Source: Boudabousia tangfeifanii
GTDB taxonomy: Bacteria; Actinomycetota; Actinomycetes; Actinomycetales; Actinomycetaceae
Length of the DNA: 64,000 nucleotides
Direction of reading: 5' to 3'
NCBI RefSeq assembly: GCF_001856685.1
Contig: NZ_CP017812.1
Coordinates: forward strand, 124,001-188,000
A model generated the notes under the pieces. That model did not search any database. It saw nothing but the letters and a program-made list of their open reading frames with translations, and was not told where the DNA came from. Below, one piece after another: positions 1 to 64,000 of this stretch (the first letter of the stretch is position 1; each line of letters starts with the position of its first letter). The position numbers were made by a program, and so were the translations under genes.

Positions 1-3000
1 ACCTGAGGTTGCTTTTTCTGCCTGCTCTGCGCTTGCTGCTTTTAGATCTTCGCTCACATTACTCGGAGTGAAAGCTTCTGATTCCGATCGTTCTGTTTGA
101 GTCGGAATCATCGAGGAAGACAACCGTTGGGATGAAGTAACTTCGGTCGACTTTGCCTCGGAAGCTGACTCGGTATTATCCTGATTCGTCTGCTGGACTC
201 TAGCGTCCTCGGAGCGTGTTATTTGTTTGCTAGGAAGCGCTTGTGGAGTCCCGCCAACATTAGTTGCTGTTGGCTGGGGTGCTAACGGACGGGGACCAAC
301 CGGACGAGGCATACCGAGGCGAGGGGCACCCATACGCGGATCTGCGGGATTCATACCTGGGCGAGGACGAGGCATGCGCGGATCTGCTGGATTCATGCCC
401 GGGCGAGGACGAGGCAATGGTGATCCATCAGGACCTACTGGTGGACGTGGTCCTCTTGGTGGCATAGGTGGCCGAGCCCCATTTCCTTGCTGTGGTCCGG
501 ACATTGGACGAGGCGCATTGCCTGGTCGTGGGCCAGAAGCTGGGCGTGGTCCCATTCCTCCTTGAGGTGGCATTGGCCGGCCTTGTGGACGAGGACCATT
601 AGCCGGACGAGGACCATTAGCCGGACGAGGACCCATGTGCGGTTCTCTGGGGCCATCTGGACGATTTGGTGCGCCCTGTGGACGTGGCATTGGCCGGCCG
701 GGTTGGCCGTAAGTAGGCTGGCCTGGGCGCGGTTGAGGTTGGCCTTGCGGTCTTGGTCCCCTAGGTGGAACTGATGGAGCCGTCCCAGTTGGTGGCATTG
801 TGTGTCGAGAGCCAGCTGGTGGCACTGGGGGACGAGGAGCTGTCGGGGGTTTAGGCAAACTAGTCTGGGCTAGACTTTCGTGCGAGTCGTGCGGCTTCGT
901 AACTAAACCGCTAGGCTGCTGATCTGGAGTAGATTCTCCAGTGGATTCGAGGAGTGTTTCCTTGGACTTCGCTAATCCAAGACTCGAGTCCGTTGAACTG
1001 TCTGTCGATGAGGACGAATCTGTCTTATTTTCCGGCTTTGGCGAGCGACGCACTGGCGGTGCCGGTGGGGCTGGAATGAATGGTCGATTTGGAGCTTGGG
1101 AGAGCAATGGTTCGCGCTTGGATTCTTTAGGCTCGTCAGTAACTTCGCCCTCGGCCAGTTTAGCCAGTTGTTCTTCTGCAGATATTTTCTTAACTGTCGC
1201 CTCAGTTTTGCTCGGCTGTGCTGGTGAAGTAGTCTCGGGAATAGTTTCTGCGACTACGGCTTGTTGGCTAGGTTCCTCACCCTTTTCAACTTCGGTTGTT
1301 TTAACTTCGCTCGAAACTTCCGTAGCAAGTACTTCAGTGTCTAATGACTTGACATCTGTCGGAGTGTTTTCGTCCAGATTCTTGTTTAGATCTGCCTTAT
1401 CGTCAGCTAGATCTTCTTGTTGTGCTTCATCCTGCTTTTGCTCTAATACAGGAGTCTTTGAGGTAACTTGCTGCTCAACTTCTTCTGCAGCAATCTCAGG
1501 CTTCTCAGTTGTTGGTTTGGGGGCAAGCGTAATGATCTCATCAAATTCTGCGTCTGCGCGTTTGATGGCATCTTCACTAAGTGAATCTGCACTGCCGATG
1601 GTCCCTAGAGGAGTCGTTTTCGCGAAAGTGTTTTCTTGTCGACGTCCCTGACGGCGTGAGCGCTTGGGAATGTAGAAATCTGGTTCCTCTTCTTCAACGA
1701 TTTCTTTTTGTTTGGGTTCGTTGGAAGTGGGCAGTAAGGGCAGCAACTCGTATTTATCTTCCTGTCCTTCTTCTTTGTAGACGAGAAGACGAGTTAAGCT
1801 AGCGGTTTGCCGCGCTAGGTCAGCGTTGACGCCGATAACGTGCACATCGTAGATTCCAGAATCTAGGATGCTTAGATCTACGCCTTTACTGTGCATGTCG
1901 CAGTAGTAGGATTTAACCGCCGAGGTCGGAATGTTGGTGCCTTTGGTCAGTTCTTTAGTTCGATCCAGCATGCCTACGCGAGTAGCAATGGTTTCAGTAC
2001 TTTGGCTGTTGGTGAAGGCCGCATAGAAGGTGATATCACCCCAGTTTTTGACGGTGGTGCCGACGGGAGCGAACCATCCGCGTAGGGCAAGTCGACCTGG
2101 GCCGATCAACTCAAGCTCATCGACGCGGTGATAACCGAACTTGTTAACAGTAAGGGAGGCCAGTGGTCGTCGATGGAAGAAAACTCCATTTTCGTTTGCT
2201 CGAATTTCGAGTAGGTCGTTTCCCTCCACCTTATGGAAGTACCGTTCTTCTTTGGAGACGACTGGTGCAACGAGCTTTTTGTTTGCTTTCGTATGGGTTA
2301 GCTCTACAAAGCATTGGGTTTCGCCTAGCGGGAGCTGTGAAACTTGGTAGCCCTGAACTTTGGGACTAATCGAGTCGGAGGCAGAGTAATCGAGGTAGGT
2401 TCCAGACAAATAATCGGTGGAGATTTGGTGGTTAACTCGTTTAGCTAAAGGAACCACGTGGTCCTTGCCCTCGCTGTCTCGGCAGAGAATCTTACGCTCT
2501 AGTTCAGCGTAAAGAGCAGATTGGGCACCGCGAATAAAGGTATTCATATGTAGATCGAAATGACCATTGCGGTTTAACGGGATGTCAAGTAGTTCTGCTA
2601 CTACCGTTTCGCTTTGTAGCTGCTGGTCGGCTAGTTTTTGATTGAACTTTCGTTCTACTTTGTGTTCGCCGAGGTCAAGGGTGATGCCATCACCTAGTAA
2701 GCCGAGCAAGGAAATCTGAGTGGGCTGTAGGTACGCTTTGGCCCTCCCCGGTTTGCTCAAAACTGGGGAAGAGTAGCTTAGTAGATTGAAGTGTTTTAAA
2801 GCTTTAAGTTCTGAAAGGTGAGGGTGAATTTCTTTACCGTATTGTTCATCGGCTTCGGAAGTAAGTAGATAAACCTTAGTGTCGTGCTGACGGTAGTCGT
2901 TGAGCGCCTGAGCCAGTAGCGAGTCAAGCCCAGTAAGTTGCGTTTCTTGCTGCTCGGCCTCGGTCATTTGTGCGGCCGCTTTTTCGTTAAGTTCAGTTAC

Positions 3001-3423
3001 TACCTGTCCGAGGGCGAAAGTAGGGGTGACGACAACGGCGGAACCAATCTGGTGACGAAGAGCAAAATAGAGTGCAGCCGATCCGCCCTTGTAAGCGCCG
3101 GTGTAAGTGACTTGTGATGGGGAAATACCAAGCTGCGCGGGAACCTGAGACAAGAACTCGTCAACGGTATCGTGGGGGCTAAATTCGCCCTCGTTCATTA
3201 AGTAACAAGCCGGGAGGTTATCTTTCCCAAATTCATCGTAGATCCACAGTACGTTGTGCGGGAAGTCTTCGAGCTCTTGCTGGCCGAGGTCGAGGCTCCC
3301 TGTTGGGCCAAAGTCGGAGAAGACGACAATCAGATGCGAGGAATCAGAAGCGCCATACTGAAAACGATATTTCAGTGGCAAAGATTTACCTTCGAAAGTT
3401 TGTTCCCCCGTCGAGACGATCAT
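1..3423 (-). CDS. Asp2-like alpha/beta-hydrolase pseudoenzyme with long Pro-rich tail (3' end outside window)
   Basis: The frame is open from an ATG at 3423 to the window edge, giving at least 1141 residues. The start is supported by AAGGAG seven bases upstream. Residues about 1-200 resemble the hydrolase fold of the two intact paralogues at 10660 and 11551. The nucleophile elbow, GGSAGG in those proteins, is GAYKGG here (residues 109-114), so the Ser is replaced by Tyr111 and the domain is probably not catalytic. A beta-rich middle part of unknown fold follows to about residue 560. Then comes a Ser/Thr/Glu/Lys-rich acidic linker to about 850 and a low-complexity tail of GPRP- and PPRGPRP-type repeats (about 860-1060). 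No signal peptide or membrane helix is visible. It is divergent from the operon at 3660. A scaffold or regulatory role at the glycopolymer machinery is an inference. Confidence 0.75.
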   Translation of the reverse strand, partial: MIVSTGEQTFEGKSLPLKYRFQYGASDSSHLIVVFSDFGPTGSLDLGQQELEDFPHNVLWIYDEFGKDNLPACYLMNEGEFSPHDTVDEFLSQVPAQLGISPSQVTYTGAYKGGSAALYFALRHQIGSAVVVTPTFALGQVVTELNEKAAAQMTEAEQQETQLTGLDSLLAQALNDYRQHDTKVYLLTSEADEQYGKEIHPHLSELKALKHFNLLSYSSPVLSKPGRAKAYLQPTQISLLGLLGDGITLDLGEHKVERKFNQKLADQQLQSETVVAELLDIPLNRNGHFDLHMNTFIRGAQSALYAELERKILCRDSEGKDHVVPLAKRVNHQISTDYLSGTYLDYSASDSISPKVQGYQVSQLPLGETQCFVELTHTKANKKLVAPVVSKEERYFHKVEGNDLLEIRANENGVFFHRRPLASLTVNKFGYHRVDELELIGPGRLALRGWFAPVGTTVKNWGDITFYAAFTNSQSTETIATRVGMLDRTKELTKGTNIPTSAVKSYYCDMHSKGVDLSILDSGIYDVHVIGVNADLARQTASLTRLLVYKEEGQEDKYELLPLLPTSNEPKQKEIVEEEEPDFYIPKRSRRQGRRQENTFAKTTPLGTIGSADSLSEDAIKRADAEFDEIITLAPKPTTEKPEIAAEEVEQQVTSKTPVLEQKQDEAQQEDLADDKADLNKNLDENTPTDVKSLDTEVLATEVSSEVKTTEVEKGEEPSQQAVVAETIPETTSPAQPSKTEATVKKISAEEQLAKLAEGEVTDEPKESKREPLLSQAPNRPFIPAPPAPPVRRSPKPENKTDSSSSTDSSTDSSLGLAKSKETLLESTGESTPDQQPSGLVTKPHDSHESLAQTSLPKPPTAPRPPVPPAGSRHTMPPTGTAPSVPPRGPRPQGQPQPRPGQPTYGQPGRPMPRPQGAPNRPDGPREPHMGPRPANGPRPANGPRPQGRPMPPQGGMGPRPASGPRPGNAPRPMSGPQQGNGARPPMPPRGPRPPVGPDGSPLPRPRPGMNPADPRMPRPRPGMNPADPRMGAPRLGMPRPVGPRPLAPQPTATNVGGTPQALPSKQITRSEDARVQQTNQDNTESASEAKSTEVTSSQRLSSSMIPTQTERSESEAFTPSNVSEDLKAASAEQAEKATSG

Positions 3424-3659
3424 TCGTCTACTCCTTCGTTGATCAGGCGAGTAACGCCCAAGTAGTCACCATTTTATGCCGGCTGCATACCTTCTAATGC
3501 TACCTGCATATTTTTCTTACTGCCATGGCGCACAATAATATTGTTGAAATGCAATTATTTTTATTTGCTATAGGGTATATTTATTCACATTAAGGAAAAA
3601 AAGATTGTTTTCGTTTAGACTGGTTTGATTGACAATAATTTGTTTAAGTCGAGGATCGT

Positions 3660-4229
3660 ATGCCCAGGAAAATCTTGATCGCATTCTATGTAACGTTTTT
3701 TGCGATAGTCGGATACTGGGGTTTTTCTGTCTTCAATCTATTGTCGAAGAAAAACTTTTCAGTATTGCTCGTTTTAGTAAAGACTTTTCAGTCTATTGTA
3801 TTGTTGGGCGTGTTAGTACTATTTTATTTATTCCTTCAGCTTTTATTTCGTTTGCGCGCTACTCAATTGCAGAGCGAACGAGACATTGCTGATTTAGCTA
3901 CGACTGTTGGTCGAGCAGCCCCGGTTTTGCGTCGAATTGATGATCGTGGACGAGCTGTGTTACAAGATTCAAATCAATTGTTAGCTGTTACGCCTACCTC
4001 AATAAAGTCTTTTAGTGTTTTAGTTCGAGATGAAAACGACGCTAAGCATGCCATTCAGTTGTTTTCAAGCGTGGACCATGTTTTTGATCGTCTAATTTTG
4101 GTTCTTGATTGGGAAAGCGAGAACCAGTGGGGCAACTGGGTTGAAAATGATTTTGGACCAAACATTACTGTTATTGCGGGTGAACATTTGTTAGATGGAT
4201 CTGCAGATCCTAGCTCCTTGATTAGGTAA
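3660..4229 (+). CDS. Small membrane-anchored coiled-coil protein with GT2-like half domain
   Basis: 189 residues, preceded by GAGG five bases from the ATG. Two hydrophobic helices (about residues 8-26 and 36-60) are followed by a charged helical stretch. The C-terminal 80 residues look like the first beta-alpha-beta part of a GT-A (family 2) glycosyltransferase, but no DxD acidic cluster follows before the stop. The layout, two helices then a coil then a GT domain, matches the N-terminus of the 718-residue glycosyltransferase at 12477, so it may be a shortened relative or a membrane anchor for partner enzymes. It starts a three-gene operon, with five bases to the next gene. Function not recognised. 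Confidence 0.7.
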   Translation: MPRKILIAFYVTFFAIVGYWGFSVFNLLSKKNFSVLLVLVKTFQSIVLLGVLVLFYLFLQLLFRLRATQLQSERDIADLATTVGRAAPVLRRIDDRGRAVLQDSNQLLAVTPTSIKSFSVLVRDENDAKHAIQLFSSVDHVFDRLILVLDWESENQWGNWVENDFGPNITVIAGEHLLDGSADPSSLIR

Positions 4230-4234
4230 CAATT

Positions 4235-5218
4235 ATGGGTGAACGAAAAAATCTTTTAATCGCAGGTGATGACTTAAAATTTATTCGTCCTCTTTTTCCC
4301 TATTTAGAAAACAAATTTAAGATCAGGATTGACCGTTGGAATGGGCCAGAAGGGCATGATCGTGATCGTTCACTCTCGTTGTTGGAGTGGGCAGATATTA
4401 TTCATTGTGAATGGCTTCTAGGCAACACGGTTTGGTATTCTTGGAATAAACTTCCACAGCAAAAACTTACTACTAGACTTCATTTTTTTGAGTTGGGTCG
4501 CGAGTATGGTCGTTTGTTGAAACATGATGCTGTGGATAGCTATATTACGGTTTCTCGTCCAATGCTGGAACGTGCTATTAGCGAATTTTCTCTTCCAAGG
4601 AATAAAGTTAAATCGATTCCAAATGGAATAGTTAAACCGGATAATTTAACGGTTGATCACGGGCATGAACGCATGAAAAGTCTGGCAATGGTTGGAGCAA
4701 TTCCGGCACGAAAAGGTTTACATAGGAACCTTAGAATACTGCACGAGTTAAAGAAATACGACGCTAGTTTTACACTCGCGATTTATGGTCCCACCCCTAG
4801 CCAAGTAGATTGGGTATGGACGGATGACTATCAACGAGAGTATTTTGAAAATTGTGCGACCCAGATTGAAAAAACCGGTCTTAAAAGCTCAGTTAGTTGG
4901 CGTGGCTGGTGTGAGATGACAGAGGAGTATCCGAAAATTGGTTTTGTTCTCTCTATGTCTGATGAAGAGAGTTTTCATGTCGCCCTCGTCGAAGGAGCTT
5001 TTAATGGTGCTGCTCCTTTAACTTTACCTTGGGAGGGCGCTCATTGGACACATCCAGATTTTGTTATTAAGCCGGGTACGGATGAAATTGTTAAGACTAT
5101 TCTGAAACTTCAGGATAAAGAGGAGCATCGGAAGCATGTAGAAGCCGCTTGTAGTGCCTATCAGCACTATGAAGCACCTTTCGTCGCGAATAAACTTATC
5201 GACTTGTGGCTGCAATAG
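4235..5218 (+). CDS. Glycosyltransferase, GT4 (GT-B fold) family
   Basis: 327 residues. The protein has a GT-B layout: an N-terminal acceptor-side domain, a segment with SIPNGIVKPD that is typical where the second domain begins in GT4 enzymes (about residue 130), and a C-terminal nucleotide-sugar domain with a DEESFHVALVEGAFNG stretch resembling the E-x7-E motif. It probably adds one sugar during cytoplasmic assembly of the envelope polymer; donor and acceptor cannot be told from sequence. Its TAG stop is immediately followed by the ATG of the next gene, so the two are translationally close. It lacks a signal peptide. The short N-terminal domain is at the small end for GT4 enzymes. Confidence 0.85.
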   Translation: MGERKNLLIAGDDLKFIRPLFPYLENKFKIRIDRWNGPEGHDRDRSLSLLEWADIIHCEWLLGNTVWYSWNKLPQQKLTTRLHFFELGREYGRLLKHDAVDSYITVSRPMLERAISEFSLPRNKVKSIPNGIVKPDNLTVDHGHERMKSLAMVGAIPARKGLHRNLRILHELKKYDASFTLAIYGPTPSQVDWVWTDDYQREYFENCATQIEKTGLKSSVSWRGWCEMTEEYPKIGFVLSMSDEESFHVALVEGAFNGAAPLTLPWEGAHWTHPDFVIKPGTDEIVKTILKLQDKEEHRKHVEAACSAYQHYEAPFVANKLIDLWLQ

Positions 5219-7822
5219 ATGAAACCTGGTTTTACTATCATTATTGCAGCACATAACGCTGTAGAGACTATTCTGGATGCCATTCGTTCAGTTGAATACC
5301 AGAGGGCGAATAAGCTATCTATAAAAGTGATAGTAGTCGATAGTCATTCGACTGATCGAACGATTGATTTTGTCGCCAAGAGCTTTCCCAAAGTAAAAAT
5401 TTTGAGTTCACCCACCGGTGGACCTGGGGAAGCTCGTAATGTTGCTTTGGATTATTTACAACAAAATCCGGATTCTCAAACGGAGTGGTTAACTTTTTTA
5501 GATGCTGATGACTGGCTTGACCCTCTATATTTTTCTACAATTGAGAAACATCTTGAGGTTGTTAGTAGAACTTCAATAGATAATTTTGCCGCTTTGGTAA
5601 CTCAAATATATAGAGTCGAGTCTGACGGGAAGATCAATAATAACCACCCGTTACGATATAGATTTCAAAACGGCTCTAGGATTGTCGATTTGAAAGATGA
5701 GCCGGCAGCATTTCAATCTTCAGTTGCAACTACAGTTTTTCGTACAAAACATTTGATGGGGGAGAAATCACCAAGATTTACAGCCGGGCTCCGCTACGCG
5801 GAAGACGCTGATTTTATGGTGAGGTATTTTCAAGTAGCTGGAACAAATATAATTTTAATTGAAGGGGCAAAATACTTTTATCGAGTTGGGCAGTTCTCCT
5901 CTCTATCCAAAGATGCTTGGTGCGATCCAGAAAAATATGTTAAACCTTTCGAGCTCGCATTTATTAAATGGATCGAGCATTATCGAATGGCAGAACAGCA
6001 TATTCCCAGATGGATTCAGTGGATGCTCTTGTATGAAATTCATTGGTATCTAGAAGCTGATCGGGAGTTTTTACATCCCAGTAGCCAGCTTTCGATGGAT
6101 ATACGAAAAAAATGTGGCGATTATTTAGTGCGGCTTGCTGAAGTAATAGACGATGAAGAGATACTAAATTTTAGTGCGGTCAGAATGGGAATTGATAGAC
6201 GTTTGGCCATACTTGCTCAAAAGTATCGATTTATGAATAGTCATTTTCTTGGTTCGCAAGTGATCTCATTTCGGGCGAGAGCAGGAAGTGAATGGCGGCG
6301 TTGCATTTGGTATTGGATTGGTCAAAAACCGCCAACGGTCAGAATTAGTGGTGAAAAGCCCGAAAAATCCTGGGAAAAGATTACGACTCATAGCTTTTTC
6401 GAGAGTTTTATAGTTCGTCAGAGCACTACTTGGAGAAAGGATCCATTACCCCAAATAATAGAGCTTGAAGATAGAGAACAAAGAACTGTTCCGCTAGATT
6501 CGTATTATGGACTGCCTAGCCAACCGAGGAATATAGGGGAAAGGCTGGAAATTTCCACGGAAACAAAAATAAACAAACTCGGTGCCTATATTCTCAGAGA
6601 GGCATTGATACAAAAGCATCCGAAGGAAAAAATTTTTTATAAAGTCGTCCTGAGAGCTATAGAGCGAGTAGTCGATAATACTGGACGAAAAGCTAAAGGA
6701 ATATATTCTCGAATTAAAAAACTAGTTCCTAATAAGAGCTTATTCGTGAATTGTCTGAATAATCATGTGGAACAGATTCATGCTGGCTCATGGCTACTGA
6801 TGGATAGAAATCATCATGCAAATGAAAATGCGGAAGTTTTTTATCGCTTCTTGAAAGACGAAGGCCAAGAAATCATATTTGCTCTTTCGCCTGAGAGTAG
6901 TGATTGGAAACGATTAGAAAGTGACGGATTTAATCTAGTTCCGACTTATTCTGTTGATTATTGGGATTTGGTGCATTCTGCTCCCGTTATTTGTTTATCA
7001 GATATGAGTGATCCAGCATGGATGTGGGCGATAAACAGCCCCAGACCAGGTTCTGGGAACAAAATTATTCCCTTGGCAGACCAACAGAAAATTGTTTTTT
7101 TACAACACGGAATTTTAAGGAACGACCTATCTAGACTCTTAAATCCGAAACGTATTGATCTGATGTTAACCACAGATCAAGCAGAATTTGATGCGATTGT
7201 GTCAGATGGCTCTCCATACAATTTAACGGGAAAAGAAGTAGTCCTAACTGGAATGCCAAGGCACGACAGACTGTTCGAACTTGCTAGCCGTGTGAAGCAG
7301 AGTGAGCGCAATATTATTCTTTTTGCTCCAACTTGGAATGAAGCCCTAAGAGAGTTTTTTTCAACTAGCGCCTCTGCTAATGTTGAGCAATTTGACTCTA
7401 CTAAGAATGCTAATAGATTTTTTGGATTTGATGAGTGCTTGTTTTTGGCGCAAAAACTATCTCATTATTTAGAAAACAATAAAGAGTTTGATATTAAATT
7501 TTTTATTCATCCCGTATTGCCTCCGAGGGTCAGGAAATACGTTGAGAATTTTGGTTTAGCTTGTGTCGATACTAACGATCTGCCTAAAACTCTTGCAAGC
7601 TCAGTAGCTGTAGTTACAGATCGGTCATCGGTTTCAGATGAAGCTGTATTACTTGGCATTAAGGTAGTTCTTGTTGAGAATGATGAGAGAAGAGTTTTTG
7701 AAGAGCTAGCTGAGTATCTTACTTGCTATGACGATATATCAATCGATAATAATAGGCGCTATTATGAACGAAAATATAAGTCTTGTAGAGCGATCTATGA
7801 AAAGATTCTTTTTGTTGAATGA
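5219..7822 (+). CDS. Bifunctional GT2 glycosyltransferase / TagF-like glycerophosphotransferase
   Basis: 867 residues. Residues about 3-240 are a family-2 glycosyltransferase: an FTIIIAAHN start, a VVDSHSTDRT segment and a FLDADDWLDP acidic motif. Residues about 520-860 resemble the CDP-glycerol glycerophosphotransferase family (TagB/TagF/Pfam Glyphos_transf), with LQHGILRND near 627, TGMPRHDRL near 680, FAPTWNEA, a FIHPVLP segment and TDRSSVSDEA near 803. Known members transfer glycerophosphate or ribitol phosphate from CDP-polyols to growing teichoic acid. This suggests the polymer carries polyol phosphate beside sugars. No CDP-glycerol synthase gene is in the window. It is the last gene of a three-gene operon and ends two bases from the convergent gene at 7825. 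Confidence 0.88.
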   Translation: MKPGFTIIIAAHNAVETILDAIRSVEYQRANKLSIKVIVVDSHSTDRTIDFVAKSFPKVKILSSPTGGPGEARNVALDYLQQNPDSQTEWLTFLDADDWLDPLYFSTIEKHLEVVSRTSIDNFAALVTQIYRVESDGKINNNHPLRYRFQNGSRIVDLKDEPAAFQSSVATTVFRTKHLMGEKSPRFTAGLRYAEDADFMVRYFQVAGTNIILIEGAKYFYRVGQFSSLSKDAWCDPEKYVKPFELAFIKWIEHYRMAEQHIPRWIQWMLLYEIHWYLEADREFLHPSSQLSMDIRKKCGDYLVRLAEVIDDEEILNFSAVRMGIDRRLAILAQKYRFMNSHFLGSQVISFRARAGSEWRRCIWYWIGQKPPTVRISGEKPEKSWEKITTHSFFESFIVRQSTTWRKDPLPQIIELEDREQRTVPLDSYYGLPSQPRNIGERLEISTETKINKLGAYILREALIQKHPKEKIFYKVVLRAIERVVDNTGRKAKGIYSRIKKLVPNKSLFVNCLNNHVEQIHAGSWLLMDRNHHANENAEVFYRFLKDEGQEIIFALSPESSDWKRLESDGFNLVPTYSVDYWDLVHSAPVICLSDMSDPAWMWAINSPRPGSGNKIIPLADQQKIVFLQHGILRNDLSRLLNPKRIDLMLTTDQAEFDAIVSDGSPYNLTGKEVVLTGMPRHDRLFELASRVKQSERNIILFAPTWNEALREFFSTSASANVEQFDSTKNANRFFGFDECLFLAQKLSHYLENNKEFDIKFFIHPVLPPRVRKYVENFGLACVDTNDLPKTLASSVAVVTDRSSVSDEAVLLGIKVVLVENDERRVFEELAEYLTCYDDISIDNNRRYYERKYKSCRAIYEKILFVE

Positions 7823-7824
7823 AC

Positions 7825-8547
7825 TTATAGTTGTTCTATTAAGCTTTCATAAACGGCATTTTGATAATGGAAAGGGGCTGGCCCCCATTTGTGGTTAGGA
7901 TCGGCTAAAACTAGTTCATCAGGGGGCGAAATAACTCGTATGCTAGTTGTATCTATAACTTGTTGGTAGTATCTAACGTAAGCAAGATTGATCTTCACGG
8001 TATTGAGCCTGAAACTTTGTGGAGCAGGGGTACCATCAATGTTGTCGAACGCCCATGGCACATACCAAAGTATCGTTTTTTCGAGTAAGTTTTTAGAATT
8101 TAGAAAATCGTTGAATTTTTCAAGCGCGTTACACCAAAGATTGAAGTGTTCATCGGTTCCGAAATCGATTAGTCGTCCTTTTTCAGGGACGAAGTCCATG
8201 CCATTTAGCTCAAGCATTTCGTATGAACGAGTTATATAGCCACTTGGATGAAGACCGAATACTCCAAGTCTTTCATCGGCTAAATCCCAAATCAGGTAAT
8301 CGATTTCTTCTAAGCTTTGGTTCAAACTTTCAACAAGCGATGACCTTATGTCTTCTTTCAACGCTCTTTGTTGAAAGTGGCTTTCTGGAAAAGCTATAGT
8401 CAAGGATTCTAAATCAACTTGAGAGAAGGCACTTATCAGTGATTGTCGAGCGATGTACTTTAGTACATTCCACCCAAATGGTTTCGCAATTTCTGCCATA
8501 TCCCGTGAAACGCATGATCCGTAGATGAAAAGATTTTTGTTATTCAC
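7825..8547 (-). CDS. DUF6270-like SGNH-type protein
   Basis: 240 residues starting with MNNKNLFIYGSCVSRD. The GSCVSRD opening is characteristic of DUF6270 proteins, in which the Ser (or Cys) after GSC is thought to sit at the nucleophile position of an SGNH/GDSL-like fold. A DLADER segment (about residue 88) and a DPNHKWGPAPFHY segment near the C-terminus are compatible with the remaining conserved blocks, including a possible catalytic Asp and His. Such genes often stand beside teichoic-acid or capsule genes, where esterase or acyltransferase roles are proposed. It is downstream of the glycosyltransferase at 8577 on the same strand with a 29-base gap, probably one operon. Confidence 0.75.
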   Translation of the reverse strand: MNNKNLFIYGSCVSRDMAEIAKPFGWNVLKYIARQSLISAFSQVDLESLTIAFPESHFQQRALKEDIRSSLVESLNQSLEEIDYLIWDLADERLGVFGLHPSGYITRSYEMLELNGMDFVPEKGRLIDFGTDEHFNLWCNALEKFNDFLNSKNLLEKTILWYVPWAFDNIDGTPAPQSFRLNTVKINLAYVRYYQQVIDTTSIRVISPPDELVLADPNHKWGPAPFHYQNAVYESLIEQL

Positions 8548-8576
8548 GTTTGATTCCCAGTTGAATTGTAATTCTA

Positions 8577-10574
8577 TTAAAAGAATATTGTACCCTTTGG
8601 GAGGTCGAAATCTACGATTGTTGAATATTTAAGAAAATCTGTGTCGTTTATCTTCCAGGTGTGGTTGTGGGTGGAGCGGCGGCGGAGGAAGTTGAAGCGG
8701 TCGGTGGAGTAGATGCGTCCGCCGGCGTTGCCGATGTTGGTTAGGAAGGCGGTGTCTTCGCCGGTGGTGCGGTTTTCGAAGGGGTGGGCGAGGGCGGTTT
8801 CGCGGGTGGTTACTAGGGTGGGGCCGGCGAGGAAGTGGGTGTAGCGGTGTTCGCGCTCGGGGCTGATTAGGGCGGTGGCGTCGAGTGATTCGAGGTAGTT
8901 GTAGTGGGCTTGTTTTCCTACGATTTGGGCGCCGGAGTAGTTTAGGGCGTGGATTTGGTCGGTTAGGTAGTGGGGGCCGTACCAGTCGTCGTCGTCGATT
9001 TTGGCGATGTAGGTGCCGTCGGCTGCTTCGATGAGCTGGTTGAGGCAGGTGCCAAGGCTGTTGTTGGGGTCGCCGGTGAGGATGATGGTGTTTTCTAGGC
9101 CGAGGTCGCGTGCGCGGGCTTCGAGGTCGTTGGGGGCTTCAAAGCCGTGGGTGAGTAGGCACAGTTGTACTGGGAGGCCATCGATGCCGTTCATGTCGGC
9201 CACGGTTTTGAGGATGTGGTCGATTTGCTGGGGGCGGATGGTAGAGACGATTGCGCTGGCGGTGGGCCTTGGGGTGGGAGCGGTTTGTAGGCCGATGGTG
9301 GTTAGGATGGTTTCGGCGCGGTGGGAGTAGGTGTGCTCGTTCCAGATGCGCCTGGCGGCTAGGTGGTTCATGCGGTCGCGTAGTAGGGGTGAGCCGACCA
9401 GGGCGCGCAGCATGGTGCCGGCTTCGTCGCGGTCGTTTACGACTGCGAGTTCGGTTTCGGGGAAGAAGTTTCGAATGGCTGCGGAGGGGGTGGAGACTAC
9501 GCTGGTGTTGCATGCGAGGATTTCGAAGATGCGACGGGCGCACATGGAGGGGGAGTCGGTGACCGAGTTGACGTTGAGGAAGACCTTGTAGGCGCGGTAG
9601 GCGCTGAGCATGCGCTGGTAGTCCACTGAGCCGATGACTCGCTTATCGAGTGGTTCGGGGAATTGGTAGCGCGGGTCGCCAGTGCCCATTTCTCGCGAGT
9701 AGATTTCCAGGCCGGTGTCCATTTTGGCGGACACGTCATCGGCACCGCCAAGGAGAATGTCCATTTGGGCGCGGCGCTCGGGGAACTTGTGGGTGAAATA
9801 GGTGCCGGCGAAGGCAATATCACGTGAGGCGTAGCCTTTTTCGGGGCGTACGGGATTGTGAATTTGTGGCTGTGCCGCAAACGGTAACGGGTAGACTCGG
9901 TTGTGCCCGAGGTCGGTCTGGTAGCGGGGGATACAGTTCGAATCGGTAGTAAAAACGTGATCGAACAGGCGGGCGGTTTCAATGAAATCGTCGTAGTGGG
10001 CGGGATCTTCCTTATTCCAAAACACGGTCGGAATCTGCCGCTCGTGGCAGGCAGCTAACAGGTTGCGGAGTTTTTCCCAGGGTTTGCCCGATAGGCCATA
10101 CCGCCACTGGTCATTATTGCCGTGCCAAGCCGACTCAATTAGCACAAAGTCCAGTTTTTCGGTTTCTAACTGTTCCGGCCAAGTATTTGGGCCGAGGGCG
10201 ACCTGCTCCCATTCGGGCGCAAAACAAGAAGTTGTAAACGCATCCATGATCACCCCAACCTTCAGCGGGCGACGAGCGCCCTCGGTTGTTTCAGTCGGCC
10301 AAGGACCAAGCGTACGCACAAAATCGGGGCCAAGCAGCTGATGATTGGTGGTGAGGTCATGAAGCGTAGAAGTTTTTTTAAGTAGTCCTTTTTCAATACG
10401 CAACAGAACTATATTTTTTTCAACCGTTTTTTGATTATGAAGATATTTTTTGAACTGTGGATAGCCGCCTTTTCTAAGGTGCCATAATCCATTCTTTAAA
10501 TGATGGATAAATGAGTTTCCACTTCTACCGCGCATAAAGAAGATTATATAACTAATACTATAGAATGGTGGCAA
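8577..10574 (-). CDS. CgeB-like GT-B / GT2 fusion glycosyltransferase
   Basis: 665 residues if the TTG at 10574 is used; an ATG 13 codons later is an alternative and neither has a strong ribosome site. After a short basic N-terminal segment, residues about 95-425 are a CgeB-like GT-B domain with VFWNKEDPAHYDDF, the FPERRAQM block and ACNTSVVSTPSAAIRNFFP. Residues about 440-650 are a GT2 domain with KIDDDDWYGPHYLTDQ near 525. It has the same architecture as the gene at 12477 but lacks the membrane helices of that protein. Base composition is odd: the first 60 or so codons and the last 20 are AT-rich like the neighbours, whereas the middle (about 8650-10340) is GC-rich, as if most of the gene had been replaced by recombination. 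Confidence 0.85.
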   Translation of the reverse strand: MPPFYSISYIIFFMRGRSGNSFIHHLKNGLWHLRKGGYPQFKKYLHNQKTVEKNIVLLRIEKGLLKKTSTLHDLTTNHQLLGPDFVRTLGPWPTETTEGARRPLKVGVIMDAFTTSCFAPEWEQVALGPNTWPEQLETEKLDFVLIESAWHGNNDQWRYGLSGKPWEKLRNLLAACHERQIPTVFWNKEDPAHYDDFIETARLFDHVFTTDSNCIPRYQTDLGHNRVYPLPFAAQPQIHNPVRPEKGYASRDIAFAGTYFTHKFPERRAQMDILLGGADDVSAKMDTGLEIYSREMGTGDPRYQFPEPLDKRVIGSVDYQRMLSAYRAYKVFLNVNSVTDSPSMCARRIFEILACNTSVVSTPSAAIRNFFPETELAVVNDRDEAGTMLRALVGSPLLRDRMNHLAARRIWNEHTYSHRAETILTTIGLQTAPTPRPTASAIVSTIRPQQIDHILKTVADMNGIDGLPVQLCLLTHGFEAPNDLEARARDLGLENTIILTGDPNNSLGTCLNQLIEAADGTYIAKIDDDDWYGPHYLTDQIHALNYSGAQIVGKQAHYNYLESLDATALISPEREHRYTHFLAGPTLVTTRETALAHPFENRTTGEDTAFLTNIGNAGGRIYSTDRFNFLRRRSTHNHTWKINDTDFLKYSTIVDFDLPKGTIFF

Positions 10575-10659
10575 TAAATTGACCTAATTTTCGGGGATTG
10601 TAGTCTCCTAAGAATACGAGGTTAAACTTAAGTATGGTCTTTGACAATCAGGAAAAAGC

Positions 10660-11538
10660 ATGATCGAATATAGAATAAATAGAAAACGAGAAATTGATAA
10701 AACTAATAATGTAACTTGGTTTTATCATGATTTTTCTTCGTTTCTGTCTTCTGACATAAAAAGTGGCATTAACACGATATTCGATAATGGTGTGCCAATA
10801 GATTTTTTCTTAGATTTGAAAAAATCAAATGTACTAATAGTTGTATTTCACGGGGCAGTACTTGATGAAAATATTCACCTTCCTTGGCTCTCTGGTACGA
10901 ATATTTCATATGGTTTAGACGCTTCGCGATTATCTATTTCTGATCCGAGTTTATACCTTGCTCCTGATATTAAAGTAGGATGGTTTATTGGTAATAAACA
11001 CCAGCAGAATTTGCAAAATACTATCGTTAGGTTAATTCGAAAGATAGCAAATGATTCTGGCATAGAGCGGATAGTATTTATAGGTGGATCTGCCGGCGGT
11101 TACGCGTCTTTATATTTTTCGTCTTTTTTCCCAGGATCTTATGCTGTTGTTTATAATCCGCAAATTTCGATTGAAAACCATCGTTATTCTATGGTTAGAG
11201 AATATCTAATAAAGTGTTGGGATGGACGAGAAATTTACCAAATAGTCGATTCAGAGAATCCACCATGCTTTGATATATCATCCAGATATCAGGAAGATCG
11301 AAGTAACCATGTTCTTTATTTTCAGAATAATGATGACTTCCACCTTAATTTGCATCGTGATAGCTTTGAATATGATGAGGGAAACGATATCAAATTTTTT
11401 ATTGGTAACTGGGGCGATGGGCATGCACCTCTGCCGAAAGATGCACTTAAGCGTATTCTAATAATGTTGCTCAAGAGTTTTGAATCAGAAGATACTGATT
11501 TATCGACGGCAATTAGTAATTTGATTTCAAATTTATAA
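10660..11538 (+). CDS. Asp2-like alpha/beta hydrolase
   Basis: 292 residues. The nucleophile elbow is IGGSAGGYAS with Ser144; VVFHGAVLD (about 61-69) suits an oxyanion strand. A later QNNDDFHLNLH block and a C-terminal WGDGHAPLPKD block (likely catalytic His) are both conserved in the paralogue at 11551. Family relatives include the Asp2 acetyltransferase/hydrolase group of accessory-Sec glycosylation systems; here the setting implies a glycopolymer or a surface glycoprotein substrate. No signal peptide is seen, so action is probably cytoplasmic. It stands alone on the plus strand between two minus-strand operons and ends 12 bases before the convergent paralogue. It is AT-rich. Confidence 0.8.
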   Translation: MIEYRINRKREIDKTNNVTWFYHDFSSFLSSDIKSGINTIFDNGVPIDFFLDLKKSNVLIVVFHGAVLDENIHLPWLSGTNISYGLDASRLSISDPSLYLAPDIKVGWFIGNKHQQNLQNTIVRLIRKIANDSGIERIVFIGGSAGGYASLYFSSFFPGSYAVVYNPQISIENHRYSMVREYLIKCWDGREIYQIVDSENPPCFDISSRYQEDRSNHVLYFQNNDDFHLNLHRDSFEYDEGNDIKFFIGNWGDGHAPLPKDALKRILIMLLKSFESEDTDLSTAISNLISNL

Positions 11539-11550
11539 GATCTGCAGAAA

Positions 11551-12381
11551 TTAGTTTGCAGGCGAAGTGGGTTCGTATCCTTCTTTGAAACCTTGGCCTA
11601 GTAAGGCAGGTTTCAAAGATTCACCGTGATTTAGGGCTGAAGTGACTGATTTTAAGATCGCGTTGATTTTATCTTTCGGGGGCGGAGTGTGACCGTCTTG
11701 CCAACTCTCTAATAAGGTGTAAAAATCAATGTTCTTATTTATCCTATCTGCGAAGGGCTTTAGGTGCCTTTCTATATGGAATGGATCGTTTAAGTTTTGT
11801 AGGTAGCAAACTGTCGTTTTTAGGGGAGTCGTATATAAACTGGTTAAATCGATTACCAAATCACTTGGGAGTTTTGATAGGGGATCGTACTCACGATAAT
11901 CAATGCCATAACAGTGTTCTGTGAAAGCATGAATTGAGTAAGAAATGTAGTTCCGGATGATCGTCTGTGGGTTGTAAACAATAGAAACAGAATCGCGAAA
12001 TTGGGATGCGAAATATAAGCTCGCAAAACCTCCCCCAGATCCTCCGAAGAATATCGCCCTCTTAGTCGGTACCATTCTAAATATATGCTGTAGTACTTGT
12101 TTGATATTGTCTTGATTATTTTGCTTAGAATTTCCTAAATACCATGAAAGATAAAGTTTATCTGTGAGATAAAGTGAAGGATCGGAGATAAAAATTCGGT
12201 TAGCTTCTACTCCTTTAGAAACACCTAGCCCATTCAAATAAGGTAGGGAAATTTTGTCTGTGATAGCTCCATGAAGGAAAACCAATGTAGTATCTGACTT
12301 GCCAGGAACACAAAGGAAGTCGATAGGGATTCCACGTTCGTTGATCGAGGTAATACCAGCGTCAATATGGTCAGAGCTCAA
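11551..12381 (-). CDS. Asp2-like alpha/beta hydrolase, N-terminus displaced by apparent frameshift
   Basis: 276 residues from a TTG at 12381, the only usable start because a TGA lies three codons upstream; no ribosome site precedes it. It is a paralogue of the protein at 10660: FGGSGGGFAS holds the nucleophile Ser, followed by QNLNDPFHIERH and WQDGHTPPPKD. The paralogue has about 30 more residues in front, ending SSFLSSD, whereas this ORF opens with SSD. The missing part exists one frame away (see 12378-12449). The hydrolase core itself is intact, so an active enzyme may still be made. It follows the glycosyltransferase at 12477 in an apparent operon and may modify the same polymer. Confidence 0.75.
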   Translation of the reverse strand: MSSDHIDAGITSINERGIPIDFLCVPGKSDTTLVFLHGAITDKISLPYLNGLGVSKGVEANRIFISDPSLYLTDKLYLSWYLGNSKQNNQDNIKQVLQHIFRMVPTKRAIFFGGSGGGFASLYFASQFRDSVSIVYNPQTIIRNYISYSIHAFTEHCYGIDYREYDPLSKLPSDLVIDLTSLYTTPLKTTVCYLQNLNDPFHIERHLKPFADRINKNIDFYTLLESWQDGHTPPPKDKINAILKSVTSALNHGESLKPALLGQGFKEGYEPTSPAN

Positions 12382-12449
12382 AAGCTCTCAAGTGACGCGT
12401 AATTATTAACTTGATGTAATGATCTATCGATAATTTGTTTTCTCATCAT
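12378..12449 (-). other. Out-of-frame leader of the hydrolase gene (frameshift site)
   Basis: An ATG at 12449 opens a 23-codon reading frame that ends at TGA 12380-12378. Its last residues, NNYASLESF, run into LSSD of the hydrolase if one T is added to the TTTT run at 12380-12383, giving SFLSSD, which matches SSFLSSD of the paralogue at 10660. The ATG lies 28 bases after the stop of the upstream glycosyltransferase gene. This could be a real frameshift mutation, a switch or a sequencing error. Confidence 0.6.
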
Positions 12450-12476
12450 TGTTTTACCGTTTATTAAAGTGAGTGG

Positions 12477-14633
12477 TCAAACTATAACCTGATCTTGGCC
12501 GTTACCGTAGTACTTTAAGGCCCCAGTAGCATAAAGATCACTGTCACTTACTCGCCATGTATGCCCTGTCTTATCAGCCCAACGGTTAACGATGAAGTTA
12601 AAACGATCTGAGCTATATACCTTGGCTCCATCTTCGCGAACCCGTTGGAGGACACTGGAGTCTTCTCCGGAGCCAAGTTCCGGGAATGGGTAAGCATCGA
12701 ACGTATCTTTATAAGCGCAGAAAGTAGCTCCACGCACAAGATCTGTATACCGATGTTCAAGGTTTGGCATAGTGAGTACAGTCTGGTTTAGCGCCTCAAA
12801 GTACATGTAGGTTGCGGCTTTACCAACAATTGCAGCATCCGAGTACTTTAAAGCATTTACTTGATCGCGAGTGTAATTGGGCCCATACCAGTCGTCATCA
12901 TCCATTCGTACTAAAATTTCACCTTCACATAACTGAACTAGTTGGTTTAAGTTAGCGCCGAGTGTCTGTGAAGTAGGTGCCGAGACTACTCGATATGGGA
13001 TACCAGCCGATCGAAGCGGGCTAAGCAAATCTTCTTGAATTTCAAAACCGTGAGTTAGCAGCACCAACTCAAATTTATGGTATTCCTGTCTAACAACATT
13101 TTGAACCATAATTGGTATCGAGGATGGGCGATTTGTGGTGATGAAAATGCTGACATAAGGGTGGTTTACGTAGCGATAATCAAGGTCCAATACTTCGGAA
13201 ATCTTATTTAATCTATGGGAGTATAAATGGTTTTCCCAGAGATGTCTTTGAGCTTTATGGACTAATCGTTCTCGATACTCATCGGAACGAGTCAAGAGCT
13301 TAAAGGCCGTTGTAGCTTCGTCCATGTCGGAAGCAACTGTTATTAATCCGTTCGGAAAATATCTATCTATCGCTCCCGACGGAGGAGAAACTACAGCTGT
13401 TCCGCAGGCTGTAGCTTCAAATATTCTTCGAGCGCACATTGTATCCGAGTCTGCAACGGAGTTAACATTAATGATCGATTTATAAAGATGGTAAGCACCT
13501 ACCATCGCTGGGTATTTCAGAGAGCCTACGACACGAGAGTTCAAGGGCTGGGGGAACTGATATTTGGGATCAGAATTCTGCCTAGAAAAAATATCTAAAT
13601 CGAATTGTGCCGCGGCAGGCAAGAGATATTCCATTTGCTCTCTACGCTCGGGATATTTATCTCTAAAGTACATACCACCAAAGGCAATATTCCTATTACG
13701 CTTACATCCGCGAGGATTTGCTGGGTTATGTATTTCTGATTGAGCTGCAAACGGAAGCAAGAAGATGTTATCGTGACCGAGTCTTTGTTTGTATTCTGGG
13801 ATTAGACTTCCTTCAGTGGTAAAAACATAATCCACTAACTCCGCCAGGGGTAAGAAATCTTCGAAATGCGGTGGATCTTCCTTATTCCAGAGCATTACTG
13901 GGATACCTTTTGCCTTAGCGATAGAAATTAGATCCTTGATTTCTGGTCGAGGTGCCGATTTGCCGACCAGCTGATATTTCCATTCCCCATTATTTCCTGC
14001 CCAGGCAGATTCAATGAAAACTAAATCAAAGTCTTGAGCGTCTAAAATGGATTTGTAATTGGAGGGTGTTGGTAGGGTTTGTATCCATTCCTTAGAAAAG
14101 GCATTCACAGTAAATTCGTCAGCTACGACAAGAGCTCGAATATTACTTCTCTTCGAGGAATCCGTATTAACTGAGATAGAAGGAATCCCTTTAATTAAAT
14201 CAATCTTGCGAAGTTGATCAGCTGTGGGTGTTGCTTTTGATGCACTTGTTTCTTGTTGAGTATTTAGGGAAGTGGTAGCTGTAGGCTTCGTTGAAATAGA
14301 TTTAATATTTTGGGAAGTTCGTACTACAGTGCCGGCAATATCGTTTGTTTGGCGAGCAAGTTTTCTAATTCTAAATTCAACGCGATCAACATCTTGACGA
14401 ATAAGTCGATCGTTATTGCTGAGTTTATTTATCGAGGTAAGTTGAAGAGCGCGGCTTCTATGAGCTAACTGGAACAGGAGAATGATTTGTCCCCATAATG
14501 CTGCAGTTAGAAAAAATAGGGCTTCAAATTTTCCTACCCACTTCGAAAGGAATAGGGTAAGAATTAAAGAACTTATTAGGAGTAGTAGAAGAATAATTGT
14601 GGTTTTATTGAAAACTTTTTTTGCGCTTTTCAT
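12477..14633 (-). CDS. Membrane-anchored CgeB-like GT-B / GT2 fusion glycosyltransferase
   Basis: 718 residues. Two transmembrane helices (about 11-30 and 35-57) are followed by a coiled-coil-like linker to about 150. Residues about 165-480 form a CgeB-like GT-B domain with LWNKEDPPHFEDF, FAAQSEIHNP and a CGTAVVSPPSGAI segment. Residues about 490-700 form a GT2 domain opening VSIFITTNRPS and carrying RMDDDDWYGPNY near 577. It is the full-length relative of the protein at 8577, and its N-terminal anchor resembles the protein at 3660. It lies between the asparagine-synthase-like gene (23 bases upstream) and the frameshifted hydrolase gene. It likely builds a repeat unit at the inner face of the membrane. 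Donor sugars are unknown. Confidence 0.87.
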   Translation of the reverse strand: MKSAKKVFNKTTIILLLLLISSLILTLFLSKWVGKFEALFFLTAALWGQIILLFQLAHRSRALQLTSINKLSNNDRLIRQDVDRVEFRIRKLARQTNDIAGTVVRTSQNIKSISTKPTATTSLNTQQETSASKATPTADQLRKIDLIKGIPSISVNTDSSKRSNIRALVVADEFTVNAFSKEWIQTLPTPSNYKSILDAQDFDLVFIESAWAGNNGEWKYQLVGKSAPRPEIKDLISIAKAKGIPVMLWNKEDPPHFEDFLPLAELVDYVFTTEGSLIPEYKQRLGHDNIFLLPFAAQSEIHNPANPRGCKRNRNIAFGGMYFRDKYPERREQMEYLLPAAAQFDLDIFSRQNSDPKYQFPQPLNSRVVGSLKYPAMVGAYHLYKSIINVNSVADSDTMCARRIFEATACGTAVVSPPSGAIDRYFPNGLITVASDMDEATTAFKLLTRSDEYRERLVHKAQRHLWENHLYSHRLNKISEVLDLDYRYVNHPYVSIFITTNRPSSIPIMVQNVVRQEYHKFELVLLTHGFEIQEDLLSPLRSAGIPYRVVSAPTSQTLGANLNQLVQLCEGEILVRMDDDDWYGPNYTRDQVNALKYSDAAIVGKAATYMYFEALNQTVLTMPNLEHRYTDLVRGATFCAYKDTFDAYPFPELGSGEDSSVLQRVREDGAKVYSSDRFNFIVNRWADKTGHTWRVSDSDLYATGALKYYGNGQDQVIV

Positions 14634-14656
14634 AATTTTCCAGACTTTTGAAAGTG

Positions 14657-16111
14657 CTAATTGCTACTTTTGATTCCTCGTTTTTTTAGCTCTTTATATA
14701 TTGATTTATTAACTCTTTCCTCAATTGGGAGTGCTAGCATAGCATTAAAGGCACGTCTTGAGTTGAGAGACTGGAAAGCCCGAGTCGCAAGGTCGTATTC
14801 CGAGTAAAGAGATGCGCCCCACTTTCCCATTCGGTGCTCCCAATAAAAAAGATCGTAGAAATCATAGTTGAAAATTCTTTCAGGATAGAACTCCATATAT
14901 TCTATGTAGTCCCTAAAACATTGGATAAGTTTGGGGTCTTCGTTCGCTTTAGAATAAGTGAATTTGGTAGCCAAAACTTCCGGAGTTAACTCTTTTGCTG
15001 TTCGATCTTGGTAAAAAACCATTCCGATTTCAGCACCCAAGGAAATAGCTAATACTGAATCAGGGTCTAAATTATGGTAGAAGGAGTTGGCTAGAGATGG
15101 GAATCTTGCCCATGTTGGAAAGGTAGTGTTATAAAGCGACGCCATTGGAGTTCCCCCGGAAAGCGGGGAAATATCAATAACTAGTTGAGGCAGCCGAAGA
15201 TCAACACAGGTTTGATTCGCTTTTATTAAGTCTTTATATGTGTTTTCGGAATTTCTTTCAAAGAAATGGTATGTGACAGGTATGAAGTCGTGTTTCTTTG
15301 CAATGTCGAGTGAGATATCAAGAATGGCATTGGAGTCGCCCCCTGATGTGAGCGGAAAGTAAACTTTTTTTCTTTGCTTGAACCATACTTCCATTGCGAA
15401 TCGTACTTCGTCAATGAAGATGTCTGTAGCCTCACTTACTGTTAATTCTTTTAGAGGTTCGCTTGGAAAAAATCGTTTATGCTCATATTCTCCTTTAGAA
15501 TACTTAAGAAAACAATTTGGAAAAATCATCTGAGCTACATCGTGTTGAAGCACCAATCCAGGCATTTCTTTACCGCCAGGATTAATGTAGTCTGGATGGT
15601 TGACGATCCATTTCTTTCTCTCGCTAGAGACCTCGCCCGATGCGGTTGCTAGCAGTGATGTATGTGATGAAAAAGTTAAATCTTTAGATCCGGTATCGGA
15701 AGTATTGGCGCTATAGTATGTAGGAATAGTTCCACAGGGGTCGACGTGGACTACAAGATCCTCGTCGTTCCAGGCAAAGACCGAAAATCTTCCGCCGATC
15801 CAAGCGATAAATTCATTAAATGAGGTCCAGTCATTATTGTCTGGAATAAGCGAGATCGCGATGTCTGCAACTTCAGAGGACGATTTTAGATTATTTTTAA
15901 CATCAAATGCGACTCCAAGCAGAATTAGGGCCTTGTGTCCTTGAGTCGTTTTTCTAACTTCAACTTCGAGCCTAGGATCGTATTGTAGAAAATAGTCATG
16001 AATAAATTCGGTCCGCCAATTTTCGGGAAGAAACTGCGCCGCTTGTTTTGAAAGGAAAAAACCGTATGAAAAGTAGTTTTTGTAATCTAAAACTTCTGAG
16101 GCGACTTCCAT
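14657..16111 (-). CDS. Asparagine-synthase-like protein (PP-loop amidotransferase family)
   Basis: 484 residues. Residues about 110-150 resemble the Ntn glutaminase half of class B asparagine synthetases (GGRFSVFAWNDEDLVVHVDPCGT), but the catalytic N-terminal Cys2 is missing: the protein begins MEVAS. Residues about 235-470 contain the ATP-binding PP-loop as LTSGGDSNAILD (near 250), one residue shorter than the usual SGGxDS. The protein is therefore unlikely to use glutamine as nitrogen donor and may form amide or another acyl-adenylate-derived bond. Members of this family recur in surface polysaccharide loci. It is the first gene of the three-gene minus-strand operon with 12477 and 11551. 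Enzymatic role is not known. Confidence 0.75.
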   Translation of the reverse strand: MEVASEVLDYKNYFSYGFFLSKQAAQFLPENWRTEFIHDYFLQYDPRLEVEVRKTTQGHKALILLGVAFDVKNNLKSSSEVADIAISLIPDNNDWTSFNEFIAWIGGRFSVFAWNDEDLVVHVDPCGTIPTYYSANTSDTGSKDLTFSSHTSLLATASGEVSSERKKWIVNHPDYINPGGKEMPGLVLQHDVAQMIFPNCFLKYSKGEYEHKRFFPSEPLKELTVSEATDIFIDEVRFAMEVWFKQRKKVYFPLTSGGDSNAILDISLDIAKKHDFIPVTYHFFERNSENTYKDLIKANQTCVDLRLPQLVIDISPLSGGTPMASLYNTTFPTWARFPSLANSFYHNLDPDSVLAISLGAEIGMVFYQDRTAKELTPEVLATKFTYSKANEDPKLIQCFRDYIEYMEFYPERIFNYDFYDLFYWEHRMGKWGASLYSEYDLATRAFQSLNSRRAFNAMLALPIEERVNKSIYKELKKRGIKSSN

Positions 16112-16261
16112 TATTTTCCCTTATTAGTTTTCTGTTCGTAGCGAAAGGATAATGCTATTATGCAGTATCTAGCTTTAGCAGAATGATACTAATATATTTA
16201 CAGAGTAGCAACTAGTATTTTGCTATATAGTGCACGTATTTTTGAAGAGGTGGATAAGAAT

Positions 16262-16888
16262 ATGAATACTTACAAGATAACAGTAGGTATTGTGCTTACG
16301 TCAACTTTGTCATTATTTCTTTCTGGCTGCGGATCGTATGCTTTGACAAAAGGGGAGAGGGCTTCATTAGGGTCGTATGAGCAGAGTTTTTATGACGCAG
16401 ATCGTTGTAAGACATATATGAAGAATAATGCGGGGCAGAGTTCTGACTATAAGCAATTGAATAATATTGTTTTTAAGAACAAGGTGCTTTTCGATGAAGT
16501 TAAAGATTCGATCAAAAATAATAGTTATTTAGGTGATAAGAAAGACTTGCTTTCGAGAGTGGATAAAGGTCAAGATGAGTTAGAGGGTGTGTGCAAAAAA
16601 GTAATTCAAACTTATCCTAACTTGTTGGATGGCAGTGATGCTGATGCTATTAATGCTTTGAACGGGTCCGTTAAGAAAGCAGAAGGGGTATTGAAAAAAC
16701 TTGCACACTGTAAAGCGGCTAAGAATGAAAATTACAAGTTTTTGGAATGGCATGTAACTGTTGCGCAGAAAATGATTGCGGCTCACAACGCTTTGGCAAT
16801 TAACCAACGGGCATACTACAAAATGGAAACTATTAATATCGATAAAAGTCGGGAGCGATTAGAGAATCGTAAGTTTGCAAATTGCTAG
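16262..16888 (+). CDS. Putative lipoprotein of unknown function
   Basis: 208 residues from the ATG at 16262, chosen over an upstream in-frame start at 16220 because it gives a clean lipoprotein signal: a short basic N-terminus, a hydrophobic stretch and the lipobox LSGC with Cys23. A GAGGTGG stretch lies about ten bases upstream. The mature part is helical, rich in Lys, Asn and Asp, with Cys residues near 45, 105, 153 and at the C-terminus (NC). No family recognised. It is a lone plus-strand gene that ends 13 bases before the convergent exporter operon. Location in a polymer locus suggests envelope function, but that is only context. Confidence 0.7.
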   Translation: MNTYKITVGIVLTSTLSLFLSGCGSYALTKGERASLGSYEQSFYDADRCKTYMKNNAGQSSDYKQLNNIVFKNKVLFDEVKDSIKNNSYLGDKKDLLSRVDKGQDELEGVCKKVIQTYPNLLDGSDADAINALNGSVKKAEGVLKKLAHCKAAKNENYKFLEWHVTVAQKMIAAHNALAINQRAYYKMETINIDKSRERLENRKFANC

Positions 16889-16901
16889 GGAGTTCTTAGC
16901 G

Positions 16902-17765
16902 TTAATCAAGCTTCTCTAAGGTGAATTCAGTGATAGTATCATCTAGTAGCTTGGCTGCTTGTTCGTGGCGACCCTGTGCTATATCCCAAGCCCATTTTCG
17001 ATAGGCACGGGCAACTTCTTGTGCTGATCCATCGGCGATCATTTTTCCTTTGTGTAACCAGATCGCTCTACTACACATTTCCTCGATTGTTTGAGCCGCA
17101 TGGGAAACTAAGAACATCGTCCCAGCATTTCTTCTGATTTCTGCCATCTTTTCTTCAGATTTTGCCTTGAATGCGGCGTCGCCTGTAGCTAAAGCTTCAT
17201 CGATTAGTAGAATCTCTGGCTTTGCTGCAGTTGCAATGGCGAACCTTAACCGCGATCCCATTCCTGAAGAATAGGTGTCCATTGGGAGATAAAATGAATC
17301 CCCAAGTTCAACGAAGTCCTCAATTTCGGGAATAACTTTTTCAGTTTCTTCTGGACTAAGACCCATAGCTAAACAGCCAAGTTTAACATTTTCATGTCCA
17401 GAAAGGTGTGGCACGAGTGCGGCTGAAACCCCCAGAAGGATCGGTTGATGAGTTGCTAAAACGTGACCCGATGTGGGTGTTTCTAAGCCTGCGATTACTC
17501 GCAACATTGTAGATTTTCCTGAGCCGTTTAATCCTACAAGTCCAACGGCTTCTCCAGACTGGACTTTAAATGAAACATCTGACAATGCGTTTACTACTAC
17601 TTCAGGCTTCCGCCCTAGGATTTTTCTTGAGATAGTTTCAAATTTGGATTTGGAATATGAATAATTGGTTGAGGGTACTTTATACCGTACTTTCAGGTGG
17701 TCCACTACCACAGACAATCCGCCAAGTTTAATATCGTCTTTGACTTTATTATTAGCCTTTTGCAT
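16902..17765 (-). CDS. ABC exporter ATP-binding subunit (TagH/Wzt type)
   Basis: 287 residues. Walker A is GLNGSGKST (78-86), the signature is YSSGMGSRLR, Walker B is EILLIDEALATGD and the switch His is in FLVSHAAQ. The N-terminal half begins with VVVDHLKVRYKVP before the loop, typical of polysaccharide and teichoic-acid exporters (TagH, RfbE, Wzt). There is no long C-terminal sugar-binding domain as in Wzt of O9 type. It overlaps the permease gene by 14 bases, so the pair is translated together. It would energise export of the lipid-linked polymer made by the upstream genes. It is the last gene of the minus-strand operon 24122-16902. Confidence 0.92.
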   Translation of the reverse strand: MQKANNKVKDDIKLGGLSVVVDHLKVRYKVPSTNYSYSKSKFETISRKILGRKPEVVVNALSDVSFKVQSGEAVGLVGLNGSGKSTMLRVIAGLETPTSGHVLATHQPILLGVSAALVPHLSGHENVKLGCLAMGLSPEETEKVIPEIEDFVELGDSFYLPMDTYSSGMGSRLRFAIATAAKPEILLIDEALATGDAAFKAKSEEKMAEIRRNAGTMFLVSHAAQTIEEMCSRAIWLHKGKMIADGSAQEVARAYRKWAWDIAQGRHEQAAKLLDDTITEFTLEKLD

Positions 17766-18657
17766 AATGAACTTCTCGACTCCAAAATAGAATAAAACTG
17801 ATAACTAGGGTCCCAAACGAACAAATAGTTAAAAATGTCCAGTGGTAGACTGAAGGAACTCTGTTGTAAATGAGAACGTCTCGGATCATATCGAGTATTA
17901 GATAAGCAGGATTAGATTCCATAACGGCGATTATTTCCGGATGCTCTTTGAACCTTGAAACACTGAAAAATACACCGGAGATATAAAACCAAAAGCGAGT
18001 GAAAAAAGTGAATATTGTTCTAAGATCGGGAATTATGCTCGTTGCCCATGCGGAAAAAAAACAAAGTCCGAGGCCGAAGACAAAGAGAAGCAAATATACT
18101 ATTGGGAACAGAAGCCAGGTTAAGTATGGCCTACCAGTTCCTTGGGGAAGAAACACCACTACAACAAGACTCATTACAATAACGGGTAATGAATCTATAA
18201 AGTCACGGATTGAATTTGAAATAACTAAAGATGCTCTTGGAAATGCGAAGGCTTTAATTACATTTCTATTACCTCTTATTAATCCAACGCCTCCCATTAG
18301 CGGTCTAGTTACGAAACTAAAGTACGTTACTCCAATAAAAAGGAAAGGGATGAAGTGATCGACTCCTTTTGAGGTTTTCAATAGGTATCCGAAAACTACA
18401 CCGTAAACTATGGCGTCAAGCAACGGCGATAAAATAAGCCATGCATGTCCGAGGATCATGTTTCTTGAAGACTGAAAGGCTTTTGCTTTAGACTCTGCGA
18501 TAATGAAATAACGTCTTTGCCAAAGCTGTTTTAAGTATACTTGTATTTTAGGGCGTCCCGTTACCGGTTTAAGGTTTGAGATATCAAAATGGGGTTCAAC
18601 AGGTTTCCATGTTGGCATCCAAATATTCTCTACAGTTACTGGGGAAGAATCCTGCAT
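17752..18657 (-). CDS. ABC exporter permease subunit (TagG/Wzm type)
   Basis: 301 residues with a cytosolic N-terminal arm of about 60 residues and about six hydrophobic segments, as in ABC-2 type polysaccharide permeases. An LGHAWLILSPLLDAIVYG block before the first helix and a SRFKEHPEIIAVMESNPA amphipathic part resemble TagG/Wzm proteins. Its start directly follows the TAA stop of the glycosyltransferase gene at 18658, and its end overlaps the ATPase gene. With that ATPase it forms the exporter for the undecaprenyl-linked glycan. Confidence 0.9.
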   Translation of the reverse strand: MQDSSPVTVENIWMPTWKPVEPHFDISNLKPVTGRPKIQVYLKQLWQRRYFIIAESKAKAFQSSRNMILGHAWLILSPLLDAIVYGVVFGYLLKTSKGVDHFIPFLFIGVTYFSFVTRPLMGGVGLIRGNRNVIKAFAFPRASLVISNSIRDFIDSLPVIVMSLVVVVFLPQGTGRPYLTWLLFPIVYLLLFVFGLGLCFFSAWATSIIPDLRTIFTFFTRFWFYISGVFFSVSRFKEHPEIIAVMESNPAYLILDMIRDVLIYNRVPSVYHWTFLTICSFGTLVISFILFWSREVHYAKG

Positions 18658-20385
18658 TTAAATTTCCCCTCCCTCCAATTTTTTATATATTTCTCTATAT
18701 ATCTTAATGCCTTGCTCCCAAGTTCTTGAGGCTGCAAGCTTTTTACAATCGATATCATATCTATCGTAATCACTCTCAGATAAATTGCCTAGTGCAGCAG
18801 CCCATGCGGTCTCGTCATTGGGAGGTAGTAACCAATCCTGATGTCCCTTCGGTACTAGTTCAGCTAAGGCCGGAAGATCAGAGTAAAGCACCGGTACTCC
18901 ATATGATAATGCAGGGATTGATTTCATTGGAGTAACAACTCTGGTTACTTCAGTATCTTTGCGAGGAACGCAAAAAACATCAATTGCTTGATACCAAAAG
19001 TCTGCTTCCTGATTACTTACTCGACCTGGGAAAAAACAATAGTTAATAACATCATGCTTACATGCAAGTTCAATGATTTGAGGTAATGATACCCCGTCCC
19101 CAACGATTGCCAAGTAGGCGTGTTTTTTTGATTTCCTCAGAAGCAAAAGGGCTTTTATTAAAATATCGAGACCTTCATAATCAACTATTGAAGAAATAGT
19201 GCCGAATACGAAAAGGTCGGGACTAATTCCTAAGTGTTGTCGAGAAAAATCGCGTTTTCTTTTTTGCTTAAGTTGACTTTCCGGAACTCCATTTGGAACG
19301 ATAAATATTTTTGCTTCTTCAACACCGCGAGACACTAAAGAATTTTTTTGTACTTCAGATAGGGCTATTACCGCATTGGCTTTTTTAGCTAAACTAGTTT
19401 CAACGTGGCGAAGGGCTAAGTATCTCTCTGAATGTCGTGCAATTTCTTGCTGCTCCTTAGGGAATCTAGCTACCCACGAGTTTTCTAACTCGCCACGCAT
19501 TTCATATACCCATGGTATTCCCAGTGCATTTGCTGCAGCACAGGTTACAAGCCCATTTTGAAAATCTGTAGTTGAGTGTAGAAGTGCGGGCTTTAAATCT
19601 CTTGCAATTTCAACTATAAATAGAGCTTGATTTTTTAATTTTTCAGAAAAAAGTGATGGAATTTTCCAGGGGAGAGAACGGAAATAGGTGATTCCATCGA
19701 TGTTATCAAAGCCTTTTCGGCTAAAACGACCTATCGATACTGGATAGCCAAGTCTAGTCACACCGTAAACTTTAAGACCAGATAATCTGGCTGTCTTTAG
19801 CAAGGCATGGCTACGGTGAGAGTAACCGGATGAAGTTGTCGGTAGAGAATTCGTGAGGATGAATAATGCGTCCGATCGTGGAATATAGGTATGTTGAGAT
19901 GGAATCGAAATATTTCCACGTTCGATGACTTTTTTTTCGTCAAGTAAACGTTTTTTTAAACTGCCTGTCGCGAGCATAGTCGCGGCACTCATATTTCCTT
20001 TAGTCCATTCAAGTCGTGCGCTTGTGTTACGAGGCATTCCATCAACGCTTGTTTTTGTGACAATACAAAGGGAATCACGAAATGCTTTCGGACGTGCTAT
20101 TTCTAAATAGGGCTTAGCATTCTGGGGTAGATCTAAAAGAATCCAACCCAAGGCCATAAGGGAGGGGAACCTGCAGTCGTTTTTGCTAGGTTCAATCGTC
20201 AGTATGTCATCAGAGTGTTTAATCTGATGGCATATTTTAAAGAGTAATCGGGCTAGTTTAGCTCGACGTTCTGCTGGAAATTTACGCAGAATTTGTATTA
20301 AAAAATGTGCTGGATCTTCAGATGCTAGCCTAAAAGATGACCAGATAAGTGAACTTATTTGGCGTAACCAAGGGACTCGTCTCAT
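18658..20385 (-). CDS. Glycosyltransferase, GT4 family, with long N-terminal extension
   Basis: 575 residues, longer than the usual 350-420 of GT4. The first 150 residues are helical and unassigned. From about 165 a GT-B pair follows: a SGYSHRSHALLKTAR segment, a WVYEMRGELENSW block, VPNGVPESQ before the second domain, GTISSIVDYEGLDILI, and a VVTPMKSIPALSYGVPVLYSD nucleotide-sugar site. Its start overlaps the end of the next upstream GT4 gene by four bases (ATGA). It likely adds a sugar to the growing polymer in the cytoplasm before export. Confidence 0.85.
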   Translation of the reverse strand: MRRVPWLRQISSLIWSSFRLASEDPAHFLIQILRKFPAERRAKLARLLFKICHQIKHSDDILTIEPSKNDCRFPSLMALGWILLDLPQNAKPYLEIARPKAFRDSLCIVTKTSVDGMPRNTSARLEWTKGNMSAATMLATGSLKKRLLDEKKVIERGNISIPSQHTYIPRSDALFILTNSLPTTSSGYSHRSHALLKTARLSGLKVYGVTRLGYPVSIGRFSRKGFDNIDGITYFRSLPWKIPSLFSEKLKNQALFIVEIARDLKPALLHSTTDFQNGLVTCAAANALGIPWVYEMRGELENSWVARFPKEQQEIARHSERYLALRHVETSLAKKANAVIALSEVQKNSLVSRGVEEAKIFIVPNGVPESQLKQKRKRDFSRQHLGISPDLFVFGTISSIVDYEGLDILIKALLLLRKSKKHAYLAIVGDGVSLPQIIELACKHDVINYCFFPGRVSNQEADFWYQAIDVFCVPRKDTEVTRVVTPMKSIPALSYGVPVLYSDLPALAELVPKGHQDWLLPPNDETAWAAALGNLSESDYDRYDIDCKKLAASRTWEQGIKIYREIYKKLEGGEI

Positions 20386-21662
20386 TTCGAGTCCTCAACT
20401 AGCTTTTCAACAGCACTAATCCAGTCTTTCGCCAGTGAAGCAACACTAGGGTGATTTTTGAACCAATTAGCACCTCTACCGTCAACTTCCAACATGAAAC
20501 GGTTATGAAAAAGTTTAACCCAAAGATCAGCAAGCTCATCTTCATTCATGGGTGACACAACGTGACCAATCCCTGATTCCGTAACGATTTGCGCAGCCTC
20601 GCCAGCAATAGCAGCTGAAACATGTTTCTCTGCCCACATGGCTTCAAACAGCTTCGAGGGAATTGTATACTCCATCGGTTTCCAGTCGCGTAGATGTACG
20701 AGAATAGTATCTGCCCACCTATACTGATCGATCACTTTGTGAAACTGAATACGACCTAAAAACTCTACTGGTACACTAAGTCTTTCAGCGTTTCGACGAA
20801 TGGTATTTATATGAGCGCCGCCACCGGCAATTCGCATTGTTACATTCGCGCCGCGTTTTCTTGCTTTTGCTAATGCCCTAATTGCGCTTTCTAATCCTTG
20901 CGCGCGTCCAACGGTACCTGCATAGAGAACCCTCAGTTCATTGGTGTCATGCTTAGGGTATTCGTTGCAATTAGGGATTCCTGTATCTGCTCGATTGCGG
21001 ACCGCAACTACATTTTGTAGTCCTTTTCCTCGTTCCAATTCGGCTAAGGATTCTGTAGTTGTAATAATTAAATTTGCCTTTTTTAATGTGTATTCTAATA
21101 CTTTTCCACCTAGTAAAAGCATGTAGTGGGTAATCGTAAGTTTTAGTTTTGAGAGTGGATTACGGATACCTGGGTGCGGATCTCTCCATTCATCCATATA
21201 TTTGAGTATTTCTGGCCATGCGTCTCGGAGTTCGATGACCAAAGGCATATGTGCCTTTCTGGCAACTCGTCTTGCGATTAATGCAGACGGTAGAGCTGGG
21301 ACCGTGCAGCAAACTACGTTGTAAGGGATGTTTGCTAGTTTTGCGTTCTTTATTTCATTTTTAGCGGCCCAGTATGATGACCAAGCAATAATAGCTTGGT
21401 CTTTAACCCTGCTAACAATCGTCTTATCATGCACGCAGAAATCTGAACGAATTATTTTTAAATTTGGTCGCGGTTCGCTAATGCTTCCAGCTTTGTGTTC
21501 GGGCAACCAAGATAGCTCCTTCCCCCCTGGATAATGAGGGGGAGGAGCTATCACCGTAAGTTGATGATTCTCGTTTAGAAGCGCATTTGATATCCAACGC
21601 CAGCGTCTCTGAACCACACCTTGTTCAGGTTCCCAATATTGGCTGATAAATAGAATGCGCAT
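20382..21662 (-). CDS. Glycosyltransferase, GT4 family (WbuB/WcaI-like)
   Basis: 426 residues opening MRILFISQYWEPEQGVVQRR, with a VIAPPPHYPGG block typical of the WbuB/WcaI group of GT4 enzymes that handle N-acetylated aminosugars. The acceptor domain contains VIELRDAWPE; the donor domain has VLYAGTVGRAQGLESAI and YTIPSKLFEAMWAEKHV. It lies just after the UDP-ManNAc dehydrogenase gene (27 bases). Transfer of an N-acetyl-hexosamine or its uronic acid is a reasonable inference. Confidence 0.87.
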   Translation of the reverse strand: MRILFISQYWEPEQGVVQRRWRWISNALLNENHQLTVIAPPPHYPGGKELSWLPEHKAGSISEPRPNLKIIRSDFCVHDKTIVSRVKDQAIIAWSSYWAAKNEIKNAKLANIPYNVVCCTVPALPSALIARRVARKAHMPLVIELRDAWPEILKYMDEWRDPHPGIRNPLSKLKLTITHYMLLLGGKVLEYTLKKANLIITTTESLAELERGKGLQNVVAVRNRADTGIPNCNEYPKHDTNELRVLYAGTVGRAQGLESAIRALAKARKRGANVTMRIAGGGAHINTIRRNAERLSVPVEFLGRIQFHKVIDQYRWADTILVHLRDWKPMEYTIPSKLFEAMWAEKHVSAAIAGEAAQIVTESGIGHVVSPMNEDELADLWVKLFHNRFMLEVDGRGANWFKNHPSVASLAKDWISAVEKLVEDSK

Positions 21663-21689
21663 ACTAAAATCTGAAAATCGAGCGTTAAC

Positions 21690-22943
21690 TCAGTTGTTAA
21701 CTACACCGCGAGTATCAATTAACTTCTTACCTTCGAGCTGTCCTAGCGTTAGTTCTTTGAAGGGGGCGTGATCTACAAGAAGTGCAATAACCTCACACTC
21801 ATTTAGCGCGTCTTCAAGTGAGACTAGTTTGATTTTGTCGTTGCCGGCAAGCTTTTTTGGAAGCTCCGTAATGTTGGGTTCTACAGCGTAAACCTCTGAA
21901 ACTTCAGGTTTATCCGCAAGGTCTAGTGCGATAGATACTGATGGGCTTTCACGAAGATCATCAATGTCTGCTTTAAAAGCTAGTCCAAGGACTGCGACCT
22001 TATTTGTGCCGGTTTGTGAAAGCGCAGTGGCTACTTTCTGGATAACGTAGTTTGGCTTGCCGTCGTTAACTTCGCGGGCAGTACGGATCAGATTTGAGTT
22101 TTTCCGGTCAGCAGACACAATAAACCAAGGATCTACTGCGATGCAGTGGCCACCTACACCTGGGCCCGGTTGAAGGATGTTAACTCGAGGATGTTTGTTT
22201 GCCAAACGGATTAGTTCCCATACGTCAATACCTAATTCGTCAGAAATAAGTGATAGTTCGTTGGCGAACGCAATGTTAACGTCGCGGAATGAGTTTTCCG
22301 TAAGTTTTGCCATTTCAGCAGTGGTGGCATCAGTTAGGTGAATTTCCCCATCGCAGAAGGTTGCGTAGGCATCTTTAGCCATTTGAGCTGCTTCAGGGGT
22401 AAGACCGCCGATGATACGGTCATTTGAAACTAGTTCAATCATAATTCGTCCTGGCAAAACTCGCTCTGGTGCATGTGCAAAATGAACCACGGGTCGACCA
22501 TCGCTACCATCAATAGACAAGTCAGGCCGAGCTGCCATTACGCGATCTGCCATGTGCTGGGTGGCCCCTGGAGGAGAGGTTGATTCGAGAACAATAAGTT
22601 CATCCCCTACTAATTGAGGGATTAGGCCATCAGTAGCAGCGTCAATGAATGATAGATCAGCTTCATGATCACCCTTGAATGGAGTAGGGACAGACACAAT
22701 ATAGATGTCGGCCTTTGGAGTCTCTTTGGAAACCGTTAAAGAACCGTTATCCACGACCTCTTTAAGGGCATTTTCAAGCCCTTCTTCAACAAAGGGTAAA
22801 CGCCCAGCCGAAACATATTCAATTGTACGGTCTGAAACATCAACGCCTTTAACTTTCCAGCCATTTTGGGCAAATACTACAGCCGTTGGTAAGCCGATGT
22901 ATCCAAGGCCAATAATAGCGATGCTCTTGTCGTTAGGGTTCAT
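21690..22943 (-). CDS. wecC: UDP-N-acetyl-D-mannosamine dehydrogenase
   Basis: 417 residues from the ATG at 22943, chosen because GGAAGG lies six bases ahead; an upstream in-frame ATG at 22970 lacks such a site. The NAD-binding motif IGLGYIGLP is at the start, a TENSFRDVNIAFANEL helix follows in the middle, and the catalytic Cys lies in GPGVGGHCIAVDPW. The family oxidises UDP-ManNAc twice to UDP-ManNAcA using NAD. The preceding epimerase gene (60-base gap) provides the substrate. It may instead act on another UDP-aminosugar. Confidence 0.92.
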   Translation of the reverse strand: MNPNDKSIAIIGLGYIGLPTAVVFAQNGWKVKGVDVSDRTIEYVSAGRLPFVEEGLENALKEVVDNGSLTVSKETPKADIYIVSVPTPFKGDHEADLSFIDAATDGLIPQLVGDELIVLESTSPPGATQHMADRVMAARPDLSIDGSDGRPVVHFAHAPERVLPGRIMIELVSNDRIIGGLTPEAAQMAKDAYATFCDGEIHLTDATTAEMAKLTENSFRDVNIAFANELSLISDELGIDVWELIRLANKHPRVNILQPGPGVGGHCIAVDPWFIVSADRKNSNLIRTAREVNDGKPNYVIQKVATALSQTGTNKVAVLGLAFKADIDDLRESPSVSIALDLADKPEVSEVYAVEPNITELPKKLAGNDKIKLVSLEDALNECEVIALLVDHAPFKELTLGQLEGKKLIDTRGVVNN

Positions 22944-23003
22944 TGCATTCCTTCCAAAAGTGTTTTTCATACTATAAGTTATTTAATGCTTTAATGCTTG
23001 TGT

Positions 23004-24122
23004 CTAAATACCCAGAAGCTTTTTAATAGCTTTAATGGATTTTTCGGCAGCATCGCCGTTACCAAACGGGTTTGAAACGTTTGTCATCGCGCTGTATGTA
23101 TTTGGATCAGTCGCAAGTTGTTTGAAGGAACTTAAGATTAGCTCCCGGTCGGTGCCGACGAGTTTTACACCACCAGCTTCCACTGCTTCAGGACGCTCAG
23201 TTGATTCGCGCATGCAAAGTACTGGTGTGCCCACTGAAGGTGCTTCTTCCTGTACGCCGCCCGAATCGGAGAGGATGATGTGAGCGCGTTTAAGCATAGC
23301 GGCAAATTCGAGGTAAGCCAACGGTTCACAGACGTATACGTTCTCTAGACCCTCAATGTGTGGCACAAGTGCTTCTCTGAGTAGAGGATTGCCGTGAACA
23401 GGGAAAACTAGCTGATACTCTGGGAAGTTTGTAGCAATATCTCGAAGTGCTAGGCCAACTGATTCAAGCTTCTTCCAGTTTTCGCGACGATGACAGGTTA
23501 CAAGCACCACCGGTTTATCACTTTTGGCAATTGAGTTCAGTTTAGAATCTGAGAAAGTTACTTTTTGGTCTGTTGCGTATAGCAAAGCGTCAATTACAGT
23601 ATTCCCAGTGACTGCGATGTTGTCAGGGTTTACGCCTTCGTTTAGTAGATTCTGTTCCGAAGTTTTGGTTGGAGCCAAGTGGAGAGATGCAACTTGGGTA
23701 GTAAGGCGTCTGTTTGCTTCTTCAGGGAATGGGGTGCTAATGTCCCCAGAGCGAAGACCTGCTTCTAAATGGATGACTGGAATCTGTCGGTAAAACGCAG
23801 CTTGGGCGGCTACTGAAACGGTAGTGGTATCTCCCTGAACTAGCACTGCATCGGGAGTGCACTCGTCAAATAGCGCGCCCAAGCGCGTAAATACTTTCCC
23901 TGCCAATTTATTGAGATCTTGCCCTTTTTCAAAGCAATCTAGATCGTAGTCTGGAGTAATGCCAAAAACTTTGTTCACTTGATCGAGCATTTCACGATGT
24001 TGACCGGTAGAAACTGCAACTGCAGAAAGTTCTTCGTCGTTCGACAATGCGCGAATGATCGGAGCTACCTTAATCGCTTCAGGGCGAGTGCCGTAGACGA
24101 CCATTAATCGTTTTGGAGCCAT
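23004..24122 (-). CDS. wecB: UDP-N-acetylglucosamine 2-epimerase (non-hydrolysing)
   Basis: 372 residues, the usual length. Conserved blocks are YGTRPEAIK, STGQHREML, VQGDTTT, HLEAGLRSGD, CHRRENW, SDSGGVQEEAP and the RESTERPEA block. It interconverts UDP-GlcNAc and UDP-ManNAc in the cytoplasm. It is the first gene of the six-gene minus-strand operon that leads through the dehydrogenase and two glycosyltransferases to the exporter, and it is divergent from the LCP gene across a 258-base AT-rich region. The equivalent Bacillus enzyme MnaA supplies linkage units for wall teichoic acid. Confidence 0.94.
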   Translation of the reverse strand: MAPKRLMVVYGTRPEAIKVAPIIRALSNDEELSAVAVSTGQHREMLDQVNKVFGITPDYDLDCFEKGQDLNKLAGKVFTRLGALFDECTPDAVLVQGDTTTVSVAAQAAFYRQIPVIHLEAGLRSGDISTPFPEEANRRLTTQVASLHLAPTKTSEQNLLNEGVNPDNIAVTGNTVIDALLYATDQKVTFSDSKLNSIAKSDKPVVLVTCHRRENWKKLESVGLALRDIATNFPEYQLVFPVHGNPLLREALVPHIEGLENVYVCEPLAYLEFAAMLKRAHIILSDSGGVQEEAPSVGTPVLCMRESTERPEAVEAGGVKLVGTDRELILSSFKQLATDPNTYSAMTNVSNPFGNGDAAEKSIKAIKKLLGI

Positions 24123-24380
24123 TACTTGTTTCCTAACCCAGAGAATAATAGTACTTGCCGAATTATATGCCTATTTCTCGTTTTGTGAATACCTAAACGT
24201 AATAAATAGTACTGTTGTTATTTCTTTACATTGTTCAAGATTTTATATTTTGTCGACTCTGTGGAGTGAAAGCTGCTTAGCGATTATACAAAATCGATAT
24301 ATACTAGACTTCGCTAGCTGGCCGTAAAGGCTATTGTTTTGACGCCCGAAAAGGGTGAAACTGTAGGCAAGGAGCAGACC

Positions 24381-25463
24381 ATGTCTGAAAATATGCCGTC
24401 TCGTAGACAACGGAATCAGGGTGCCGCAGCCGGCACTGCCACCGTTGGTATGCCAAAGAAAAATCGTCGCGCTTTGAAGATTATTTTGGCGATTTTGATT
24501 GTGCTTTCACTTTCGATCGCATCTGCGGTGGCCTACATTATTCATAGCACCACCAAAAACATTGAACGCTTTACCTTGGATCCCAATGCGGGTGCTAACC
24601 AGGGCGTCGACCCGAATGGTTCAGCTGAACCTTTTAGTGCTGAGCCAACCCCAGAAGCTAATAATGCTTTGAACTTTTTGATTCTTGGTTCGGACTCCCG
24701 CATTAGTGCCGGTGATCCCACTAAGTGGCGCGCTGGTGCGCAGCGTACTGACGCCATGATGATTCTGCAGGTGAATGGTGACCGCACCGGCATCAACATT
24801 GTGTCGATTCCTCGTGACTCCTGGGTGAGCATTCCTGGTTACCACAAGGCCAAGATTAACGCCGCTTTCAGCTACGGTGGCCCGAACTTGGCTGTGAAGA
24901 CCGTTCAGGATTTGACCGGTGTGCGCATTGACCACTTTGCCATCGTAGACTTCAACTCTTTCAAGACTTTGACCGATGAGCTCGGTGGCGTCAGCATCAA
25001 TACCACTCAGGGTCAGATGACCATGAATGGTGAAGAGGCTCTGAAGTTCGTGCGTGAACGTAAGCACCTAGCTAACGGTGACTTTGACCGTGCTCGCCGC
25101 CAGCAGGCGTGGATGCGCGCTATGGCCGCCAAGACTTTCACCTCTGACGTGCTTTCGTCTCCTTCGAAGGTGATGAGCTTGATCGAGGTCGCCACGAAGA
25201 ACTCGGCCCTCGATGATGGTTTGACCGTCCCGAAGATGGTTTCTTTGGCCGCGGAAACTCGTAACATTCGTGCGAAGAACATGAACTTCTTCCTCGCTCC
25301 GGTTGCGGGTGTGGGTCGTAGTGCCGATGGCCAGTCGATCGTGAACCTCGACTACTCGCAGTTTGATCCTTTGATGAAGGCTTTCGCCACCGACAAGGTT
25401 AGCCAGTACCTGCAGGAACACCCTGAAGCTGAGAAGTACTTGCTCAAGTCGAAGGTACGCTGA
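24381..25463 (+). CDS. LytR-CpsA-Psr family glycopolymer transferase
   Basis: 360 residues from the ATG at 24381, with AAGGAG seven bases upstream; an upstream TTG in frame lacks this. One membrane helix (about 32-53) follows a basic N-terminus, placing the catalytic domain outside. The LCP domain has GSDSR, QRTDAMMI, RDSWVSIPGYHKAKINAAFSYGG split over two blocks, and FVRERKHLANGDFDRARRQQ with the conserved Arg residues. Such enzymes transfer undecaprenyl-linked glycopolymers to peptidoglycan or protein, so this is the likely last step for the polymer made by the neighbouring locus. A TATACT -10-like box lies at 24300-24305, but no convincing -35 is seen. Confidence 0.92.
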   Translation: MSENMPSRRQRNQGAAAGTATVGMPKKNRRALKIILAILIVLSLSIASAVAYIIHSTTKNIERFTLDPNAGANQGVDPNGSAEPFSAEPTPEANNALNFLILGSDSRISAGDPTKWRAGAQRTDAMMILQVNGDRTGINIVSIPRDSWVSIPGYHKAKINAAFSYGGPNLAVKTVQDLTGVRIDHFAIVDFNSFKTLTDELGGVSINTTQGQMTMNGEEALKFVRERKHLANGDFDRARRQQAWMRAMAAKTFTSDVLSSPSKVMSLIEVATKNSALDDGLTVPKMVSLAAETRNIRAKNMNFFLAPVAGVGRSADGQSIVNLDYSQFDPLMKAFATDKVSQYLQEHPEAEKYLLKSKVR

Positions 25464-25590
25464 GCGAGTTATCGAGCCGCTGCTGGCGGACTGCTTGCTT
25501 AGCTGCCGGTATTTAGCTGGTTGCTTGGCCAGCAATACTGGCTGGCTGCTTGGCCGTCATTACCCAGCTTTGAGCTAGCAAACTTTTGGG

Positions 25591-25627
25591 GCTGCCTATC
25601 CGAATTTCGGGTAGGCAGCTTCTTTTT
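25591..25627 (+). terminator. Intrinsic terminator in the LCP-phosphatase gap
   Basis: A hairpin with GCTGCCTA arms followed by TTCTTTTT. It lies 128 bases after the LCP stop and before the phosphatase gene, so the two genes are probably separate transcripts. Confidence 0.75.
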
Positions 25628-25703
25628 GTCTCCGAGGGCATTTGGGGCGCGCTTCCCGTCCTCGGTGGTTTCGCACGATTGTTTGATGTGGGATGATGGT
25701 GGC

Positions 25704-26180
25704 ATGACAAAAAGAGTTTTAACAGTTTGCCATGGAAACATTTGCCGTTCGACGATGGCTGAGCAGGTGCTTCGCGCTGACTTGCCTGCCTTCGGTTTGG
25801 ATGTGCAGCTCGATAGTGCGGGAGTTTCGTCCGAGGAGTCGGGTAACCCGATCGATCGTCGCGCTGCCGCAGTTTTGCGTAAGGCCGGTTATCCTTTGGG
25901 TTCGCACCGGGCACGCCAGGTGCAGGCCAGTGAGCTGCCAAGTTTTGATTTGGTTTTGGCAGCCACAAACTCCCAGGTTTCACGTTTGCGTCAGTTGGCC
26001 TTGCAGGCTGGGATGACCGAGGCCGAGGCCGCCGACCGGATTCGCCTCTACCGCGATTTTGACACCGATGGTGGGGGAGACATGCCCGACCCGTGGTATG
26101 GCGGCCCAGAGGACTTTAAAGAGACGCTAGCAACCATTCAGCGTTGCACTGAGAATATCGCGAATCATTTAGCTGACTAA
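25704..26180 (+). CDS. Low-molecular-weight protein-tyrosine phosphatase
   Basis: 158 residues from the ATG at 25704; a longer in-frame ORF from 25521 would read through the terminator and lacks homology. The P-loop CHGNICRS (from about residue 9) is the CX5R active site of the family and DPWYGG near 130 carries the general acid Asp. Such phosphatases often counter BY-kinases of capsule pathways; no kinase is present here. It sits between the LCP gene and convergent YbjN genes. Confidence 0.92.
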   Translation: MTKRVLTVCHGNICRSTMAEQVLRADLPAFGLDVQLDSAGVSSEESGNPIDRRAAAVLRKAGYPLGSHRARQVQASELPSFDLVLAATNSQVSRLRQLALQAGMTEAEAADRIRLYRDFDTDGGGDMPDPWYGGPEDFKETLATIQRCTENIANHLAD

Positions 26181-26231
26181 TCTGCGAATGGCCTCTTTGG
26201 GCCAGTCATAGTCGCGCGAGCGAGCGTAAGC

Positions 26232-26283
26232 AAAAAGGTTTCCCCGTAGCACCGATGTCCGGTGGCTACGGGGAAACCTTTTT
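26232..26283. terminator. Bidirectional terminator of convergent genes
   Basis: A long inverted repeat, AAAAAGGTTTCCCCGTAGC against its complement, with A and T runs on either side. It separates the phosphatase gene (plus) from the YbjN genes (minus) and can serve both strands. Confidence 0.9.
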
Positions 26284-26302
26284 AACGTATTAACGTTTTG
26301 CG

Positions 26303-26773
26303 TCAGCCCAAGTTGGAGTTGACAGCCTCGCTCAAGGTCATGACTTCGTTTTCTAGCATCTGGAAAAGACCCATGAGGGTTTCTAGCTGCTGGTCGGTCA
26401 TGCCGGCTGGGGTGCCGTCCTCGGCTGGCATGCCAAGGAAGATATTGACATCAGCGAGTACCTGGGTGCCGGTTTCGTCCTCGGTGGTGAAGAAGGTTGG
26501 GAAGAAGGTGGCGGCGTGGCGTTCAGCGATCTGGGCGTTTGCCACAGCCTTGCCATGCTCGTCCAAGTTAGCTTCCCAGAAGGCGCGGAACACGAGGAAG
26601 GTGTTGCCGCCGTCGAGGGCGATGGACATTGGGACGTCACCGAAACCGGTGGAGATGCGGCCGCCGTCGAGCTGGTAGTTCAAACCAGCTGCTTCGAACA
26701 GGGCGGCAACACGTTCAATGGTGACTGGAGTTACCAAGCTATCGGTGTTTAGGGAGTTGTTCTGGTCAGTCAT
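26303..26773 (-). CDS. YbjN domain-containing protein
   Basis: 156 residues. It resembles YbjN-like proteins, a family with a type-III-secretion-chaperone-like fold: an opening VTIERVAALFEAAGLNYQ, then a FLVFRAFWEANL strand, a DVNIFLGMPAEDG strand and a C-terminal helix that begins TDQQLETLMGLF. It is one base apart from its paralogue at 26775 (TGA stop and ATG separated by one base), so both are co-translated. YbjN proteins have no settled molecular role; stress and motility effects are reported in Enterobacteria. Confidence 0.8.
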   Translation of the reverse strand: MTDQNNSLNTDSLVTPVTIERVAALFEAAGLNYQLDGGRISTGFGDVPMSIALDGGNTFLVFRAFWEANLDEHGKAVANAQIAERHAATFFPTFFTTEDETGTQVLADVNIFLGMPAEDGTPAGMTDQQLETLMGLFQMLENEVMTLSEAVNSNLG

Positions 26774-26774
26774 C

Positions 26775-27257
26775 TCATGCGTCCTTTTCAGTTTCGTCCT
26801 GGTCGGAAACGTCTGGGAGTTCGTCCTGCCAAGTCACTAGGTGGGGTAGGGCCTCTTCCAAAACGGTGGCTACCCGCATGGACAAGCTGAGGGATGCCTG
26901 TAGGTATTCCGAAAGCTGGTCGTCGGTCATGCCGGCCATTACGATGGTGTTAGCTTCGGTGTGAAGCTGTGGGGCACCTTCTGGGTTTGCCGAGATGTAA
27001 ACCTTTGGCATGAGAGCGGTAGCGTTGTGATGCTGGACCAAGTTGGAAATTTCAGCCAAGTCAGCTGGTTCGCTCAAATCGCCGCGCCAGAGACCATGGA
27101 CGGAGAAAATGCCGCCATCATTGATCTGGCAGATGAAAGCCATGTTGGTGAAAGGAACGACGACGGTGCCGTCCTCTGCTTCCAACTGTGAACGCAAGCC
27201 GAGCGCTTCGAACATAGCCGTAAGCCGCTCTAGCGTCACCTCCGTAGGAGTAGTCAT
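26775..27257 (-). CDS. YbjN domain-containing protein
   Basis: 160 residues, paralogous to the protein at 26303 with the same blocks: VTLERLTAMFEALGLRSQ, FSVHGLWRGDL, PKVYISANPEG and TDDQLSEYLQASL. It is the first gene of the pair. The tail beyond residue 145 is acidic. A third relative lies at 62388. Confidence 0.78.
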   Translation of the reverse strand: MTTPTEVTLERLTAMFEALGLRSQLEAEDGTVVVPFTNMAFICQINDGGIFSVHGLWRGDLSEPADLAEISNLVQHHNATALMPKVYISANPEGAPQLHTEANTIVMAGMTDDQLSEYLQASLSLSMRVATVLEEALPHLVTWQDELPDVSDQDETEKDA

Positions 27258-27389
27258 AAATCAACCCTTCTTAAGATTTCAGTCCCACACATCGCGGGAA
27301 TAACAGTATTCAGTCTATCGAGTTGACGTTAATCACATCTGCTAGGAAGGGGTAATTTTGCCGATACCGAAAAGTTGCGCCCACAGGAT

Positions 27390-27428
27390 AAAAAGAACCT
27401 GTCAACTCCCAAGGGAGCTGACAGGTTC
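27390..27428 (-). terminator. Intrinsic terminator of the phosphoribosyltransferase gene
   Basis: On the minus strand, GAACCTGTCA-x-CTCCC type arms close a tight loop and are followed by TTTTTATCC. It lies about 100 bases past the stop at 27530. Confidence 0.85.
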
Positions 27429-27529
27429 GAAGTATGTGTGCTAAAACTTTTGGTTTGTTCGACTGTTGGCAAGCAATATGTTGTTCTTTTGAACTGGCTT
27501 GCTAGCTAGTGACTACAAACTGTTGAGTT

Positions 27530-28069
27530 TCAGTTATTTGGGGTGACTGGTGGGAGGACTGACCAGGGGAAGTTGATCCAGAGGTCGGTTTCTTTCCACA
27601 CGTAGTCTGGTTTGATGACCGAGCGAGACTTTTCGTAGATCACGAGGGAGCGGGCGTCGACCTTCACGGCTGCTTTTCCGTCGAGGGAGAGACCGTCCTT
27701 GGCGATCAGGTCCATTACCATCTTGAGGGTCTTGCCGGAGTCGGCTACGTCATCAACCACGAGGACTTTCTTGCCATCTAGGGCGGAAACGTCCATGAGT
27801 GGGGGAAGTAGAACTGGTTCGGGGAGAGTTTCGGCCACGTCAGTGTAGAACTCCACGTTCATTGTGCCGATTGCTTTCACACCGAGCGCGTAGGAGACTG
27901 CGCCAGCTGGAAGAAGACCACCACGGGCAACTGCCACGATGAGGTCAGGCATCCAGCCTGAATCCGCTACTTTCTGCGCTAATTCGCGGGTTGCGTCGCC
28001 AAATCCCTGCCAAGTCAAAGACTCGCGGGGGGAACCGTCATTACTTGTTGCACCATCATCAAAAGCCAT
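27530..28069 (-). CDS. Purine phosphoribosyltransferase (type I PRT)
   Basis: 179 residues. The PRPP-binding motif VLVVDDVADSGKTL is clear, and VAVARGGLLPAG is the usual upstream loop. It resembles Gpt/xanthine-hypoxanthine type enzymes that salvage free purine bases with PRPP. The hood that decides base specificity is not diagnostic by eye, so Gpt, Hpt-like or regulatory function remain open. It is monocistronic with its own terminator. Confidence 0.85.
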   Translation of the reverse strand: MAFDDGATSNDGSPRESLTWQGFGDATRELAQKVADSGWMPDLIVAVARGGLLPAGAVSYALGVKAIGTMNVEFYTDVAETLPEPVLLPPLMDVSALDGKKVLVVDDVADSGKTLKMVMDLIAKDGLSLDGKAAVKVDARSLVIYEKSRSVIKPDYVWKETDLWINFPWSVLPPVTPNN

Positions 28070-28258
28070 GACGATACTCTACCCGCCGCGGCTAGTTTGT
28101 GGCAAAGCGAAACTAGTTGTTTGTGATTGATCGGGGTTTAGTTTTCTCCACAGGCATCGATTCCCACAACCTCTGTAGCAATTTTGGGGTTTGAGGTGGG
28201 TCTTTTGTCATGCTGTTTGGTGTTAGCGATTGGTTTCGTTTTGGTTTGGAGGTTTGGC

Positions 28259-28723
28259 ATGTGGTCAGTGGCAAGTAACGGTAGTGGACTTTTGGGGGCA
28301 GTTACTGAGTTATCTCGACAGGTAGCTAGGTGCGATTTTGGTTCAGCTTGGCAGGGGGCGGCGTCTCAGCCAGCTCGTCAAAGTTTGCTTTCTTTGCAGG
28401 CCGAGGCCGCAAACCTGTTTTCTTCGGCGGTGGGGGTAGTGGCCGCCGACCATAGTGCCAAGGAAAGCTATGATCTGGTCTTAGCTGCTCAAGCTACCAG
28501 CCTGACGCCGGGATTTTCCCTAGAATCTAACGACGTTTGGGGTGTTGCTGCAGTCGGGGCAGAGGGGTCTGGCTATGGTATGCGCAGTGTTGCGGGATCA
28601 GATTTGTCGTCTGGAGTTTCTTCTAGCCTAAAGGGGTCAGCGACTTCGCTTCCTCATGGCACTTTGGGGCTTTCTTCTGGTTCTGATGGCGTACCAGTTC
28701 GGTCGTGGGCGGTGGCGCGCTAA
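28259..28723 (+). CDS. WXG100-like small protein
   Basis: 154 residues from the ATG at 28259, preferred over 28184 because TGGAGG is eight bases upstream. The N-terminal 90 residues look like a helical hairpin with a central WQG (31-33) turn, as in WXG100/EsxA-type proteins. The C-terminal part is Ser/Gly-rich and probably unstructured. Its TAA overlaps the ATG of the next gene (TAATG). The pair resembles a type VII secretion substrate or chaperone with an effector. No EccC/EssC gene is in the window, so secretion is inferred. Confidence 0.6.
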   Translation: MWSVASNGSGLLGAVTELSRQVARCDFGSAWQGAASQPARQSLLSLQAEAANLFSSAVGVVAADHSAKESYDLVLAAQATSLTPGFSLESNDVWGVAAVGAEGSGYGMRSVAGSDLSSGVSSSLKGSATSLPHGTLGLSSGSDGVPVRSWAVAR

Positions 28724-30471
28724 TGGCAGGTGATGATCTGGGGCTGGATCGCGTTGATTCTTTTACTAGTGGTGTGGGGGTGATGGTTTCTGGGGGCACA
28801 TTTTTTCGGGTGGATGTGCCGGCTTTGACCGCGATGGCAAAGTTTTTGCGTAGTCAAGAGGGTCAGGTGCAGTTAGCTTTGAATCTGGCGAATCGTTTGG
28901 GGAGCGAGGCACATTTACGGCAGTCTTCTTTGGCGGCCCTAGAACGTCGTTTGGCTTTACCGGTTTATCAACTCTCCCAGGCTCATTTGCACACCCTGGT
29001 TTCGAGGGCCCAGTCGGCGCAGTTGGCCACGATTGGTGCGGTGACCACTTGTACGCAGGATTTGCAGCATTTTTTGGCACATTTGCATAGTTTTGTGGAT
29101 CGTTTGTTGGCGTTAATGGGGGTACTTGCCGAGGCCGAGGAAAGTGCTCGCCAGAACACTGCCTCGTGGGTTTTAAACCACCAACTGGTAGAGCAAGCGA
29201 GCGCCTTGAGCGGTTGGGAAGCAAAGAGCCGTTTGGGGTTTTCGTTCTTTGTCGCGCGAAAATCGGTACTGGCGACCGAGGCGATTGGTCAGGAAAAACC
29301 TGAACTTTTGGCCAGGTTCTTGAATGATACAAGTGGCTTTTTATTAGACAACTCTGGAGGGTGGTTTTCTTCCGCCCTCGGACGCAAAGGTGGGAGTGTT
29401 GCCGTTCCTGCGGTGGGGCTTTTGGGAAGTTATTTTACCCATGATACTTCTTGGCAAAAAGGTAGGGTGCGTAGTTCTTTAGGACGGGATGCCTGGCCTG
29501 TTGAAACCAGGCGAGCCTTGGTCAATGCATCTAGCTTGGGGGCAACTGCTGGCTCATTTGCCACCAACCGGGATGGTGAAGAGTCGCCACTTTTGTCTAA
29601 TACTCAAAAGTTTGCGGGTGTTTTGGCGCAGACTGCGTCAGTGTTGTCGTGGCCGAGCCGTGGTGGCCACCTAGAGTCTCGTATCTTGTCGTTTTCGGGT
29701 GAGCAGTTTGAGCGGGTGTCAACCCCGAAAACTCCGGGGGAGTTGGTGGATCGTTTTTCTTTGGCTGATGCGCGTTTGGATTCTGCCGAACTTGGGCTTG
29801 ACCGGACGGTTGCGGGACATGTGGTGGTGTTGCGTCATCAAGGACCGAAGGGGGATAGCTGGTCGGTATTACTTCCTGGGACGCAGACTTGGCGTTTGGG
29901 CGATGCTAGTCCACAGGGTTTGCTTTCGAATTTGCAGGTGGTAGCTGGTCAAGATTCTGAACAGTCTGAGGCGGTTTTATCGGCTATGCGCCAAGCGGGG
30001 ATCCGTCCAGGTGACCCGGTTGAGTTGGTGGGACATTCTCAGGGTGGGGCGGTTGCGTTAGATTTGGCGGCTAGGCAGCAGCGTTTGGGAGAGTTTCAGA
30101 TTGGGGTGGTGACTACTTTGGGCGCCCCGACTGGAGCCTCGGCTTTGACTTTGGTTGCTGCTAACCAAAAGGGCGGGCAACTACCTAGGATCTTATCGCT
30201 TCGGAATTCTCGCGATTTAGTTACTGCGATGGGCGGAGTGCAACTACCTGGTGCGGCGAATCATGTGGTGGTGTCGGGAAATGTTCCCAAGGATTGGGCT
30301 CCGAAAGCGCATGGTCAGGACGGTTACCGTCTGATCGTAAAAGAGGCTGAGCGGCTTGGTGATGATAATTTGAACGATTTCTCGGACTATCGTCAAAGGT
30401 TTTTGGGTTTGGACCAGCCGGGTGTGAAGTCTTCACAAATTTTGGTAGAAAATGTGCGGGTGGGAAAGTAG
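28723..30471 (+). CDS. Helical N-terminal domain fused to lipase-like alpha/beta hydrolase
   Basis: 582 residues from the ATG at 28723, which overlaps the upstream stop by one base; an earlier GTG exists at 28705. Residues about 30-150 are long amphipathic helices, like the N-terminal part of LXG/WXG-type secreted proteins. The C-terminal 250 residues have an alpha/beta-hydrolase core: LVGHSQGGAVALDLA with nucleophile Ser439, SLRNSRDLVTAMGG with a likely acid residue, and a His in NHVVVSGN or AHGQDGY. It resembles lipases/esterases of the PGAP1/DUF676 kind. No signal peptide is seen. A secreted phospholipase or a toxin is possible but unproven; no immunity gene is obvious. Confidence 0.72.
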   Translation: MAGDDLGLDRVDSFTSGVGVMVSGGTFFRVDVPALTAMAKFLRSQEGQVQLALNLANRLGSEAHLRQSSLAALERRLALPVYQLSQAHLHTLVSRAQSAQLATIGAVTTCTQDLQHFLAHLHSFVDRLLALMGVLAEAEESARQNTASWVLNHQLVEQASALSGWEAKSRLGFSFFVARKSVLATEAIGQEKPELLARFLNDTSGFLLDNSGGWFSSALGRKGGSVAVPAVGLLGSYFTHDTSWQKGRVRSSLGRDAWPVETRRALVNASSLGATAGSFATNRDGEESPLLSNTQKFAGVLAQTASVLSWPSRGGHLESRILSFSGEQFERVSTPKTPGELVDRFSLADARLDSAELGLDRTVAGHVVVLRHQGPKGDSWSVLLPGTQTWRLGDASPQGLLSNLQVVAGQDSEQSEAVLSAMRQAGIRPGDPVELVGHSQGGAVALDLAARQQRLGEFQIGVVTTLGAPTGASALTLVAANQKGGQLPRILSLRNSRDLVTAMGGVQLPGAANHVVVSGNVPKDWAPKAHGQDGYRLIVKEAERLGDDNLNDFSDYRQRFLGLDQPGVKSSQILVENVRVGK

Positions 30472-30546
30472 CAAGATGAGAGTGTGGGCGCTACAACTTG
30501 GGCTATGCCTTCGGGCGTATTTGCTTTAAGTTTCGGTTGGAAAGTA

Positions 30547-30592
30547 GTGGGCCGACCATACTAGGGATTTAGGTTAAGTATGATCGGCCCAC
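30547..30592. terminator. Hairpin between convergent genes
   Basis: GTGGGCCGA pairs with TCGGCCCAC around a long loop that contains TACT/AGTA pairs. It lies between the lipase gene (plus) and the small membrane protein gene (minus). T runs are short, so termination is probable rather than certain. Confidence 0.55.
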
Positions 30593-30628
30593 TTGATAGT
30601 TTTAGCTGGTTGCTATGTTGTGTTTACT

Positions 30629-31006
30629 TCAGTCCTTGCTGGAGATGAGGGCGGTGACTGCGCTGGCAATGATGCTGACGATTAGGCCACCGAAGAGTGC
30701 TGCCCAGAAGCCGCTGACATGTAGACCCCAGGTTAGCTGGGTGGAGATCCAGCCGGTGAGGCCAATAATGATGGCGTTAACTACAAGCCCGAAAAGCCCG
30801 AGGGTCAGAATATAGAGCGGGAATGATAGGAACTTGATGACTGGGCGCACGATGCTGTTCAGTAGGGTGAGGATCAGGCCGATGGAAAGATAGGTCAGAA
30901 TGTTTTCGCTAGTGGAGGCGGTTTCTGGCACGAATAGGCCTGGTAGTAGCAGGGTAGCCACCCAGAGGCCAACGGTGTTGGCGATGATTTGGTATACGAA
31001 TTTCAT
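30629..31006 (-). CDS. Phage-holin-4-like small membrane protein (PF04020 type)
   Basis: 125 residues with four hydrophobic helices and the family's central NSIVRPVIKFLSFPLYILTL segment. It starts at an ATG behind AGGAGAAGAAA. Despite the name of the family, such proteins are common chromosomal integral membrane proteins of unknown role and no phage genes are near. Confidence 0.85.
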   Translation of the reverse strand: MKFVYQIIANTVGLWVATLLLPGLFVPETASTSENILTYLSIGLILTLLNSIVRPVIKFLSFPLYILTLGLFGLVVNAIIIGLTGWISTQLTWGLHVSGFWAALFGGLIVSIIASAVTALISSKD

Positions 31007-31102
31007 TTTCTTCTCCTGTTAGGTCCTATCTAGATAAACAACCATTCTACTATTTTTGTTCCCATTTTTGGAGCGTGCTCCATTTTGGTGTGGTTGTGGG
31101 TG

Positions 31103-32020
31103 TTAGAGGGTGGCGCCTAGGTAGATTCCGATGGTGAGGATGATTTCGAGGATGCCGATGGGGGCTGGGCGGATGGGTTTTTTCTTTTGGTTTATTCGTT
31201 TTTGGTTGAGTTGGGGGATGGTGATGGCGCGGAGGATGATGATGGTCCAGAGGGGGATCATGGTGAGGCTGGCCCAGCCGGAGGTGATGGTGCCGATGAT
31301 GATGACTCCGGCTCCGAGGTGGTATCCGGTGGTGGTGGTTCGCCAGGCTGGGTTGCGGCGTCCGCGGATTAGTGATTTGACGTATGGGGTGGTGCCGATG
31401 AAGTAGAGGGCGTAGATGATGGTGAGGATCCAGATGTATTTCCAGCCGCCTTGTGTGGGGTGGTGCCATAGTGGGGTGGGGTTTGGGATGCCTTGGGGGT
31501 TTAGGGCCCAGCCGATGTTGGGTTGGTTGGGGTTTAGGCCGGGGGCTAGTAGCTGTGGGAGGTTTGGGTTTTGTGGTCGTGGGGTTTGCCAGCCGAGGTC
31601 GTAGGTGATGGGGAGGAGCATGACTGCGGTGAGGGTGATGAGTGTTCGGGCTGGGAGGTCGCGGTCTTTTTTGATGAGTGCTTGTTGGATGGGGACGACT
31701 AGTAGGAGGGCGATGGGTGTCCACCAGATTAGGGCTGGTTGGGTGATGGCGGCTGCTAGTAGTCCGAGGATGGTGATGGTGGTGTAGGTGCCTAGTGGTT
31801 GTTTGATTGGTTGTGGGTTGCGGGAGCGAACGTAGACGGTGAGGGTGTGGTACGCACCGAGGCCGGAGAGGGAGGCGAGGAGGAGCCATCCTTGGGCGAG
31901 GGTCCAGTGGGAGAGGGTGAGTCCGGTGAGCCAGGGGGTGATGATCATGGCCCAGGCGCCGTGTTCGTTGGGCACCCAGTGGTTTTTGTTCTTTTTGGTT
32001 TTTGTTACGTTTTGGCTCAT
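31103..32020 (-). CDS. YwiC-like membrane protein
   Basis: 305 residues with seven to nine hydrophobic segments. The opening WVPNEHGAWAMIITPWL is the hallmark of the YwiC-like family. Function is unknown; in other bacteria it is found near nitrate-respiration genes, which is not the case here. The coding strand is strikingly rich in C, with C or A in most third positions. Confidence 0.85.
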   Translation of the reverse strand: MSQNVTKTKKNKNHWVPNEHGAWAMIITPWLTGLTLSHWTLAQGWLLLASLSGLGAYHTLTVYVRSRNPQPIKQPLGTYTTITILGLLAAAITQPALIWWTPIALLLVVPIQQALIKKDRDLPARTLITLTAVMLLPITYDLGWQTPRPQNPNLPQLLAPGLNPNQPNIGWALNPQGIPNPTPLWHHPTQGGWKYIWILTIIYALYFIGTTPYVKSLIRGRRNPAWRTTTTGYHLGAGVIIIGTITSGWASLTMIPLWTIIILRAITIPQLNQKRINQKKKPIRPAPIGILEIILTIGIYLGATL

Positions 32021-32036
32021 TTGTTCAGGATAACAA

Positions 32037-32072
32037 AAGTGGAGGGACAGTTTAAGTACTGTCCCTCCACTT
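32037..32072 (-). terminator. Terminator of surface-protein gene 1
   Basis: AAGTGGAGGGACAGT pairs with its complement around a six-base loop; the minus strand continues TTTGTT. It sits 20 bases past the stop at 32092. Confidence 0.88.
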
Positions 32073-32091
32073 AGCGTTTAGCTAATGGCGT

Positions 32092-35000
32092 TTAGGCCAT
32101 TTTGTTGCGTCGGCGTACGGCTTGGGTCATGCCTAGGGTGGAGATTAGTAGTAGGAGGGTGCCTCCGACTGCTAGTGGCATGTGTCCGTTGCCGCCGGCT
32201 TTTGGTAGTTCGCCGGCGCGTGGGTCGTGGACTGTTACCTTTGGGCCGGCGACGGCGAAGGTGCCGTCGGTGGCTTGTCCGGTGGGTTCACCGGTCTTAA
32301 GGTTTAGTGGCACGATGTTGCCGCTACCGTCGACTTTGAACACGAGTGGTTCTGGTAGTAGTGAGTAGTCCTTGGTGGGGGACTTGGTTTCTACTAGGAA
32401 GTAGACGGTGCCGGCGTTTAGGGTTGGGGTGACGAAGCGTCCCATGTATTTGTTGTCGCCGTCGTTGGAGGCGAGTGCATCTTGTGGGAAGCGGTTTTCG
32501 TTGTCCGCGGTTAGTTCGTCTAGTTCGGCTTTGACCAGCTCGCCCATGGTGTAGGGTTTGGTGGTTGAGTTGGCTGCCTTGTAGAGGGCGAACTTGGCGC
32601 CGCTTAGGCGGGTGCCGTTAGCGTCGGTCTTTTCAACTAGGGCGATTCCAAGTTGTGGTTTGACTGGGGTGCAGGCGTCGTTGTTGCCGTCTGTACCTGG
32701 GTCGTCTTGGGTGCTGACCTTGTTGAAGAAGCCGGTGCCTGGTTTGCCTGCGCCTTCGTTTTCACATTCGCCTGCGCCCTTGGCTGCCGAGTCGGTTGCG
32801 CTCCAGTTGAGTTTGGCTGCTGCTTCGGCGCTGATCTTGCCGGTAACTTCGATGTAGTAGTTGACACTTTCGCCGCCGTTGATAGCCTCGGTGCCTGCTG
32901 GGATTTCGAAGGTTACGGTGTTGCCTTGGACGTTGCTTACCGGGGCGAGGGCGTTTTCGTCCTTGCCGTACTTGGCGGAGGTGATTTCAAAGCCTTGTGG
33001 CAGTGTGATCACATCGGTGATGGCCGGTTGGGCAGAAGCGTTCTTGCCGGCGTTGGTGGCAACCACCTTGTACTTAACGGTAGCGCTTAGCGAACCGTCT
33101 TGAGCGCTAGTTAGGGTGACTGAGGTTCCGGTAGAACCTGGGGTCTTAACATACCCGTCGCCACCATTGTTAGCCTCATCAGCCCCGTCAGCTGCCGGAT
33201 CAAACTGCGAGAACTTAGCAACCGTCCACTTATTTTCCACCACCGGAATACAAGCAAAGTTATCCCGATACCAAACAGCGTTATCTTCAGCGTAGTTCGG
33301 GCTTTCGAATGCGAGTGCTACGTTGTTGAGTGCTGCCTTGTCGGTGAGGTTAGCGAGTTTAACTGCTTTACCGTTGGTGTTTGCGGTTTCGCTGTTACAT
33401 ACGGCGAGGCCAGCTTGTGCTTGCTCGAACTTGGTAACCTCACTACCTTCCACCTTCGAGGTGTCAGCCTTAACTGGGATGGTGATAGTAAAGGTGCCGC
33501 TTTCCTGTGGGCCGAGGTTGTTGATGGAGGTTGCGAGTACCGCGTTTTCCTTCAACTCTTGTTCGGTGTAGGTGTCCTTGCCACCAACGCGTGAGCCTTG
33601 GCCATCGTAGGTGACGGTGGCGGTCTTGTCGGTGTCGAATACCAAACCTGCAGGAGCGGTGAAGAAGTCCTTGATTTCACCGGTGTTACCAGCAAATGCG
33701 GAGTCGTTGGTGACCTTCATCTTGTACACGAGGTCTCCCTTGCCGCCCTTGAGGACGACTGCTTCACCAACGTGTTCGTTGCCGAGCTTCTTGTCTGGGG
33801 TGCCAGCAAGTTTCTCGATGTGGAAACGCGGGATGCGGGTGTTCTTGATGGTACAAGTTGCCGAACCGTTCTTTGGAACGTTTACGGTCTGCTTGTCAAC
33901 CATGGTGCCGCCTTCACAGGTCCATTCACCGGACTTGTAATAGCCTGGGATAGCTTCTGGCTGGTTGATAAGTTCGGCTAGTTTGTAGTTACCTGCGACT
34001 ACGTCCTGGTCAACAGCTACACCTTCAGTTGGCTTAGCCTGGCCGTTAGCGCCTGCGAGTGGGCTACCGGTTTCAGGGTTGGTACCAGTGGCGGCTAGAA
34101 CGAAGTGACCTAGGTCGTCAGGAACCTGCGAGTTAATGACACGACCATTCTGGTCAACAATCTGCTTAACCAACTTGAGGTGAGCAGTAGGTTGACCGGT
34201 GAATGGAATACACGAGTCGTTGTTGTCTTTGCCGTCCTTGTCACCCTCTAGGGCTACCTGGTTGAAGAAACCAGTACCTGGCTTGCCAGGACCTTCGTTT
34301 TCACACTTTTGTGCGGCAACGTTGTTTGCGGCTTCAAGGTTTTCAGCCTTTACCTTGATCTTGATCGCGTAGATCTTGGATTCACCGGACGCGACCTTTC
34401 CACCAGGCAAAGTGATTGGGAACGGATTACTGCCATCGGAGTAGTCTTCGTTCATTAGGACTTTGTCGGTCTTGAGGTCAAGTACACCAACGTGGGTAAT
34501 CTTGAATCCTGCTGGTGGGGTAAAGGTGTCCTGAATATCGGCTAAGACAGCTTCGGCATTACCAACGTTCGTTGCAGTGACAACGTAACGCAAGGTGGCA
34601 GTGCCGTCAGCACCAATCATGACAGGATTACGAGTATGTTCGCCAGCTGGTGCAAGGGTGCCGGTTACAGGATCAACTGCAGATTTACGAACCTTGAAGC
34701 CTTCTGGACCAGGTGTTGGATGACCGTATTGGCAAGAAGTCAGGTCAAGGATTCCTTTCGCAACTGCAGGCTCGAAGTCAACCTGAGGTGCTACTTCAGT
34801 TTTATTTCCAATTTCAGGTTGCTGATAAAGGTTCTTGAAGCCCTTCGTTAGATCGCCGGAACCGGAATACAGGTTTCCATCCTTACCAAATGCAGAACCA
34901 TACACGACCTTGATATTGCTGTAGGTGCCCCATGGCTTCATCTTACTGGTGTCAATTAGGTTGAATGAGTACGGGTTGGTGCCGCGTGGCTTGTTCACTT

Positions 35001-36810
35001 CTTCCTTAGGAATGTAGAACGTCTTTGCTGGTCCGGCCTTGGTTCCCATTGTGAATAACATTGAACCATCTTCAAAGAAAGCCAAGTCATTCAACTGGTA
35101 ACCGGATGGAATAGGAATTCCGGCCTTTTTCTCTAAGGTAGCAGCCTTTCCAGCTTCAGGATCAGGGGAACCATCAGGTAGCTTTAGGTCCTTATCTGTG
35201 AAGGTGAATTTCATTGGCAAGGCGGTGCCTCTCGTCTGGGAAACTACCCACAGATTACCTTCGGGATCGAATGCACTCGCCTGGTTGGCGATAGAAACAA
35301 GTGTCTCTCCAGAAAGTGTTACATTCTCAATAGTGCCGATTTTTATGGCCTCTGGATCTGTTGAGCCTGGCAAAGGCACACGCATACGTTTCAAGGTGTT
35401 AGCTTGTCCCCCAATCTTCGGGATGAAGTAGATCCATTGTGGGAATTGCCTTGCAATTGCGATACCGCCGTTTTTAGACTCAAAAGGAATCGAGAATCCA
35501 TCTGGACTGTGAAGAGGATCGTCAATATTGATCAGCTTAATATTTGTTGGGTTCGTAGTTGAATCGCCTGCATCTGTAACATAAATGTTGTCACACCAGT
35601 TGTTCTTTTCTTGAACAGGTCCACCAGGAAGGCGGAAGGTATCAACGTCACCTCGTGACGATGGGATCAATTTACGGCCCATGTCTACCTGGAAGCCCAT
35701 GGTGTCAAGGCGATCAGGGTTTAGGTCCTTCGGGATGGCAGGATCTAGACAGTTGGAGTACTGGAAGCCGCGGCGCATTTCGAAAACGGTGCCAGGCTGG
35801 ATCCACTGGGTACCGGTCCAAGAATCTGGGTTGTAGCGCCAGTTAATCGAATCCAAGAAGGTTGGATTAGTTAGCTGAGGGTCAACCCCAAACAATGGCT
35901 TTGTGGAATCGTTGTTTCGAAGCACTGCACCTTCGAGGAACTGGTTGGTGAGGTCACCAGGGGTACCACCAGGGCTGGTAATGCGAATACCGTTACGCTT
36001 GGTGAGGTTAGGATCAGCAAGATCCATAGCACTAGCCGGAAGCGGGTCAATAGTTGCTTGGTTCTTGCTCTTTGGATCGACGAACTTAATGTCAGCCAAC
36101 CAAGCACCAATATTTCCCTCAGGAACCGTCCACTTGTAAACGGCAACACCGGAGCAACGAGTACCCGGATCGTTTTCAATGTTCTTTGAAATCGGCGCGA
36201 AGCCAGTAGTGCCCTTTATGTCAGTAGTCATATTCATGGACGCGGTGAAAATATCACCCGGCTGTGCATTTTCGCTAATCTTCGCAGGCGCCGAGAATGT
36301 CGCGGTGCCATCTGCGTTAATGCCCGAAACCTCGTAAATCCAGGTATTTGGATCATCTGGGGACTTCCGAGCCGAATCTACCGTACCTGAAGTAAGGGTT
36401 AGGTCACTAGTCTGAGGATCTTTTTGTGTGAACGGAGCCTCTGGATCTTGAGTAACCGTAATGGTGGCAGTGTTTGTGACACCCTTTGGTACTTCGTATT
36501 TGAAGCTGCCATTATAGTTGAATTCGACACCAGGAGCAGGTTCTTTACCTTTGAAATCATGTTCCAAGGTGCTGGTAATAGTAGTGGCGTCACCCACTGC
36601 TTCTTCGATTGAAGGGTCGTTTACCCATGCACCTGCCTGTTCAGCGGTTCCCATAGTCAGGGCGGACGTACCAATCAGTGCAGCAGTCGCGGCGATGGCT
36701 GCGAAGCCGTAGTGACGGTAGTGGCGCTTACGCGCTTTTTCCGCTGAAAAATCACCATTTTCTGGCGCTTGACGGCCGGTGCGGCGGTCATCAAATATGT
36801 AGTTAGGCAC
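32092..36810 (-). CDS. Giant LPKAG-anchored surface protein 1 (type A N-terminus)
   Basis: 1572 residues. The GTG start at 36810 has AGGAG eight bases ahead. A basic N-terminal extension of about 30 residues precedes a hydrophobic export signal (about 33-60), then VNDSSIEEAVGD. The first 700 residues contain a beta-rich head with six-bladed-propeller-like repeats such as SAFGKDGNLYSGSG. From about 725 come DUF11-like beta-sandwich repeats (RKSAVDPVTGTLAP, HLKLVKQIVDQNG, FHIEKLAGTPD, VENKWTVAKFSQFDP), then a SpaA-like domain (LGIALVEKTDANGTRL) and the sorting signal LPKAG at 1535-1539, hydrophobic helix and basic tail. It should be covalently attached to peptidoglycan and act in adhesion. The last 390 residues are nearly identical to gene 4. 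It has its own promoter region and terminator. Confidence 0.88.
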   Translation of the reverse strand: MPNYIFDDRRTGRQAPENGDFSAEKARKRHYRHYGFAAIAATAALIGTSALTMGTAEQAGAWVNDPSIEEAVGDATTITSTLEHDFKGKEPAPGVEFNYNGSFKYEVPKGVTNTATITVTQDPEAPFTQKDPQTSDLTLTSGTVDSARKSPDDPNTWIYEVSGINADGTATFSAPAKISENAQPGDIFTASMNMTTDIKGTTGFAPISKNIENDPGTRCSGVAVYKWTVPEGNIGAWLADIKFVDPKSKNQATIDPLPASAMDLADPNLTKRNGIRITSPGGTPGDLTNQFLEGAVLRNNDSTKPLFGVDPQLTNPTFLDSINWRYNPDSWTGTQWIQPGTVFEMRRGFQYSNCLDPAIPKDLNPDRLDTMGFQVDMGRKLIPSSRGDVDTFRLPGGPVQEKNNWCDNIYVTDAGDSTTNPTNIKLINIDDPLHSPDGFSIPFESKNGGIAIARQFPQWIYFIPKIGGQANTLKRMRVPLPGSTDPEAIKIGTIENVTLSGETLVSIANQASAFDPEGNLWVVSQTRGTALPMKFTFTDKDLKLPDGSPDPEAGKAATLEKKAGIPIPSGYQLNDLAFFEDGSMLFTMGTKAGPAKTFYIPKEEVNKPRGTNPYSFNLIDTSKMKPWGTYSNIKVVYGSAFGKDGNLYSGSGDLTKGFKNLYQQPEIGNKTEVAPQVDFEPAVAKGILDLTSCQYGHPTPGPEGFKVRKSAVDPVTGTLAPAGEHTRNPVMIGADGTATLRYVVTATNVGNAEAVLADIQDTFTPPAGFKITHVGVLDLKTDKVLMNEDYSDGSNPFPITLPGGKVASGESKIYAIKIKVKAENLEAANNVAAQKCENEGPGKPGTGFFNQVALEGDKDGKDNNDSCIPFTGQPTAHLKLVKQIVDQNGRVINSQVPDDLGHFVLAATGTNPETGSPLAGANGQAKPTEGVAVDQDVVAGNYKLAELINQPEAIPGYYKSGEWTCEGGTMVDKQTVNVPKNGSATCTIKNTRIPRFHIEKLAGTPDKKLGNEHVGEAVVLKGGKGDLVYKMKVTNDSAFAGNTGEIKDFFTAPAGLVFDTDKTATVTYDGQGSRVGGKDTYTEQELKENAVLATSINNLGPQESGTFTITIPVKADTSKVEGSEVTKFEQAQAGLAVCNSETANTNGKAVKLANLTDKAALNNVALAFESPNYAEDNAVWYRDNFACIPVVENKWTVAKFSQFDPAADGADEANNGGDGYVKTPGSTGTSVTLTSAQDGSLSATVKYKVVATNAGKNASAQPAITDVITLPQGFEITSAKYGKDENALAPVSNVQGNTVTFEIPAGTEAINGGESVNYYIEVTGKISAEAAAKLNWSATDSAAKGAGECENEGAGKPGTGFFNKVSTQDDPGTDGNNDACTPVKPQLGIALVEKTDANGTRLSGAKFALYKAANSTTKPYTMGELVKAELDELTADNENRFPQDALASNDGDNKYMGRFVTPTLNAGTVYFLVETKSPTKDYSLLPEPLVFKVDGSGNIVPLNLKTGEPTGQATDGTFAVAGPKVTVHDPRAGELPKAGGNGHMPLAVGGTLLLLISTLGMTQAVRRRNKMA
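32121..33276. repeat. Near-identical tract, copy 1 (shared with 47524-48679)
   Basis: 1156 bases align without gaps to 47524-48679 at a constant offset of 15,403 with about 14 substitutions counted by eye (about 98.8% identity). Identity stops abruptly at 33276 within both coding regions, while flanking parts of the paralogous genes are clearly diverged. Confidence 0.9.
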
Positions 36811-37176
36811 GGAAATTGCTCCTATTTCAAAATACAGTCTTGTTGGTCATGTTACTACACGCCAGAAATGCTTGCAGAAACAAAAACAATGAACTGTAAA
36901 TTATTGGAGCTCTGAATTAATTTTTTGAGAAGGAAGACTGTAAATTTCCGTGCTTTCTCAATAAATCTCGGTATTTGAGTAGTGCCTAAGTATTAAGTTT
37001 TAGTATTAGTCACATTTTTTCTTATAGTCACCTAAGAAAATGATCCAAAATGGTTGATGGTGTCAGCCCAGAAAGTGTCGAAAACTGGGCTGACACCATC
37101 AAGTTTTATTCGGACTAACCCTGCAACCGAGCTCTACCTTGGAGGAAGCCGAACCCGATTGCAGGAGTCCTTGGCG
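36811..37176. other. Intergenic region upstream of surface-protein gene 1
   Basis: 366 AT-rich bases without a gene. It contains the ribosome site and presumed promoter of gene 1 and the terminator of gene 2 (37056-37100). The ten-mer ACTGTAAATT occurs twice, at 36893-36902 and 36937-36946, possibly an operator. I cannot place a convincing -35/-10 pair. Confidence 0.5.
37056..37100. terminator. Terminator of surface-protein gene 2
   Basis: GATGGTGTCAGCCCAG pairs perfectly with its complement around a loop holding AAAGTGTCGAAAA. It lies 77 bases beyond the gene 2 stop (37177). T runs are weak on the minus strand. Confidence 0.75.
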
Positions 37177-40100
37177 TCAGGATCGACGTACTGTGCGGAA
37201 CATGCCTGCTGCTGACAACAGAACAATCAAAGCGCCGCCGATTGCCAGAGGCATGCGACCATTGCCGCCAGCCTTTGGAAGCTCACCGGTACGAGGATCT
37301 CGTACAGTAACCTTTGCAGCTGCGGTGAGGAAGGTGCCATCGTCAGCCTTGCCTAGTGCTTCACCGGTCTTGGCGTCAAGGGCAATCAAGTTGCCTGCGC
37401 CGTCAACCTTGAACACGTAAGGTTCAGGTAGCAAGGAGAAGTCCTTGGTTGGGGACTTGGTTTCCACTAGGAAGTAGACGGTACCAGCCGACAAGGTTGG
37501 GGTCACGAAGCGACCCATGTACTTGCCATCACCATCGGTGTCGGTCAAAGCATCTGCTGGAATCTGGCCTGCATTAGCTTCAGTCAACTCGTCAAGTTCT
37601 GCCTTAACCACTTCACCCATGGCCAATGGCTTGGCGTTGGAATCAGCAGCCTTGTACAAAGCGAACTTGGCACCCGAGAGGCGAGAACCGCCAGCGTCAG
37701 TCTTTTCAACCAACGCGATACCTAGCTGAGGCTTGACCGGGGTACAAGCATCGTTGTTACCATCAGTACCTTCGTCGCCTTCCATGCTGACATGGTTAAA
37801 GAAACCAGTTCCTGGGGTGCCACCATTTTCGGTACGGCATTCGCCCACACCCACAGCTTCAGAATCGGAAGCAGTCCAAGCCAACTTGGCAGCGTCCTCG
37901 GCAGTAATCTTGCCGGAAACCTCAACCAAGTAATCCATGTGCTCGCCACCGTTAACCTTGTCGGAACCCGCAGGAATCTCGAAAGTAACAGTGTTGCCAG
38001 CAATCCCGGAAACTGGAGCCAAAGCACCATCGGCAGGGCCGAACTTCGCATCAGTAATCACAAAGCCCTGAGGCAAAGTGATGGTATCGGAAATAGCAGG
38101 CTGGACTGAAGCGTTCTTGCCGCGGTTAGTGGCGCGAACACGGTACTTAACGGTTGCAGTCAAATCGCCATTATCAGCCGGAGTCAAAGTGACACCAGTA
38201 CCAGTGGTGCCAGGGGTCTTCACGAACCCGTCGCCACCATTGTTGGCCTCGTCAGCACCTTCAGCCGAAGGATCGAACTGCGAGTACTTTTCCACGCTCC
38301 ACTTGTTCTCCACAACTGGGATACAAGCGAAGTTGTCACGGTACCAAACGGCGTCATTCTCAGCGTACTGAGTGTTTTCCAAATCGATGTTGGCATTGTT
38401 AACCGCAGCCTTATCGTTCGGGTTCGCCAGCTTCACTTCTTCGCGGTTAACGGTAGCGGTCTGAGTTTCACACTGGCCGAGGGCGTCCTGCGCCTGCTCG
38501 AACTTCGTCAAATCAGAACCCTCAACCTTAGAGGTGTCAGCTTTAACTGGAATAGTGATGGTGAAGGTAGCCTTAGCCTGTGGGCCAAGATTCTTAACCG
38601 AATCAGCTAGCACAGCGCCAGCCTTAAGCTCTTCAGCGGTGTAGGTGTCCTTGCCGCCCACACGGGAACCTTCGCCCGAGAAGACAACCTTGACAGCCTT
38701 CGCATCATCCATGACCAAACCGGCAGGAACTTCGAAGTTATCGCGGACTACGCCAGTGTTACCAGCAAAGTTCGAATCATTAACCACGTTCATGCGGTAA
38801 ACGAGTTCGCCAGCTCCATTCTTCAACACCACTGGTTCACCTACGTGGGGGTTACCCAAAGCAGGATCCGGGGTGCCGGCAAGCTTCTCAATGTGGAAGC
38901 GAGGAAGGCGAGTGTTCTGGATAGTACAGGTGACGCTGCCATTTTCAGGCACATCAACAGTATTGGCGTTAACCATCTTGCCGTTGCCACCTTCACAGGT
39001 CCAGTTGCCGGACTGGTAGTAGCCAGCCACGCCACCTGGTTCGGTGATGGTTTCCGACAAGGCGTAACGACCGGCGAAAACATCCTGATCCACAGCTACG
39101 CCCTCGTTAGGCTTAGCCTGGCCAGTAGCGCCACCAAGTGGGTTCATGTTTTCCGCAGTGTAGCCGGAGGCAGCCAAAGAGAAGTGGCCGAGGTCGTTAG
39201 GTACCTGCGAGTTAATCACGCGACCGTCCTGGTCCACAATCTGCTTAACCAACTTCAAGTGAGCCACTGGACGAGGCTTCACTGGAATACAAGCATCATT
39301 GTTATCAGGACCATCGGAGTCATTTTCCATGGCAACACGGTTGAAGAAACCACCACCAGGGGTGCCCTCACCTTGGGTGTTGCACTCGCCAGCAATATTC
39401 TTAACAGCTTCCAAGCTATCAGCCTGCAAAGAAACAGTGACCTGGTAAGACTTCAGAGCGCCAGAAGCCAATTCCCCCGGAGCAAGGGTGAAAGTAGCGT
39501 TCTTGCCCTGAGACTTGCCGTCCACAGCAACATCGGTAATCGTGAAGCCCGCAGGGGCAGAGACTGTATCGGTCACGTTACCGGGGTTGCCAGCAGCAGT
39601 ACCAGAGTTAGCCACAGTTACCAAGTAGCTAACCTTGACAGAGCCGTCATCGTTAATCTTTGCATTGTTGATAGTGGTGCCGCCGGCAGTAGCTGGAGCG
39701 CCAGTTACTGGATCAATCGCACGCTTCTGCACCAAGAACTTAGGAGCATCAGGAGCAGGCTGTTCGCCGGCAGGAATATAGCTACACGAACCCATATCGG
39801 CAATACCAGGAGAAACAGTTACGTTAGGAACGCGGGTAATCTTGCCGCCATCAGGCGAAGCAGTGTACAAGTAGCCTTGATCTCGGGTACCGAGGTAAAG
39901 ATTACCGTCAGCACCAACCGCTACGCCGTTAAATTCCTTGATCGAATCTGAACTTGTCAAAATTGCCTGTTTGATTGGCTGGATCACGGTCTGGCCGGTG
40001 GTGTTAATCAAGTCGTCATGAGAGTAGGTCAAAACAACTTTCTGCTTAAGAGCGTTGCTACCAGTGGTTGAGTTTGCAACCGTTACCAAGTCACCATTTG

Positions 40101-41787
40101 CATTGAAAGTAATGTCAAGCGGCAAATTGGTGGTAACAAGCGGATTACCTAGAGTGCCATGGCGTTCCCACTGAGCTGCTGGGTTCGAAACGTCCAAGGA
40201 ATACAAATAACCTGAACCATGGAAAGCCCACAAGATACCATCCGGATCAAAGCCCAAGGAGATAATTCGAGCAGTCGACGAAGGGTATGGAGGGAAGTTG
40301 GTCAAAACACCCTTGCCGCCATTTTCACTGGAAGCAGTGTACAAACGTGCTGGCTGACCCTTTGGAGCGGTCGCGTACCAAATGGTGTTTTCGACCTTAG
40401 GGGAGATAGCAATGGTGCCCGAGTAAGGAGGAATGCTTAGACCATCACGCAAGGTGGTCATTTCCTGCTTCTTCGAATCCCAAAGATCGATACGCTTCGA
40501 GACATCAACAGCGTTAGAAGCGTTGATGTAAATATCCGAACACCATGGTGGAGGTGGGGGTAGTTCACCGTTCTTATCGCGGATCACGAAGGAATCGTTA
40601 GCGTTCTCCTGTGCTGGAGGAAGCTTACGAGCCTGAGAAATCTGGACACCAATGATGTCACGCTTCGCGCTCAAGTTAGTCGAAGTACGAATCGGAACAC
40701 AGTTAGCCAACTTAAAGCCGCGGCGAAGTTCGAAAACGGTGCCGGACTTTACCCACTGGGTGCCAGTCCAAGTCTCTGGGTTGTAAGGCCAGTTGATCGA
40801 ATCCAAGAAACGACCATTAGCCAACTTCGGATCAGTCCCGAAAAGTGGCTTAGTCGAGTCGTCATTACGGGTAACCGCATCGGTCAAGAACTCGTTGGTC
40901 AAAGCGCCATCAGTAGTGCCCGGGTTAGAAACACGGAAACCATTGCGCTTTTCCAAGTTCACGTCAGCCAAAGCGGCAGCGTCGGCCGGCAAAGGATCCA
41001 AAACAGCGTCCTTGGAATCCGAGTAGTCGGCAAACTTGATGTCGGCGAGCCAAGCACCGAGGTCGCCCTCGGGAATCTTGTACTTAAAGTAAGCCACACC
41101 AGAACACTGACCGGCATCCCAAATCAACTTCTGATCCATCTGCTCAAGGGCGGTGTCGCCAGAAGGGGTCATGTTCATCGAAGCGGAAGCAACGATCACC
41201 ATGCCAGGCTTGACATCAGCATTCAAAGTAGCCTGCTTAGTGAAGGTCGCAGTCCCACCCTTGGTAACGTTCTCAATGGTGTAAACCCAAGTGTTTGAAT
41301 CCTTAGGATCCTGGGTAACACCAGTGACATTGCCACCAGGGAACTGGAGATCACTCAAAGCCGGGGCAGTCTTGAACGGAGCCTTTTCGTCCTGAGTAAC
41401 GCTGAGGGTCACCTTGTTTGGGGTGCCTTCAGGTACGGTGAAATCGATCTTGCCAGTGTAGGTGAAATCTTCACCTGGCTGTGGCTGCTTCCCCTCGGCA
41501 CCCAACGAGTGCTCAAGGTTAACGGTGATAGTTGGCTTATCACCAACCGCCTCCGCAATCGACGAATCGTTGACATAAGCGTACGAATCGTTGGTAGGGG
41601 CCATGGACAAAGCCACGCCCGCCACCAAAGCGGAAGTTAACGCCACACCAGCTACCCCGAAACGGGCGTAGTGGCTGGCAGTACGACGCGACTGCTCATT
41701 GCGAAGTCGCTTGGGACTGTGCTCAGCCCCCTCAATAGAGGACTGAGGACGGCCGACGGTGCGGTCATCGGTCATTTTCTCAGGCAC
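37177..41787 (-). CDS. Giant LPKAG-anchored surface protein 2 (type B N-terminus)
   Basis: 1536 residues from a GTG at 41787 with AGGAG six bases ahead. A 42-residue basic extension precedes the hydrophobic export segment, then YVNDSSIAEAVGDKP. The head resembles protein 4 (for instance GVAVGADGNLYLGTRDQG propeller-like repeats and the DMGSCSY close) rather than proteins 1 and 3. DUF11-like repeats (about 690-1350) and a SpaA-like domain follow, with LPKAG at 1503-1507, membrane helix and VRRS tail. The conserved TDGNNDAC-type and DNNDACIP linkers repeat through the stalk. Expected to be displayed on the wall as an adhesin; ligand unknown. Confidence 0.88.
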   Translation of the reverse strand: MPEKMTDDRTVGRPQSSIEGAEHSPKRLRNEQSRRTASHYARFGVAGVALTSALVAGVALSMAPTNDSYAYVNDSSIAEAVGDKPTITVNLEHSLGAEGKQPQPGEDFTYTGKIDFTVPEGTPNKVTLSVTQDEKAPFKTAPALSDLQFPGGNVTGVTQDPKDSNTWVYTIENVTKGGTATFTKQATLNADVKPGMVIVASASMNMTPSGDTALEQMDQKLIWDAGQCSGVAYFKYKIPEGDLGAWLADIKFADYSDSKDAVLDPLPADAAALADVNLEKRNGFRVSNPGTTDGALTNEFLTDAVTRNDDSTKPLFGTDPKLANGRFLDSINWPYNPETWTGTQWVKSGTVFELRRGFKLANCVPIRTSTNLSAKRDIIGVQISQARKLPPAQENANDSFVIRDKNGELPPPPPWCSDIYINASNAVDVSKRIDLWDSKKQEMTTLRDGLSIPPYSGTIAISPKVENTIWYATAPKGQPARLYTASSENGGKGVLTNFPPYPSSTARIISLGFDPDGILWAFHGSGYLYSLDVSNPAAQWERHGTLGNPLVTTNLPLDITFNANGDLVTVANSTTGSNALKQKVVLTYSHDDLINTTGQTVIQPIKQAILTSSDSIKEFNGVAVGADGNLYLGTRDQGYLYTASPDGGKITRVPNVTVSPGIADMGSCSYIPAGEQPAPDAPKFLVQKRAIDPVTGAPATAGGTTINNAKINDDGSVKVSYLVTVANSGTAAGNPGNVTDTVSAPAGFTITDVAVDGKSQGKNATFTLAPGELASGALKSYQVTVSLQADSLEAVKNIAGECNTQGEGTPGGGFFNRVAMENDSDGPDNNDACIPVKPRPVAHLKLVKQIVDQDGRVINSQVPNDLGHFSLAASGYTAENMNPLGGATGQAKPNEGVAVDQDVFAGRYALSETITEPGGVAGYYQSGNWTCEGGNGKMVNANTVDVPENGSVTCTIQNTRLPRFHIEKLAGTPDPALGNPHVGEPVVLKNGAGELVYRMNVVNDSNFAGNTGVVRDNFEVPAGLVMDDAKAVKVVFSGEGSRVGGKDTYTAEELKAGAVLADSVKNLGPQAKATFTITIPVKADTSKVEGSDLTKFEQAQDALGQCETQTATVNREEVKLANPNDKAAVNNANIDLENTQYAENDAVWYRDNFACIPVVENKWSVEKYSQFDPSAEGADEANNGGDGFVKTPGTTGTGVTLTPADNGDLTATVKYRVRATNRGKNASVQPAISDTITLPQGFVITDAKFGPADGALAPVSGIAGNTVTFEIPAGSDKVNGGEHMDYLVEVSGKITAEDAAKLAWTASDSEAVGVGECRTENGGTPGTGFFNHVSMEGDEGTDGNNDACTPVKPQLGIALVEKTDAGGSRLSGAKFALYKAADSNAKPLAMGEVVKAELDELTEANAGQIPADALTDTDGDGKYMGRFVTPTLSAGTVYFLVETKSPTKDFSLLPEPYVFKVDGAGNLIALDAKTGEALGKADDGTFLTAAAKVTVRDPRTGELPKAGGNGRMPLAIGGALIVLLSAAGMFRTVRRS

Positions 41788-42205
41788 GAATTGCTCCTAT
41801 TCAAAACTGTACATAGTACGTAGAAGCTGGAATCGTACGTGCAAAAAAACATTCACGCAAACAACTAATTTTCACGTTCTCAACAAGGTCTATTTGTTTC
41901 CTAATGGCAATATTTGTAAACCTGCTGTTTGACAAAAATATGATGATTTATGTCGGTTAAATATGAGCCAGCAAACTTTTCTTTGTGACAGATTTATTAA
42001 AGCTGCCATTTTCTTTTATTTTCTTGCGCAAGCAAGTTTCTGACACTGTGTTGTAATCGTCATTTATAATTTTCAGCAGAATTGTGGGCGAAAGTGAAAT
42101 AAGTGTGACCTCTTAGGCAAGCAGTGATTTAGATTTTCTTTCTCACGCCGTTTGTTTGTCAGAAAAAATGTAACGTTTTCGAGAATTTGTTATCGCATAA
42201 ATATG

Positions 42206-42243
42206 CGCTTATTATGCATGAATATTTTCGTGCATAATAAGCG
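42206..42243 (+). promoter_or_regulatory. Inverted repeat with plus-strand T run
   Basis: CGCTTATTATGCA (42206-42218) pairs with TGCATAATAAGCG (42231-42243) around a 12-base loop and is followed by GGTTTTT. A second palindrome, GCATAAATATGC (42195-42206), abuts it. As a terminator it would act on the plus strand, where no upstream gene is visible, so an operator or the end of a small RNA are both possible. Confidence 0.45.
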
Positions 42244-42266
42244 GGTTTTTGGCAGTAGATAAAGAA

Positions 42267-42310
42267 GTGGTGCCAACCGGAAAAGTGTCGAAAAATCCGG
42301 TCGGCACCAC
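42267..42310. terminator. Terminator of surface-protein gene 3
   Basis: GTGGTGCC and CCGG arms pair with CCGG and GGCACCAC across a loop AAAAGTGTCGAAAAA, the same loop core as in the terminator of gene 2. It lies 22 bases past the stop at 42332. Confidence 0.8.
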
Positions 42311-42331
42311 AAACCTTATTGGTGGAACCGC

Positions 42332-45300
42332 TTAGCTGCGACGCACCCGCAAAATTCGGGTCATGCCTAGGGCAGAAACCAGAACCAGTAGAGTGCCACC
42401 CACAGCCAGGGGCATTCGTCCATTACCGCCTGCCTTTGGCAGTTCGCCAGTGCGGGGGTCATGGACAGAAACCTTCGCTCCGGCAGTGAAGAACGTGCCA
42501 TCATCTGCCGATCCAATCGGTTGTGCCGTCTTTGCGTTCAAGGCAACCACGTTGCCCGAAGCATCAACTTGGAACACGAATGGTTCAGGCAGGAGCGAGA
42601 AGTCCTTAGTTGGCGACTTAGTCTCAACCAAGAAGTAGACCGTACCCACATTCAAATCCGGGGTCACGAAACGACCATGGTAGGTGTCGTCGCCGTCCTC
42701 GGTAGATAGGCTGTCAGGGGCGAAACGGCCCGCATTCTTAGCAGTCAACGGATCCAAATCAGCTTTCACTAAATCACCCATAGTTAGCGGTTTCGAGGAC
42801 GCATCCGCAGCCTGGTACAAGGCGAACTTGGCACCACTCAAACGAGCACCTGCCGCATCCGTCTTTTCTACCAGCAAGATGCCGGTGCGAGGCTTGATCG
42901 GAGTGCAAGCATCGTTATTGCCATCAGTGCCGTCATCACCGTCAATCGAGACGCGGTTAAAGAAGCCGGTGCCCGGACGACCAGCGCCCTCGGTGAGACA
43001 CTCACCAGCAGCGGTTGCGGCCGAATCGGATTCAGTCCAGTTCAACTTGGCGGCCTCGGTGGCCGAAATCTGGCCAGTCACTTCCACCAAGTAATCGCGG
43101 TGGGCACCACCAGCTACCTTGTCGGTACTAGCCGGAATCGTGAACGTAACCGTATTACCGCCAGCCTTTACCGGTGCTAGCGAATCGAGGTCGCGGCCAA
43201 ACTTCGCTGCAGTAATCTCGAATCCCTGGGGGAGAGTGATGGTATCCGTTACCTCGGGAACCACCGCTTCCAGCTTCCCTCGGTTGACCACCCGAACTCG
43301 GTACTTCACAGTGGCGCTGAGCTGGCCCTCACCACTAGGTTCGAGGACGACACCAGTACCAGTGCTACCTGGAGTCTTCACAAAGCCATCACCGCCATTA
43401 TTGGCCGGATCGGCGCCCTCGACTGCTGGGTCGTACTGCGCGAACTTTTCTACCTTCCACTTGTTTTCCACGACTGGAATACAAGCGAAGTTGTCGCGAT
43501 ACCAAACGTTGTCATTCTCGGCGTACAACGTGTTCTCGTGATCGAGGCTGGCGTTGTTGACTGCCGCATCGTCATTTGGCTTAGCTAAATTGACCTTTTG
43601 GCGATTAACTGTGGCACTTTCCGTGGCGCACTGGCTCAAAGCGTCCTCGTGCTGCTGGAAACGCGTGACCGGCTTACCCAAAACCTGGCGGCTATCAGCC
43701 ATCACCGGAATGGTAATGGTGAAAGTAGCCTTGGCGTTCGGGGCCATGCCACGAATCGATTCGGCCAAAACGGCTCCCTGATCGAGCTCAGCCTTGGTGT
43801 AAGTGTCCTTACCGCCAAAGCGTTGACCATCGCCCGAGAAAGTCACCTTCGCAACACTAGACTCGTCAAACAGTAGGCCATTGGGTGCCTGGAATCGATC
43901 GCGAACAATGCCGGTGCGGCCAGTAAAGTTCGAATCGTTTACCACTTCGAGGCGGTAAACCAGCTCGCCCTTACCATTCTTCAGAACCACAGGTTCACCA
44001 ACGTGCGGGTTGTTCAGACCTTCGGCTGGCGTATTAGCCAACTTCTGGATATGGAACTTAGGGGTACGAGTGTTCTTGATGGTACAAGTGACACTACCGT
44101 TCTTTGGCACATTAACCGTGTTGCCATCGAGCATACGCCCGCCAACACAATCCCAGTTACCAGACTGGTAGTAGCCGTTCAGAGCACCGGGCTCAGCAAT
44201 GGTCTCAACCAGCTTGTAATTACCGGGCACTACGTCTTCATCCGCAGCGACACCAGCATTACCCTTCGCCTGGCCAGAAACACCAGCAAGCGGGCTACCA
44301 GTTTCTGGGTTGAAGCCAGAAGCACCCAACATAAAGTGGCCGAGGTCGTCAAGCACGGGTGAATTAATCACGTCGCCGTTTTGATTGACGATCTGCTTAA
44401 CCAGTTTCAAGTGGGCAGTTGGCTGTCCGGTGAAAGGAATGCAAGCATCGTTATTCTCGGTGCCGTCGGCGTCCTCGGGCATGGCAACTTGGTTAAAGAA
44501 ACCAGTGCCCGGGGTGCCATTGCCGTCATTCTTACAAACCTGTGCGGTGGCATTATTAGCAGCTTGGAGACTATCAGCCTTTACTCGGATAGTAATGGCA
44601 AAAGCTTTCGTCCCACCCGGGGCTAATTCGCCCACCGGCAAGGTGAAGGGCGAACCACTAACGTTAGGCAAGCGGTCGCCACCCAAGACTGTCGCAGAAA
44701 CACTCTTGACTGTAAAACCTTTAGGAGCAGTAAAGGTATCGGTGATGTTCTGCGGGGTGATCGGTTCGTCGCCAACGTTAGTTGCGGTAACGACATACTT
44801 CAGAGTTGCCGTGCCATCAGCTCCAATCATTACCGGGTTCTTAGCCGCTTCACCGGCCGGGGCCAGGGTTCCCGTAACGGGATCCACTGCTGACTTCTGC
44901 ACCTTCACACCAGTAGGGCCAGGTTGCTGGCCGCCGAAGGAACAAGAAGTCAAGTCCAAGATGCCTGTTGCCGCAGCAGGACTGTAACTGAAAGGCTTCA
45001 TGTAGGTTTCGCGGTTACCCGACTCTGGCTCAATGTAAACGTTAGGACGCGTCGCGGTCGAAGTGCCCTTCGAAACATAGAGCTGGCCATCTGAACCGAA
45101 GGCGGAACCATAAATGTAGCCACCATTGGTGTAAGTGCCGTACTTCTTCCCCTGCGAGGGGTAGAGACGTTCATTCTTCTTCACCTGTTCGGCAGTGAAG
45201 ACATAAGTGATTGCCTTCGAAGAAGAGCCGAAAGTAGCTAGGAAATCACCATTAGACATAAATGCAAAGTCATTAACGTAGGCTCCGCGAATGTCCGTCT

Positions 45301-47029
45301 GGTTCATGATGATGGCACCTGGGTAGACGGTTGCCACGGTACCGTCCTCGTTAAATTCATAACGGTATAGACGGGTTTCGGTATCATTGGTGCGAGCCAA
45401 CCAGAAGCTGCCATCTGGGGAGAAAGCGCTCGGCTGGGTGGTGACGTCATAACCGAGGGCGCGCGGGTTAGTCACCCGCACCGTTTCAGTCCTACCAGTC
45501 TGCACGTTAAAACGCTTCAAACCGCGCATGTTTGACTGCGGCACATAGTAGAGCCAACCAGGGTACTGGCGGCCCATCGCGATACCACCCTGGACTGTGC
45601 GGTCAGGGAAAGCCACAGTCTTCATCCCGTGCTGTGGGTCCTTAATATTGATGGAACCAATTCGAGGGCTGCCGTAAATGAAGGTGCCCGGAGGCTGCAT
45701 ATCCATGAAATAGATATCGTCACACCATGAGTTCTCATCAATATTCTTTCCACCCGGCAGGCGGAAAACATCGATCGCAGTCTGATCGTTGGTTGGGAGT
45801 TTGCGACCTTGTGAAATCTGCACGCCAATAATGTCGCGCTTAGGATTCGGGGAGGTCGAAACTCGTACCGGCAAACAGTTTGCCAGCTTAAAACCACGTC
45901 TGATTTCAAACACGGTCCCGGACTTAATCCACTGTTTACCAGTCCAAGTTTCCGGATTGTAAGGCCAGTTGATTGAATCCAAGAAGCGGCCATTGGCCAG
46001 CTTAGGGTCAGTACCGAACAAAGGCTTGGTTGAGTCGTCATTGCGGGTGACGGCCTCGGTCAAGTACTCGTTGGTGAACGCCCCATCAGTGGTGCCCGGA
46101 GAAGAAACTCGGAAACCGTTTCGCTTCTCCATTTTAGGGTCGGCGAGGGCGGCAGCATTGGCCGGTAGAGGATCCAAAACTGCATCTTGGGAGTCTGAGT
46201 AATCTGCGAACTTGATATCGGTTAACCAAGCACCAAGTTTGCCTTCAGGCACCCGGTACTTGAAATAAGCAACACCAGAACACTGGCCAGCATCCCAAAT
46301 TAGCTTCTGATCAAGATTTTGTAGTTGGGTATCGCCCGTTGGGGTCATCGCAAAATTGGCAGAACCACTGATAATGGTGCCAGGGCCGGCCTCGGCAGAT
46401 AGGGTGGCCTGCTTAACGAATGTGGCCGTGCCACCCTGAGTAACATTTTCAATGGTGTAGACCCAAGTGTTCGGGTCATTATTGTCCTGCTTTACGCCAA
46501 CTACATTTCCACTGGGGAATTTTAGATCAGCTAGTTGCGGCGCAGACTTAAAAGGAGCCTGCGAATCTTGGGTGACAGAGAAGCGAATCCGGTTTGGAGC
46601 ACCTTCAGGCACGTTGAAGGTGAACTTCCCAGTGTAGGTGAAGTCCTCGCCCGGTTTCGGTTCGCTGCCATCACTGCTCTTGGAATGTTCCAAGGTGCCC
46701 TTGATGACTGGGGTATCGCCGACCGCTTCCTCGATGGAATTATCGTTAACGAAAGCAAAAGACTGTGTGGCCGGCGCACCCGAGAAAGCGAAGCTGCTGA
46801 CTAGGGCGGCGGTTAGTACGGTTGCGCCAACGCCTAAGCCAATACGAGCTCCATAAGGGACACGCTTAGAACCATTCTTATGAGCTTGGGAATGGTTACA
46901 CCGCAAATTAGTATCACTAATATGCGCATAATTATGCAGAGTTTCTGGGGTTGCTGTGTTTGGGTCTCCATTCGTTGAGGCTACCCGACTCTGATTAGAG
47001 GCACGATCGCCGGAAAAGAACTTAAACAC
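42332..47029 (-). CDS. Giant LPKAG-anchored surface protein 3 (type A N-terminus)
   Basis: 1565 residues from the GTG at 47029, chosen because AGGAG lies eight bases ahead and this matches the start context of genes 1 and 2; a TTG at 47068 has no such site. A 60-residue hydrophilic extension precedes the export helix, then VNDNSIEEAVGD. Its head is of the same kind as protein 1: FRLPGG then NSWCDDIYF, and GSAFGSDGQLYVSKG. DUF11-like repeats (VQKSAVDPVTGTLAP, HLKLVKQIVNQNG, FHIQKLANTP, VENKWKVEKF) and a SpaA-like domain lead to LPKAG at 1530-1534, a hydrophobic helix and RVRRS. Its codon use is richer in C than its neighbours' heads. Confidence 0.87.
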   Translation of the reverse strand: MFKFFSGDRASNQSRVASTNGDPNTATPETLHNYAHISDTNLRCNHSQAHKNGSKRVPYGARIGLGVGATVLTAALVSSFAFSGAPATQSFAFVNDNSIEEAVGDTPVIKGTLEHSKSSDGSEPKPGEDFTYTGKFTFNVPEGAPNRIRFSVTQDSQAPFKSAPQLADLKFPSGNVVGVKQDNNDPNTWVYTIENVTQGGTATFVKQATLSAEAGPGTIISGSANFAMTPTGDTQLQNLDQKLIWDAGQCSGVAYFKYRVPEGKLGAWLTDIKFADYSDSQDAVLDPLPANAAALADPKMEKRNGFRVSSPGTTDGAFTNEYLTEAVTRNDDSTKPLFGTDPKLANGRFLDSINWPYNPETWTGKQWIKSGTVFEIRRGFKLANCLPVRVSTSPNPKRDIIGVQISQGRKLPTNDQTAIDVFRLPGGKNIDENSWCDDIYFMDMQPPGTFIYGSPRIGSINIKDPQHGMKTVAFPDRTVQGGIAMGRQYPGWLYYVPQSNMRGLKRFNVQTGRTETVRVTNPRALGYDVTTQPSAFSPDGSFWLARTNDTETRLYRYEFNEDGTVATVYPGAIIMNQTDIRGAYVNDFAFMSNGDFLATFGSSSKAITYVFTAEQVKKNERLYPSQGKKYGTYTNGGYIYGSAFGSDGQLYVSKGTSTATRPNVYIEPESGNRETYMKPFSYSPAAATGILDLTSCSFGGQQPGPTGVKVQKSAVDPVTGTLAPAGEAAKNPVMIGADGTATLKYVVTATNVGDEPITPQNITDTFTAPKGFTVKSVSATVLGGDRLPNVSGSPFTLPVGELAPGGTKAFAITIRVKADSLQAANNATAQVCKNDGNGTPGTGFFNQVAMPEDADGTENNDACIPFTGQPTAHLKLVKQIVNQNGDVINSPVLDDLGHFMLGASGFNPETGSPLAGVSGQAKGNAGVAADEDVVPGNYKLVETIAEPGALNGYYQSGNWDCVGGRMLDGNTVNVPKNGSVTCTIKNTRTPKFHIQKLANTPAEGLNNPHVGEPVVLKNGKGELVYRLEVVNDSNFTGRTGIVRDRFQAPNGLLFDESSVAKVTFSGDGQRFGGKDTYTKAELDQGAVLAESIRGMAPNAKATFTITIPVMADSRQVLGKPVTRFQQHEDALSQCATESATVNRQKVNLAKPNDDAAVNNASLDHENTLYAENDNVWYRDNFACIPVVENKWKVEKFAQYDPAVEGADPANNGGDGFVKTPGSTGTGVVLEPSGEGQLSATVKYRVRVVNRGKLEAVVPEVTDTITLPQGFEITAAKFGRDLDSLAPVKAGGNTVTFTIPASTDKVAGGAHRDYLVEVTGQISATEAAKLNWTESDSAATAAGECLTEGAGRPGTGFFNRVSIDGDDGTDGNNDACTPIKPRTGILLVEKTDAAGARLSGAKFALYQAADASSKPLTMGDLVKADLDPLTAKNAGRFAPDSLSTEDGDDTYHGRFVTPDLNVGTVYFLVETKSPTKDFSLLPEPFVFQVDASGNVVALNAKTAQPIGSADDGTFFTAGAKVSVHDPRTGELPKAGGNGRMPLAVGGTLLVLVSALGMTRILRVRRS

Positions 47030-47219
47030 TAACAACGCTCCTAAACTAAATTTAACTTGAGCTTTCAAGCATAGGATTCTTAATTCTGGAAATCAAGCGT
47101 TGAAATTTAGGGAAAAACTTTTTGTTGAGACGATTCTAATTATCAAATTAATTATTTGTCTGCCGGGTTGACTTAAGGGGTAATTTTATAATTTATTGTG
47201 ATACAAGATGACACCTAAT

Positions 47220-47242
47220 TGACGTTTTCTGACAAAACGTCA
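47220..47242. promoter_or_regulatory. Perfect palindrome upstream of surface-protein gene 3
   Basis: TGACGTTTT and AAAACGTCA form nine-base arms around CTGAC. It lies about 190-210 bases upstream of the gene 3 start. No T run follows, so it looks like an operator more than a terminator. Regulator unknown. Confidence 0.45.
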
Positions 47243-47444
47243 CAACAATGTAAAAAAGAGTTAAGACGTTTAAGCTTTGATGTGTCAGCAAAGTATCATC
47301 GATAATCGTAAAAACTTCTGATTTTCTTAAGTTTTGTAAGTGAGTTAGAGCAAGTTAAATAAGAATGTGAGTGTTAGTTGAATAATTATTAGTCGACTTT
47401 TGTATAAAAGTACAGGTATGTATATTTTGGTTTGGGGTAAAGAA

Positions 47445-47482
47445 AAGCGGTTGGGGTGAACAAGGTTTCACCCCAACCGCTT
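47445..47482 (-). terminator. Terminator of surface-protein gene 4
   Basis: AAGCGGTTGGGGTGAA pairs with its complement around a short loop; the minus strand goes on TTCTTT. It lies 13 bases past the stop at 47495. Confidence 0.88.
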
Positions 47483-47494
47483 AAGTTGGTTTAC

Positions 47495-50400
47495 TTATCG
47501 GTTTTGGCGTTGCCGCCGGATTGCTTGGGTCATGCCTAGGGTGGAGATTAGTAGTAGGAGGGTGCCTCCGACTGCTAGTGGCATGTGTCCGTTGCCGCCG
47601 GCTTTTGGTAGTTCGCCGGCGCGTGGGTCGTGGACTGTTACCTTGGGGCCGGCGACGGCGAAGGTGCCGTCGGTGGCTTGTCCGGTGGGTTCACCGGTCT
47701 TAAGGTTTAGTGGCACGATGTTGTTGCTGCCGTCGACTTTGAACACGAGTGGTTCTGGTAGTAGTGAGTAGTCCTTGGTGGGGGACTTGGTTTCTACTAG
47801 GAAGTAGACGGTTCCGGCGTTTAGGGTTGGGGTGACGAAGCGTCCCATGTATTTGTTGTCGCCGTCGTTGGAGGCGAGTGCATCTTGTGGGAAGCGGTTT
47901 TCGTTGTCCGCGGTTAGTTCGTCTAGTTCGGCTTTGACCAGTTCGCCCATGGTGTAGGGTTTGGTGGTTGAGTTGGCTGCCTTGTAGAGGGCGAACTTGG
48001 CGCCGCTTAGGCGGGTGCCGTTAGCGTCGGTCTTTTCAACTAGGGCGATTCCAAGTTGTGGTTTGACTGGGGTGCAGGCGTCGTTGTTGCCGTCTGTACC
48101 TGGGTCATCTTGGGTGCTGACCTTGTTGAAGAAGCCGGTGCCTGGTTTGCCTGCGCCTTCGTTTTCACATTCGCCTGCGCCCTTGGCTGCCGAGTCGGTT
48201 GCGCTCCAGTTGAGTTTGGCTGCTGCTTCGGCGCTGATCTTGCCGGTAACTTCGATGTAGTAGTTGACACTTTCGCCGCCGTTGACGGCCTCGGTGCCTG
48301 CTGGGATTTCGAAGGTTACGGTGTTGCCTTGGACGTTGCTTACCGGGGCGAGGGCGTTTTCGTCCTTGCCGTACTTGGCGGAGGTGATTTCAAAGCCTTG
48401 TGGCAGTGTGATCACATCGGTGATGGCCGGTTGGGCAGAAGCGTTCTTGCCGGCGTTGGTTGCAACCACCTTGTACTTAACGGTAGCGCTTAGCGAACCG
48501 TCTTGAGCGCTGGCTAGGGTTACTGAGGTACCGGTAGAACCTGGGGTCTTAACATACCCGTCGCCACCATTGTTAGCCTCATCAGCCCCGTCAGCTGCCG
48601 GATCAAACTGCGAGAACTTAGCAACCGTCCACTTATTTTCCACCACCGGAATACAAGCAAAGTTATCCCGATACCAAACGTTGTCGTTTTCGGCGTATTG
48701 GGTGTTTTCCAAGTTCATGTTCACGTTGTTAATCGCGGCTTTATCGTTGGGGTTAGCCAACTTAACTTCCTGGCGGTTAACAGTTGCACTTTCGCTGTTA
48801 CAAACAGCGAGCTTGGCTTGTGCTTGTTCGAACTTGGTAACCTCACTACCTTCCACCTTCGAGGTATCAGCCATCACTGGGATGGTGATAGTAAAGGTGG
48901 CCTTTTCTTGCGGGCCGAGGTTAGTGATCGAGTCGGCCAAAATGGCGCCAGCCTTTAGCTCTTCGACACTGTAAGTATCCTTACCGCCAACGCGCGAGCC
49001 TTGACCATCGAAGGTTACCTTCACGCTCTTATTAGGGTCGATAAGCAAGCCGGCAGGAGCTTCGAACTTATCTCGAATCACTCCAGTGTTACCAGCAAAA
49101 GCAGAATCGTTGACCACTTCCATGCGGTAAACCAAATCGCCCTTACCACCCTTAAGAACTACCGGCTCACCCACATGGGCATTACCAAGCTTCTTATCAG
49201 GCGTACCAGCAAACTTCACCGTGTGGAAACGCGGCACCCGAGTATTCTGAATCGTACAAGTAACACTACCATTAGCAGGAACATCAACCGTTGTTCCGTT
49301 TGGCATTACTCCGCCGTCACATTTCCAAGCGCCAGATTGGTAATAACCTGAAAGAGCGCCGGTTTCAGTGATTGTTTCAGACAGGGCGTAACGACCAGCG
49401 AATACATCTTGATCAACGGCGGTGCCTTCGCCGGGTTTAGCCTGACCAGAAACGCCACCAAGAGGATTGTTGTTTTCGACTGTGTATCCTGAAGCTGCCA
49501 AGGTGAAATGACCGAGGTCGTCAGGCAACTGGGTGTTCAACACCTTGCCATTTTGATCCACAATCTGCTTAACCAACTTCAAATGTGCTACTGGGCGAGG
49601 TTTCACTGGGATGCAGGCGTCATTGTTGTCTGAGCCATCTGCGTCATTTTCCATCTTCACTTGGTTGAAGAAACCACCGCCAGGGCTGCCAGCTTTTTCA
49701 GTATTGCATTCCCCAGAAATATTCTTAATGGCTTCCAAGTTGTCAGCTTGGTACTTGACAGTTAAACGGAAGGTTTTAACTGAATATGCCGCCATTTCTT
49801 CAGCGGGAATTTGGAAGTTGTCGACTTTTCCTAACGACTTGCCATCGAGGAGAACGTCCTCGACGCTAAAACCAGTTGGAGGGGTGATTGGGTCGGTAAT
49901 CGCAGCTGGAGTGCCTGCCTTACCGCCAATATTGGCGAGTTTAATCAGATAATCAATACTGACCTTGCCATCGTCAGTAATCTGCGCACTATTTACTGTA
50001 GTGGTGCCGGCTTGAGCGGCGGTGCCAGTGAGTGGATCAATTGCAGCTTTTTGGATTTCGAACTTAGGCTCAAGTGGTTGAGGGGTGATATAGGAACAGG
50101 AACCCATATCTGTAATTGAGCTACGAGTAGACGTTATTGCAATCGCTGTTCCACCTGCATACGGTACCTTGTAAATAGTATTATTTCCGGCTCCACCAAA
50201 GTACATCATTCCATCCCCACCGATGGCAAAACCATTTACCCCGATCAATCTTGGAGTAATAATCGTTGAGACGGTGGTTGGTGAGATAGTTACTCCGCCT
50301 GTGGGATTAGGCTTCGTTATGTCCTTACGCGAGTAGGTGTAAACACCTTTAATCTGTTTGGCTCTATCACCATTTTCCGCTTCAGACATGAGCACCATGT

Positions 50401-52039
50401 CGCCCGAATCGGTAAAAGTAAGATCCATTGGAGGTGCTCCGGATACCCTGGGGTTAGGAAGTGCAGGATGAGTTTCCCAAGTCGCCTTAGGGTTAGTCAG
50501 ATCTAATGAATACAGGATTGGACTTGCATTATAAGGATATGCCCAAAGAATTCCATAGGGATCTACGCCGGCTGGAACGGCAACTTTGGTAGAACCTGGG
50601 AAGTCTGGGAAAGCTTGTGCGATTCCCATTCCTTTCAAGCCATCTGTGAAGTAGACTTTGTTGTCTTTGCCAATGTAGATGAACTTATTTGGTAGTTTTG
50701 GAGAGACGGCGATGGTACCGCCTGAAGGGGTTGGTGATAATCCTGCCCTGACTCCAGAGATCTCTTGCGATGCGGTATTAAACTTTTCTACTTTATTTGA
50801 AACGGAAAGGCTGTTCCCCTCGTCGATATAAATATCTTGACACCATGGGGTTTTTATTATTTCAGTTTTGCCGCCAATCATAAAAGCGTCATCAGCGAAG
50901 TCTTGAACGGGAATTAGCCTACGACCTTGATCTATTTGTACACCAATGATGTCGCGATATGCATCGAAAGTGGTTGATGCGTGCACAGGGGTACAGTTGT
51001 TGAGAGTGAATCCGCGACGTATTTCAAACACAGTGCCTGGTTTTACCCACCTAGTACCGGTCCAAGTTGCCGGATTATATGGCCAGTTGATCGAGTCGAG
51101 GAAAGTGCCATTGGCAAGTAGCGGGTCTACTCCGAATAAGGGGAGCGTGGAATCATCATTGCGGACTACCGCAGTTTCAAGAAATTCGTTTGTTAGTGCC
51201 CCGTCTTCAGTCCCTGGAGTTGAGACTTTCATGCCAACACGCTTAGTCATATTTGGGTCGGCTAGATCGCTGGCATTTGCGGGAAGCGGATCTAAAATTG
51301 CGTCTTTAGAATTGGCATAGTTCGAGAACTTTATATCTGCTAACCAAGACCCTAGCTTGTCAGTAGGAATTCGGTATTTAAAATAGGCAACTCCGGAACA
51401 TGCTCCTGGCTCCCATGAGACGATTTTCTTGTCTAGTTCTTCGAGGCCTGTATTGCCTGTGGGGTGAACATCAAGTGAGGCAGTGGTGTCAATGATAGTT
51501 CCTGGAGTGACATCTTTTTTCACTGTTGCTTGTTTAGTGAAGGTAATGGTGCCATTTTGGGTGACGTTATCGATAGTAAAGACCCAAGTGTCAGGAGTGG
51601 AATTACTTTCTCGACTCTCAACTACCGTGCCTGAAGGAATCTTAAAATCGTCGGCAGTAGGTGCAGAAATGAATGGGGCGTCAGGATTCTGGGCAACTCT
51701 TACAATCAGTCGAGATGGGCTACCTGGGGCCACGGTATATTTGAAATTTCCAGTATAGGTAAACGTTTCACCGGGCTTAGGATCTGCGTTTTCTGGACCT
51801 TTGGAATGTTCAAGTGAAATATTAATGGTAGGTAAATCATTAACTTTCATCGGAATACTTGAATCATCAACGTAAGCAAACGTCGGTGAAGAAGCGTGCA
51901 TCCCAACGATTCCGGCTGCCACTATGGATACTGCAGAGATCGCTGCAATTAAACCTTTTGAGCGCTGGATCTTTGTTGTCGAAATGCGCTTATGAGCAGT
52001 AGCGAATTTGTTGCTTTCTGACCTCAAAAACCTAGACAT
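47495..52039 (-). CDS. Giant LPKAG-anchored surface protein 4 (type B N-terminus, gene 1-like C-terminus)
   Basis: 1514 residues from an ATG at 52039 with AGGAG six bases ahead. A basic start and hydrophobic export segment (about 32-50) are followed by YVDDSSIPMKVND. The head matches protein 2 (FAIGGDGMMYFGGAGNN, ITDMGSCSYI). DUF11-like repeats start with IQKAAIDPLTGTAAQ and include RPVAHLKLVKQIVDQNG and FHTVKFAGTPDKK. From about residue 1120 on it is almost identical to protein 1, including the SpaA-like domain and LPKAG (1477-1481), then helix and RRQRQNR tail. Thus a type B head sits on a protein 1 stalk, a mosaic. Confidence 0.88.
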   Translation of the reverse strand: MSRFLRSESNKFATAHKRISTTKIQRSKGLIAAISAVSIVAAGIVGMHASSPTFAYVDDSSIPMKVNDLPTINISLEHSKGPENADPKPGETFTYTGNFKYTVAPGSPSRLIVRVAQNPDAPFISAPTADDFKIPSGTVVESRESNSTPDTWVFTIDNVTQNGTITFTKQATVKKDVTPGTIIDTTASLDVHPTGNTGLEELDKKIVSWEPGACSGVAYFKYRIPTDKLGSWLADIKFSNYANSKDAILDPLPANASDLADPNMTKRVGMKVSTPGTEDGALTNEFLETAVVRNDDSTLPLFGVDPLLANGTFLDSINWPYNPATWTGTRWVKPGTVFEIRRGFTLNNCTPVHASTTFDAYRDIIGVQIDQGRRLIPVQDFADDAFMIGGKTEIIKTPWCQDIYIDEGNSLSVSNKVEKFNTASQEISGVRAGLSPTPSGGTIAVSPKLPNKFIYIGKDNKVYFTDGLKGMGIAQAFPDFPGSTKVAVPAGVDPYGILWAYPYNASPILYSLDLTNPKATWETHPALPNPRVSGAPPMDLTFTDSGDMVLMSEAENGDRAKQIKGVYTYSRKDITKPNPTGGVTISPTTVSTIITPRLIGVNGFAIGGDGMMYFGGAGNNTIYKVPYAGGTAIAITSTRSSITDMGSCSYITPQPLEPKFEIQKAAIDPLTGTAAQAGTTTVNSAQITDDGKVSIDYLIKLANIGGKAGTPAAITDPITPPTGFSVEDVLLDGKSLGKVDNFQIPAEEMAAYSVKTFRLTVKYQADNLEAIKNISGECNTEKAGSPGGGFFNQVKMENDADGSDNNDACIPVKPRPVAHLKLVKQIVDQNGKVLNTQLPDDLGHFTLAASGYTVENNNPLGGVSGQAKPGEGTAVDQDVFAGRYALSETITETGALSGYYQSGAWKCDGGVMPNGTTVDVPANGSVTCTIQNTRVPRFHTVKFAGTPDKKLGNAHVGEPVVLKGGKGDLVYRMEVVNDSAFAGNTGVIRDKFEAPAGLLIDPNKSVKVTFDGQGSRVGGKDTYSVEELKAGAILADSITNLGPQEKATFTITIPVMADTSKVEGSEVTKFEQAQAKLAVCNSESATVNRQEVKLANPNDKAAINNVNMNLENTQYAENDNVWYRDNFACIPVVENKWTVAKFSQFDPAADGADEANNGGDGYVKTPGSTGTSVTLASAQDGSLSATVKYKVVATNAGKNASAQPAITDVITLPQGFEITSAKYGKDENALAPVSNVQGNTVTFEIPAGTEAVNGGESVNYYIEVTGKISAEAAAKLNWSATDSAAKGAGECENEGAGKPGTGFFNKVSTQDDPGTDGNNDACTPVKPQLGIALVEKTDANGTRLSGAKFALYKAANSTTKPYTMGELVKAELDELTADNENRFPQDALASNDGDNKYMGRFVTPTLNAGTVYFLVETKSPTKDYSLLPEPLVFKVDGSNNIVPLNLKTGEPTGQATDGTFAVAGPKVTVHDPRAGELPKAGGNGHMPLAVGGTLLLLISTLGMTQAIRRQRQNR
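47524..48679. repeat. Near-identical tract, copy 2 (shared with 32121-33276)
   Basis: Direct-repeat partner of the 3' tract of gene 1, in the same orientation 15.4 kb away. The tract covers the SpaA-like domain and the sorting signal. Synonymous positions are also shared, which argues for recent exchange rather than selection on protein alone. Confidence 0.9.
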
Positions 52040-52204
52040 AAAACACTCCTATTGAGAAGAAAATTGCCCATTTCCATCCTATCGAGAAACTTTAGTTTTT
52101 GTTCTAAATAAAAGGAATTGTGACATTTTGACACAGTAGTGTAAGCGAGTCGTTCACAGGCGAGTGAAAAAATGGTCAAGCAGCTGGAAGGCCGTCCTAA
52201 ATAA

Positions 52205-52237
52205 AAGTTCACCCCCACGATTTGTGGGGGTGAACTT
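52205..52237 (-). terminator. Terminator of the LAETG surface-protein gene
   Basis: AAGTTCACCCCCAC pairs with its complement around five bases; the minus strand continues TTTATTT. It lies 40 bases past the stop at 52277. Confidence 0.88.
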
Positions 52238-52276
52238 AGGTCAGAAAACTATCTAATTTTCATCGTTGTGTTTAGC

Positions 52277-54268
52277 TCATGCTTTGCGGCGTCTAGCAGT
52301 TGCAACTAAAGCAATGCCGGCTAGCAAGATGGTTAGAGAAGTTCCAACCAACCAAGGAGTGTCAGCGCCAGTTTCTGCCAAAGATGCACTCCCTGGGTTG
52401 ACTGGATTGGCTGGGTTTACCTGTGGAGCGGGCTTAACAGGATCAGTGTTTCCTAGAGCTGGCTTAGCAGGGATCACTGGAGTGACCTCAGGAGTTGGTG
52501 TAACCGGAGTCGGTTCTGCGGTGACCACAGGAGTTGGCTCAGCGGTTGCTTCCGGAGTTGGTGCTACTGGGGTCGGTTCTGCAGTGGCCTCTGGGGTTGG
52601 GACTACTGGTAGTTCCGGAGTTGGTTCCGCGGTGACCTCTGGGGTTGGGACTACTGGTAGTTCCGGGGTCGGTTCTGCAGTGGCCTCTGGGGTTGGGACT
52701 ACTGGTAGTTCTGGGGTCGGTTCTGCAGTGGCCTCTGGGGTTGGGACTACTGGTAGTTCTGGGGTCGGTTCTGCGGTGACCTCTGGGGTTGGTACCACTG
52801 GAGTTGGTACCACTGGTAGTTCCGGGGTTGGTTCAGTGGTGACCTCAGGGGTTGGTACTACTGGGGTTGGGACTACTGGTAGTTCCGGGGTTGGTTCAGT
52901 GGTGACCTCAGGGGTTGGTACTACTGGTTGTTCCGGGGTTGGTTCTGCGGTGACCTCTGGGGTTGGAACTACTGGTAGTTCTGGGGTTGGTTCAGTGGTG
53001 ACCTCAGGGGTTGGTACTACTGGTTGTTCCGGGGTAGGTTCGGTGGTTTCCTCTGGGGTTGGTTCGACGCTGGCTTCTGGGGTTGGTTCGACGCTGGCTT
53101 CTGGGGTCGGTTCAACGGTGGCCTCAGGGGTCGGTTCATCAGTAGCCTCTGGGGTTGGTTCGACGCTTGCCTCAGGGGTCGGTTCAACGGTAGCCTCTGG
53201 GGTTGGCTCGACGCTGGCCTCTGGGGTCGGTTCGACGCTGGCCTCAGGGGTTGGCTCGACGGTGGCCTCTGGGGTCGGTTCAACGGTAGCCTCAGGGGTT
53301 GGCTCCGCTGGAGCTTCTGGAGTTTCCTTAATAGGAAGTTCTGGAGTAGGTTCGTCACTTACTTCAGGGGTTGGTTCCGGAGTAGGAATTGGCTTGCAGC
53401 GGTCGCTGCCATCAAGAGCCTTAGGGGCTTGACCAGGTTCGCTGGTGTAAGAGAAGGTTGCAGAAGAAAGCGCCTGGAACTTCTCGTTAACAACTACCTT
53501 GCCCTTATTGTCTAGGGACCAATCGCCAAGGTTGGTGTTTGGAGCGATCTTGGCGGTAAAGCCAAAAACGGTTCCCTTGCCTGGTTCGAGATCCTTATTA
53601 AGGGTAACTTCCCACTTGCCGCCCTCGATCTGCTTGGCCGAGGTCAAGTCTGGTTCCCAAGTGTAGTTGCTGTATGGCTTGCCCCAAATCTGCATGTAAT
53701 CGTTCATGGTTTCGAACTTAGGGTGCTTAGCCATAGCGGAATCGAAAGTGTAATCCGAGAAAAGGTCTGGATTCTGGTTATTGTTCAGCGAAATAGTGAT
53801 AACAGTACCGGCAGGGATCTTGTAGTTGGTTGCCAGTGGAATACGCCAGAACTGGGTAGTCTTTTCGGTAGCAACAGCCGACTCGCCAATTAGTTTCTTG
53901 TTGGCTGCCTTAGGGTCGTCGTAGGTCTTAGTGGTTTTTGCACCGATGGTCCAGTGAGTGATTTCAAACATGCCCGGGCCAGAAGGGTTCAATCCGTAAC
54001 CGTGTTCTGGGCGAACTTCCTTAATGTAACCACCGTTCGAGTAATCGACAGTGTTGCCGTTATCGTCAACCATCAGGTTGGGGAAGTTCTCATCATTGTT
54101 CTGTAGGAACAAATCCATAACCGTTTCAGCGGTCCACTGGTTGCCGCACTGGCCAACCGGCTCATAGCCTGGCTTGGAACCAGCGTTAGTCGCGAATGCG
54201 AGGGGGGAAAGAACAGTAGCAGCAAGTGCTAGTGCGGCAGCACCAACTGCAAACTTCTTCTTGGACAT
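52277..54268 (-). CDS. LAETG-anchored surface protein with PTPE repeat stalk
   Basis: 663 residues behind AGGAGAGTAA and an ATG. A standard signal peptide ends near SPLAFA (about 26). Residues about 30-290 form a beta-rich globular domain with a Cys at 38 and one in SDRCKP that may pair; no known ligand motif is recognised. Residues about 295-590 are a repeat stalk built of EPTPEAS/TV and of 16-residue PTPEVTTEPTPELPVV units. The C-terminus has LAETG (630-634), a hydrophobic helix and RRRKA, the type of signal that class E sortases (LAxTG) use, unlike the LPKAG of its neighbours. The repeat stalk probably lifts the domain away from the wall and should vary in length between strains. Confidence 0.88.
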   Translation of the reverse strand: MSKKKFAVGAAALALAATVLSPLAFATNAGSKPGYEPVGQCGNQWTAETVMDLFLQNNDENFPNLMVDDNGNTVDYSNGGYIKEVRPEHGYGLNPSGPGMFEITHWTIGAKTTKTYDDPKAANKKLIGESAVATEKTTQFWRIPLATNYKIPAGTVITISLNNNQNPDLFSDYTFDSAMAKHPKFETMNDYMQIWGKPYSNYTWEPDLTSAKQIEGGKWEVTLNKDLEPGKGTVFGFTAKIAPNTNLGDWSLDNKGKVVVNEKFQALSSATFSYTSEPGQAPKALDGSDRCKPIPTPEPTPEVSDEPTPELPIKETPEAPAEPTPEATVEPTPEATVEPTPEASVEPTPEASVEPTPEATVEPTPEASVEPTPEATDEPTPEATVEPTPEASVEPTPEASVEPTPEETTEPTPEQPVVPTPEVTTEPTPELPVVPTPEVTAEPTPEQPVVPTPEVTTEPTPELPVVPTPVVPTPEVTTEPTPELPVVPTPVVPTPEVTAEPTPELPVVPTPEATAEPTPELPVVPTPEATAEPTPELPVVPTPEVTAEPTPELPVVPTPEATAEPTPVAPTPEATAEPTPVVTAEPTPVTPTPEVTPVIPAKPALGNTDPVKPAPQVNPANPVNPGSASLAETGADTPWLVGTSLTILLAGIALVATARRRKA
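52490..53390 (-). repeat. In-frame tandem repeats coding the PTPE stalk
   Basis: About 900 bases of imperfect 24-base and 48-base units that code for eight- and 16-residue PTPE repeats. Two units carry an extra PTPVV insertion. Such DNA is prone to slippage and unequal recombination. Confidence 0.9.
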
Positions 54269-54480
54269 TTACTCTCCTATATGTTTTACGAAAGACCTAC
54301 GTTTCGAAAATTGCGTAGAGTTCCAGCCTAACTAATAAAAATAAGTATTGATAGGAAAGAAAAAGGTTCTGCGGGCAAAGTCATATTTACTTGTTTCAAA
54401 TTTATTAAATCGAAAGAAATAATGTGACCTGCCTTTTGTTGGCGAGATGTAGGGCAATAAATCAGTTGGTTTTTATTGAA

Positions 54481-54509
54481 AAAGAAAACCGGCCACTTAC
54501 GTGACCGGT
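54481..54509 (-). terminator. Terminator of tRNA-Pro
   Basis: On the minus strand ACCGGTCAC, a GTAA loop and GTGGCCGGT are followed by TTTCTTT, seven bases after the tRNA. Confidence 0.9.
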
Positions 54510-54515
54510 CATTTG

Positions 54516-54589
<74 letters not shown>

Positions 54590-54614
54590 AGGCCGTCCAA
54601 AACTGGACTGGATT

Positions 54615-54643
54615 AGTATAGCTAAAAGATTGCCCCTTGCCAA
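54615..54643 (-). promoter_or_regulatory. Promoter of tRNA-Pro
   Basis: On the minus strand TTGGCA (54643-54638), a 17-base spacer and TATACT (54620-54615) form a near-consensus sigma-A/70-type promoter, 26 bases before the tRNA 5' end. Confidence 0.75.
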
Positions 54644-54677
54644 CTTTTTCCCATGAAAAAAGGCGTAAATGATAAGG

Positions 54678-55607
54678 CTATACCCAGTTAATAGTGATTA
54701 GCGAAGCCCTTGGGCGACAAGCAAAACGGAAGGGAGCAAAACGACTTGTGCCCAATCCAGCAGAAACAAAAAGTTTCAAATCTTGCCAATGACTTAAACC
54801 CGAGGCCGCCGGCCTAGGCAAATCACAGTTCGTAACCAAAGCCCCATAACCTGGAACACAAAGTTGTCCACCATGAGTATGGCCAGCCAAAAGCAGATCA
54901 ATATTAGTTTGGGCAAAGGCCTCAACCACTCGCAAATAGGGTGCATGAGTGACACCTAGACGTAACCAAGGAAGCTCAGTGGCAGGGGTATTGGTAGCTT
55001 CAGATTTGTAAGGCAAATGATCCAAACTGTCATTTTCCATGTGAGCATCAGCAGTACCCCAAACCTGAACCTTGCCATCAAGCATTTCAGCTTGGGTATT
55101 CTCTACATTCACCCAGCCAGCATTCTCAAAAAAATCTACCAGCTCTCTTGTCGGAAGATCCGGTCGATGATCTTCATTAGGATCGTCGGCTGTGCGAGGA
55201 TCCCGGCGTAAATACCGGGTCCACGACTTAGGCTTGGGGGAAAAATAGTCATTAGAACCGAGGACGAAAACCCCGGGGAAGCGCAATAGCGGGTGCAGAG
55301 CTTCCTGTAGGCTAGGCAGAGCCTCCAATGCTCCAAAATTATCCCCAGTAGCAACCACCAAATCTGGTTCTAAACGTTCTAAATCGCGCACGAAATCAAT
55401 CAGCCACTGATCCTTGGGGCGCAAATGTAAATCAGCGACCTGCAAAATCTTCAATGGCGGGCGGGCGTCAACAGTAGCCTCGCCCTCGGCAGGCAAGGTT
55501 AACGTCACTTGTTCCAAATAAGGCCAACGTCGTTCGAAAGCACCCCAAGCAAACCCCGCGATGGGGGCTAAAAGGGCTGCTCCCGCCAAGAACTTAGAAG
55601 TGCGCAT
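54678..55607 (-). CDS. Calcineurin-like metallophosphoesterase (YkuE/YaeI type)
   Basis: 309 residues with an N-terminal hydrophobic anchor or signal (about 7-25). Metal-binding blocks are VADLHLRP (about 57), ATGDNFGA, GSNDYFS in place of the usual GNHD, and AGHTHGGQ near the C-terminus. The family acts on phosphodiesters outside or at the membrane; substrate unknown. It follows the penicillin-binding protein gene by 22 bases, as in many actinobacteria, and is likely co-transcribed. Confidence 0.88.
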   Translation of the reverse strand: MRTSKFLAGAALLAPIAGFAWGAFERRWPYLEQVTLTLPAEGEATVDARPPLKILQVADLHLRPKDQWLIDFVRDLERLEPDLVVATGDNFGALEALPSLQEALHPLLRFPGVFVLGSNDYFSPKPKSWTRYLRRDPRTADDPNEDHRPDLPTRELVDFFENAGWVNVENTQAEMLDGKVQVWGTADAHMENDSLDHLPYKSEATNTPATELPWLRLGVTHAPYLRVVEAFAQTNIDLLLAGHTHGGQLCVPGYGALVTNCDLPRPAASGLSHWQDLKLFVSAGLGTSRFAPFRFACRPRASLITINWV

Positions 55608-55629
55608 AAAAGTCAGTTCAACCTACCAA

Positions 55630-57807
55630 TTACGGTTTAGGAGCCGGCTTAGGAGCTGGCGCAGCAGGCTTTGACTTACTCTTGGACTTCTTCGAAGACT
55701 TAGACTTTCTTGGGGTTGCCTTTGGACGATCACCCAGAGAAACCTGTTCAAATCCTTCGACAGGCTTACCTTCCATTGCAATCGACATGAAACGTGCCCA
55801 AGCGGTAGCTGGCTGATCCGCACCGAAGACTTCACGCCACCAGCGGCCGTTAATGTTGACGTCTCGCATCGGAACCAAACCTTGCGAGTTACCCATCCAA
55901 ACTGCGGTAGAAAGCTGCGGGGTGTAACCCACTAACCAACCGTCGGTGTTGTTGTTCGTAGTACCAGTCTTGGAAGCCGCTGGGCGACCAATATCGGCAT
56001 AACCATAGCGTCGGTAAGAATCATTGGTCTTGTTAAGAACCAACGTGACTTGCTTGGCTACCTTTTCCGGAATGACCTGTTCACATTCGGGCTTCGCCGT
56101 GAACAAGACCTTGCCCTGGGCATCCTTAACTTCCAAAACCGACTGCAACTTACACTGCTTGCCGTTGTCAGCCAAGGTGGCATAAGCACGAGCCATGTAA
56201 AGCGGTGGCACAGAGTTAGCGCCAATAACCGCAGACGGACCAAAAGTTGGAATATTGCCTTGGCCGTCGTAAGCGCCTACCTTCATAGCAAAATCACGAA
56301 TCTTACAAAGATCGCCAAGCTTAGAAGCCATGCCCGCAAAGGTAGTGTTAATCGACTGTTCAGTACCACGAATAATGTTCGTAGCGCTGGCGCTCATACC
56401 GTGCGCGTTCGCCACTTCCCAGTCGTCCGTGCTGGCTTCTGGACAGTGAGCCTGGAAGTCGCGGCGACTCCACTTAAACTTACCGCCAGCAGATTCGTAG
56501 GCCGAACGGTTATCCATAAACCAAGCACCCACAGTCATCGTCTTAAAAGACGAACCAGGGGCACGGCCCAAACCACCACCGTGGGCGTTATCCGCATTGT
56601 AGGAAACGAAGTCGCGGGTCTTATCAGTCTCGTTCGGGGTGCCGTACTGAGTATTTTGAGCCATTGCGCGAATATAACCGGTACGAGGTTCAACCGCAGA
56701 AAGCGCAATCTTAAAGTTTGAAGGATCGCCCAGTGGAACCTGCTCGGTAATCGAGGTGAAAGCGGCATTTTGCATGCGGCGATCGAGTGAAGACTTAATG
56801 GTCAAACCGCCACGCATCAGCAGATTACGACGCTCGCCACGAGTCTTACCGAAAGCGTCATTATTCATGATGTCAGCCAAAACATACTGGCAGAAGTAGG
56901 CCGCGTTTCCAGCAGCCGCACAACCGGCTGTACGCTCGGTGATCTTCAACTGATCCTTGACCGGAGTATTAACGATCGATTCGTACTCGTCTTTTTTAAT
57001 AAAGCCCGCCTTGTACATCGACGCGGCCACTACGTTACGTCGATTTTGTGCGTTTTCTGGATGACGAGTCGGATCATAGTTGTAAGGAGACTGCACAATA
57101 CCAGCCAGCAAAGCTGCCTGGGCATTGGTCAAATCTTTGGCGTGAGTAGAGAAGTAATGCAAAGAGGCAGACTCCACACCGTAAACTGAGGTCCCGAACG
57201 GTGCAATATTCAAATAGCGAGTCAAAATCTGGTCCTTGGACCACTTCTTCTCCAAAGCGAGCGCGTAATTGGCTTCACGTAGCTTACGACCAACGGTCTG
57301 CACTTTCGCCTGATTAATCGCCGCCTGATCCCCACGTTGGATGCCGTTCTCAATCAGCGTATTCTTCACCAACTGCTGAGTAAGAGTCGAAGCGCCCTGA
57401 GTCGAAGACTTAGCGACATTCGACAAAGCGGCACGAATCATGCCCTGGCCATCAACCCCATGGTGCTGATAAAAACGACGGTCTTCAATCGCCACGATTG
57501 CGTGACGCATATTGTCAGAAATCTGATCGGCCGGAACAATAATGCGGTCTTCGGCGTAGAAACGAGCCAAAACCGAATCATCATCAGCCAAAATCACAGA
57601 CTGCTGCGAGGGCGGCAAAATCTCAAACTCGTCCGGCAAAGTCTCAAAAGAACTAATACCAGCACGGGCGGTTAGACCGAGGGCGCCAGTGGCTGGCAAC
57701 AATAAACCAGCACCAACCACGCCCAAAAGCACCGACAAACCCAAAAACGCCAAGAAGTAGGCAACTAGCTTGTCTAATGCTGCTTTTCCAGTGGGACCAT
57801 TACTCAT
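55630..57807 (-). CDS. Class A penicillin-binding protein (transglycosylase/transpeptidase)
   Basis: 725 residues with one membrane helix (about 14-36). The GT51 transglycosylase has EDRRFYQHHGVDGQG and GASTLTQQLVKN. The transpeptidase has the SxxK motif in GSSFKTM, SIN in EQSINTTF and the KTGTT motif. The last 40 residues are Lys/Ser then Pro/Ala rich, as in actinobacterial PonA-like proteins. It polymerises and cross-links peptidoglycan outside the membrane. It is divergent from the DUF4177-like gene across 29 bases. Confidence 0.95.
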   Translation of the reverse strand: MSNGPTGKAALDKLVAYFLAFLGLSVLLGVVGAGLLLPATGALGLTARAGISSFETLPDEFEILPPSQQSVILADDDSVLARFYAEDRIIVPADQISDNMRHAIVAIEDRRFYQHHGVDGQGMIRAALSNVAKSSTQGASTLTQQLVKNTLIENGIQRGDQAAINQAKVQTVGRKLREANYALALEKKWSKDQILTRYLNIAPFGTSVYGVESASLHYFSTHAKDLTNAQAALLAGIVQSPYNYDPTRHPENAQNRRNVVAASMYKAGFIKKDEYESIVNTPVKDQLKITERTAGCAAAGNAAYFCQYVLADIMNNDAFGKTRGERRNLLMRGGLTIKSSLDRRMQNAAFTSITEQVPLGDPSNFKIALSAVEPRTGYIRAMAQNTQYGTPNETDKTRDFVSYNADNAHGGGLGRAPGSSFKTMTVGAWFMDNRSAYESAGGKFKWSRRDFQAHCPEASTDDWEVANAHGMSASATNIIRGTEQSINTTFAGMASKLGDLCKIRDFAMKVGAYDGQGNIPTFGPSAVIGANSVPPLYMARAYATLADNGKQCKLQSVLEVKDAQGKVLFTAKPECEQVIPEKVAKQVTLVLNKTNDSYRRYGYADIGRPAASKTGTTNNNTDGWLVGYTPQLSTAVWMGNSQGLVPMRDVNINGRWWREVFGADQPATAWARFMSIAMEGKPVEGFEQVSLGDRPKATPRKSKSSKKSKSKSKPAAPAPKPAPKP

Positions 57808-57836
57808 AGGTATAGATTACCCTCTATGATTCTTAT

Positions 57837-57998
57837 ATGACTAAATGGGAGTACGTAACAGTTCCGCTTTTGATCCATGCCACTAAACAGATTCTTGACC
57901 AATGGGGTTCCCAAGGTTGGGAATTAGTGCAGGTTATCCCAGGGCCTTCGGGCACTGAAAACCTAGTGGCCTACATGAAACGCCCTCTGGAGGACTAA
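57837..57998 (+). CDS. Small DUF4177-like protein
   Basis: 53 residues from the ATG at 57837: KWEYVTVPLL, WGSQGWELVQV and NLVAYMKRP are the conserved blocks of a small cytosolic protein found next to RidA in many actinobacteria. Its TAA overlaps the ATG of ridA (TAATG), so translation is coupled. No biochemical role is established. Confidence 0.88.
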   Translation: MTKWEYVTVPLLIHATKQILDQWGSQGWELVQVIPGPSGTENLVAYMKRPLED

Positions 57999-58456
57999 TG
58001 AAAATCTCTGAAAAACTAGCCGAACTTGGCCTAGAACTACCTGCAGTTGCCGCCCCGGTCGCTGCCTATTTGCCCGCTTTGAAAGATGGCGAACTCGTCA
58101 TGACCTCCGGTCAGCTCCCCCTAAAGGATGGGGAACTTGTTGCCACCGGTGTCATGGGAACCGCCGACGCTCCAAGCGTTGAGGAAGCCGCTCAGGCCGC
58201 TCGCCAGTGTGCGCTTAACGCCATCGCTGCTGCCGCTGAAGTTGCTGGGGGAGTTGATAACCTCGCTGCCGCCATCAAAGTCACCGGCTTTGTTGCTTCT
58301 GCCCCAGACTTCAACGGCCAGCCACAGGTCATCAACGGAGCCAGCGAACTCCTTGCCGAAGTCTTCGGCTCGGGTCACGCCCGTTCCGCAGTTGGCGTTG
58401 CTGCTCTGCCGCTAAACGCCTCGTGCGAGGTCGAAGTAACTTTCCGACTCGCCTGA
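57998..58456 (+). CDS. RidA family protein (YjgF/YER057c/UK114)
   Basis: 152 residues. TSGQLPLKDGE near 31-41 matches the N-terminal strand of the family, and the C-terminus carries RSAVGVAALPLNASCEVE with the conserved Arg. Canonical RidA hydrolyses reactive enamines and imines formed by PLP enzymes. The sequence is longer than the 125-130-residue RidA core and belongs to the actinobacterial group beside the Crp regulator, so its substrate may differ. Confidence 0.9.
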   Translation: MKISEKLAELGLELPAVAAPVAAYLPALKDGELVMTSGQLPLKDGELVATGVMGTADAPSVEEAAQAARQCALNAIAAAAEVAGGVDNLAAAIKVTGFVASAPDFNGQPQVINGASELLAEVFGSGHARSAVGVAALPLNASCEVEVTFRLA

Positions 58457-58514
58457 TTCTTTCTGGCCGAGGACGAAACCCGTGTTCCGTCCTCGGCTGG
58501 CAATAAACAAAACT

Positions 58515-58568
58515 AGATAAAAGTTTTCCCCGCTAGGACCAAGTCACTAGCGGGGAAAACTTTTATCT
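58515..58568. terminator. Bidirectional terminator between ridA and the Crp-type gene
   Basis: AGATAAAAGTTTTCCCCGC and following bases pair with the complement across a 10-base loop; A and T runs flank both arms, suiting both convergent genes. Confidence 0.92.
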
Positions 58569-58604
58569 AAGCTGAAATCTCAGCTGCTTCGCACCAAGGC
58601 GAAA

Positions 58605-59300
58605 TCAGCGAGCGCGACGCTTCAAACGCTCCACATCCAACAAGGTCACAGCGCGACCTTCGAGGCGGATCCAGTTACGGGAAACGAACTCGGCCAACGA
58701 CTTGTTGACGGTTTCACGAGAAGCGCCAACCAACTTGGCTAGTTCTTCCTGGGTCAAATCGTGTGGGACGTGAATGCCGTCTTCCACGCGAGCGCCGAAA
58801 CGTTCTGCCAAATCGAGCAGAGCCTTTGCTACACGACCAGGAACGTCTGAGAAGACCAAGTCGGCAAGGGTTTCGTTGGTGCGACGCAAACGAATCGCCA
58901 AGGCGCGCAACATGTGCATGGCCATGCCGGGGTGTTCTTCCAAGAAATTCACCATGTCAGCGTGCTCCAAGTACAACAACTTGGAAGGCGAAATGGCGGT
59001 GGCTGTGGTGGAACGGGCACCCAAGTCGAACAACGACAATTCACCCAAAACTTCACCAGGGCCAATGATGGCAAGCAGGTTCTCGCGGCCGTCAGCCGAG
59101 GAGTGACCCAACTTCAACTTGCCTTCCATTAGGATGTAAAAGCGCTTGCCTTCATCACCCTCATGGAACAACACTTCACCACGACGAAGGGCCACAACGC
59201 CCATCATGGAACGAAGTGCAATCTGATCTTCTTCGCTCAGCCCCGCAAAGAGCGGCACCTGCGCAATAACATTGACTTCCACTATTTTCCTCTCTGCCAC
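58605..59300 (-). CDS. Crp/Fnr family transcription regulator (GlxR-like)
   Basis: 231 residues. The cyclic-nucleotide domain has EGDEGKRFYIL and GEVLGELSLFDLGARSTTATA, the latter close to the phosphate-binding cassette of cAMP-binding Crp. A dimer helix follows and then the winged HTH with LTQEELAKLVGASRETVNKSL. It resembles the global regulator GlxR/Crp of actinobacteria, which controls carbon metabolism and envelope genes. It is divergent from nth; the spacer holds a possible own binding site. Confidence 0.93.
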   Translation of the reverse strand: MAERKIVEVNVIAQVPLFAGLSEEDQIALRSMMGVVALRRGEVLFHEGDEGKRFYILMEGKLKLGHSSADGRENLLAIIGPGEVLGELSLFDLGARSTTATAISPSKLLYLEHADMVNFLEEHPGMAMHMLRALAIRLRRTNETLADLVFSDVPGRVAKALLDLAERFGARVEDGIHVPHDLTQEELAKLVGASRETVNKSLAEFVSRNWIRLEGRAVTLLDVERLKRRAR

Positions 59301-59341
59301 AGATGGTGGCTAAATCCACATACACTTCTATATTGCCCAAT

Positions 59342-59357
59342 TGTGACTAGATGCACC
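59342..59357. promoter_or_regulatory. Possible Crp/GlxR binding site
   Basis: TGTGACTAGATGCACC matches eight of the twelve fixed bases of the GlxR consensus TGTGANNTANNTCACA. It lies in the spacer shared by the regulator gene and nth, where autoregulation would be placed. Confidence 0.3.
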
Positions 59358-59382
59358 ACTCATAAACGCAGTTTTTTCCAAA

Positions 59383-59412
59383 TTGCTTCCGATTTTGGCC
59401 TGAAGGCATAAT
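59383..59412 (+). promoter_or_regulatory. Candidate promoter of nth
   Basis: TTGCTT, an 18-base spacer and CATAAT, 25 bases ahead of the ATG at 59438, where GAAAGGA provides the ribosome site. Confidence 0.4.
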
Positions 59413-59437
59413 TAGAGTTTGACGAAAGGACGATTCG

Positions 59438-60100
59438 ATGAGCCCCGCGAAGCGACGAAAAAAGACTCCAAGCGCTCCGGTAGAACCGGTTTTAGATGCC
59501 TTAGCGCAGCGTTATCCGCACCCAGAATGCGCCTTGATTCATCGCAATCCTTTCGAACTTTTGGTAGCCACAATCCTTTCAGCGCAGACTACTGACGAGC
59601 GAGTAAATACGGTTACGCCCGGTTTGTTTGCGGCCTATCCAGATGCAGCCACACTGGCGAAAGCTAACTTGGTGGACTTGCAAGAAATTGTGCGTCCGCT
59701 CGGATTTTGGCGCCGTCGAGCCTCGCAACTGTTGGAACTAGGCCAAATTTTGGATGCCGAGTACGGGGGAGAGGTGCCGCAAGAGTCTGAATTGTTGGAG
59801 CAATTGCCTGGGGTTGGTCGTAAGACTGCGAACGTTGTCCGAGGCAATTGTTTCAACCAGCCGGCAATCACAGTTGATACGCATGTTGGTAGATTGGCTC
59901 GCCGCTGGGGATGGACGGAAAGTAAAAATCCGGTTGTTGCCGAAAAGGATCTGGCGAAGATTTGGCCGGCCCCTGAACTCACCGACATTTGTCATCGAGT
60001 AATTTTGTTCGGACGCGAGGTTTGCCATTCCCGCGGACCTGAATGTGAAGTTTGTCCCATTTTGCAGTTTTGTCCGCAGATCGGTGTGGCGAATAGTTAG
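59438..60100 (+). CDS. nth: Endonuclease III
   Basis: 220 residues. The helix-hairpin-helix is LPGVGRKTANVV with the catalytic Lys, followed by VDTHVGRLARRWG with the catalytic Asp. The 4Fe-4S ligands are present as C-x6-C-x2-C-x5-C near the C-terminus. It removes oxidised pyrimidines and nicks abasic sites in base-excision repair. It lies beside the Crp-type gene as in other actinobacteria. Confidence 0.96.
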   Translation: MSPAKRRKKTPSAPVEPVLDALAQRYPHPECALIHRNPFELLVATILSAQTTDERVNTVTPGLFAAYPDAATLAKANLVDLQEIVRPLGFWRRRASQLLELGQILDAEYGGEVPQESELLEQLPGVGRKTANVVRGNCFNQPAITVDTHVGRLARRWGWTESKNPVVAEKDLAKIWPAPELTDICHRVILFGREVCHSRGPECEVCPILQFCPQIGVANS

Positions 60101-60199
60101 TTTCGCCCACTTTTGGGACTTTCGGCGCGTACCAAGCTTACTGTTAGGCAATGTTCGGTATGTTTTAGACAGAACTATCGCCACCCCTTGGAGGAAAGC

Positions 60200-61426
60200 A
60201 TGAGCGAGCGTAATTTCGACGCAGCTGAAGAAAACGTGTCCCTACCTGCTGAAGGTACCCAGACTGACCCGCAAGACGTTTACGGTGACACCAGCACTGC
60301 CTTGCCAGTAGTAGAGGATGCGAACTATGTTGGCACTCCTTCTGACTTGTCCAAGCCGTTGGACGAGGACGGGGATAGTGACCTCTTCCAAGAAACCCCG
60401 GCAGATACTGCTGATTCCACTCAAGATGTCAACGTGTTGGCTGAAGGTGCAGAATCTGGTGCTTCGGTAGCTGCCGAAACAGAAACGGAAACTGTTGCCG
60501 CTGCCGGAACTGAACCGGTGGAAGATGAACTACAAACCACGATGATTACTCGCCGTTCTTTGCTTGGCGGGATGAACTCGACTATTCCTGCTTCCGGGCC
60601 TGGTGGCGAGATTCTGCAGCCTGGTCCAAGTGGTGCTGATGTGGCCGGACCGGTAGTTTCCCAAACTCCAGTGGAGGCAGAAACTGTTCCTTCTTTCGCC
60701 CCAGGGAGCGCTGCTTCAACCGCAGCCCCTGAATCGATGGACAAAACCGCTGGGGAAGAGGCCGGTTTTAAGGCTGGTTTCCCCAGTGAAACTGAAAGCT
60801 TGAGCACTGGCGAAATGCTCGCCGCCGCCCAAAACGAAGAAGCTGGCTTGGACGAGGCTGAACTATTCGCCGCTGCTTCCATCCCGGCAACCTTGCCTTC
60901 GCGGGCTGGCGCTCATGCCTGGTCTTTGCTTTACGCCATCTTGGCTACCGTGATTTCTTGGTTCTTGATCTCGGACGGTATCGCTCACCTATCCTTGGTA
61001 GAAAACGCGCCCTCGATCACCGGAGAAATGGCCATTGGCGCGTGGATTGAACTCGGTGCCGGTCTAATCATCGCGGGCTTGATTGCTTTGAGTGCCCGTT
61101 GGTCCACTTTGGGTCAACTCGTCTCGGCTCTACTGCTTTTGATCGTTGGTACACCTTTCATTGCCGTGCCGTTGTGGACCGCAAACTTGTTGTCCGAACC
61201 GTTGGCCGCTTTGCGTAACTGGAACGATTGGGGCAAGGCCATCGCTCACCACTTGGAATGGACTGGCTACCACGGTCTGCTCTTTAGCCTCGGTGTGATT
61301 GCTCTCTTCGCTTGGTTCGGTATGCACGGTGCTCGCAAGAATGGCGCTAAGCGCGAGGTGCAGCGTCAGGCGCTAGAAGAGCAGAATGAAAACAGCGAAA
61401 AGCTTCGCGCCGCCGCTGCCAACTGA
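60200..61426 (+). CDS. Acidic membrane protein of unknown function
   Basis: 408 residues from the ATG at 60200 behind GGAGGAAAGC; a longer frame from 60113 lacks support. The first 235 residues are acidic, low complexity and probably disordered, with a TRRSLLGG segment in the middle. Four hydrophobic segments follow (about 240-260, 275-297, 300-327, 350-372), ending in a basic cytosolic tail. No family recognised. It sits 99 bases after nth. Confidence 0.75.
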   Translation: MSERNFDAAEENVSLPAEGTQTDPQDVYGDTSTALPVVEDANYVGTPSDLSKPLDEDGDSDLFQETPADTADSTQDVNVLAEGAESGASVAAETETETVAAAGTEPVEDELQTTMITRRSLLGGMNSTIPASGPGGEILQPGPSGADVAGPVVSQTPVEAETVPSFAPGSAASTAAPESMDKTAGEEAGFKAGFPSETESLSTGEMLAAAQNEEAGLDEAELFAAASIPATLPSRAGAHAWSLLYAILATVISWFLISDGIAHLSLVENAPSITGEMAIGAWIELGAGLIIAGLIALSARWSTLGQLVSALLLLIVGTPFIAVPLWTANLLSEPLAALRNWNDWGKAIAHHLEWTGYHGLLFSLGVIALFAWFGMHGARKNGAKREVQRQALEEQNENSEKLRAAAAN

Positions 61427-61453
61427 TTCCTCTTCTACTTTTAAGCTTTAACT

Positions 61454-62281
61454 TTGCTGGCTAGAGCTTTAGCCCTTTGGGCTTCCGATCCTGACTTGTC
61501 GGCAACCTGGCAAGAGATACAGCCTGATTTTGCGCGCCTGCGCTTCTCGCGTGGCTTGCGTAATGGGTGGGAAGAAGCGCGGGCCGAGGCCGCAATCTGG
61601 AATGCGGTACACGCCAGCAAGCTACTTGGTTCTCGGGTTTTAGCTTCTGAACTGCGACGGCAATTGGCTGACTTGGAAGGCGCGCCCTCGGCCAACAAAA
61701 TTGCGGTGGCAGCCTGGCGCATGCAAAGTCGAATCCAAGGAACCTTACCCCCACTTAATGAGCGTCGCGATCTTGCGACCACTCGACACAGCACTATGCC
61801 GGCACCGCAGCTCCTTTCGGGTCTGTTATTGGATTGGCAAGCAACCTGGGAGACTCCTGAAGTGCCCCCTAGGCAAGAGGCTTTTTCAGTGGCTTTAGCT
61901 TTAGCCGAGGCAGACGCACCGGCATGGCTTTGCAGCGGTCTGGCTTTGGCGGAACTTTGGGGAGCTGCGAACCCTGTTTTGGGTTGGGCTTTTGCACGAT
62001 GGATTCTTTGTGCGCGTGGAGTAGAGCCAACTGGCGTTTGGGCTCTGCCTGATTTAGGCGATGCGCGAGGTAACCAACTCTCGTGCGGTATCGTCCCCGA
62101 AAAAACCGGTCCGCTAGGAAACGCAGATTGGGCACAAGCTTTAGCTGCGTACCAAAGTGGAACACCCGAGGGCGTAAAAACTTATTTGGCGTGGTATCTG
62201 CAGGTGCTAGCTGCCGGGGTGGCCGAGGGCGAAGCAATTTCTCAATCAATTCTGGCCGCAATTCCGCGGCAGGATAACTAA
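61454..62281 (+). CDS. Hypothetical protein
   Basis: 275 residues, probably cytosolic and mainly helical, rich in Ala, Leu and Trp. The only start candidates are TTG at 61454 and the next codon CTG because a stop lies just upstream; no ribosome site is visible, so translation may be coupled to the gene ending at 61426, 27 bases before. The segment LRFSRGLRNGWEEARAEAA is the most conserved-looking part. No domain recognised. It stands upstream of the TadA-type gene. Confidence 0.6.
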   Translation: MLARALALWASDPDLSATWQEIQPDFARLRFSRGLRNGWEEARAEAAIWNAVHASKLLGSRVLASELRRQLADLEGAPSANKIAVAAWRMQSRIQGTLPPLNERRDLATTRHSTMPAPQLLSGLLLDWQATWETPEVPPRQEAFSVALALAEADAPAWLCSGLALAELWGAANPVLGWAFARWILCARGVEPTGVWALPDLGDARGNQLSCGIVPEKTGPLGNADWAQALAAYQSGTPEGVKTYLAWYLQVLAAGVAEGEAISQSILAAIPRQDN

Positions 62282-62387
62282 ACACCCCCCCAACGCTTTG
62301 GCTAAGACGCAAAATCGTGCAGGCTTGGTTTAGGCGTTCTAGGAATCGGTTAACCCAGTTTAGATTTTGGGCTCTTCTCTTGTTTGG

Positions 62388-62807
62388 CTAGGCGAATTGA
62401 GGAAAATCTTGGTCAAGTTGCTGACACAAGCGGATGGCCAAAGTCATTTGTTCGGCGAAAAACTGGTCTAGTACCTCGTCGCTGACGGCTTCGGCTGACA
62501 GAGCACCATTGGTACACACGAGGAGTCCATCGCCCTCGGGATCTGCTTGGAGACTGATTTGGTCTGTGCTATTGTCAGCATTCCATTTTTCGATGAAAGT
62601 TTCAGCAGTTTTGCGCTCAGACGACGGAAAAATACCCTGCCAGCTGCTGGCGAATTCAAGCTGGTTTTCAACGAAAGCCATCCAAACAATGAAGCTGCCA
62701 TAGGGAAAAACGATAACGCCGTCTTCTTCGACTTCATAATTTAGTTCTTCTTGGTCGAGGTACTGCTGCACTCTTTCGAGTGTTAGGGGAGCAAGTTTTG
62801 AAGACAT
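62388..62807 (-). CDS. YbjN-like protein
   Basis: 139 residues from the ATG at 62807 with GGAGG seven bases upstream; an in-frame start nine codons earlier is less likely. LTLERVQQYLDQEELNYE and a C-terminal SDEVLDQFFAEQMTLAIRL helix parallel the two proteins at 26303 and 26775. Role unknown. It is divergent from the TadA-type gene. Confidence 0.7.
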   Translation of the reverse strand: MSSKLAPLTLERVQQYLDQEELNYEVEEDGVIVFPYGSFIVWMAFVENQLEFASSWQGIFPSSERKTAETFIEKWNADNSTDQISLQADPEGDGLLVCTNGALSAEAVSDEVLDQFFAEQMTLAIRLCQQLDQDFPQFA

Positions 62808-62955
62808 TCGTTTTCCTCCGTAAGTATTTGCCAAACAAGTTATCTATCCACAAGCATAAGGCAAACGAATTTATGTGGATAAAAACTCCCGCTTTGATTC
62901 AAGAGGACCTCCGGTTTGTCACAATCGCTCTAACGGTTTTTTAGTTGGAGGGAAA

Positions 62956-64000
62956 ATGCGGAAGTTACTTAGTAGAAATCGTGGTACTGATACCTGGATT
63001 GATTTGCTTGCCGAGGACGCCCGCTTGGGATTCTCGGCCGCTAAAGAGCCGAACTTGGTGGTGGCAGCAAGCCTGGGAAGCAGAACAAACGTGACGCATA
63101 CGCAGACAATGCCCCCGCCTCCGCCACCAAATATCCCCAGTTCACCAATAATCTCGACTGGGGACCGACAAATTACTTTTGGCAGGATCGCTACTTCTGG
63201 AAATACGTTAAATCTTGATCCTGTTGCATTAACGCCAATCGTTTCTTTGCCATCTCAGCTTGTTTCCCAAACGGAATCTCAGAAGATTTTGCGGAACAAT
63301 ACTCAAAAAGTCGTGAAGTATTCGCGCCAAAGTATTGTTCCCAAGGAAATACCTGGAAATCAAGTAGGGGAAGATAGTTCTGCTGCCATGAGGGAACATG
63401 TGCCGATTGTAGGGGACTACCTTCCTACTGAAAAGGAAGAACAACCAATCGGTAGCGGGTGTATTTCCAACGAAGTTGGAGTTAGCGATTTACTACCGAA
63501 AAACAATGAGGTAGCCAGAGTAGAGCGTATTTTGGGGCGACAGGTCAACTTTGCGGCACTGCCAAATGATGTGGCCTCTAGTTTGCAGTTTTTGACTCAA
63601 CTGTTGACAGATAACCCTCAGATTACGGATATTATGTTCGGTCCCCAGGGACTATGGGTTGATGGCCCTGCGGGACTTACGCAAATCAGTAAGAGTTTTC
63701 TTACAGAGTCTTTGCGTTTAGCGCTTGGGCGACGGTTAGCGCTTCTAGCCCAAGCTCGTTTTGATCAGGCGGTCCCTATCTGTGATGGATCCTTAACTTT
63801 GGGTCAATTTCCTTTGCGGCTTCATGCAGTTTTACCGCCGGTAGCGGCGAAAGGCATTTTGGTCAGTTTAAGAACTGCACAGCCGGCCACTTGGGGGTGG
63901 AGCGAATTGTTAAAGTCAGAAACTGTTCCCTCTGCGATCACCCCCATGCTGACGATGCTCGTGAAGAAACGAGCTAATGTGTTTATTTCCGGTGGCACGG
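62956..64000 (+). CDS. TadA/CpaF-type secretion ATPase, N-terminal part (runs off the window)
   Basis: The frame is open from the ATG at 62956 (GGAGGG just upstream) to the window end, 348 residues. The first 170 residues are unusual: Pro-rich (MPPPPPPNIP), Gln/Ser-rich and without family similarity. From about 195 the family's N-terminal domain is recognisable with DNPQITDIMFGPQGLWVDG, then LGRRLALLAQARFDQAVPICDG and ATWGWSEL. The last residues, VFISGGTG, begin the Walker A motif. Such ATPases drive Flp/Tad pilus assembly; partner tad genes should lie to the right. Confidence 0.85.
   Translation, partial: MRKLLSRNRGTDTWIDLLAEDARLGFSAAKEPNLVVAASLGSRTNVTHTQTMPPPPPPNIPSSPIISTGDRQITFGRIATSGNTLNLDPVALTPIVSLPSQLVSQTESQKILRNNTQKVVKYSRQSIVPKEIPGNQVGEDSSAAMREHVPIVGDYLPTEKEEQPIGSGCISNEVGVSDLLPKNNEVARVERILGRQVNFAALPNDVASSLQFLTQLLTDNPQITDIMFGPQGLWVDGPAGLTQISKSFLTESLRLALGRRLALLAQARFDQAVPICDGSLTLGQFPLRLHAVLPPVAAKGILVSLRTAQPATWGWSELLKSETVPSAITPMLTMLVKKRANVFISGGT

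Follow-up and report, generated by a model that had tools for sequence, protein, structure and literature searches.

We lean towards reading four tandem genes for giant surface proteins in Boudabousia tangfeifanii as orphan alternate tip pilins of the FimQ kind, analogous to CafA, that would cap pilus shafts made in trans. The link to sortase-assembled pili is one that a previous, sequence-only reading of the same DNA missed. The four proteins are paralogous to the tip protein of a pilus operon, share its sorting signal, contain no recognisable pilin motif, are mosaic in structure and bear the mark of gene conversion.

The window is a 64,000-nucleotide stretch of the B. tangfeifanii genome, which is a single contig of 2.21 Mb. 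At positions 32092-52039 of the window, four intact paralogues of about 1,500 residues lie head to tail on the minus strand, as had been described from the sequence: gene 1 (32092..36810, 1572 residues), gene 2 (37177..41787, 1536 residues), gene 3 (42332..47029, 1565 residues) and gene 4 (47495..52039, 1514 residues). The proposal that each has its own AGGAG-led start and its own terminator was borne out, with AGGAG upstream of all four starts (for gene 3 a GTG at 47029, where the frame listing instead runs to a TTG at 47068) and a stable hairpin 3' of every stop. These hairpins, also on the minus strand, are terminator-like for gene 1 (32037..32072) and gene 4 (47445..47482), lack an immediate T run for gene 2 (37056..37100), and have a 14-nt loop for gene 3 (42267..42310). 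The folded stretches 3' of genes 1 to 4 gave z-values of -7.4, -3.2, -6.3 and -6.7, respectively, with an equally good fold in none of the 200 shuffles made for each; the stretch 3' of gene 2 contains a second hairpin as well. Because a consensus terminator scan gave no overall excess over shuffles (20 found, 21.1 expected), the claim of terminators rests on the folds and not on the scan. A scan for sigma-70-type promoters also yielded no excess (11 found, 12.5 expected). Given an AGGAG-led start and a 3' hairpin for each gene, and spacers of 366, 544 and 465 nt between them, the array probably consists of four separate transcription units.

The proteins share one architecture: an N-terminal hydrophobic leader, an Ig-like pair, a beta-propeller, a stalk with SpaA_2 and SpaA domains, and an LPKAGG anchor. 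Using Pfam, we detected SpaA_2 and SpaA prealbumin-type domains above cut-off in all four proteins, and DUF11 above cut-off in gene 3. The NCBIfam SpaH/EbpB pilin model produced sub-threshold matches to gene 1 (55.7 bits) and gene 4 (42.8 bits; cut-off 95); NCBIfam otherwise returned a sub-threshold DUF11-type repeat in gene 3 and no match in gene 2. All four stalks are of the isopeptide type, combining SpaA_2/SpaA domains with an E-box (YFLVETKSP), a common but not strictly defining feature of tip pilins; an E-box-like match was also present in six of the seven other giants (not in liu_a). The head is predicted to comprise the Ig-like pair followed by the beta-propeller, both recognised by structure prediction and read off whole-head models rather than separately folded domains. 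Together with the Pfam domains, the head model supports the description of these proteins as adhesin-type surface proteins. On the minus strand, the Ig-like pairs occupy 35632..36582 in gene 1 (by alignment to the gene 2 model), 40585..41532 in gene 2, 45761..46708 in gene 3 and 50879..51829 in gene 4 (by alignment), and the propellers 34723..35601 in gene 1 (type A, by alignment and tree), 39772..40548 in gene 2 (type B), 44933..45730 in gene 3 (type A) and 50087..50848 in gene 4 (type B, by alignment and tree). When solved structures were searched by sequence, no relative of the head was found; the two matches obtained both fell in the profile's C-terminal part.

A genome search with gene 2 connected the array to pili. 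It returned 10 matches in all: the four array genes, one full-length paralogue (2 matches) and 4 short matches in a 2,420-residue frame. The fifth full-length paralogue, hereafter tip 5 (G000:C1:2176446-2181050; 39% identity to gene 2), heads an operon in which a SpaH/EbpB-type shaft comes next, at 327.7 bits (cut-off 95), and then a class C sortase, at 262.2 bits (cut-off 160). Two more operons of tip, shaft and class C sortase are present in the genome, with tips of 2,420 and 1,667 residues from stop to stop. A genome search with PF04203 found four sortases, namely three of class C, one per pilus operon, and one of class E. The three shafts above cut-off and the four sortases of the genome all lie away from the array, and among the window frames scanned with Pfam there was no shaft or sortase match, leaving the array without a linked shaft or sortase. 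Such linkage is typical of tip pilins, although CafA lacks it; as the array lacks it too, we call these proteins tip-like without claiming that they belong among pilus tips. Relatives were seen by eye amid the same neighbours in two genus mates, with such a shaft following in both and a class C sortase also seen in one. Loci with similar neighbours, again judged by eye, read tip-shaft-tip-shaft-tip in Boudabousia liubingyangii (L053, L054, L017) and tip-shaft-sortase in TAE3-ERU4. At about 83.6-86.7 kb of the B. tangfeifanii contig (L057:9624-12746), a stop-to-stop frame of 1,041 codons has a class C sortase domain at its residues 765-982 and may encode a pilus sortase with a very long N-terminal extension.

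The sorting signals tie the array to tip 5 in particular. All four array proteins end in LPKAGGN followed by a hydrophobic stretch and an R/K tail, which is the LPXTG-like sorting signal of tip pilins with A in place of T. Tip 5 also carries LPKAGGN, the other two operon tips carry LPKSGG and LPASGG, and the shafts carry LPVTGG, LPLTGA and LPVTGG. A DNA search for LPKAGGNG gave six matches, comprising the four array genes, tip 5 and one match opposite a ComEA-like frame, and the reversed pattern gave none. Over the first 26 anchor residues, the array proteins share 13-15 identities with tip 5 and 3-12 with the seven other anchors of the genome that were compared (BLOSUM62 sums of 58-67 and -3 to 41, respectively), although by identity the margin is narrow for genes 1 and 4, at 13 for tip 5 against 12 for shaft 3. 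At residue 4 of the sorting motif, A is found in all four array genes, A or S in 6/6 genus tips and T in 6/6 genus shafts; these are the six tip-shaft pairs that were read, out of 11 shafts counted in four genus genomes, with five shafts unread. The pilin motif YPKN is present in 6/6 shafts and in none of the four array proteins or the seven other giants. Since the array and the local operon tip have a sorting signal in common, assembly at the tip is predicted by the logic established for CafA.

As a universal tip rule, A or S at position 4 was rejected, a point against the tip reading: outside the genus it held in 15/15 pairs of one set but in only 1/5 of another. In the first set (L083-L104, with record names from Actinomyces, Schaalia and others), tips directly before shafts carry LPxSG or LPxAG and the shafts LPxTG in all 15 pairs, which were drawn from 26 loci examined by eye and include close relatives, so that the pairs are not independent. 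Four of these loci were set aside because their anchors read T and the neighbour was not clearly a shaft (L085, L090, L092, L099), two because the giants read A and the shaft was not caught by the filter (L080, L082), and L079, L091, L097, L101 and L105 had no pair. The record names of L086 and L094 are at odds with the close similarity of these loci to Schaalia/Actinomyces loci. For the second set, 30 loci were examined and 11 rows remained after filtering, one of which had no LPXTG motif; an anchor-like frame lay upstream in six, one of these frames (124 aa, in L138) being dropped as spurious, and 4/5 tips carry LPLTG or IPLTG. In all tip-shaft pairs read, the shaft has T at position 4.

We next placed the array among its relatives. 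In a survey of 200 family genomes, in which at most two candidates were scored per genome, the array profile matched in 74, mostly weakly and to stalk or anchor domains; SpaH/EbpB-type shafts were commoner (145/200). Long matches from the head onward were present in B. tangfeifanii (G000), B. liubingyangii (G001), G003 and G038, while G030 matched head and stalk parts in separate frames. A profile scan of contigs, using an 11-row alignment and confirmed against tip 5, found 45 loci. These include a solitary giant of Corynebacterium sp. 13CS0277 (L079:3751-8352) with a type A propeller and an LPKAGG signal, which may point to horizontal transfer, or could reflect contamination of the draft contig.

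Trees were built for five segments from 12 rows: the four array proteins, tip 5, four B. liubingyangii proteins, G003, G038 and the Corynebacterium protein. The array's nearest relative is the lone Corynebacterium gene in the Ig pair (support 95/97), the mid stalk (99/99) and the C-terminus (100/99); the first-stalk tree was poorly resolved. A recent origin of the array by copying of tip 5 was ruled out, since the array joins the Corynebacterium gene in three of the five segment trees and the propeller tree splits it.

These relationships bear on a second explanation, which we consider possible but less likely: that the four proteins are stand-alone giant adhesins, relatives of tip pilins that have left the pilus system and would each be anchored singly to peptidoglycan by the class E (housekeeping) sortase, with the stalk projecting the head. 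Consistent with this, the window frames scanned showed no shaft or sortase linked to the array, those found in the genome lying elsewhere; proteins of about 1,500 residues could project without a shaft; and the Corynebacterium giant, which is nearest to the array in three segments, lies on a 12.8-kb contig with no shaft beside it. Against assembly as tips also stand the absence of FLIAG from all four array anchors and the closer relationship to the Corynebacterium gene than to tip 5. LPxAG proteins are moreover reported in Staphylococcus aureus and S. uberis (passages of PMC3436756 and PMC2657157); two LPxAG wall proteins are said in the former to exist in S. aureus, and LPxAG is therefore not tip-specific in other bacteria. 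Several observations weigh on the other side. The array anchor is best matched by tip 5, and the two other non-pilus wall proteins found, one of them at 52277-54268 of the window, carry LAETG and LADTG, conforming to the LAXTG generally recognised by class E sortases (a statement in PMC8603203). Their search used a permissive E-value and gave 15 matches, 11 with an anchor-like tail, but missed tip 5, so this list may be incomplete. The contrast is also weakened because a passage of PMC12445088 gives LPXTG as well as LAXTG for class E sortases. Finally, the Corynebacterium gene may itself be an orphan tip, as SpaH/EbpB-type pilins are present elsewhere in that genome; as an unlinked giant it could belong to either kind of old lineage, one of unlinked tips or one of stand-alone giants.

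Returning to alternate tips as our preferred reading, we asked how the four heads are related. They had been divided into two kinds (genes 1 and 3; genes 2 and 4), a division that stands for the propeller only and not for the Ig pair, which groups gene 2 with gene 3. Propeller identity is 36% between genes 1 and 3 and 39% between genes 2 and 4, with the four remaining pairs at 19-25%, whereas Ig-pair identity is 74% between genes 2 and 3, with the five remaining pairs at 46-60%. The Ig-pair tree makes the array monophyletic (support 100/99). In contrast, the propeller tree has two groups: one contains genes 1 and 3, the Corynebacterium protein and one B. liubingyangii tip (96/94), and the other contains genes 2 and 4, three B. 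liubingyangii proteins and tip 5 (98/97). In AU tests, which concern segment trees with long branches and groups partly picked after the identities had been seen, the propeller data rejected an array clade (p-AU 6.1e-5) and the pairing of genes 2 and 3 (p-AU 7e-99). The Ig-pair data rejected grouping genes 1 and 3 with each other (p-AU 0.010) or, as the propeller-type-A group, with the B. liubingyangii tip and the Corynebacterium protein (p-AU 0.001), and likewise a group of genes 2 and 4, tip 5 and two B. liubingyangii proteins (p-AU 2e-8). Individual pairs are less firm: the 2+3 node of the Ig pair has support of only 82/86 and 2+4 is not rejected there (p-AU 0.12), and for the propeller the pair 1+3 reaches only 78/83, while the pair 2+4 does not appear in the tree but is not rejected either (p-AU 0.47). 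The robust part of this picture is that the propellers fall into two old types common to the array and its sister species, with Ig pairs that are array-specific, so exchange of the propeller between lineages has occurred. The conflicting segment trees, together with a sharply bounded tract shared by genes 1 and 4, support the earlier view of the array as a mosaic of reshuffled modules.

That tract lies at 32120..33276 in gene 1 and 47523..48679 in gene 4 (both minus strand) and spans 1,157 nt with 14 mismatches (98.8% identity); 12 codons differ, 9 of them synonymously. Genes 1 and 4 had been said to share their C-terminal 390 residues, and the sharing is real, but it covers about 386 codons and ends 9 codons before the stop. 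It begins inside the stalk and runs through the second stalk half and the last SpaA domain into the sorting signal, most of which it covers, with the heads not included and the terminators outside. In the flanks, three 100-nt blocks ahead of the tract's anchor point are 72-81% identical and blocks past its end 27-50%; the codon alignment of the other five gene pairs contains no exact run of 40 nt or more. The tract is best read as a recent gene conversion, and neither as a whole-gene duplication nor as a likely assembly error. Long near-identical repeats can be mis-joined, but an assembly artefact is very improbable here given the scattered mismatches, the predominance of synonymous differences, the position of both boundaries within coding sequence with differing flanks, and the single-contig genome. 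In B. liubingyangii, two giants are truncated within the sorting-signal region by the ends of their contigs, one being the last of the expanded pilus locus and the other lying on a 5.2-kb contig; their last 60 nt are identical, as are 93 of the last 100, which suggests a shared 3'-end repeat there too, the contig ends preventing a firm statement.

Tandem homologous genes, a clear recent conversion tract and discordant module trees are also what an antigenic- or phase-variation locus might display, in which heads would be actively swapped or switched within a population. The sequence-only reading had proposed such a locus; our results do not support it, and we judge it improbable. The only recent exchange seen spares the heads and homogenises the stalk and anchor, and the propellers are only 36-39% identical within a type, with both types also in the sister species. 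Slippage or inversion as a route to phase variation was rejected because the array has no homopolymer run above 7 nt (31001-54700) and no inverted repeat of 40 nt or more (31000-54700); for comparison, slippage at a nine-G run has been suggested for Bifidobacterium bifidum fimB (a passage of PMC3231923). The 10 matches of the gene 2 genome search include no separate head fragment, a search that could miss a type A propeller fragment. Pfam scans of 37 frames, which are part of the window's frames and several of which had no match, revealed no recognisable recombinase. With complete genes, no switch repeats, no recognised recombinase, old heads and a homogenised anchor, a stable repertoire fits better than antigenic variation. 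The presence of both propeller types in the sister species, at one genome per species, likewise gives no sign of ongoing head variation as judged from these sequences.

Under the alternate-tip reading, each array protein would be secreted with a rigid isopeptide-type stalk and a head of Ig pair and beta-propeller, a class C sortase whose gene lies outside the array would cleave its LPKAGG signal, and the cleaved protein would be attached, through the lysine of the pilin motif, to a SpaH/EbpB-type shaft supplied in trans. For a single pilus the cell could then choose among at least five tips, counting tip 5 along with the four proteins of the array, and the heads would provide the binding function. 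The array would have arisen by duplication, with propeller modules exchanged long ago and stalk and anchor converted recently. More tentatively, the array may be a dedicated repertoire of four swappable shaft-less tips, so that one shaft could carry any of at least five tips with propeller heads; conversion would keep the assembly half uniform for one sortase as the propeller heads diverge and pass between lineages.

Two features of the neighbourhood were noted. Adjoining the array, the LAETG wall-anchored protein at 52277-54268 (minus strand), a likely substrate of the housekeeping sortase, has a long Pro/Thr/Glu-rich region with repeat periods of 12-111 nt and up to 13.7 copies of a 48-nt unit; the longer tandem repeats are found here and not in the array, where the single example is a 29-nt stretch of period 15 at 33313-33341. 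Farther away, the region 3660-24122 is mostly of low GC (39-46%, except 53% at 8-10 kb) and encodes glycosyltransferases, a CDP-glycerol glycerophosphotransferase-like protein, an ABC-2 exporter, UDP-glucose dehydrogenase and UDP-GlcNAc 2-epimerase, consistent with a wall or capsular polysaccharide island that was possibly acquired.

Among the titles and abstract openings covered by our literature search, outside which most subscription papers lay, none described the array locus. Comparisons with known systems differ in how far they extend along the protein. The head model gave weak Foldseek matches to the staphylococcal MSCRAMMs SdrD, SdrE, ClfA and UafA (E about 5e-7 to 6e-5), with TM-scores to the query of 0.11-0.15, which are very low and indicate at most a shared Ig-like fold; we know of no propeller in these proteins. 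The tip-shaft-SrtC operons of the genus (tip 5, B. liubingyangii, TAE3-ERU4) show long homology to the array, which starts at the Ig pair, continues along propeller and stalk and includes the anchor. Their tips adjoin a shaft gene and the array genes do not, and exceptions in B. liubingyangii are one giant at a contig end and a fifth giant alone on the 5.2-kb contig. FimQ is the tip of Actinomyces oris type 1 fimbriae and has 1413 residues (from a passage of PMC3485203). At the A. oris loci L098, L100 and L104, a large tip-like gene with an LPLSGG anchor and C-terminal similarity to tip 5 lies directly before a shaft-like gene, and we infer from size and position that these large frames are FimQ. 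Their match is restricted to the C-terminal part (starting at about residue 1121 or 1185 of tip 5), and they are shaft-linked, unlike the array genes.

The closest parallel in organisation is CafA of A. oris, an alternate tip of the FimA shaft whose gene is not linked to its shaft genes, whose tip localisation has been shown and which is directed to the tip by its FLIAG motif (as given in part of PMC11389406). The array genes are likewise unlinked to a shaft/sortase cluster and, as in CafA, the wall sorting signal resembles that of the operon tip. CafA uses a shaft made in trans, and the array proteins would do the same; A. oris chooses between the tips FimB and CafA, and we propose a similar choice for the array proteins and tip 5. 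In contrast to CafA, the array has four tandem genes rather than one, lacks FLIAG and occupies the tip only by prediction; its head is a predicted beta-propeller, the CafA head being outside this comparison. The known case of a sortase-built shaft with an orphan alternate tip involves one gene, cafA (PMC11389406). A tandem bank of four tips, in which gene conversion holds the assembly half alike and the head module is exchanged, would, if confirmed, show a Gram-positive route to broader binding without duplication of whole pili, and its natural variants would let tip choice by class C sortases be tested. The order of recombination, anciently in the propeller and recently in stalk and anchor, also argues against an antigenic-variation reading of every tandem surface-protein mosaic. 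Collectively, the array extends the known idea of spare pilus tips and is not a new kind of system.
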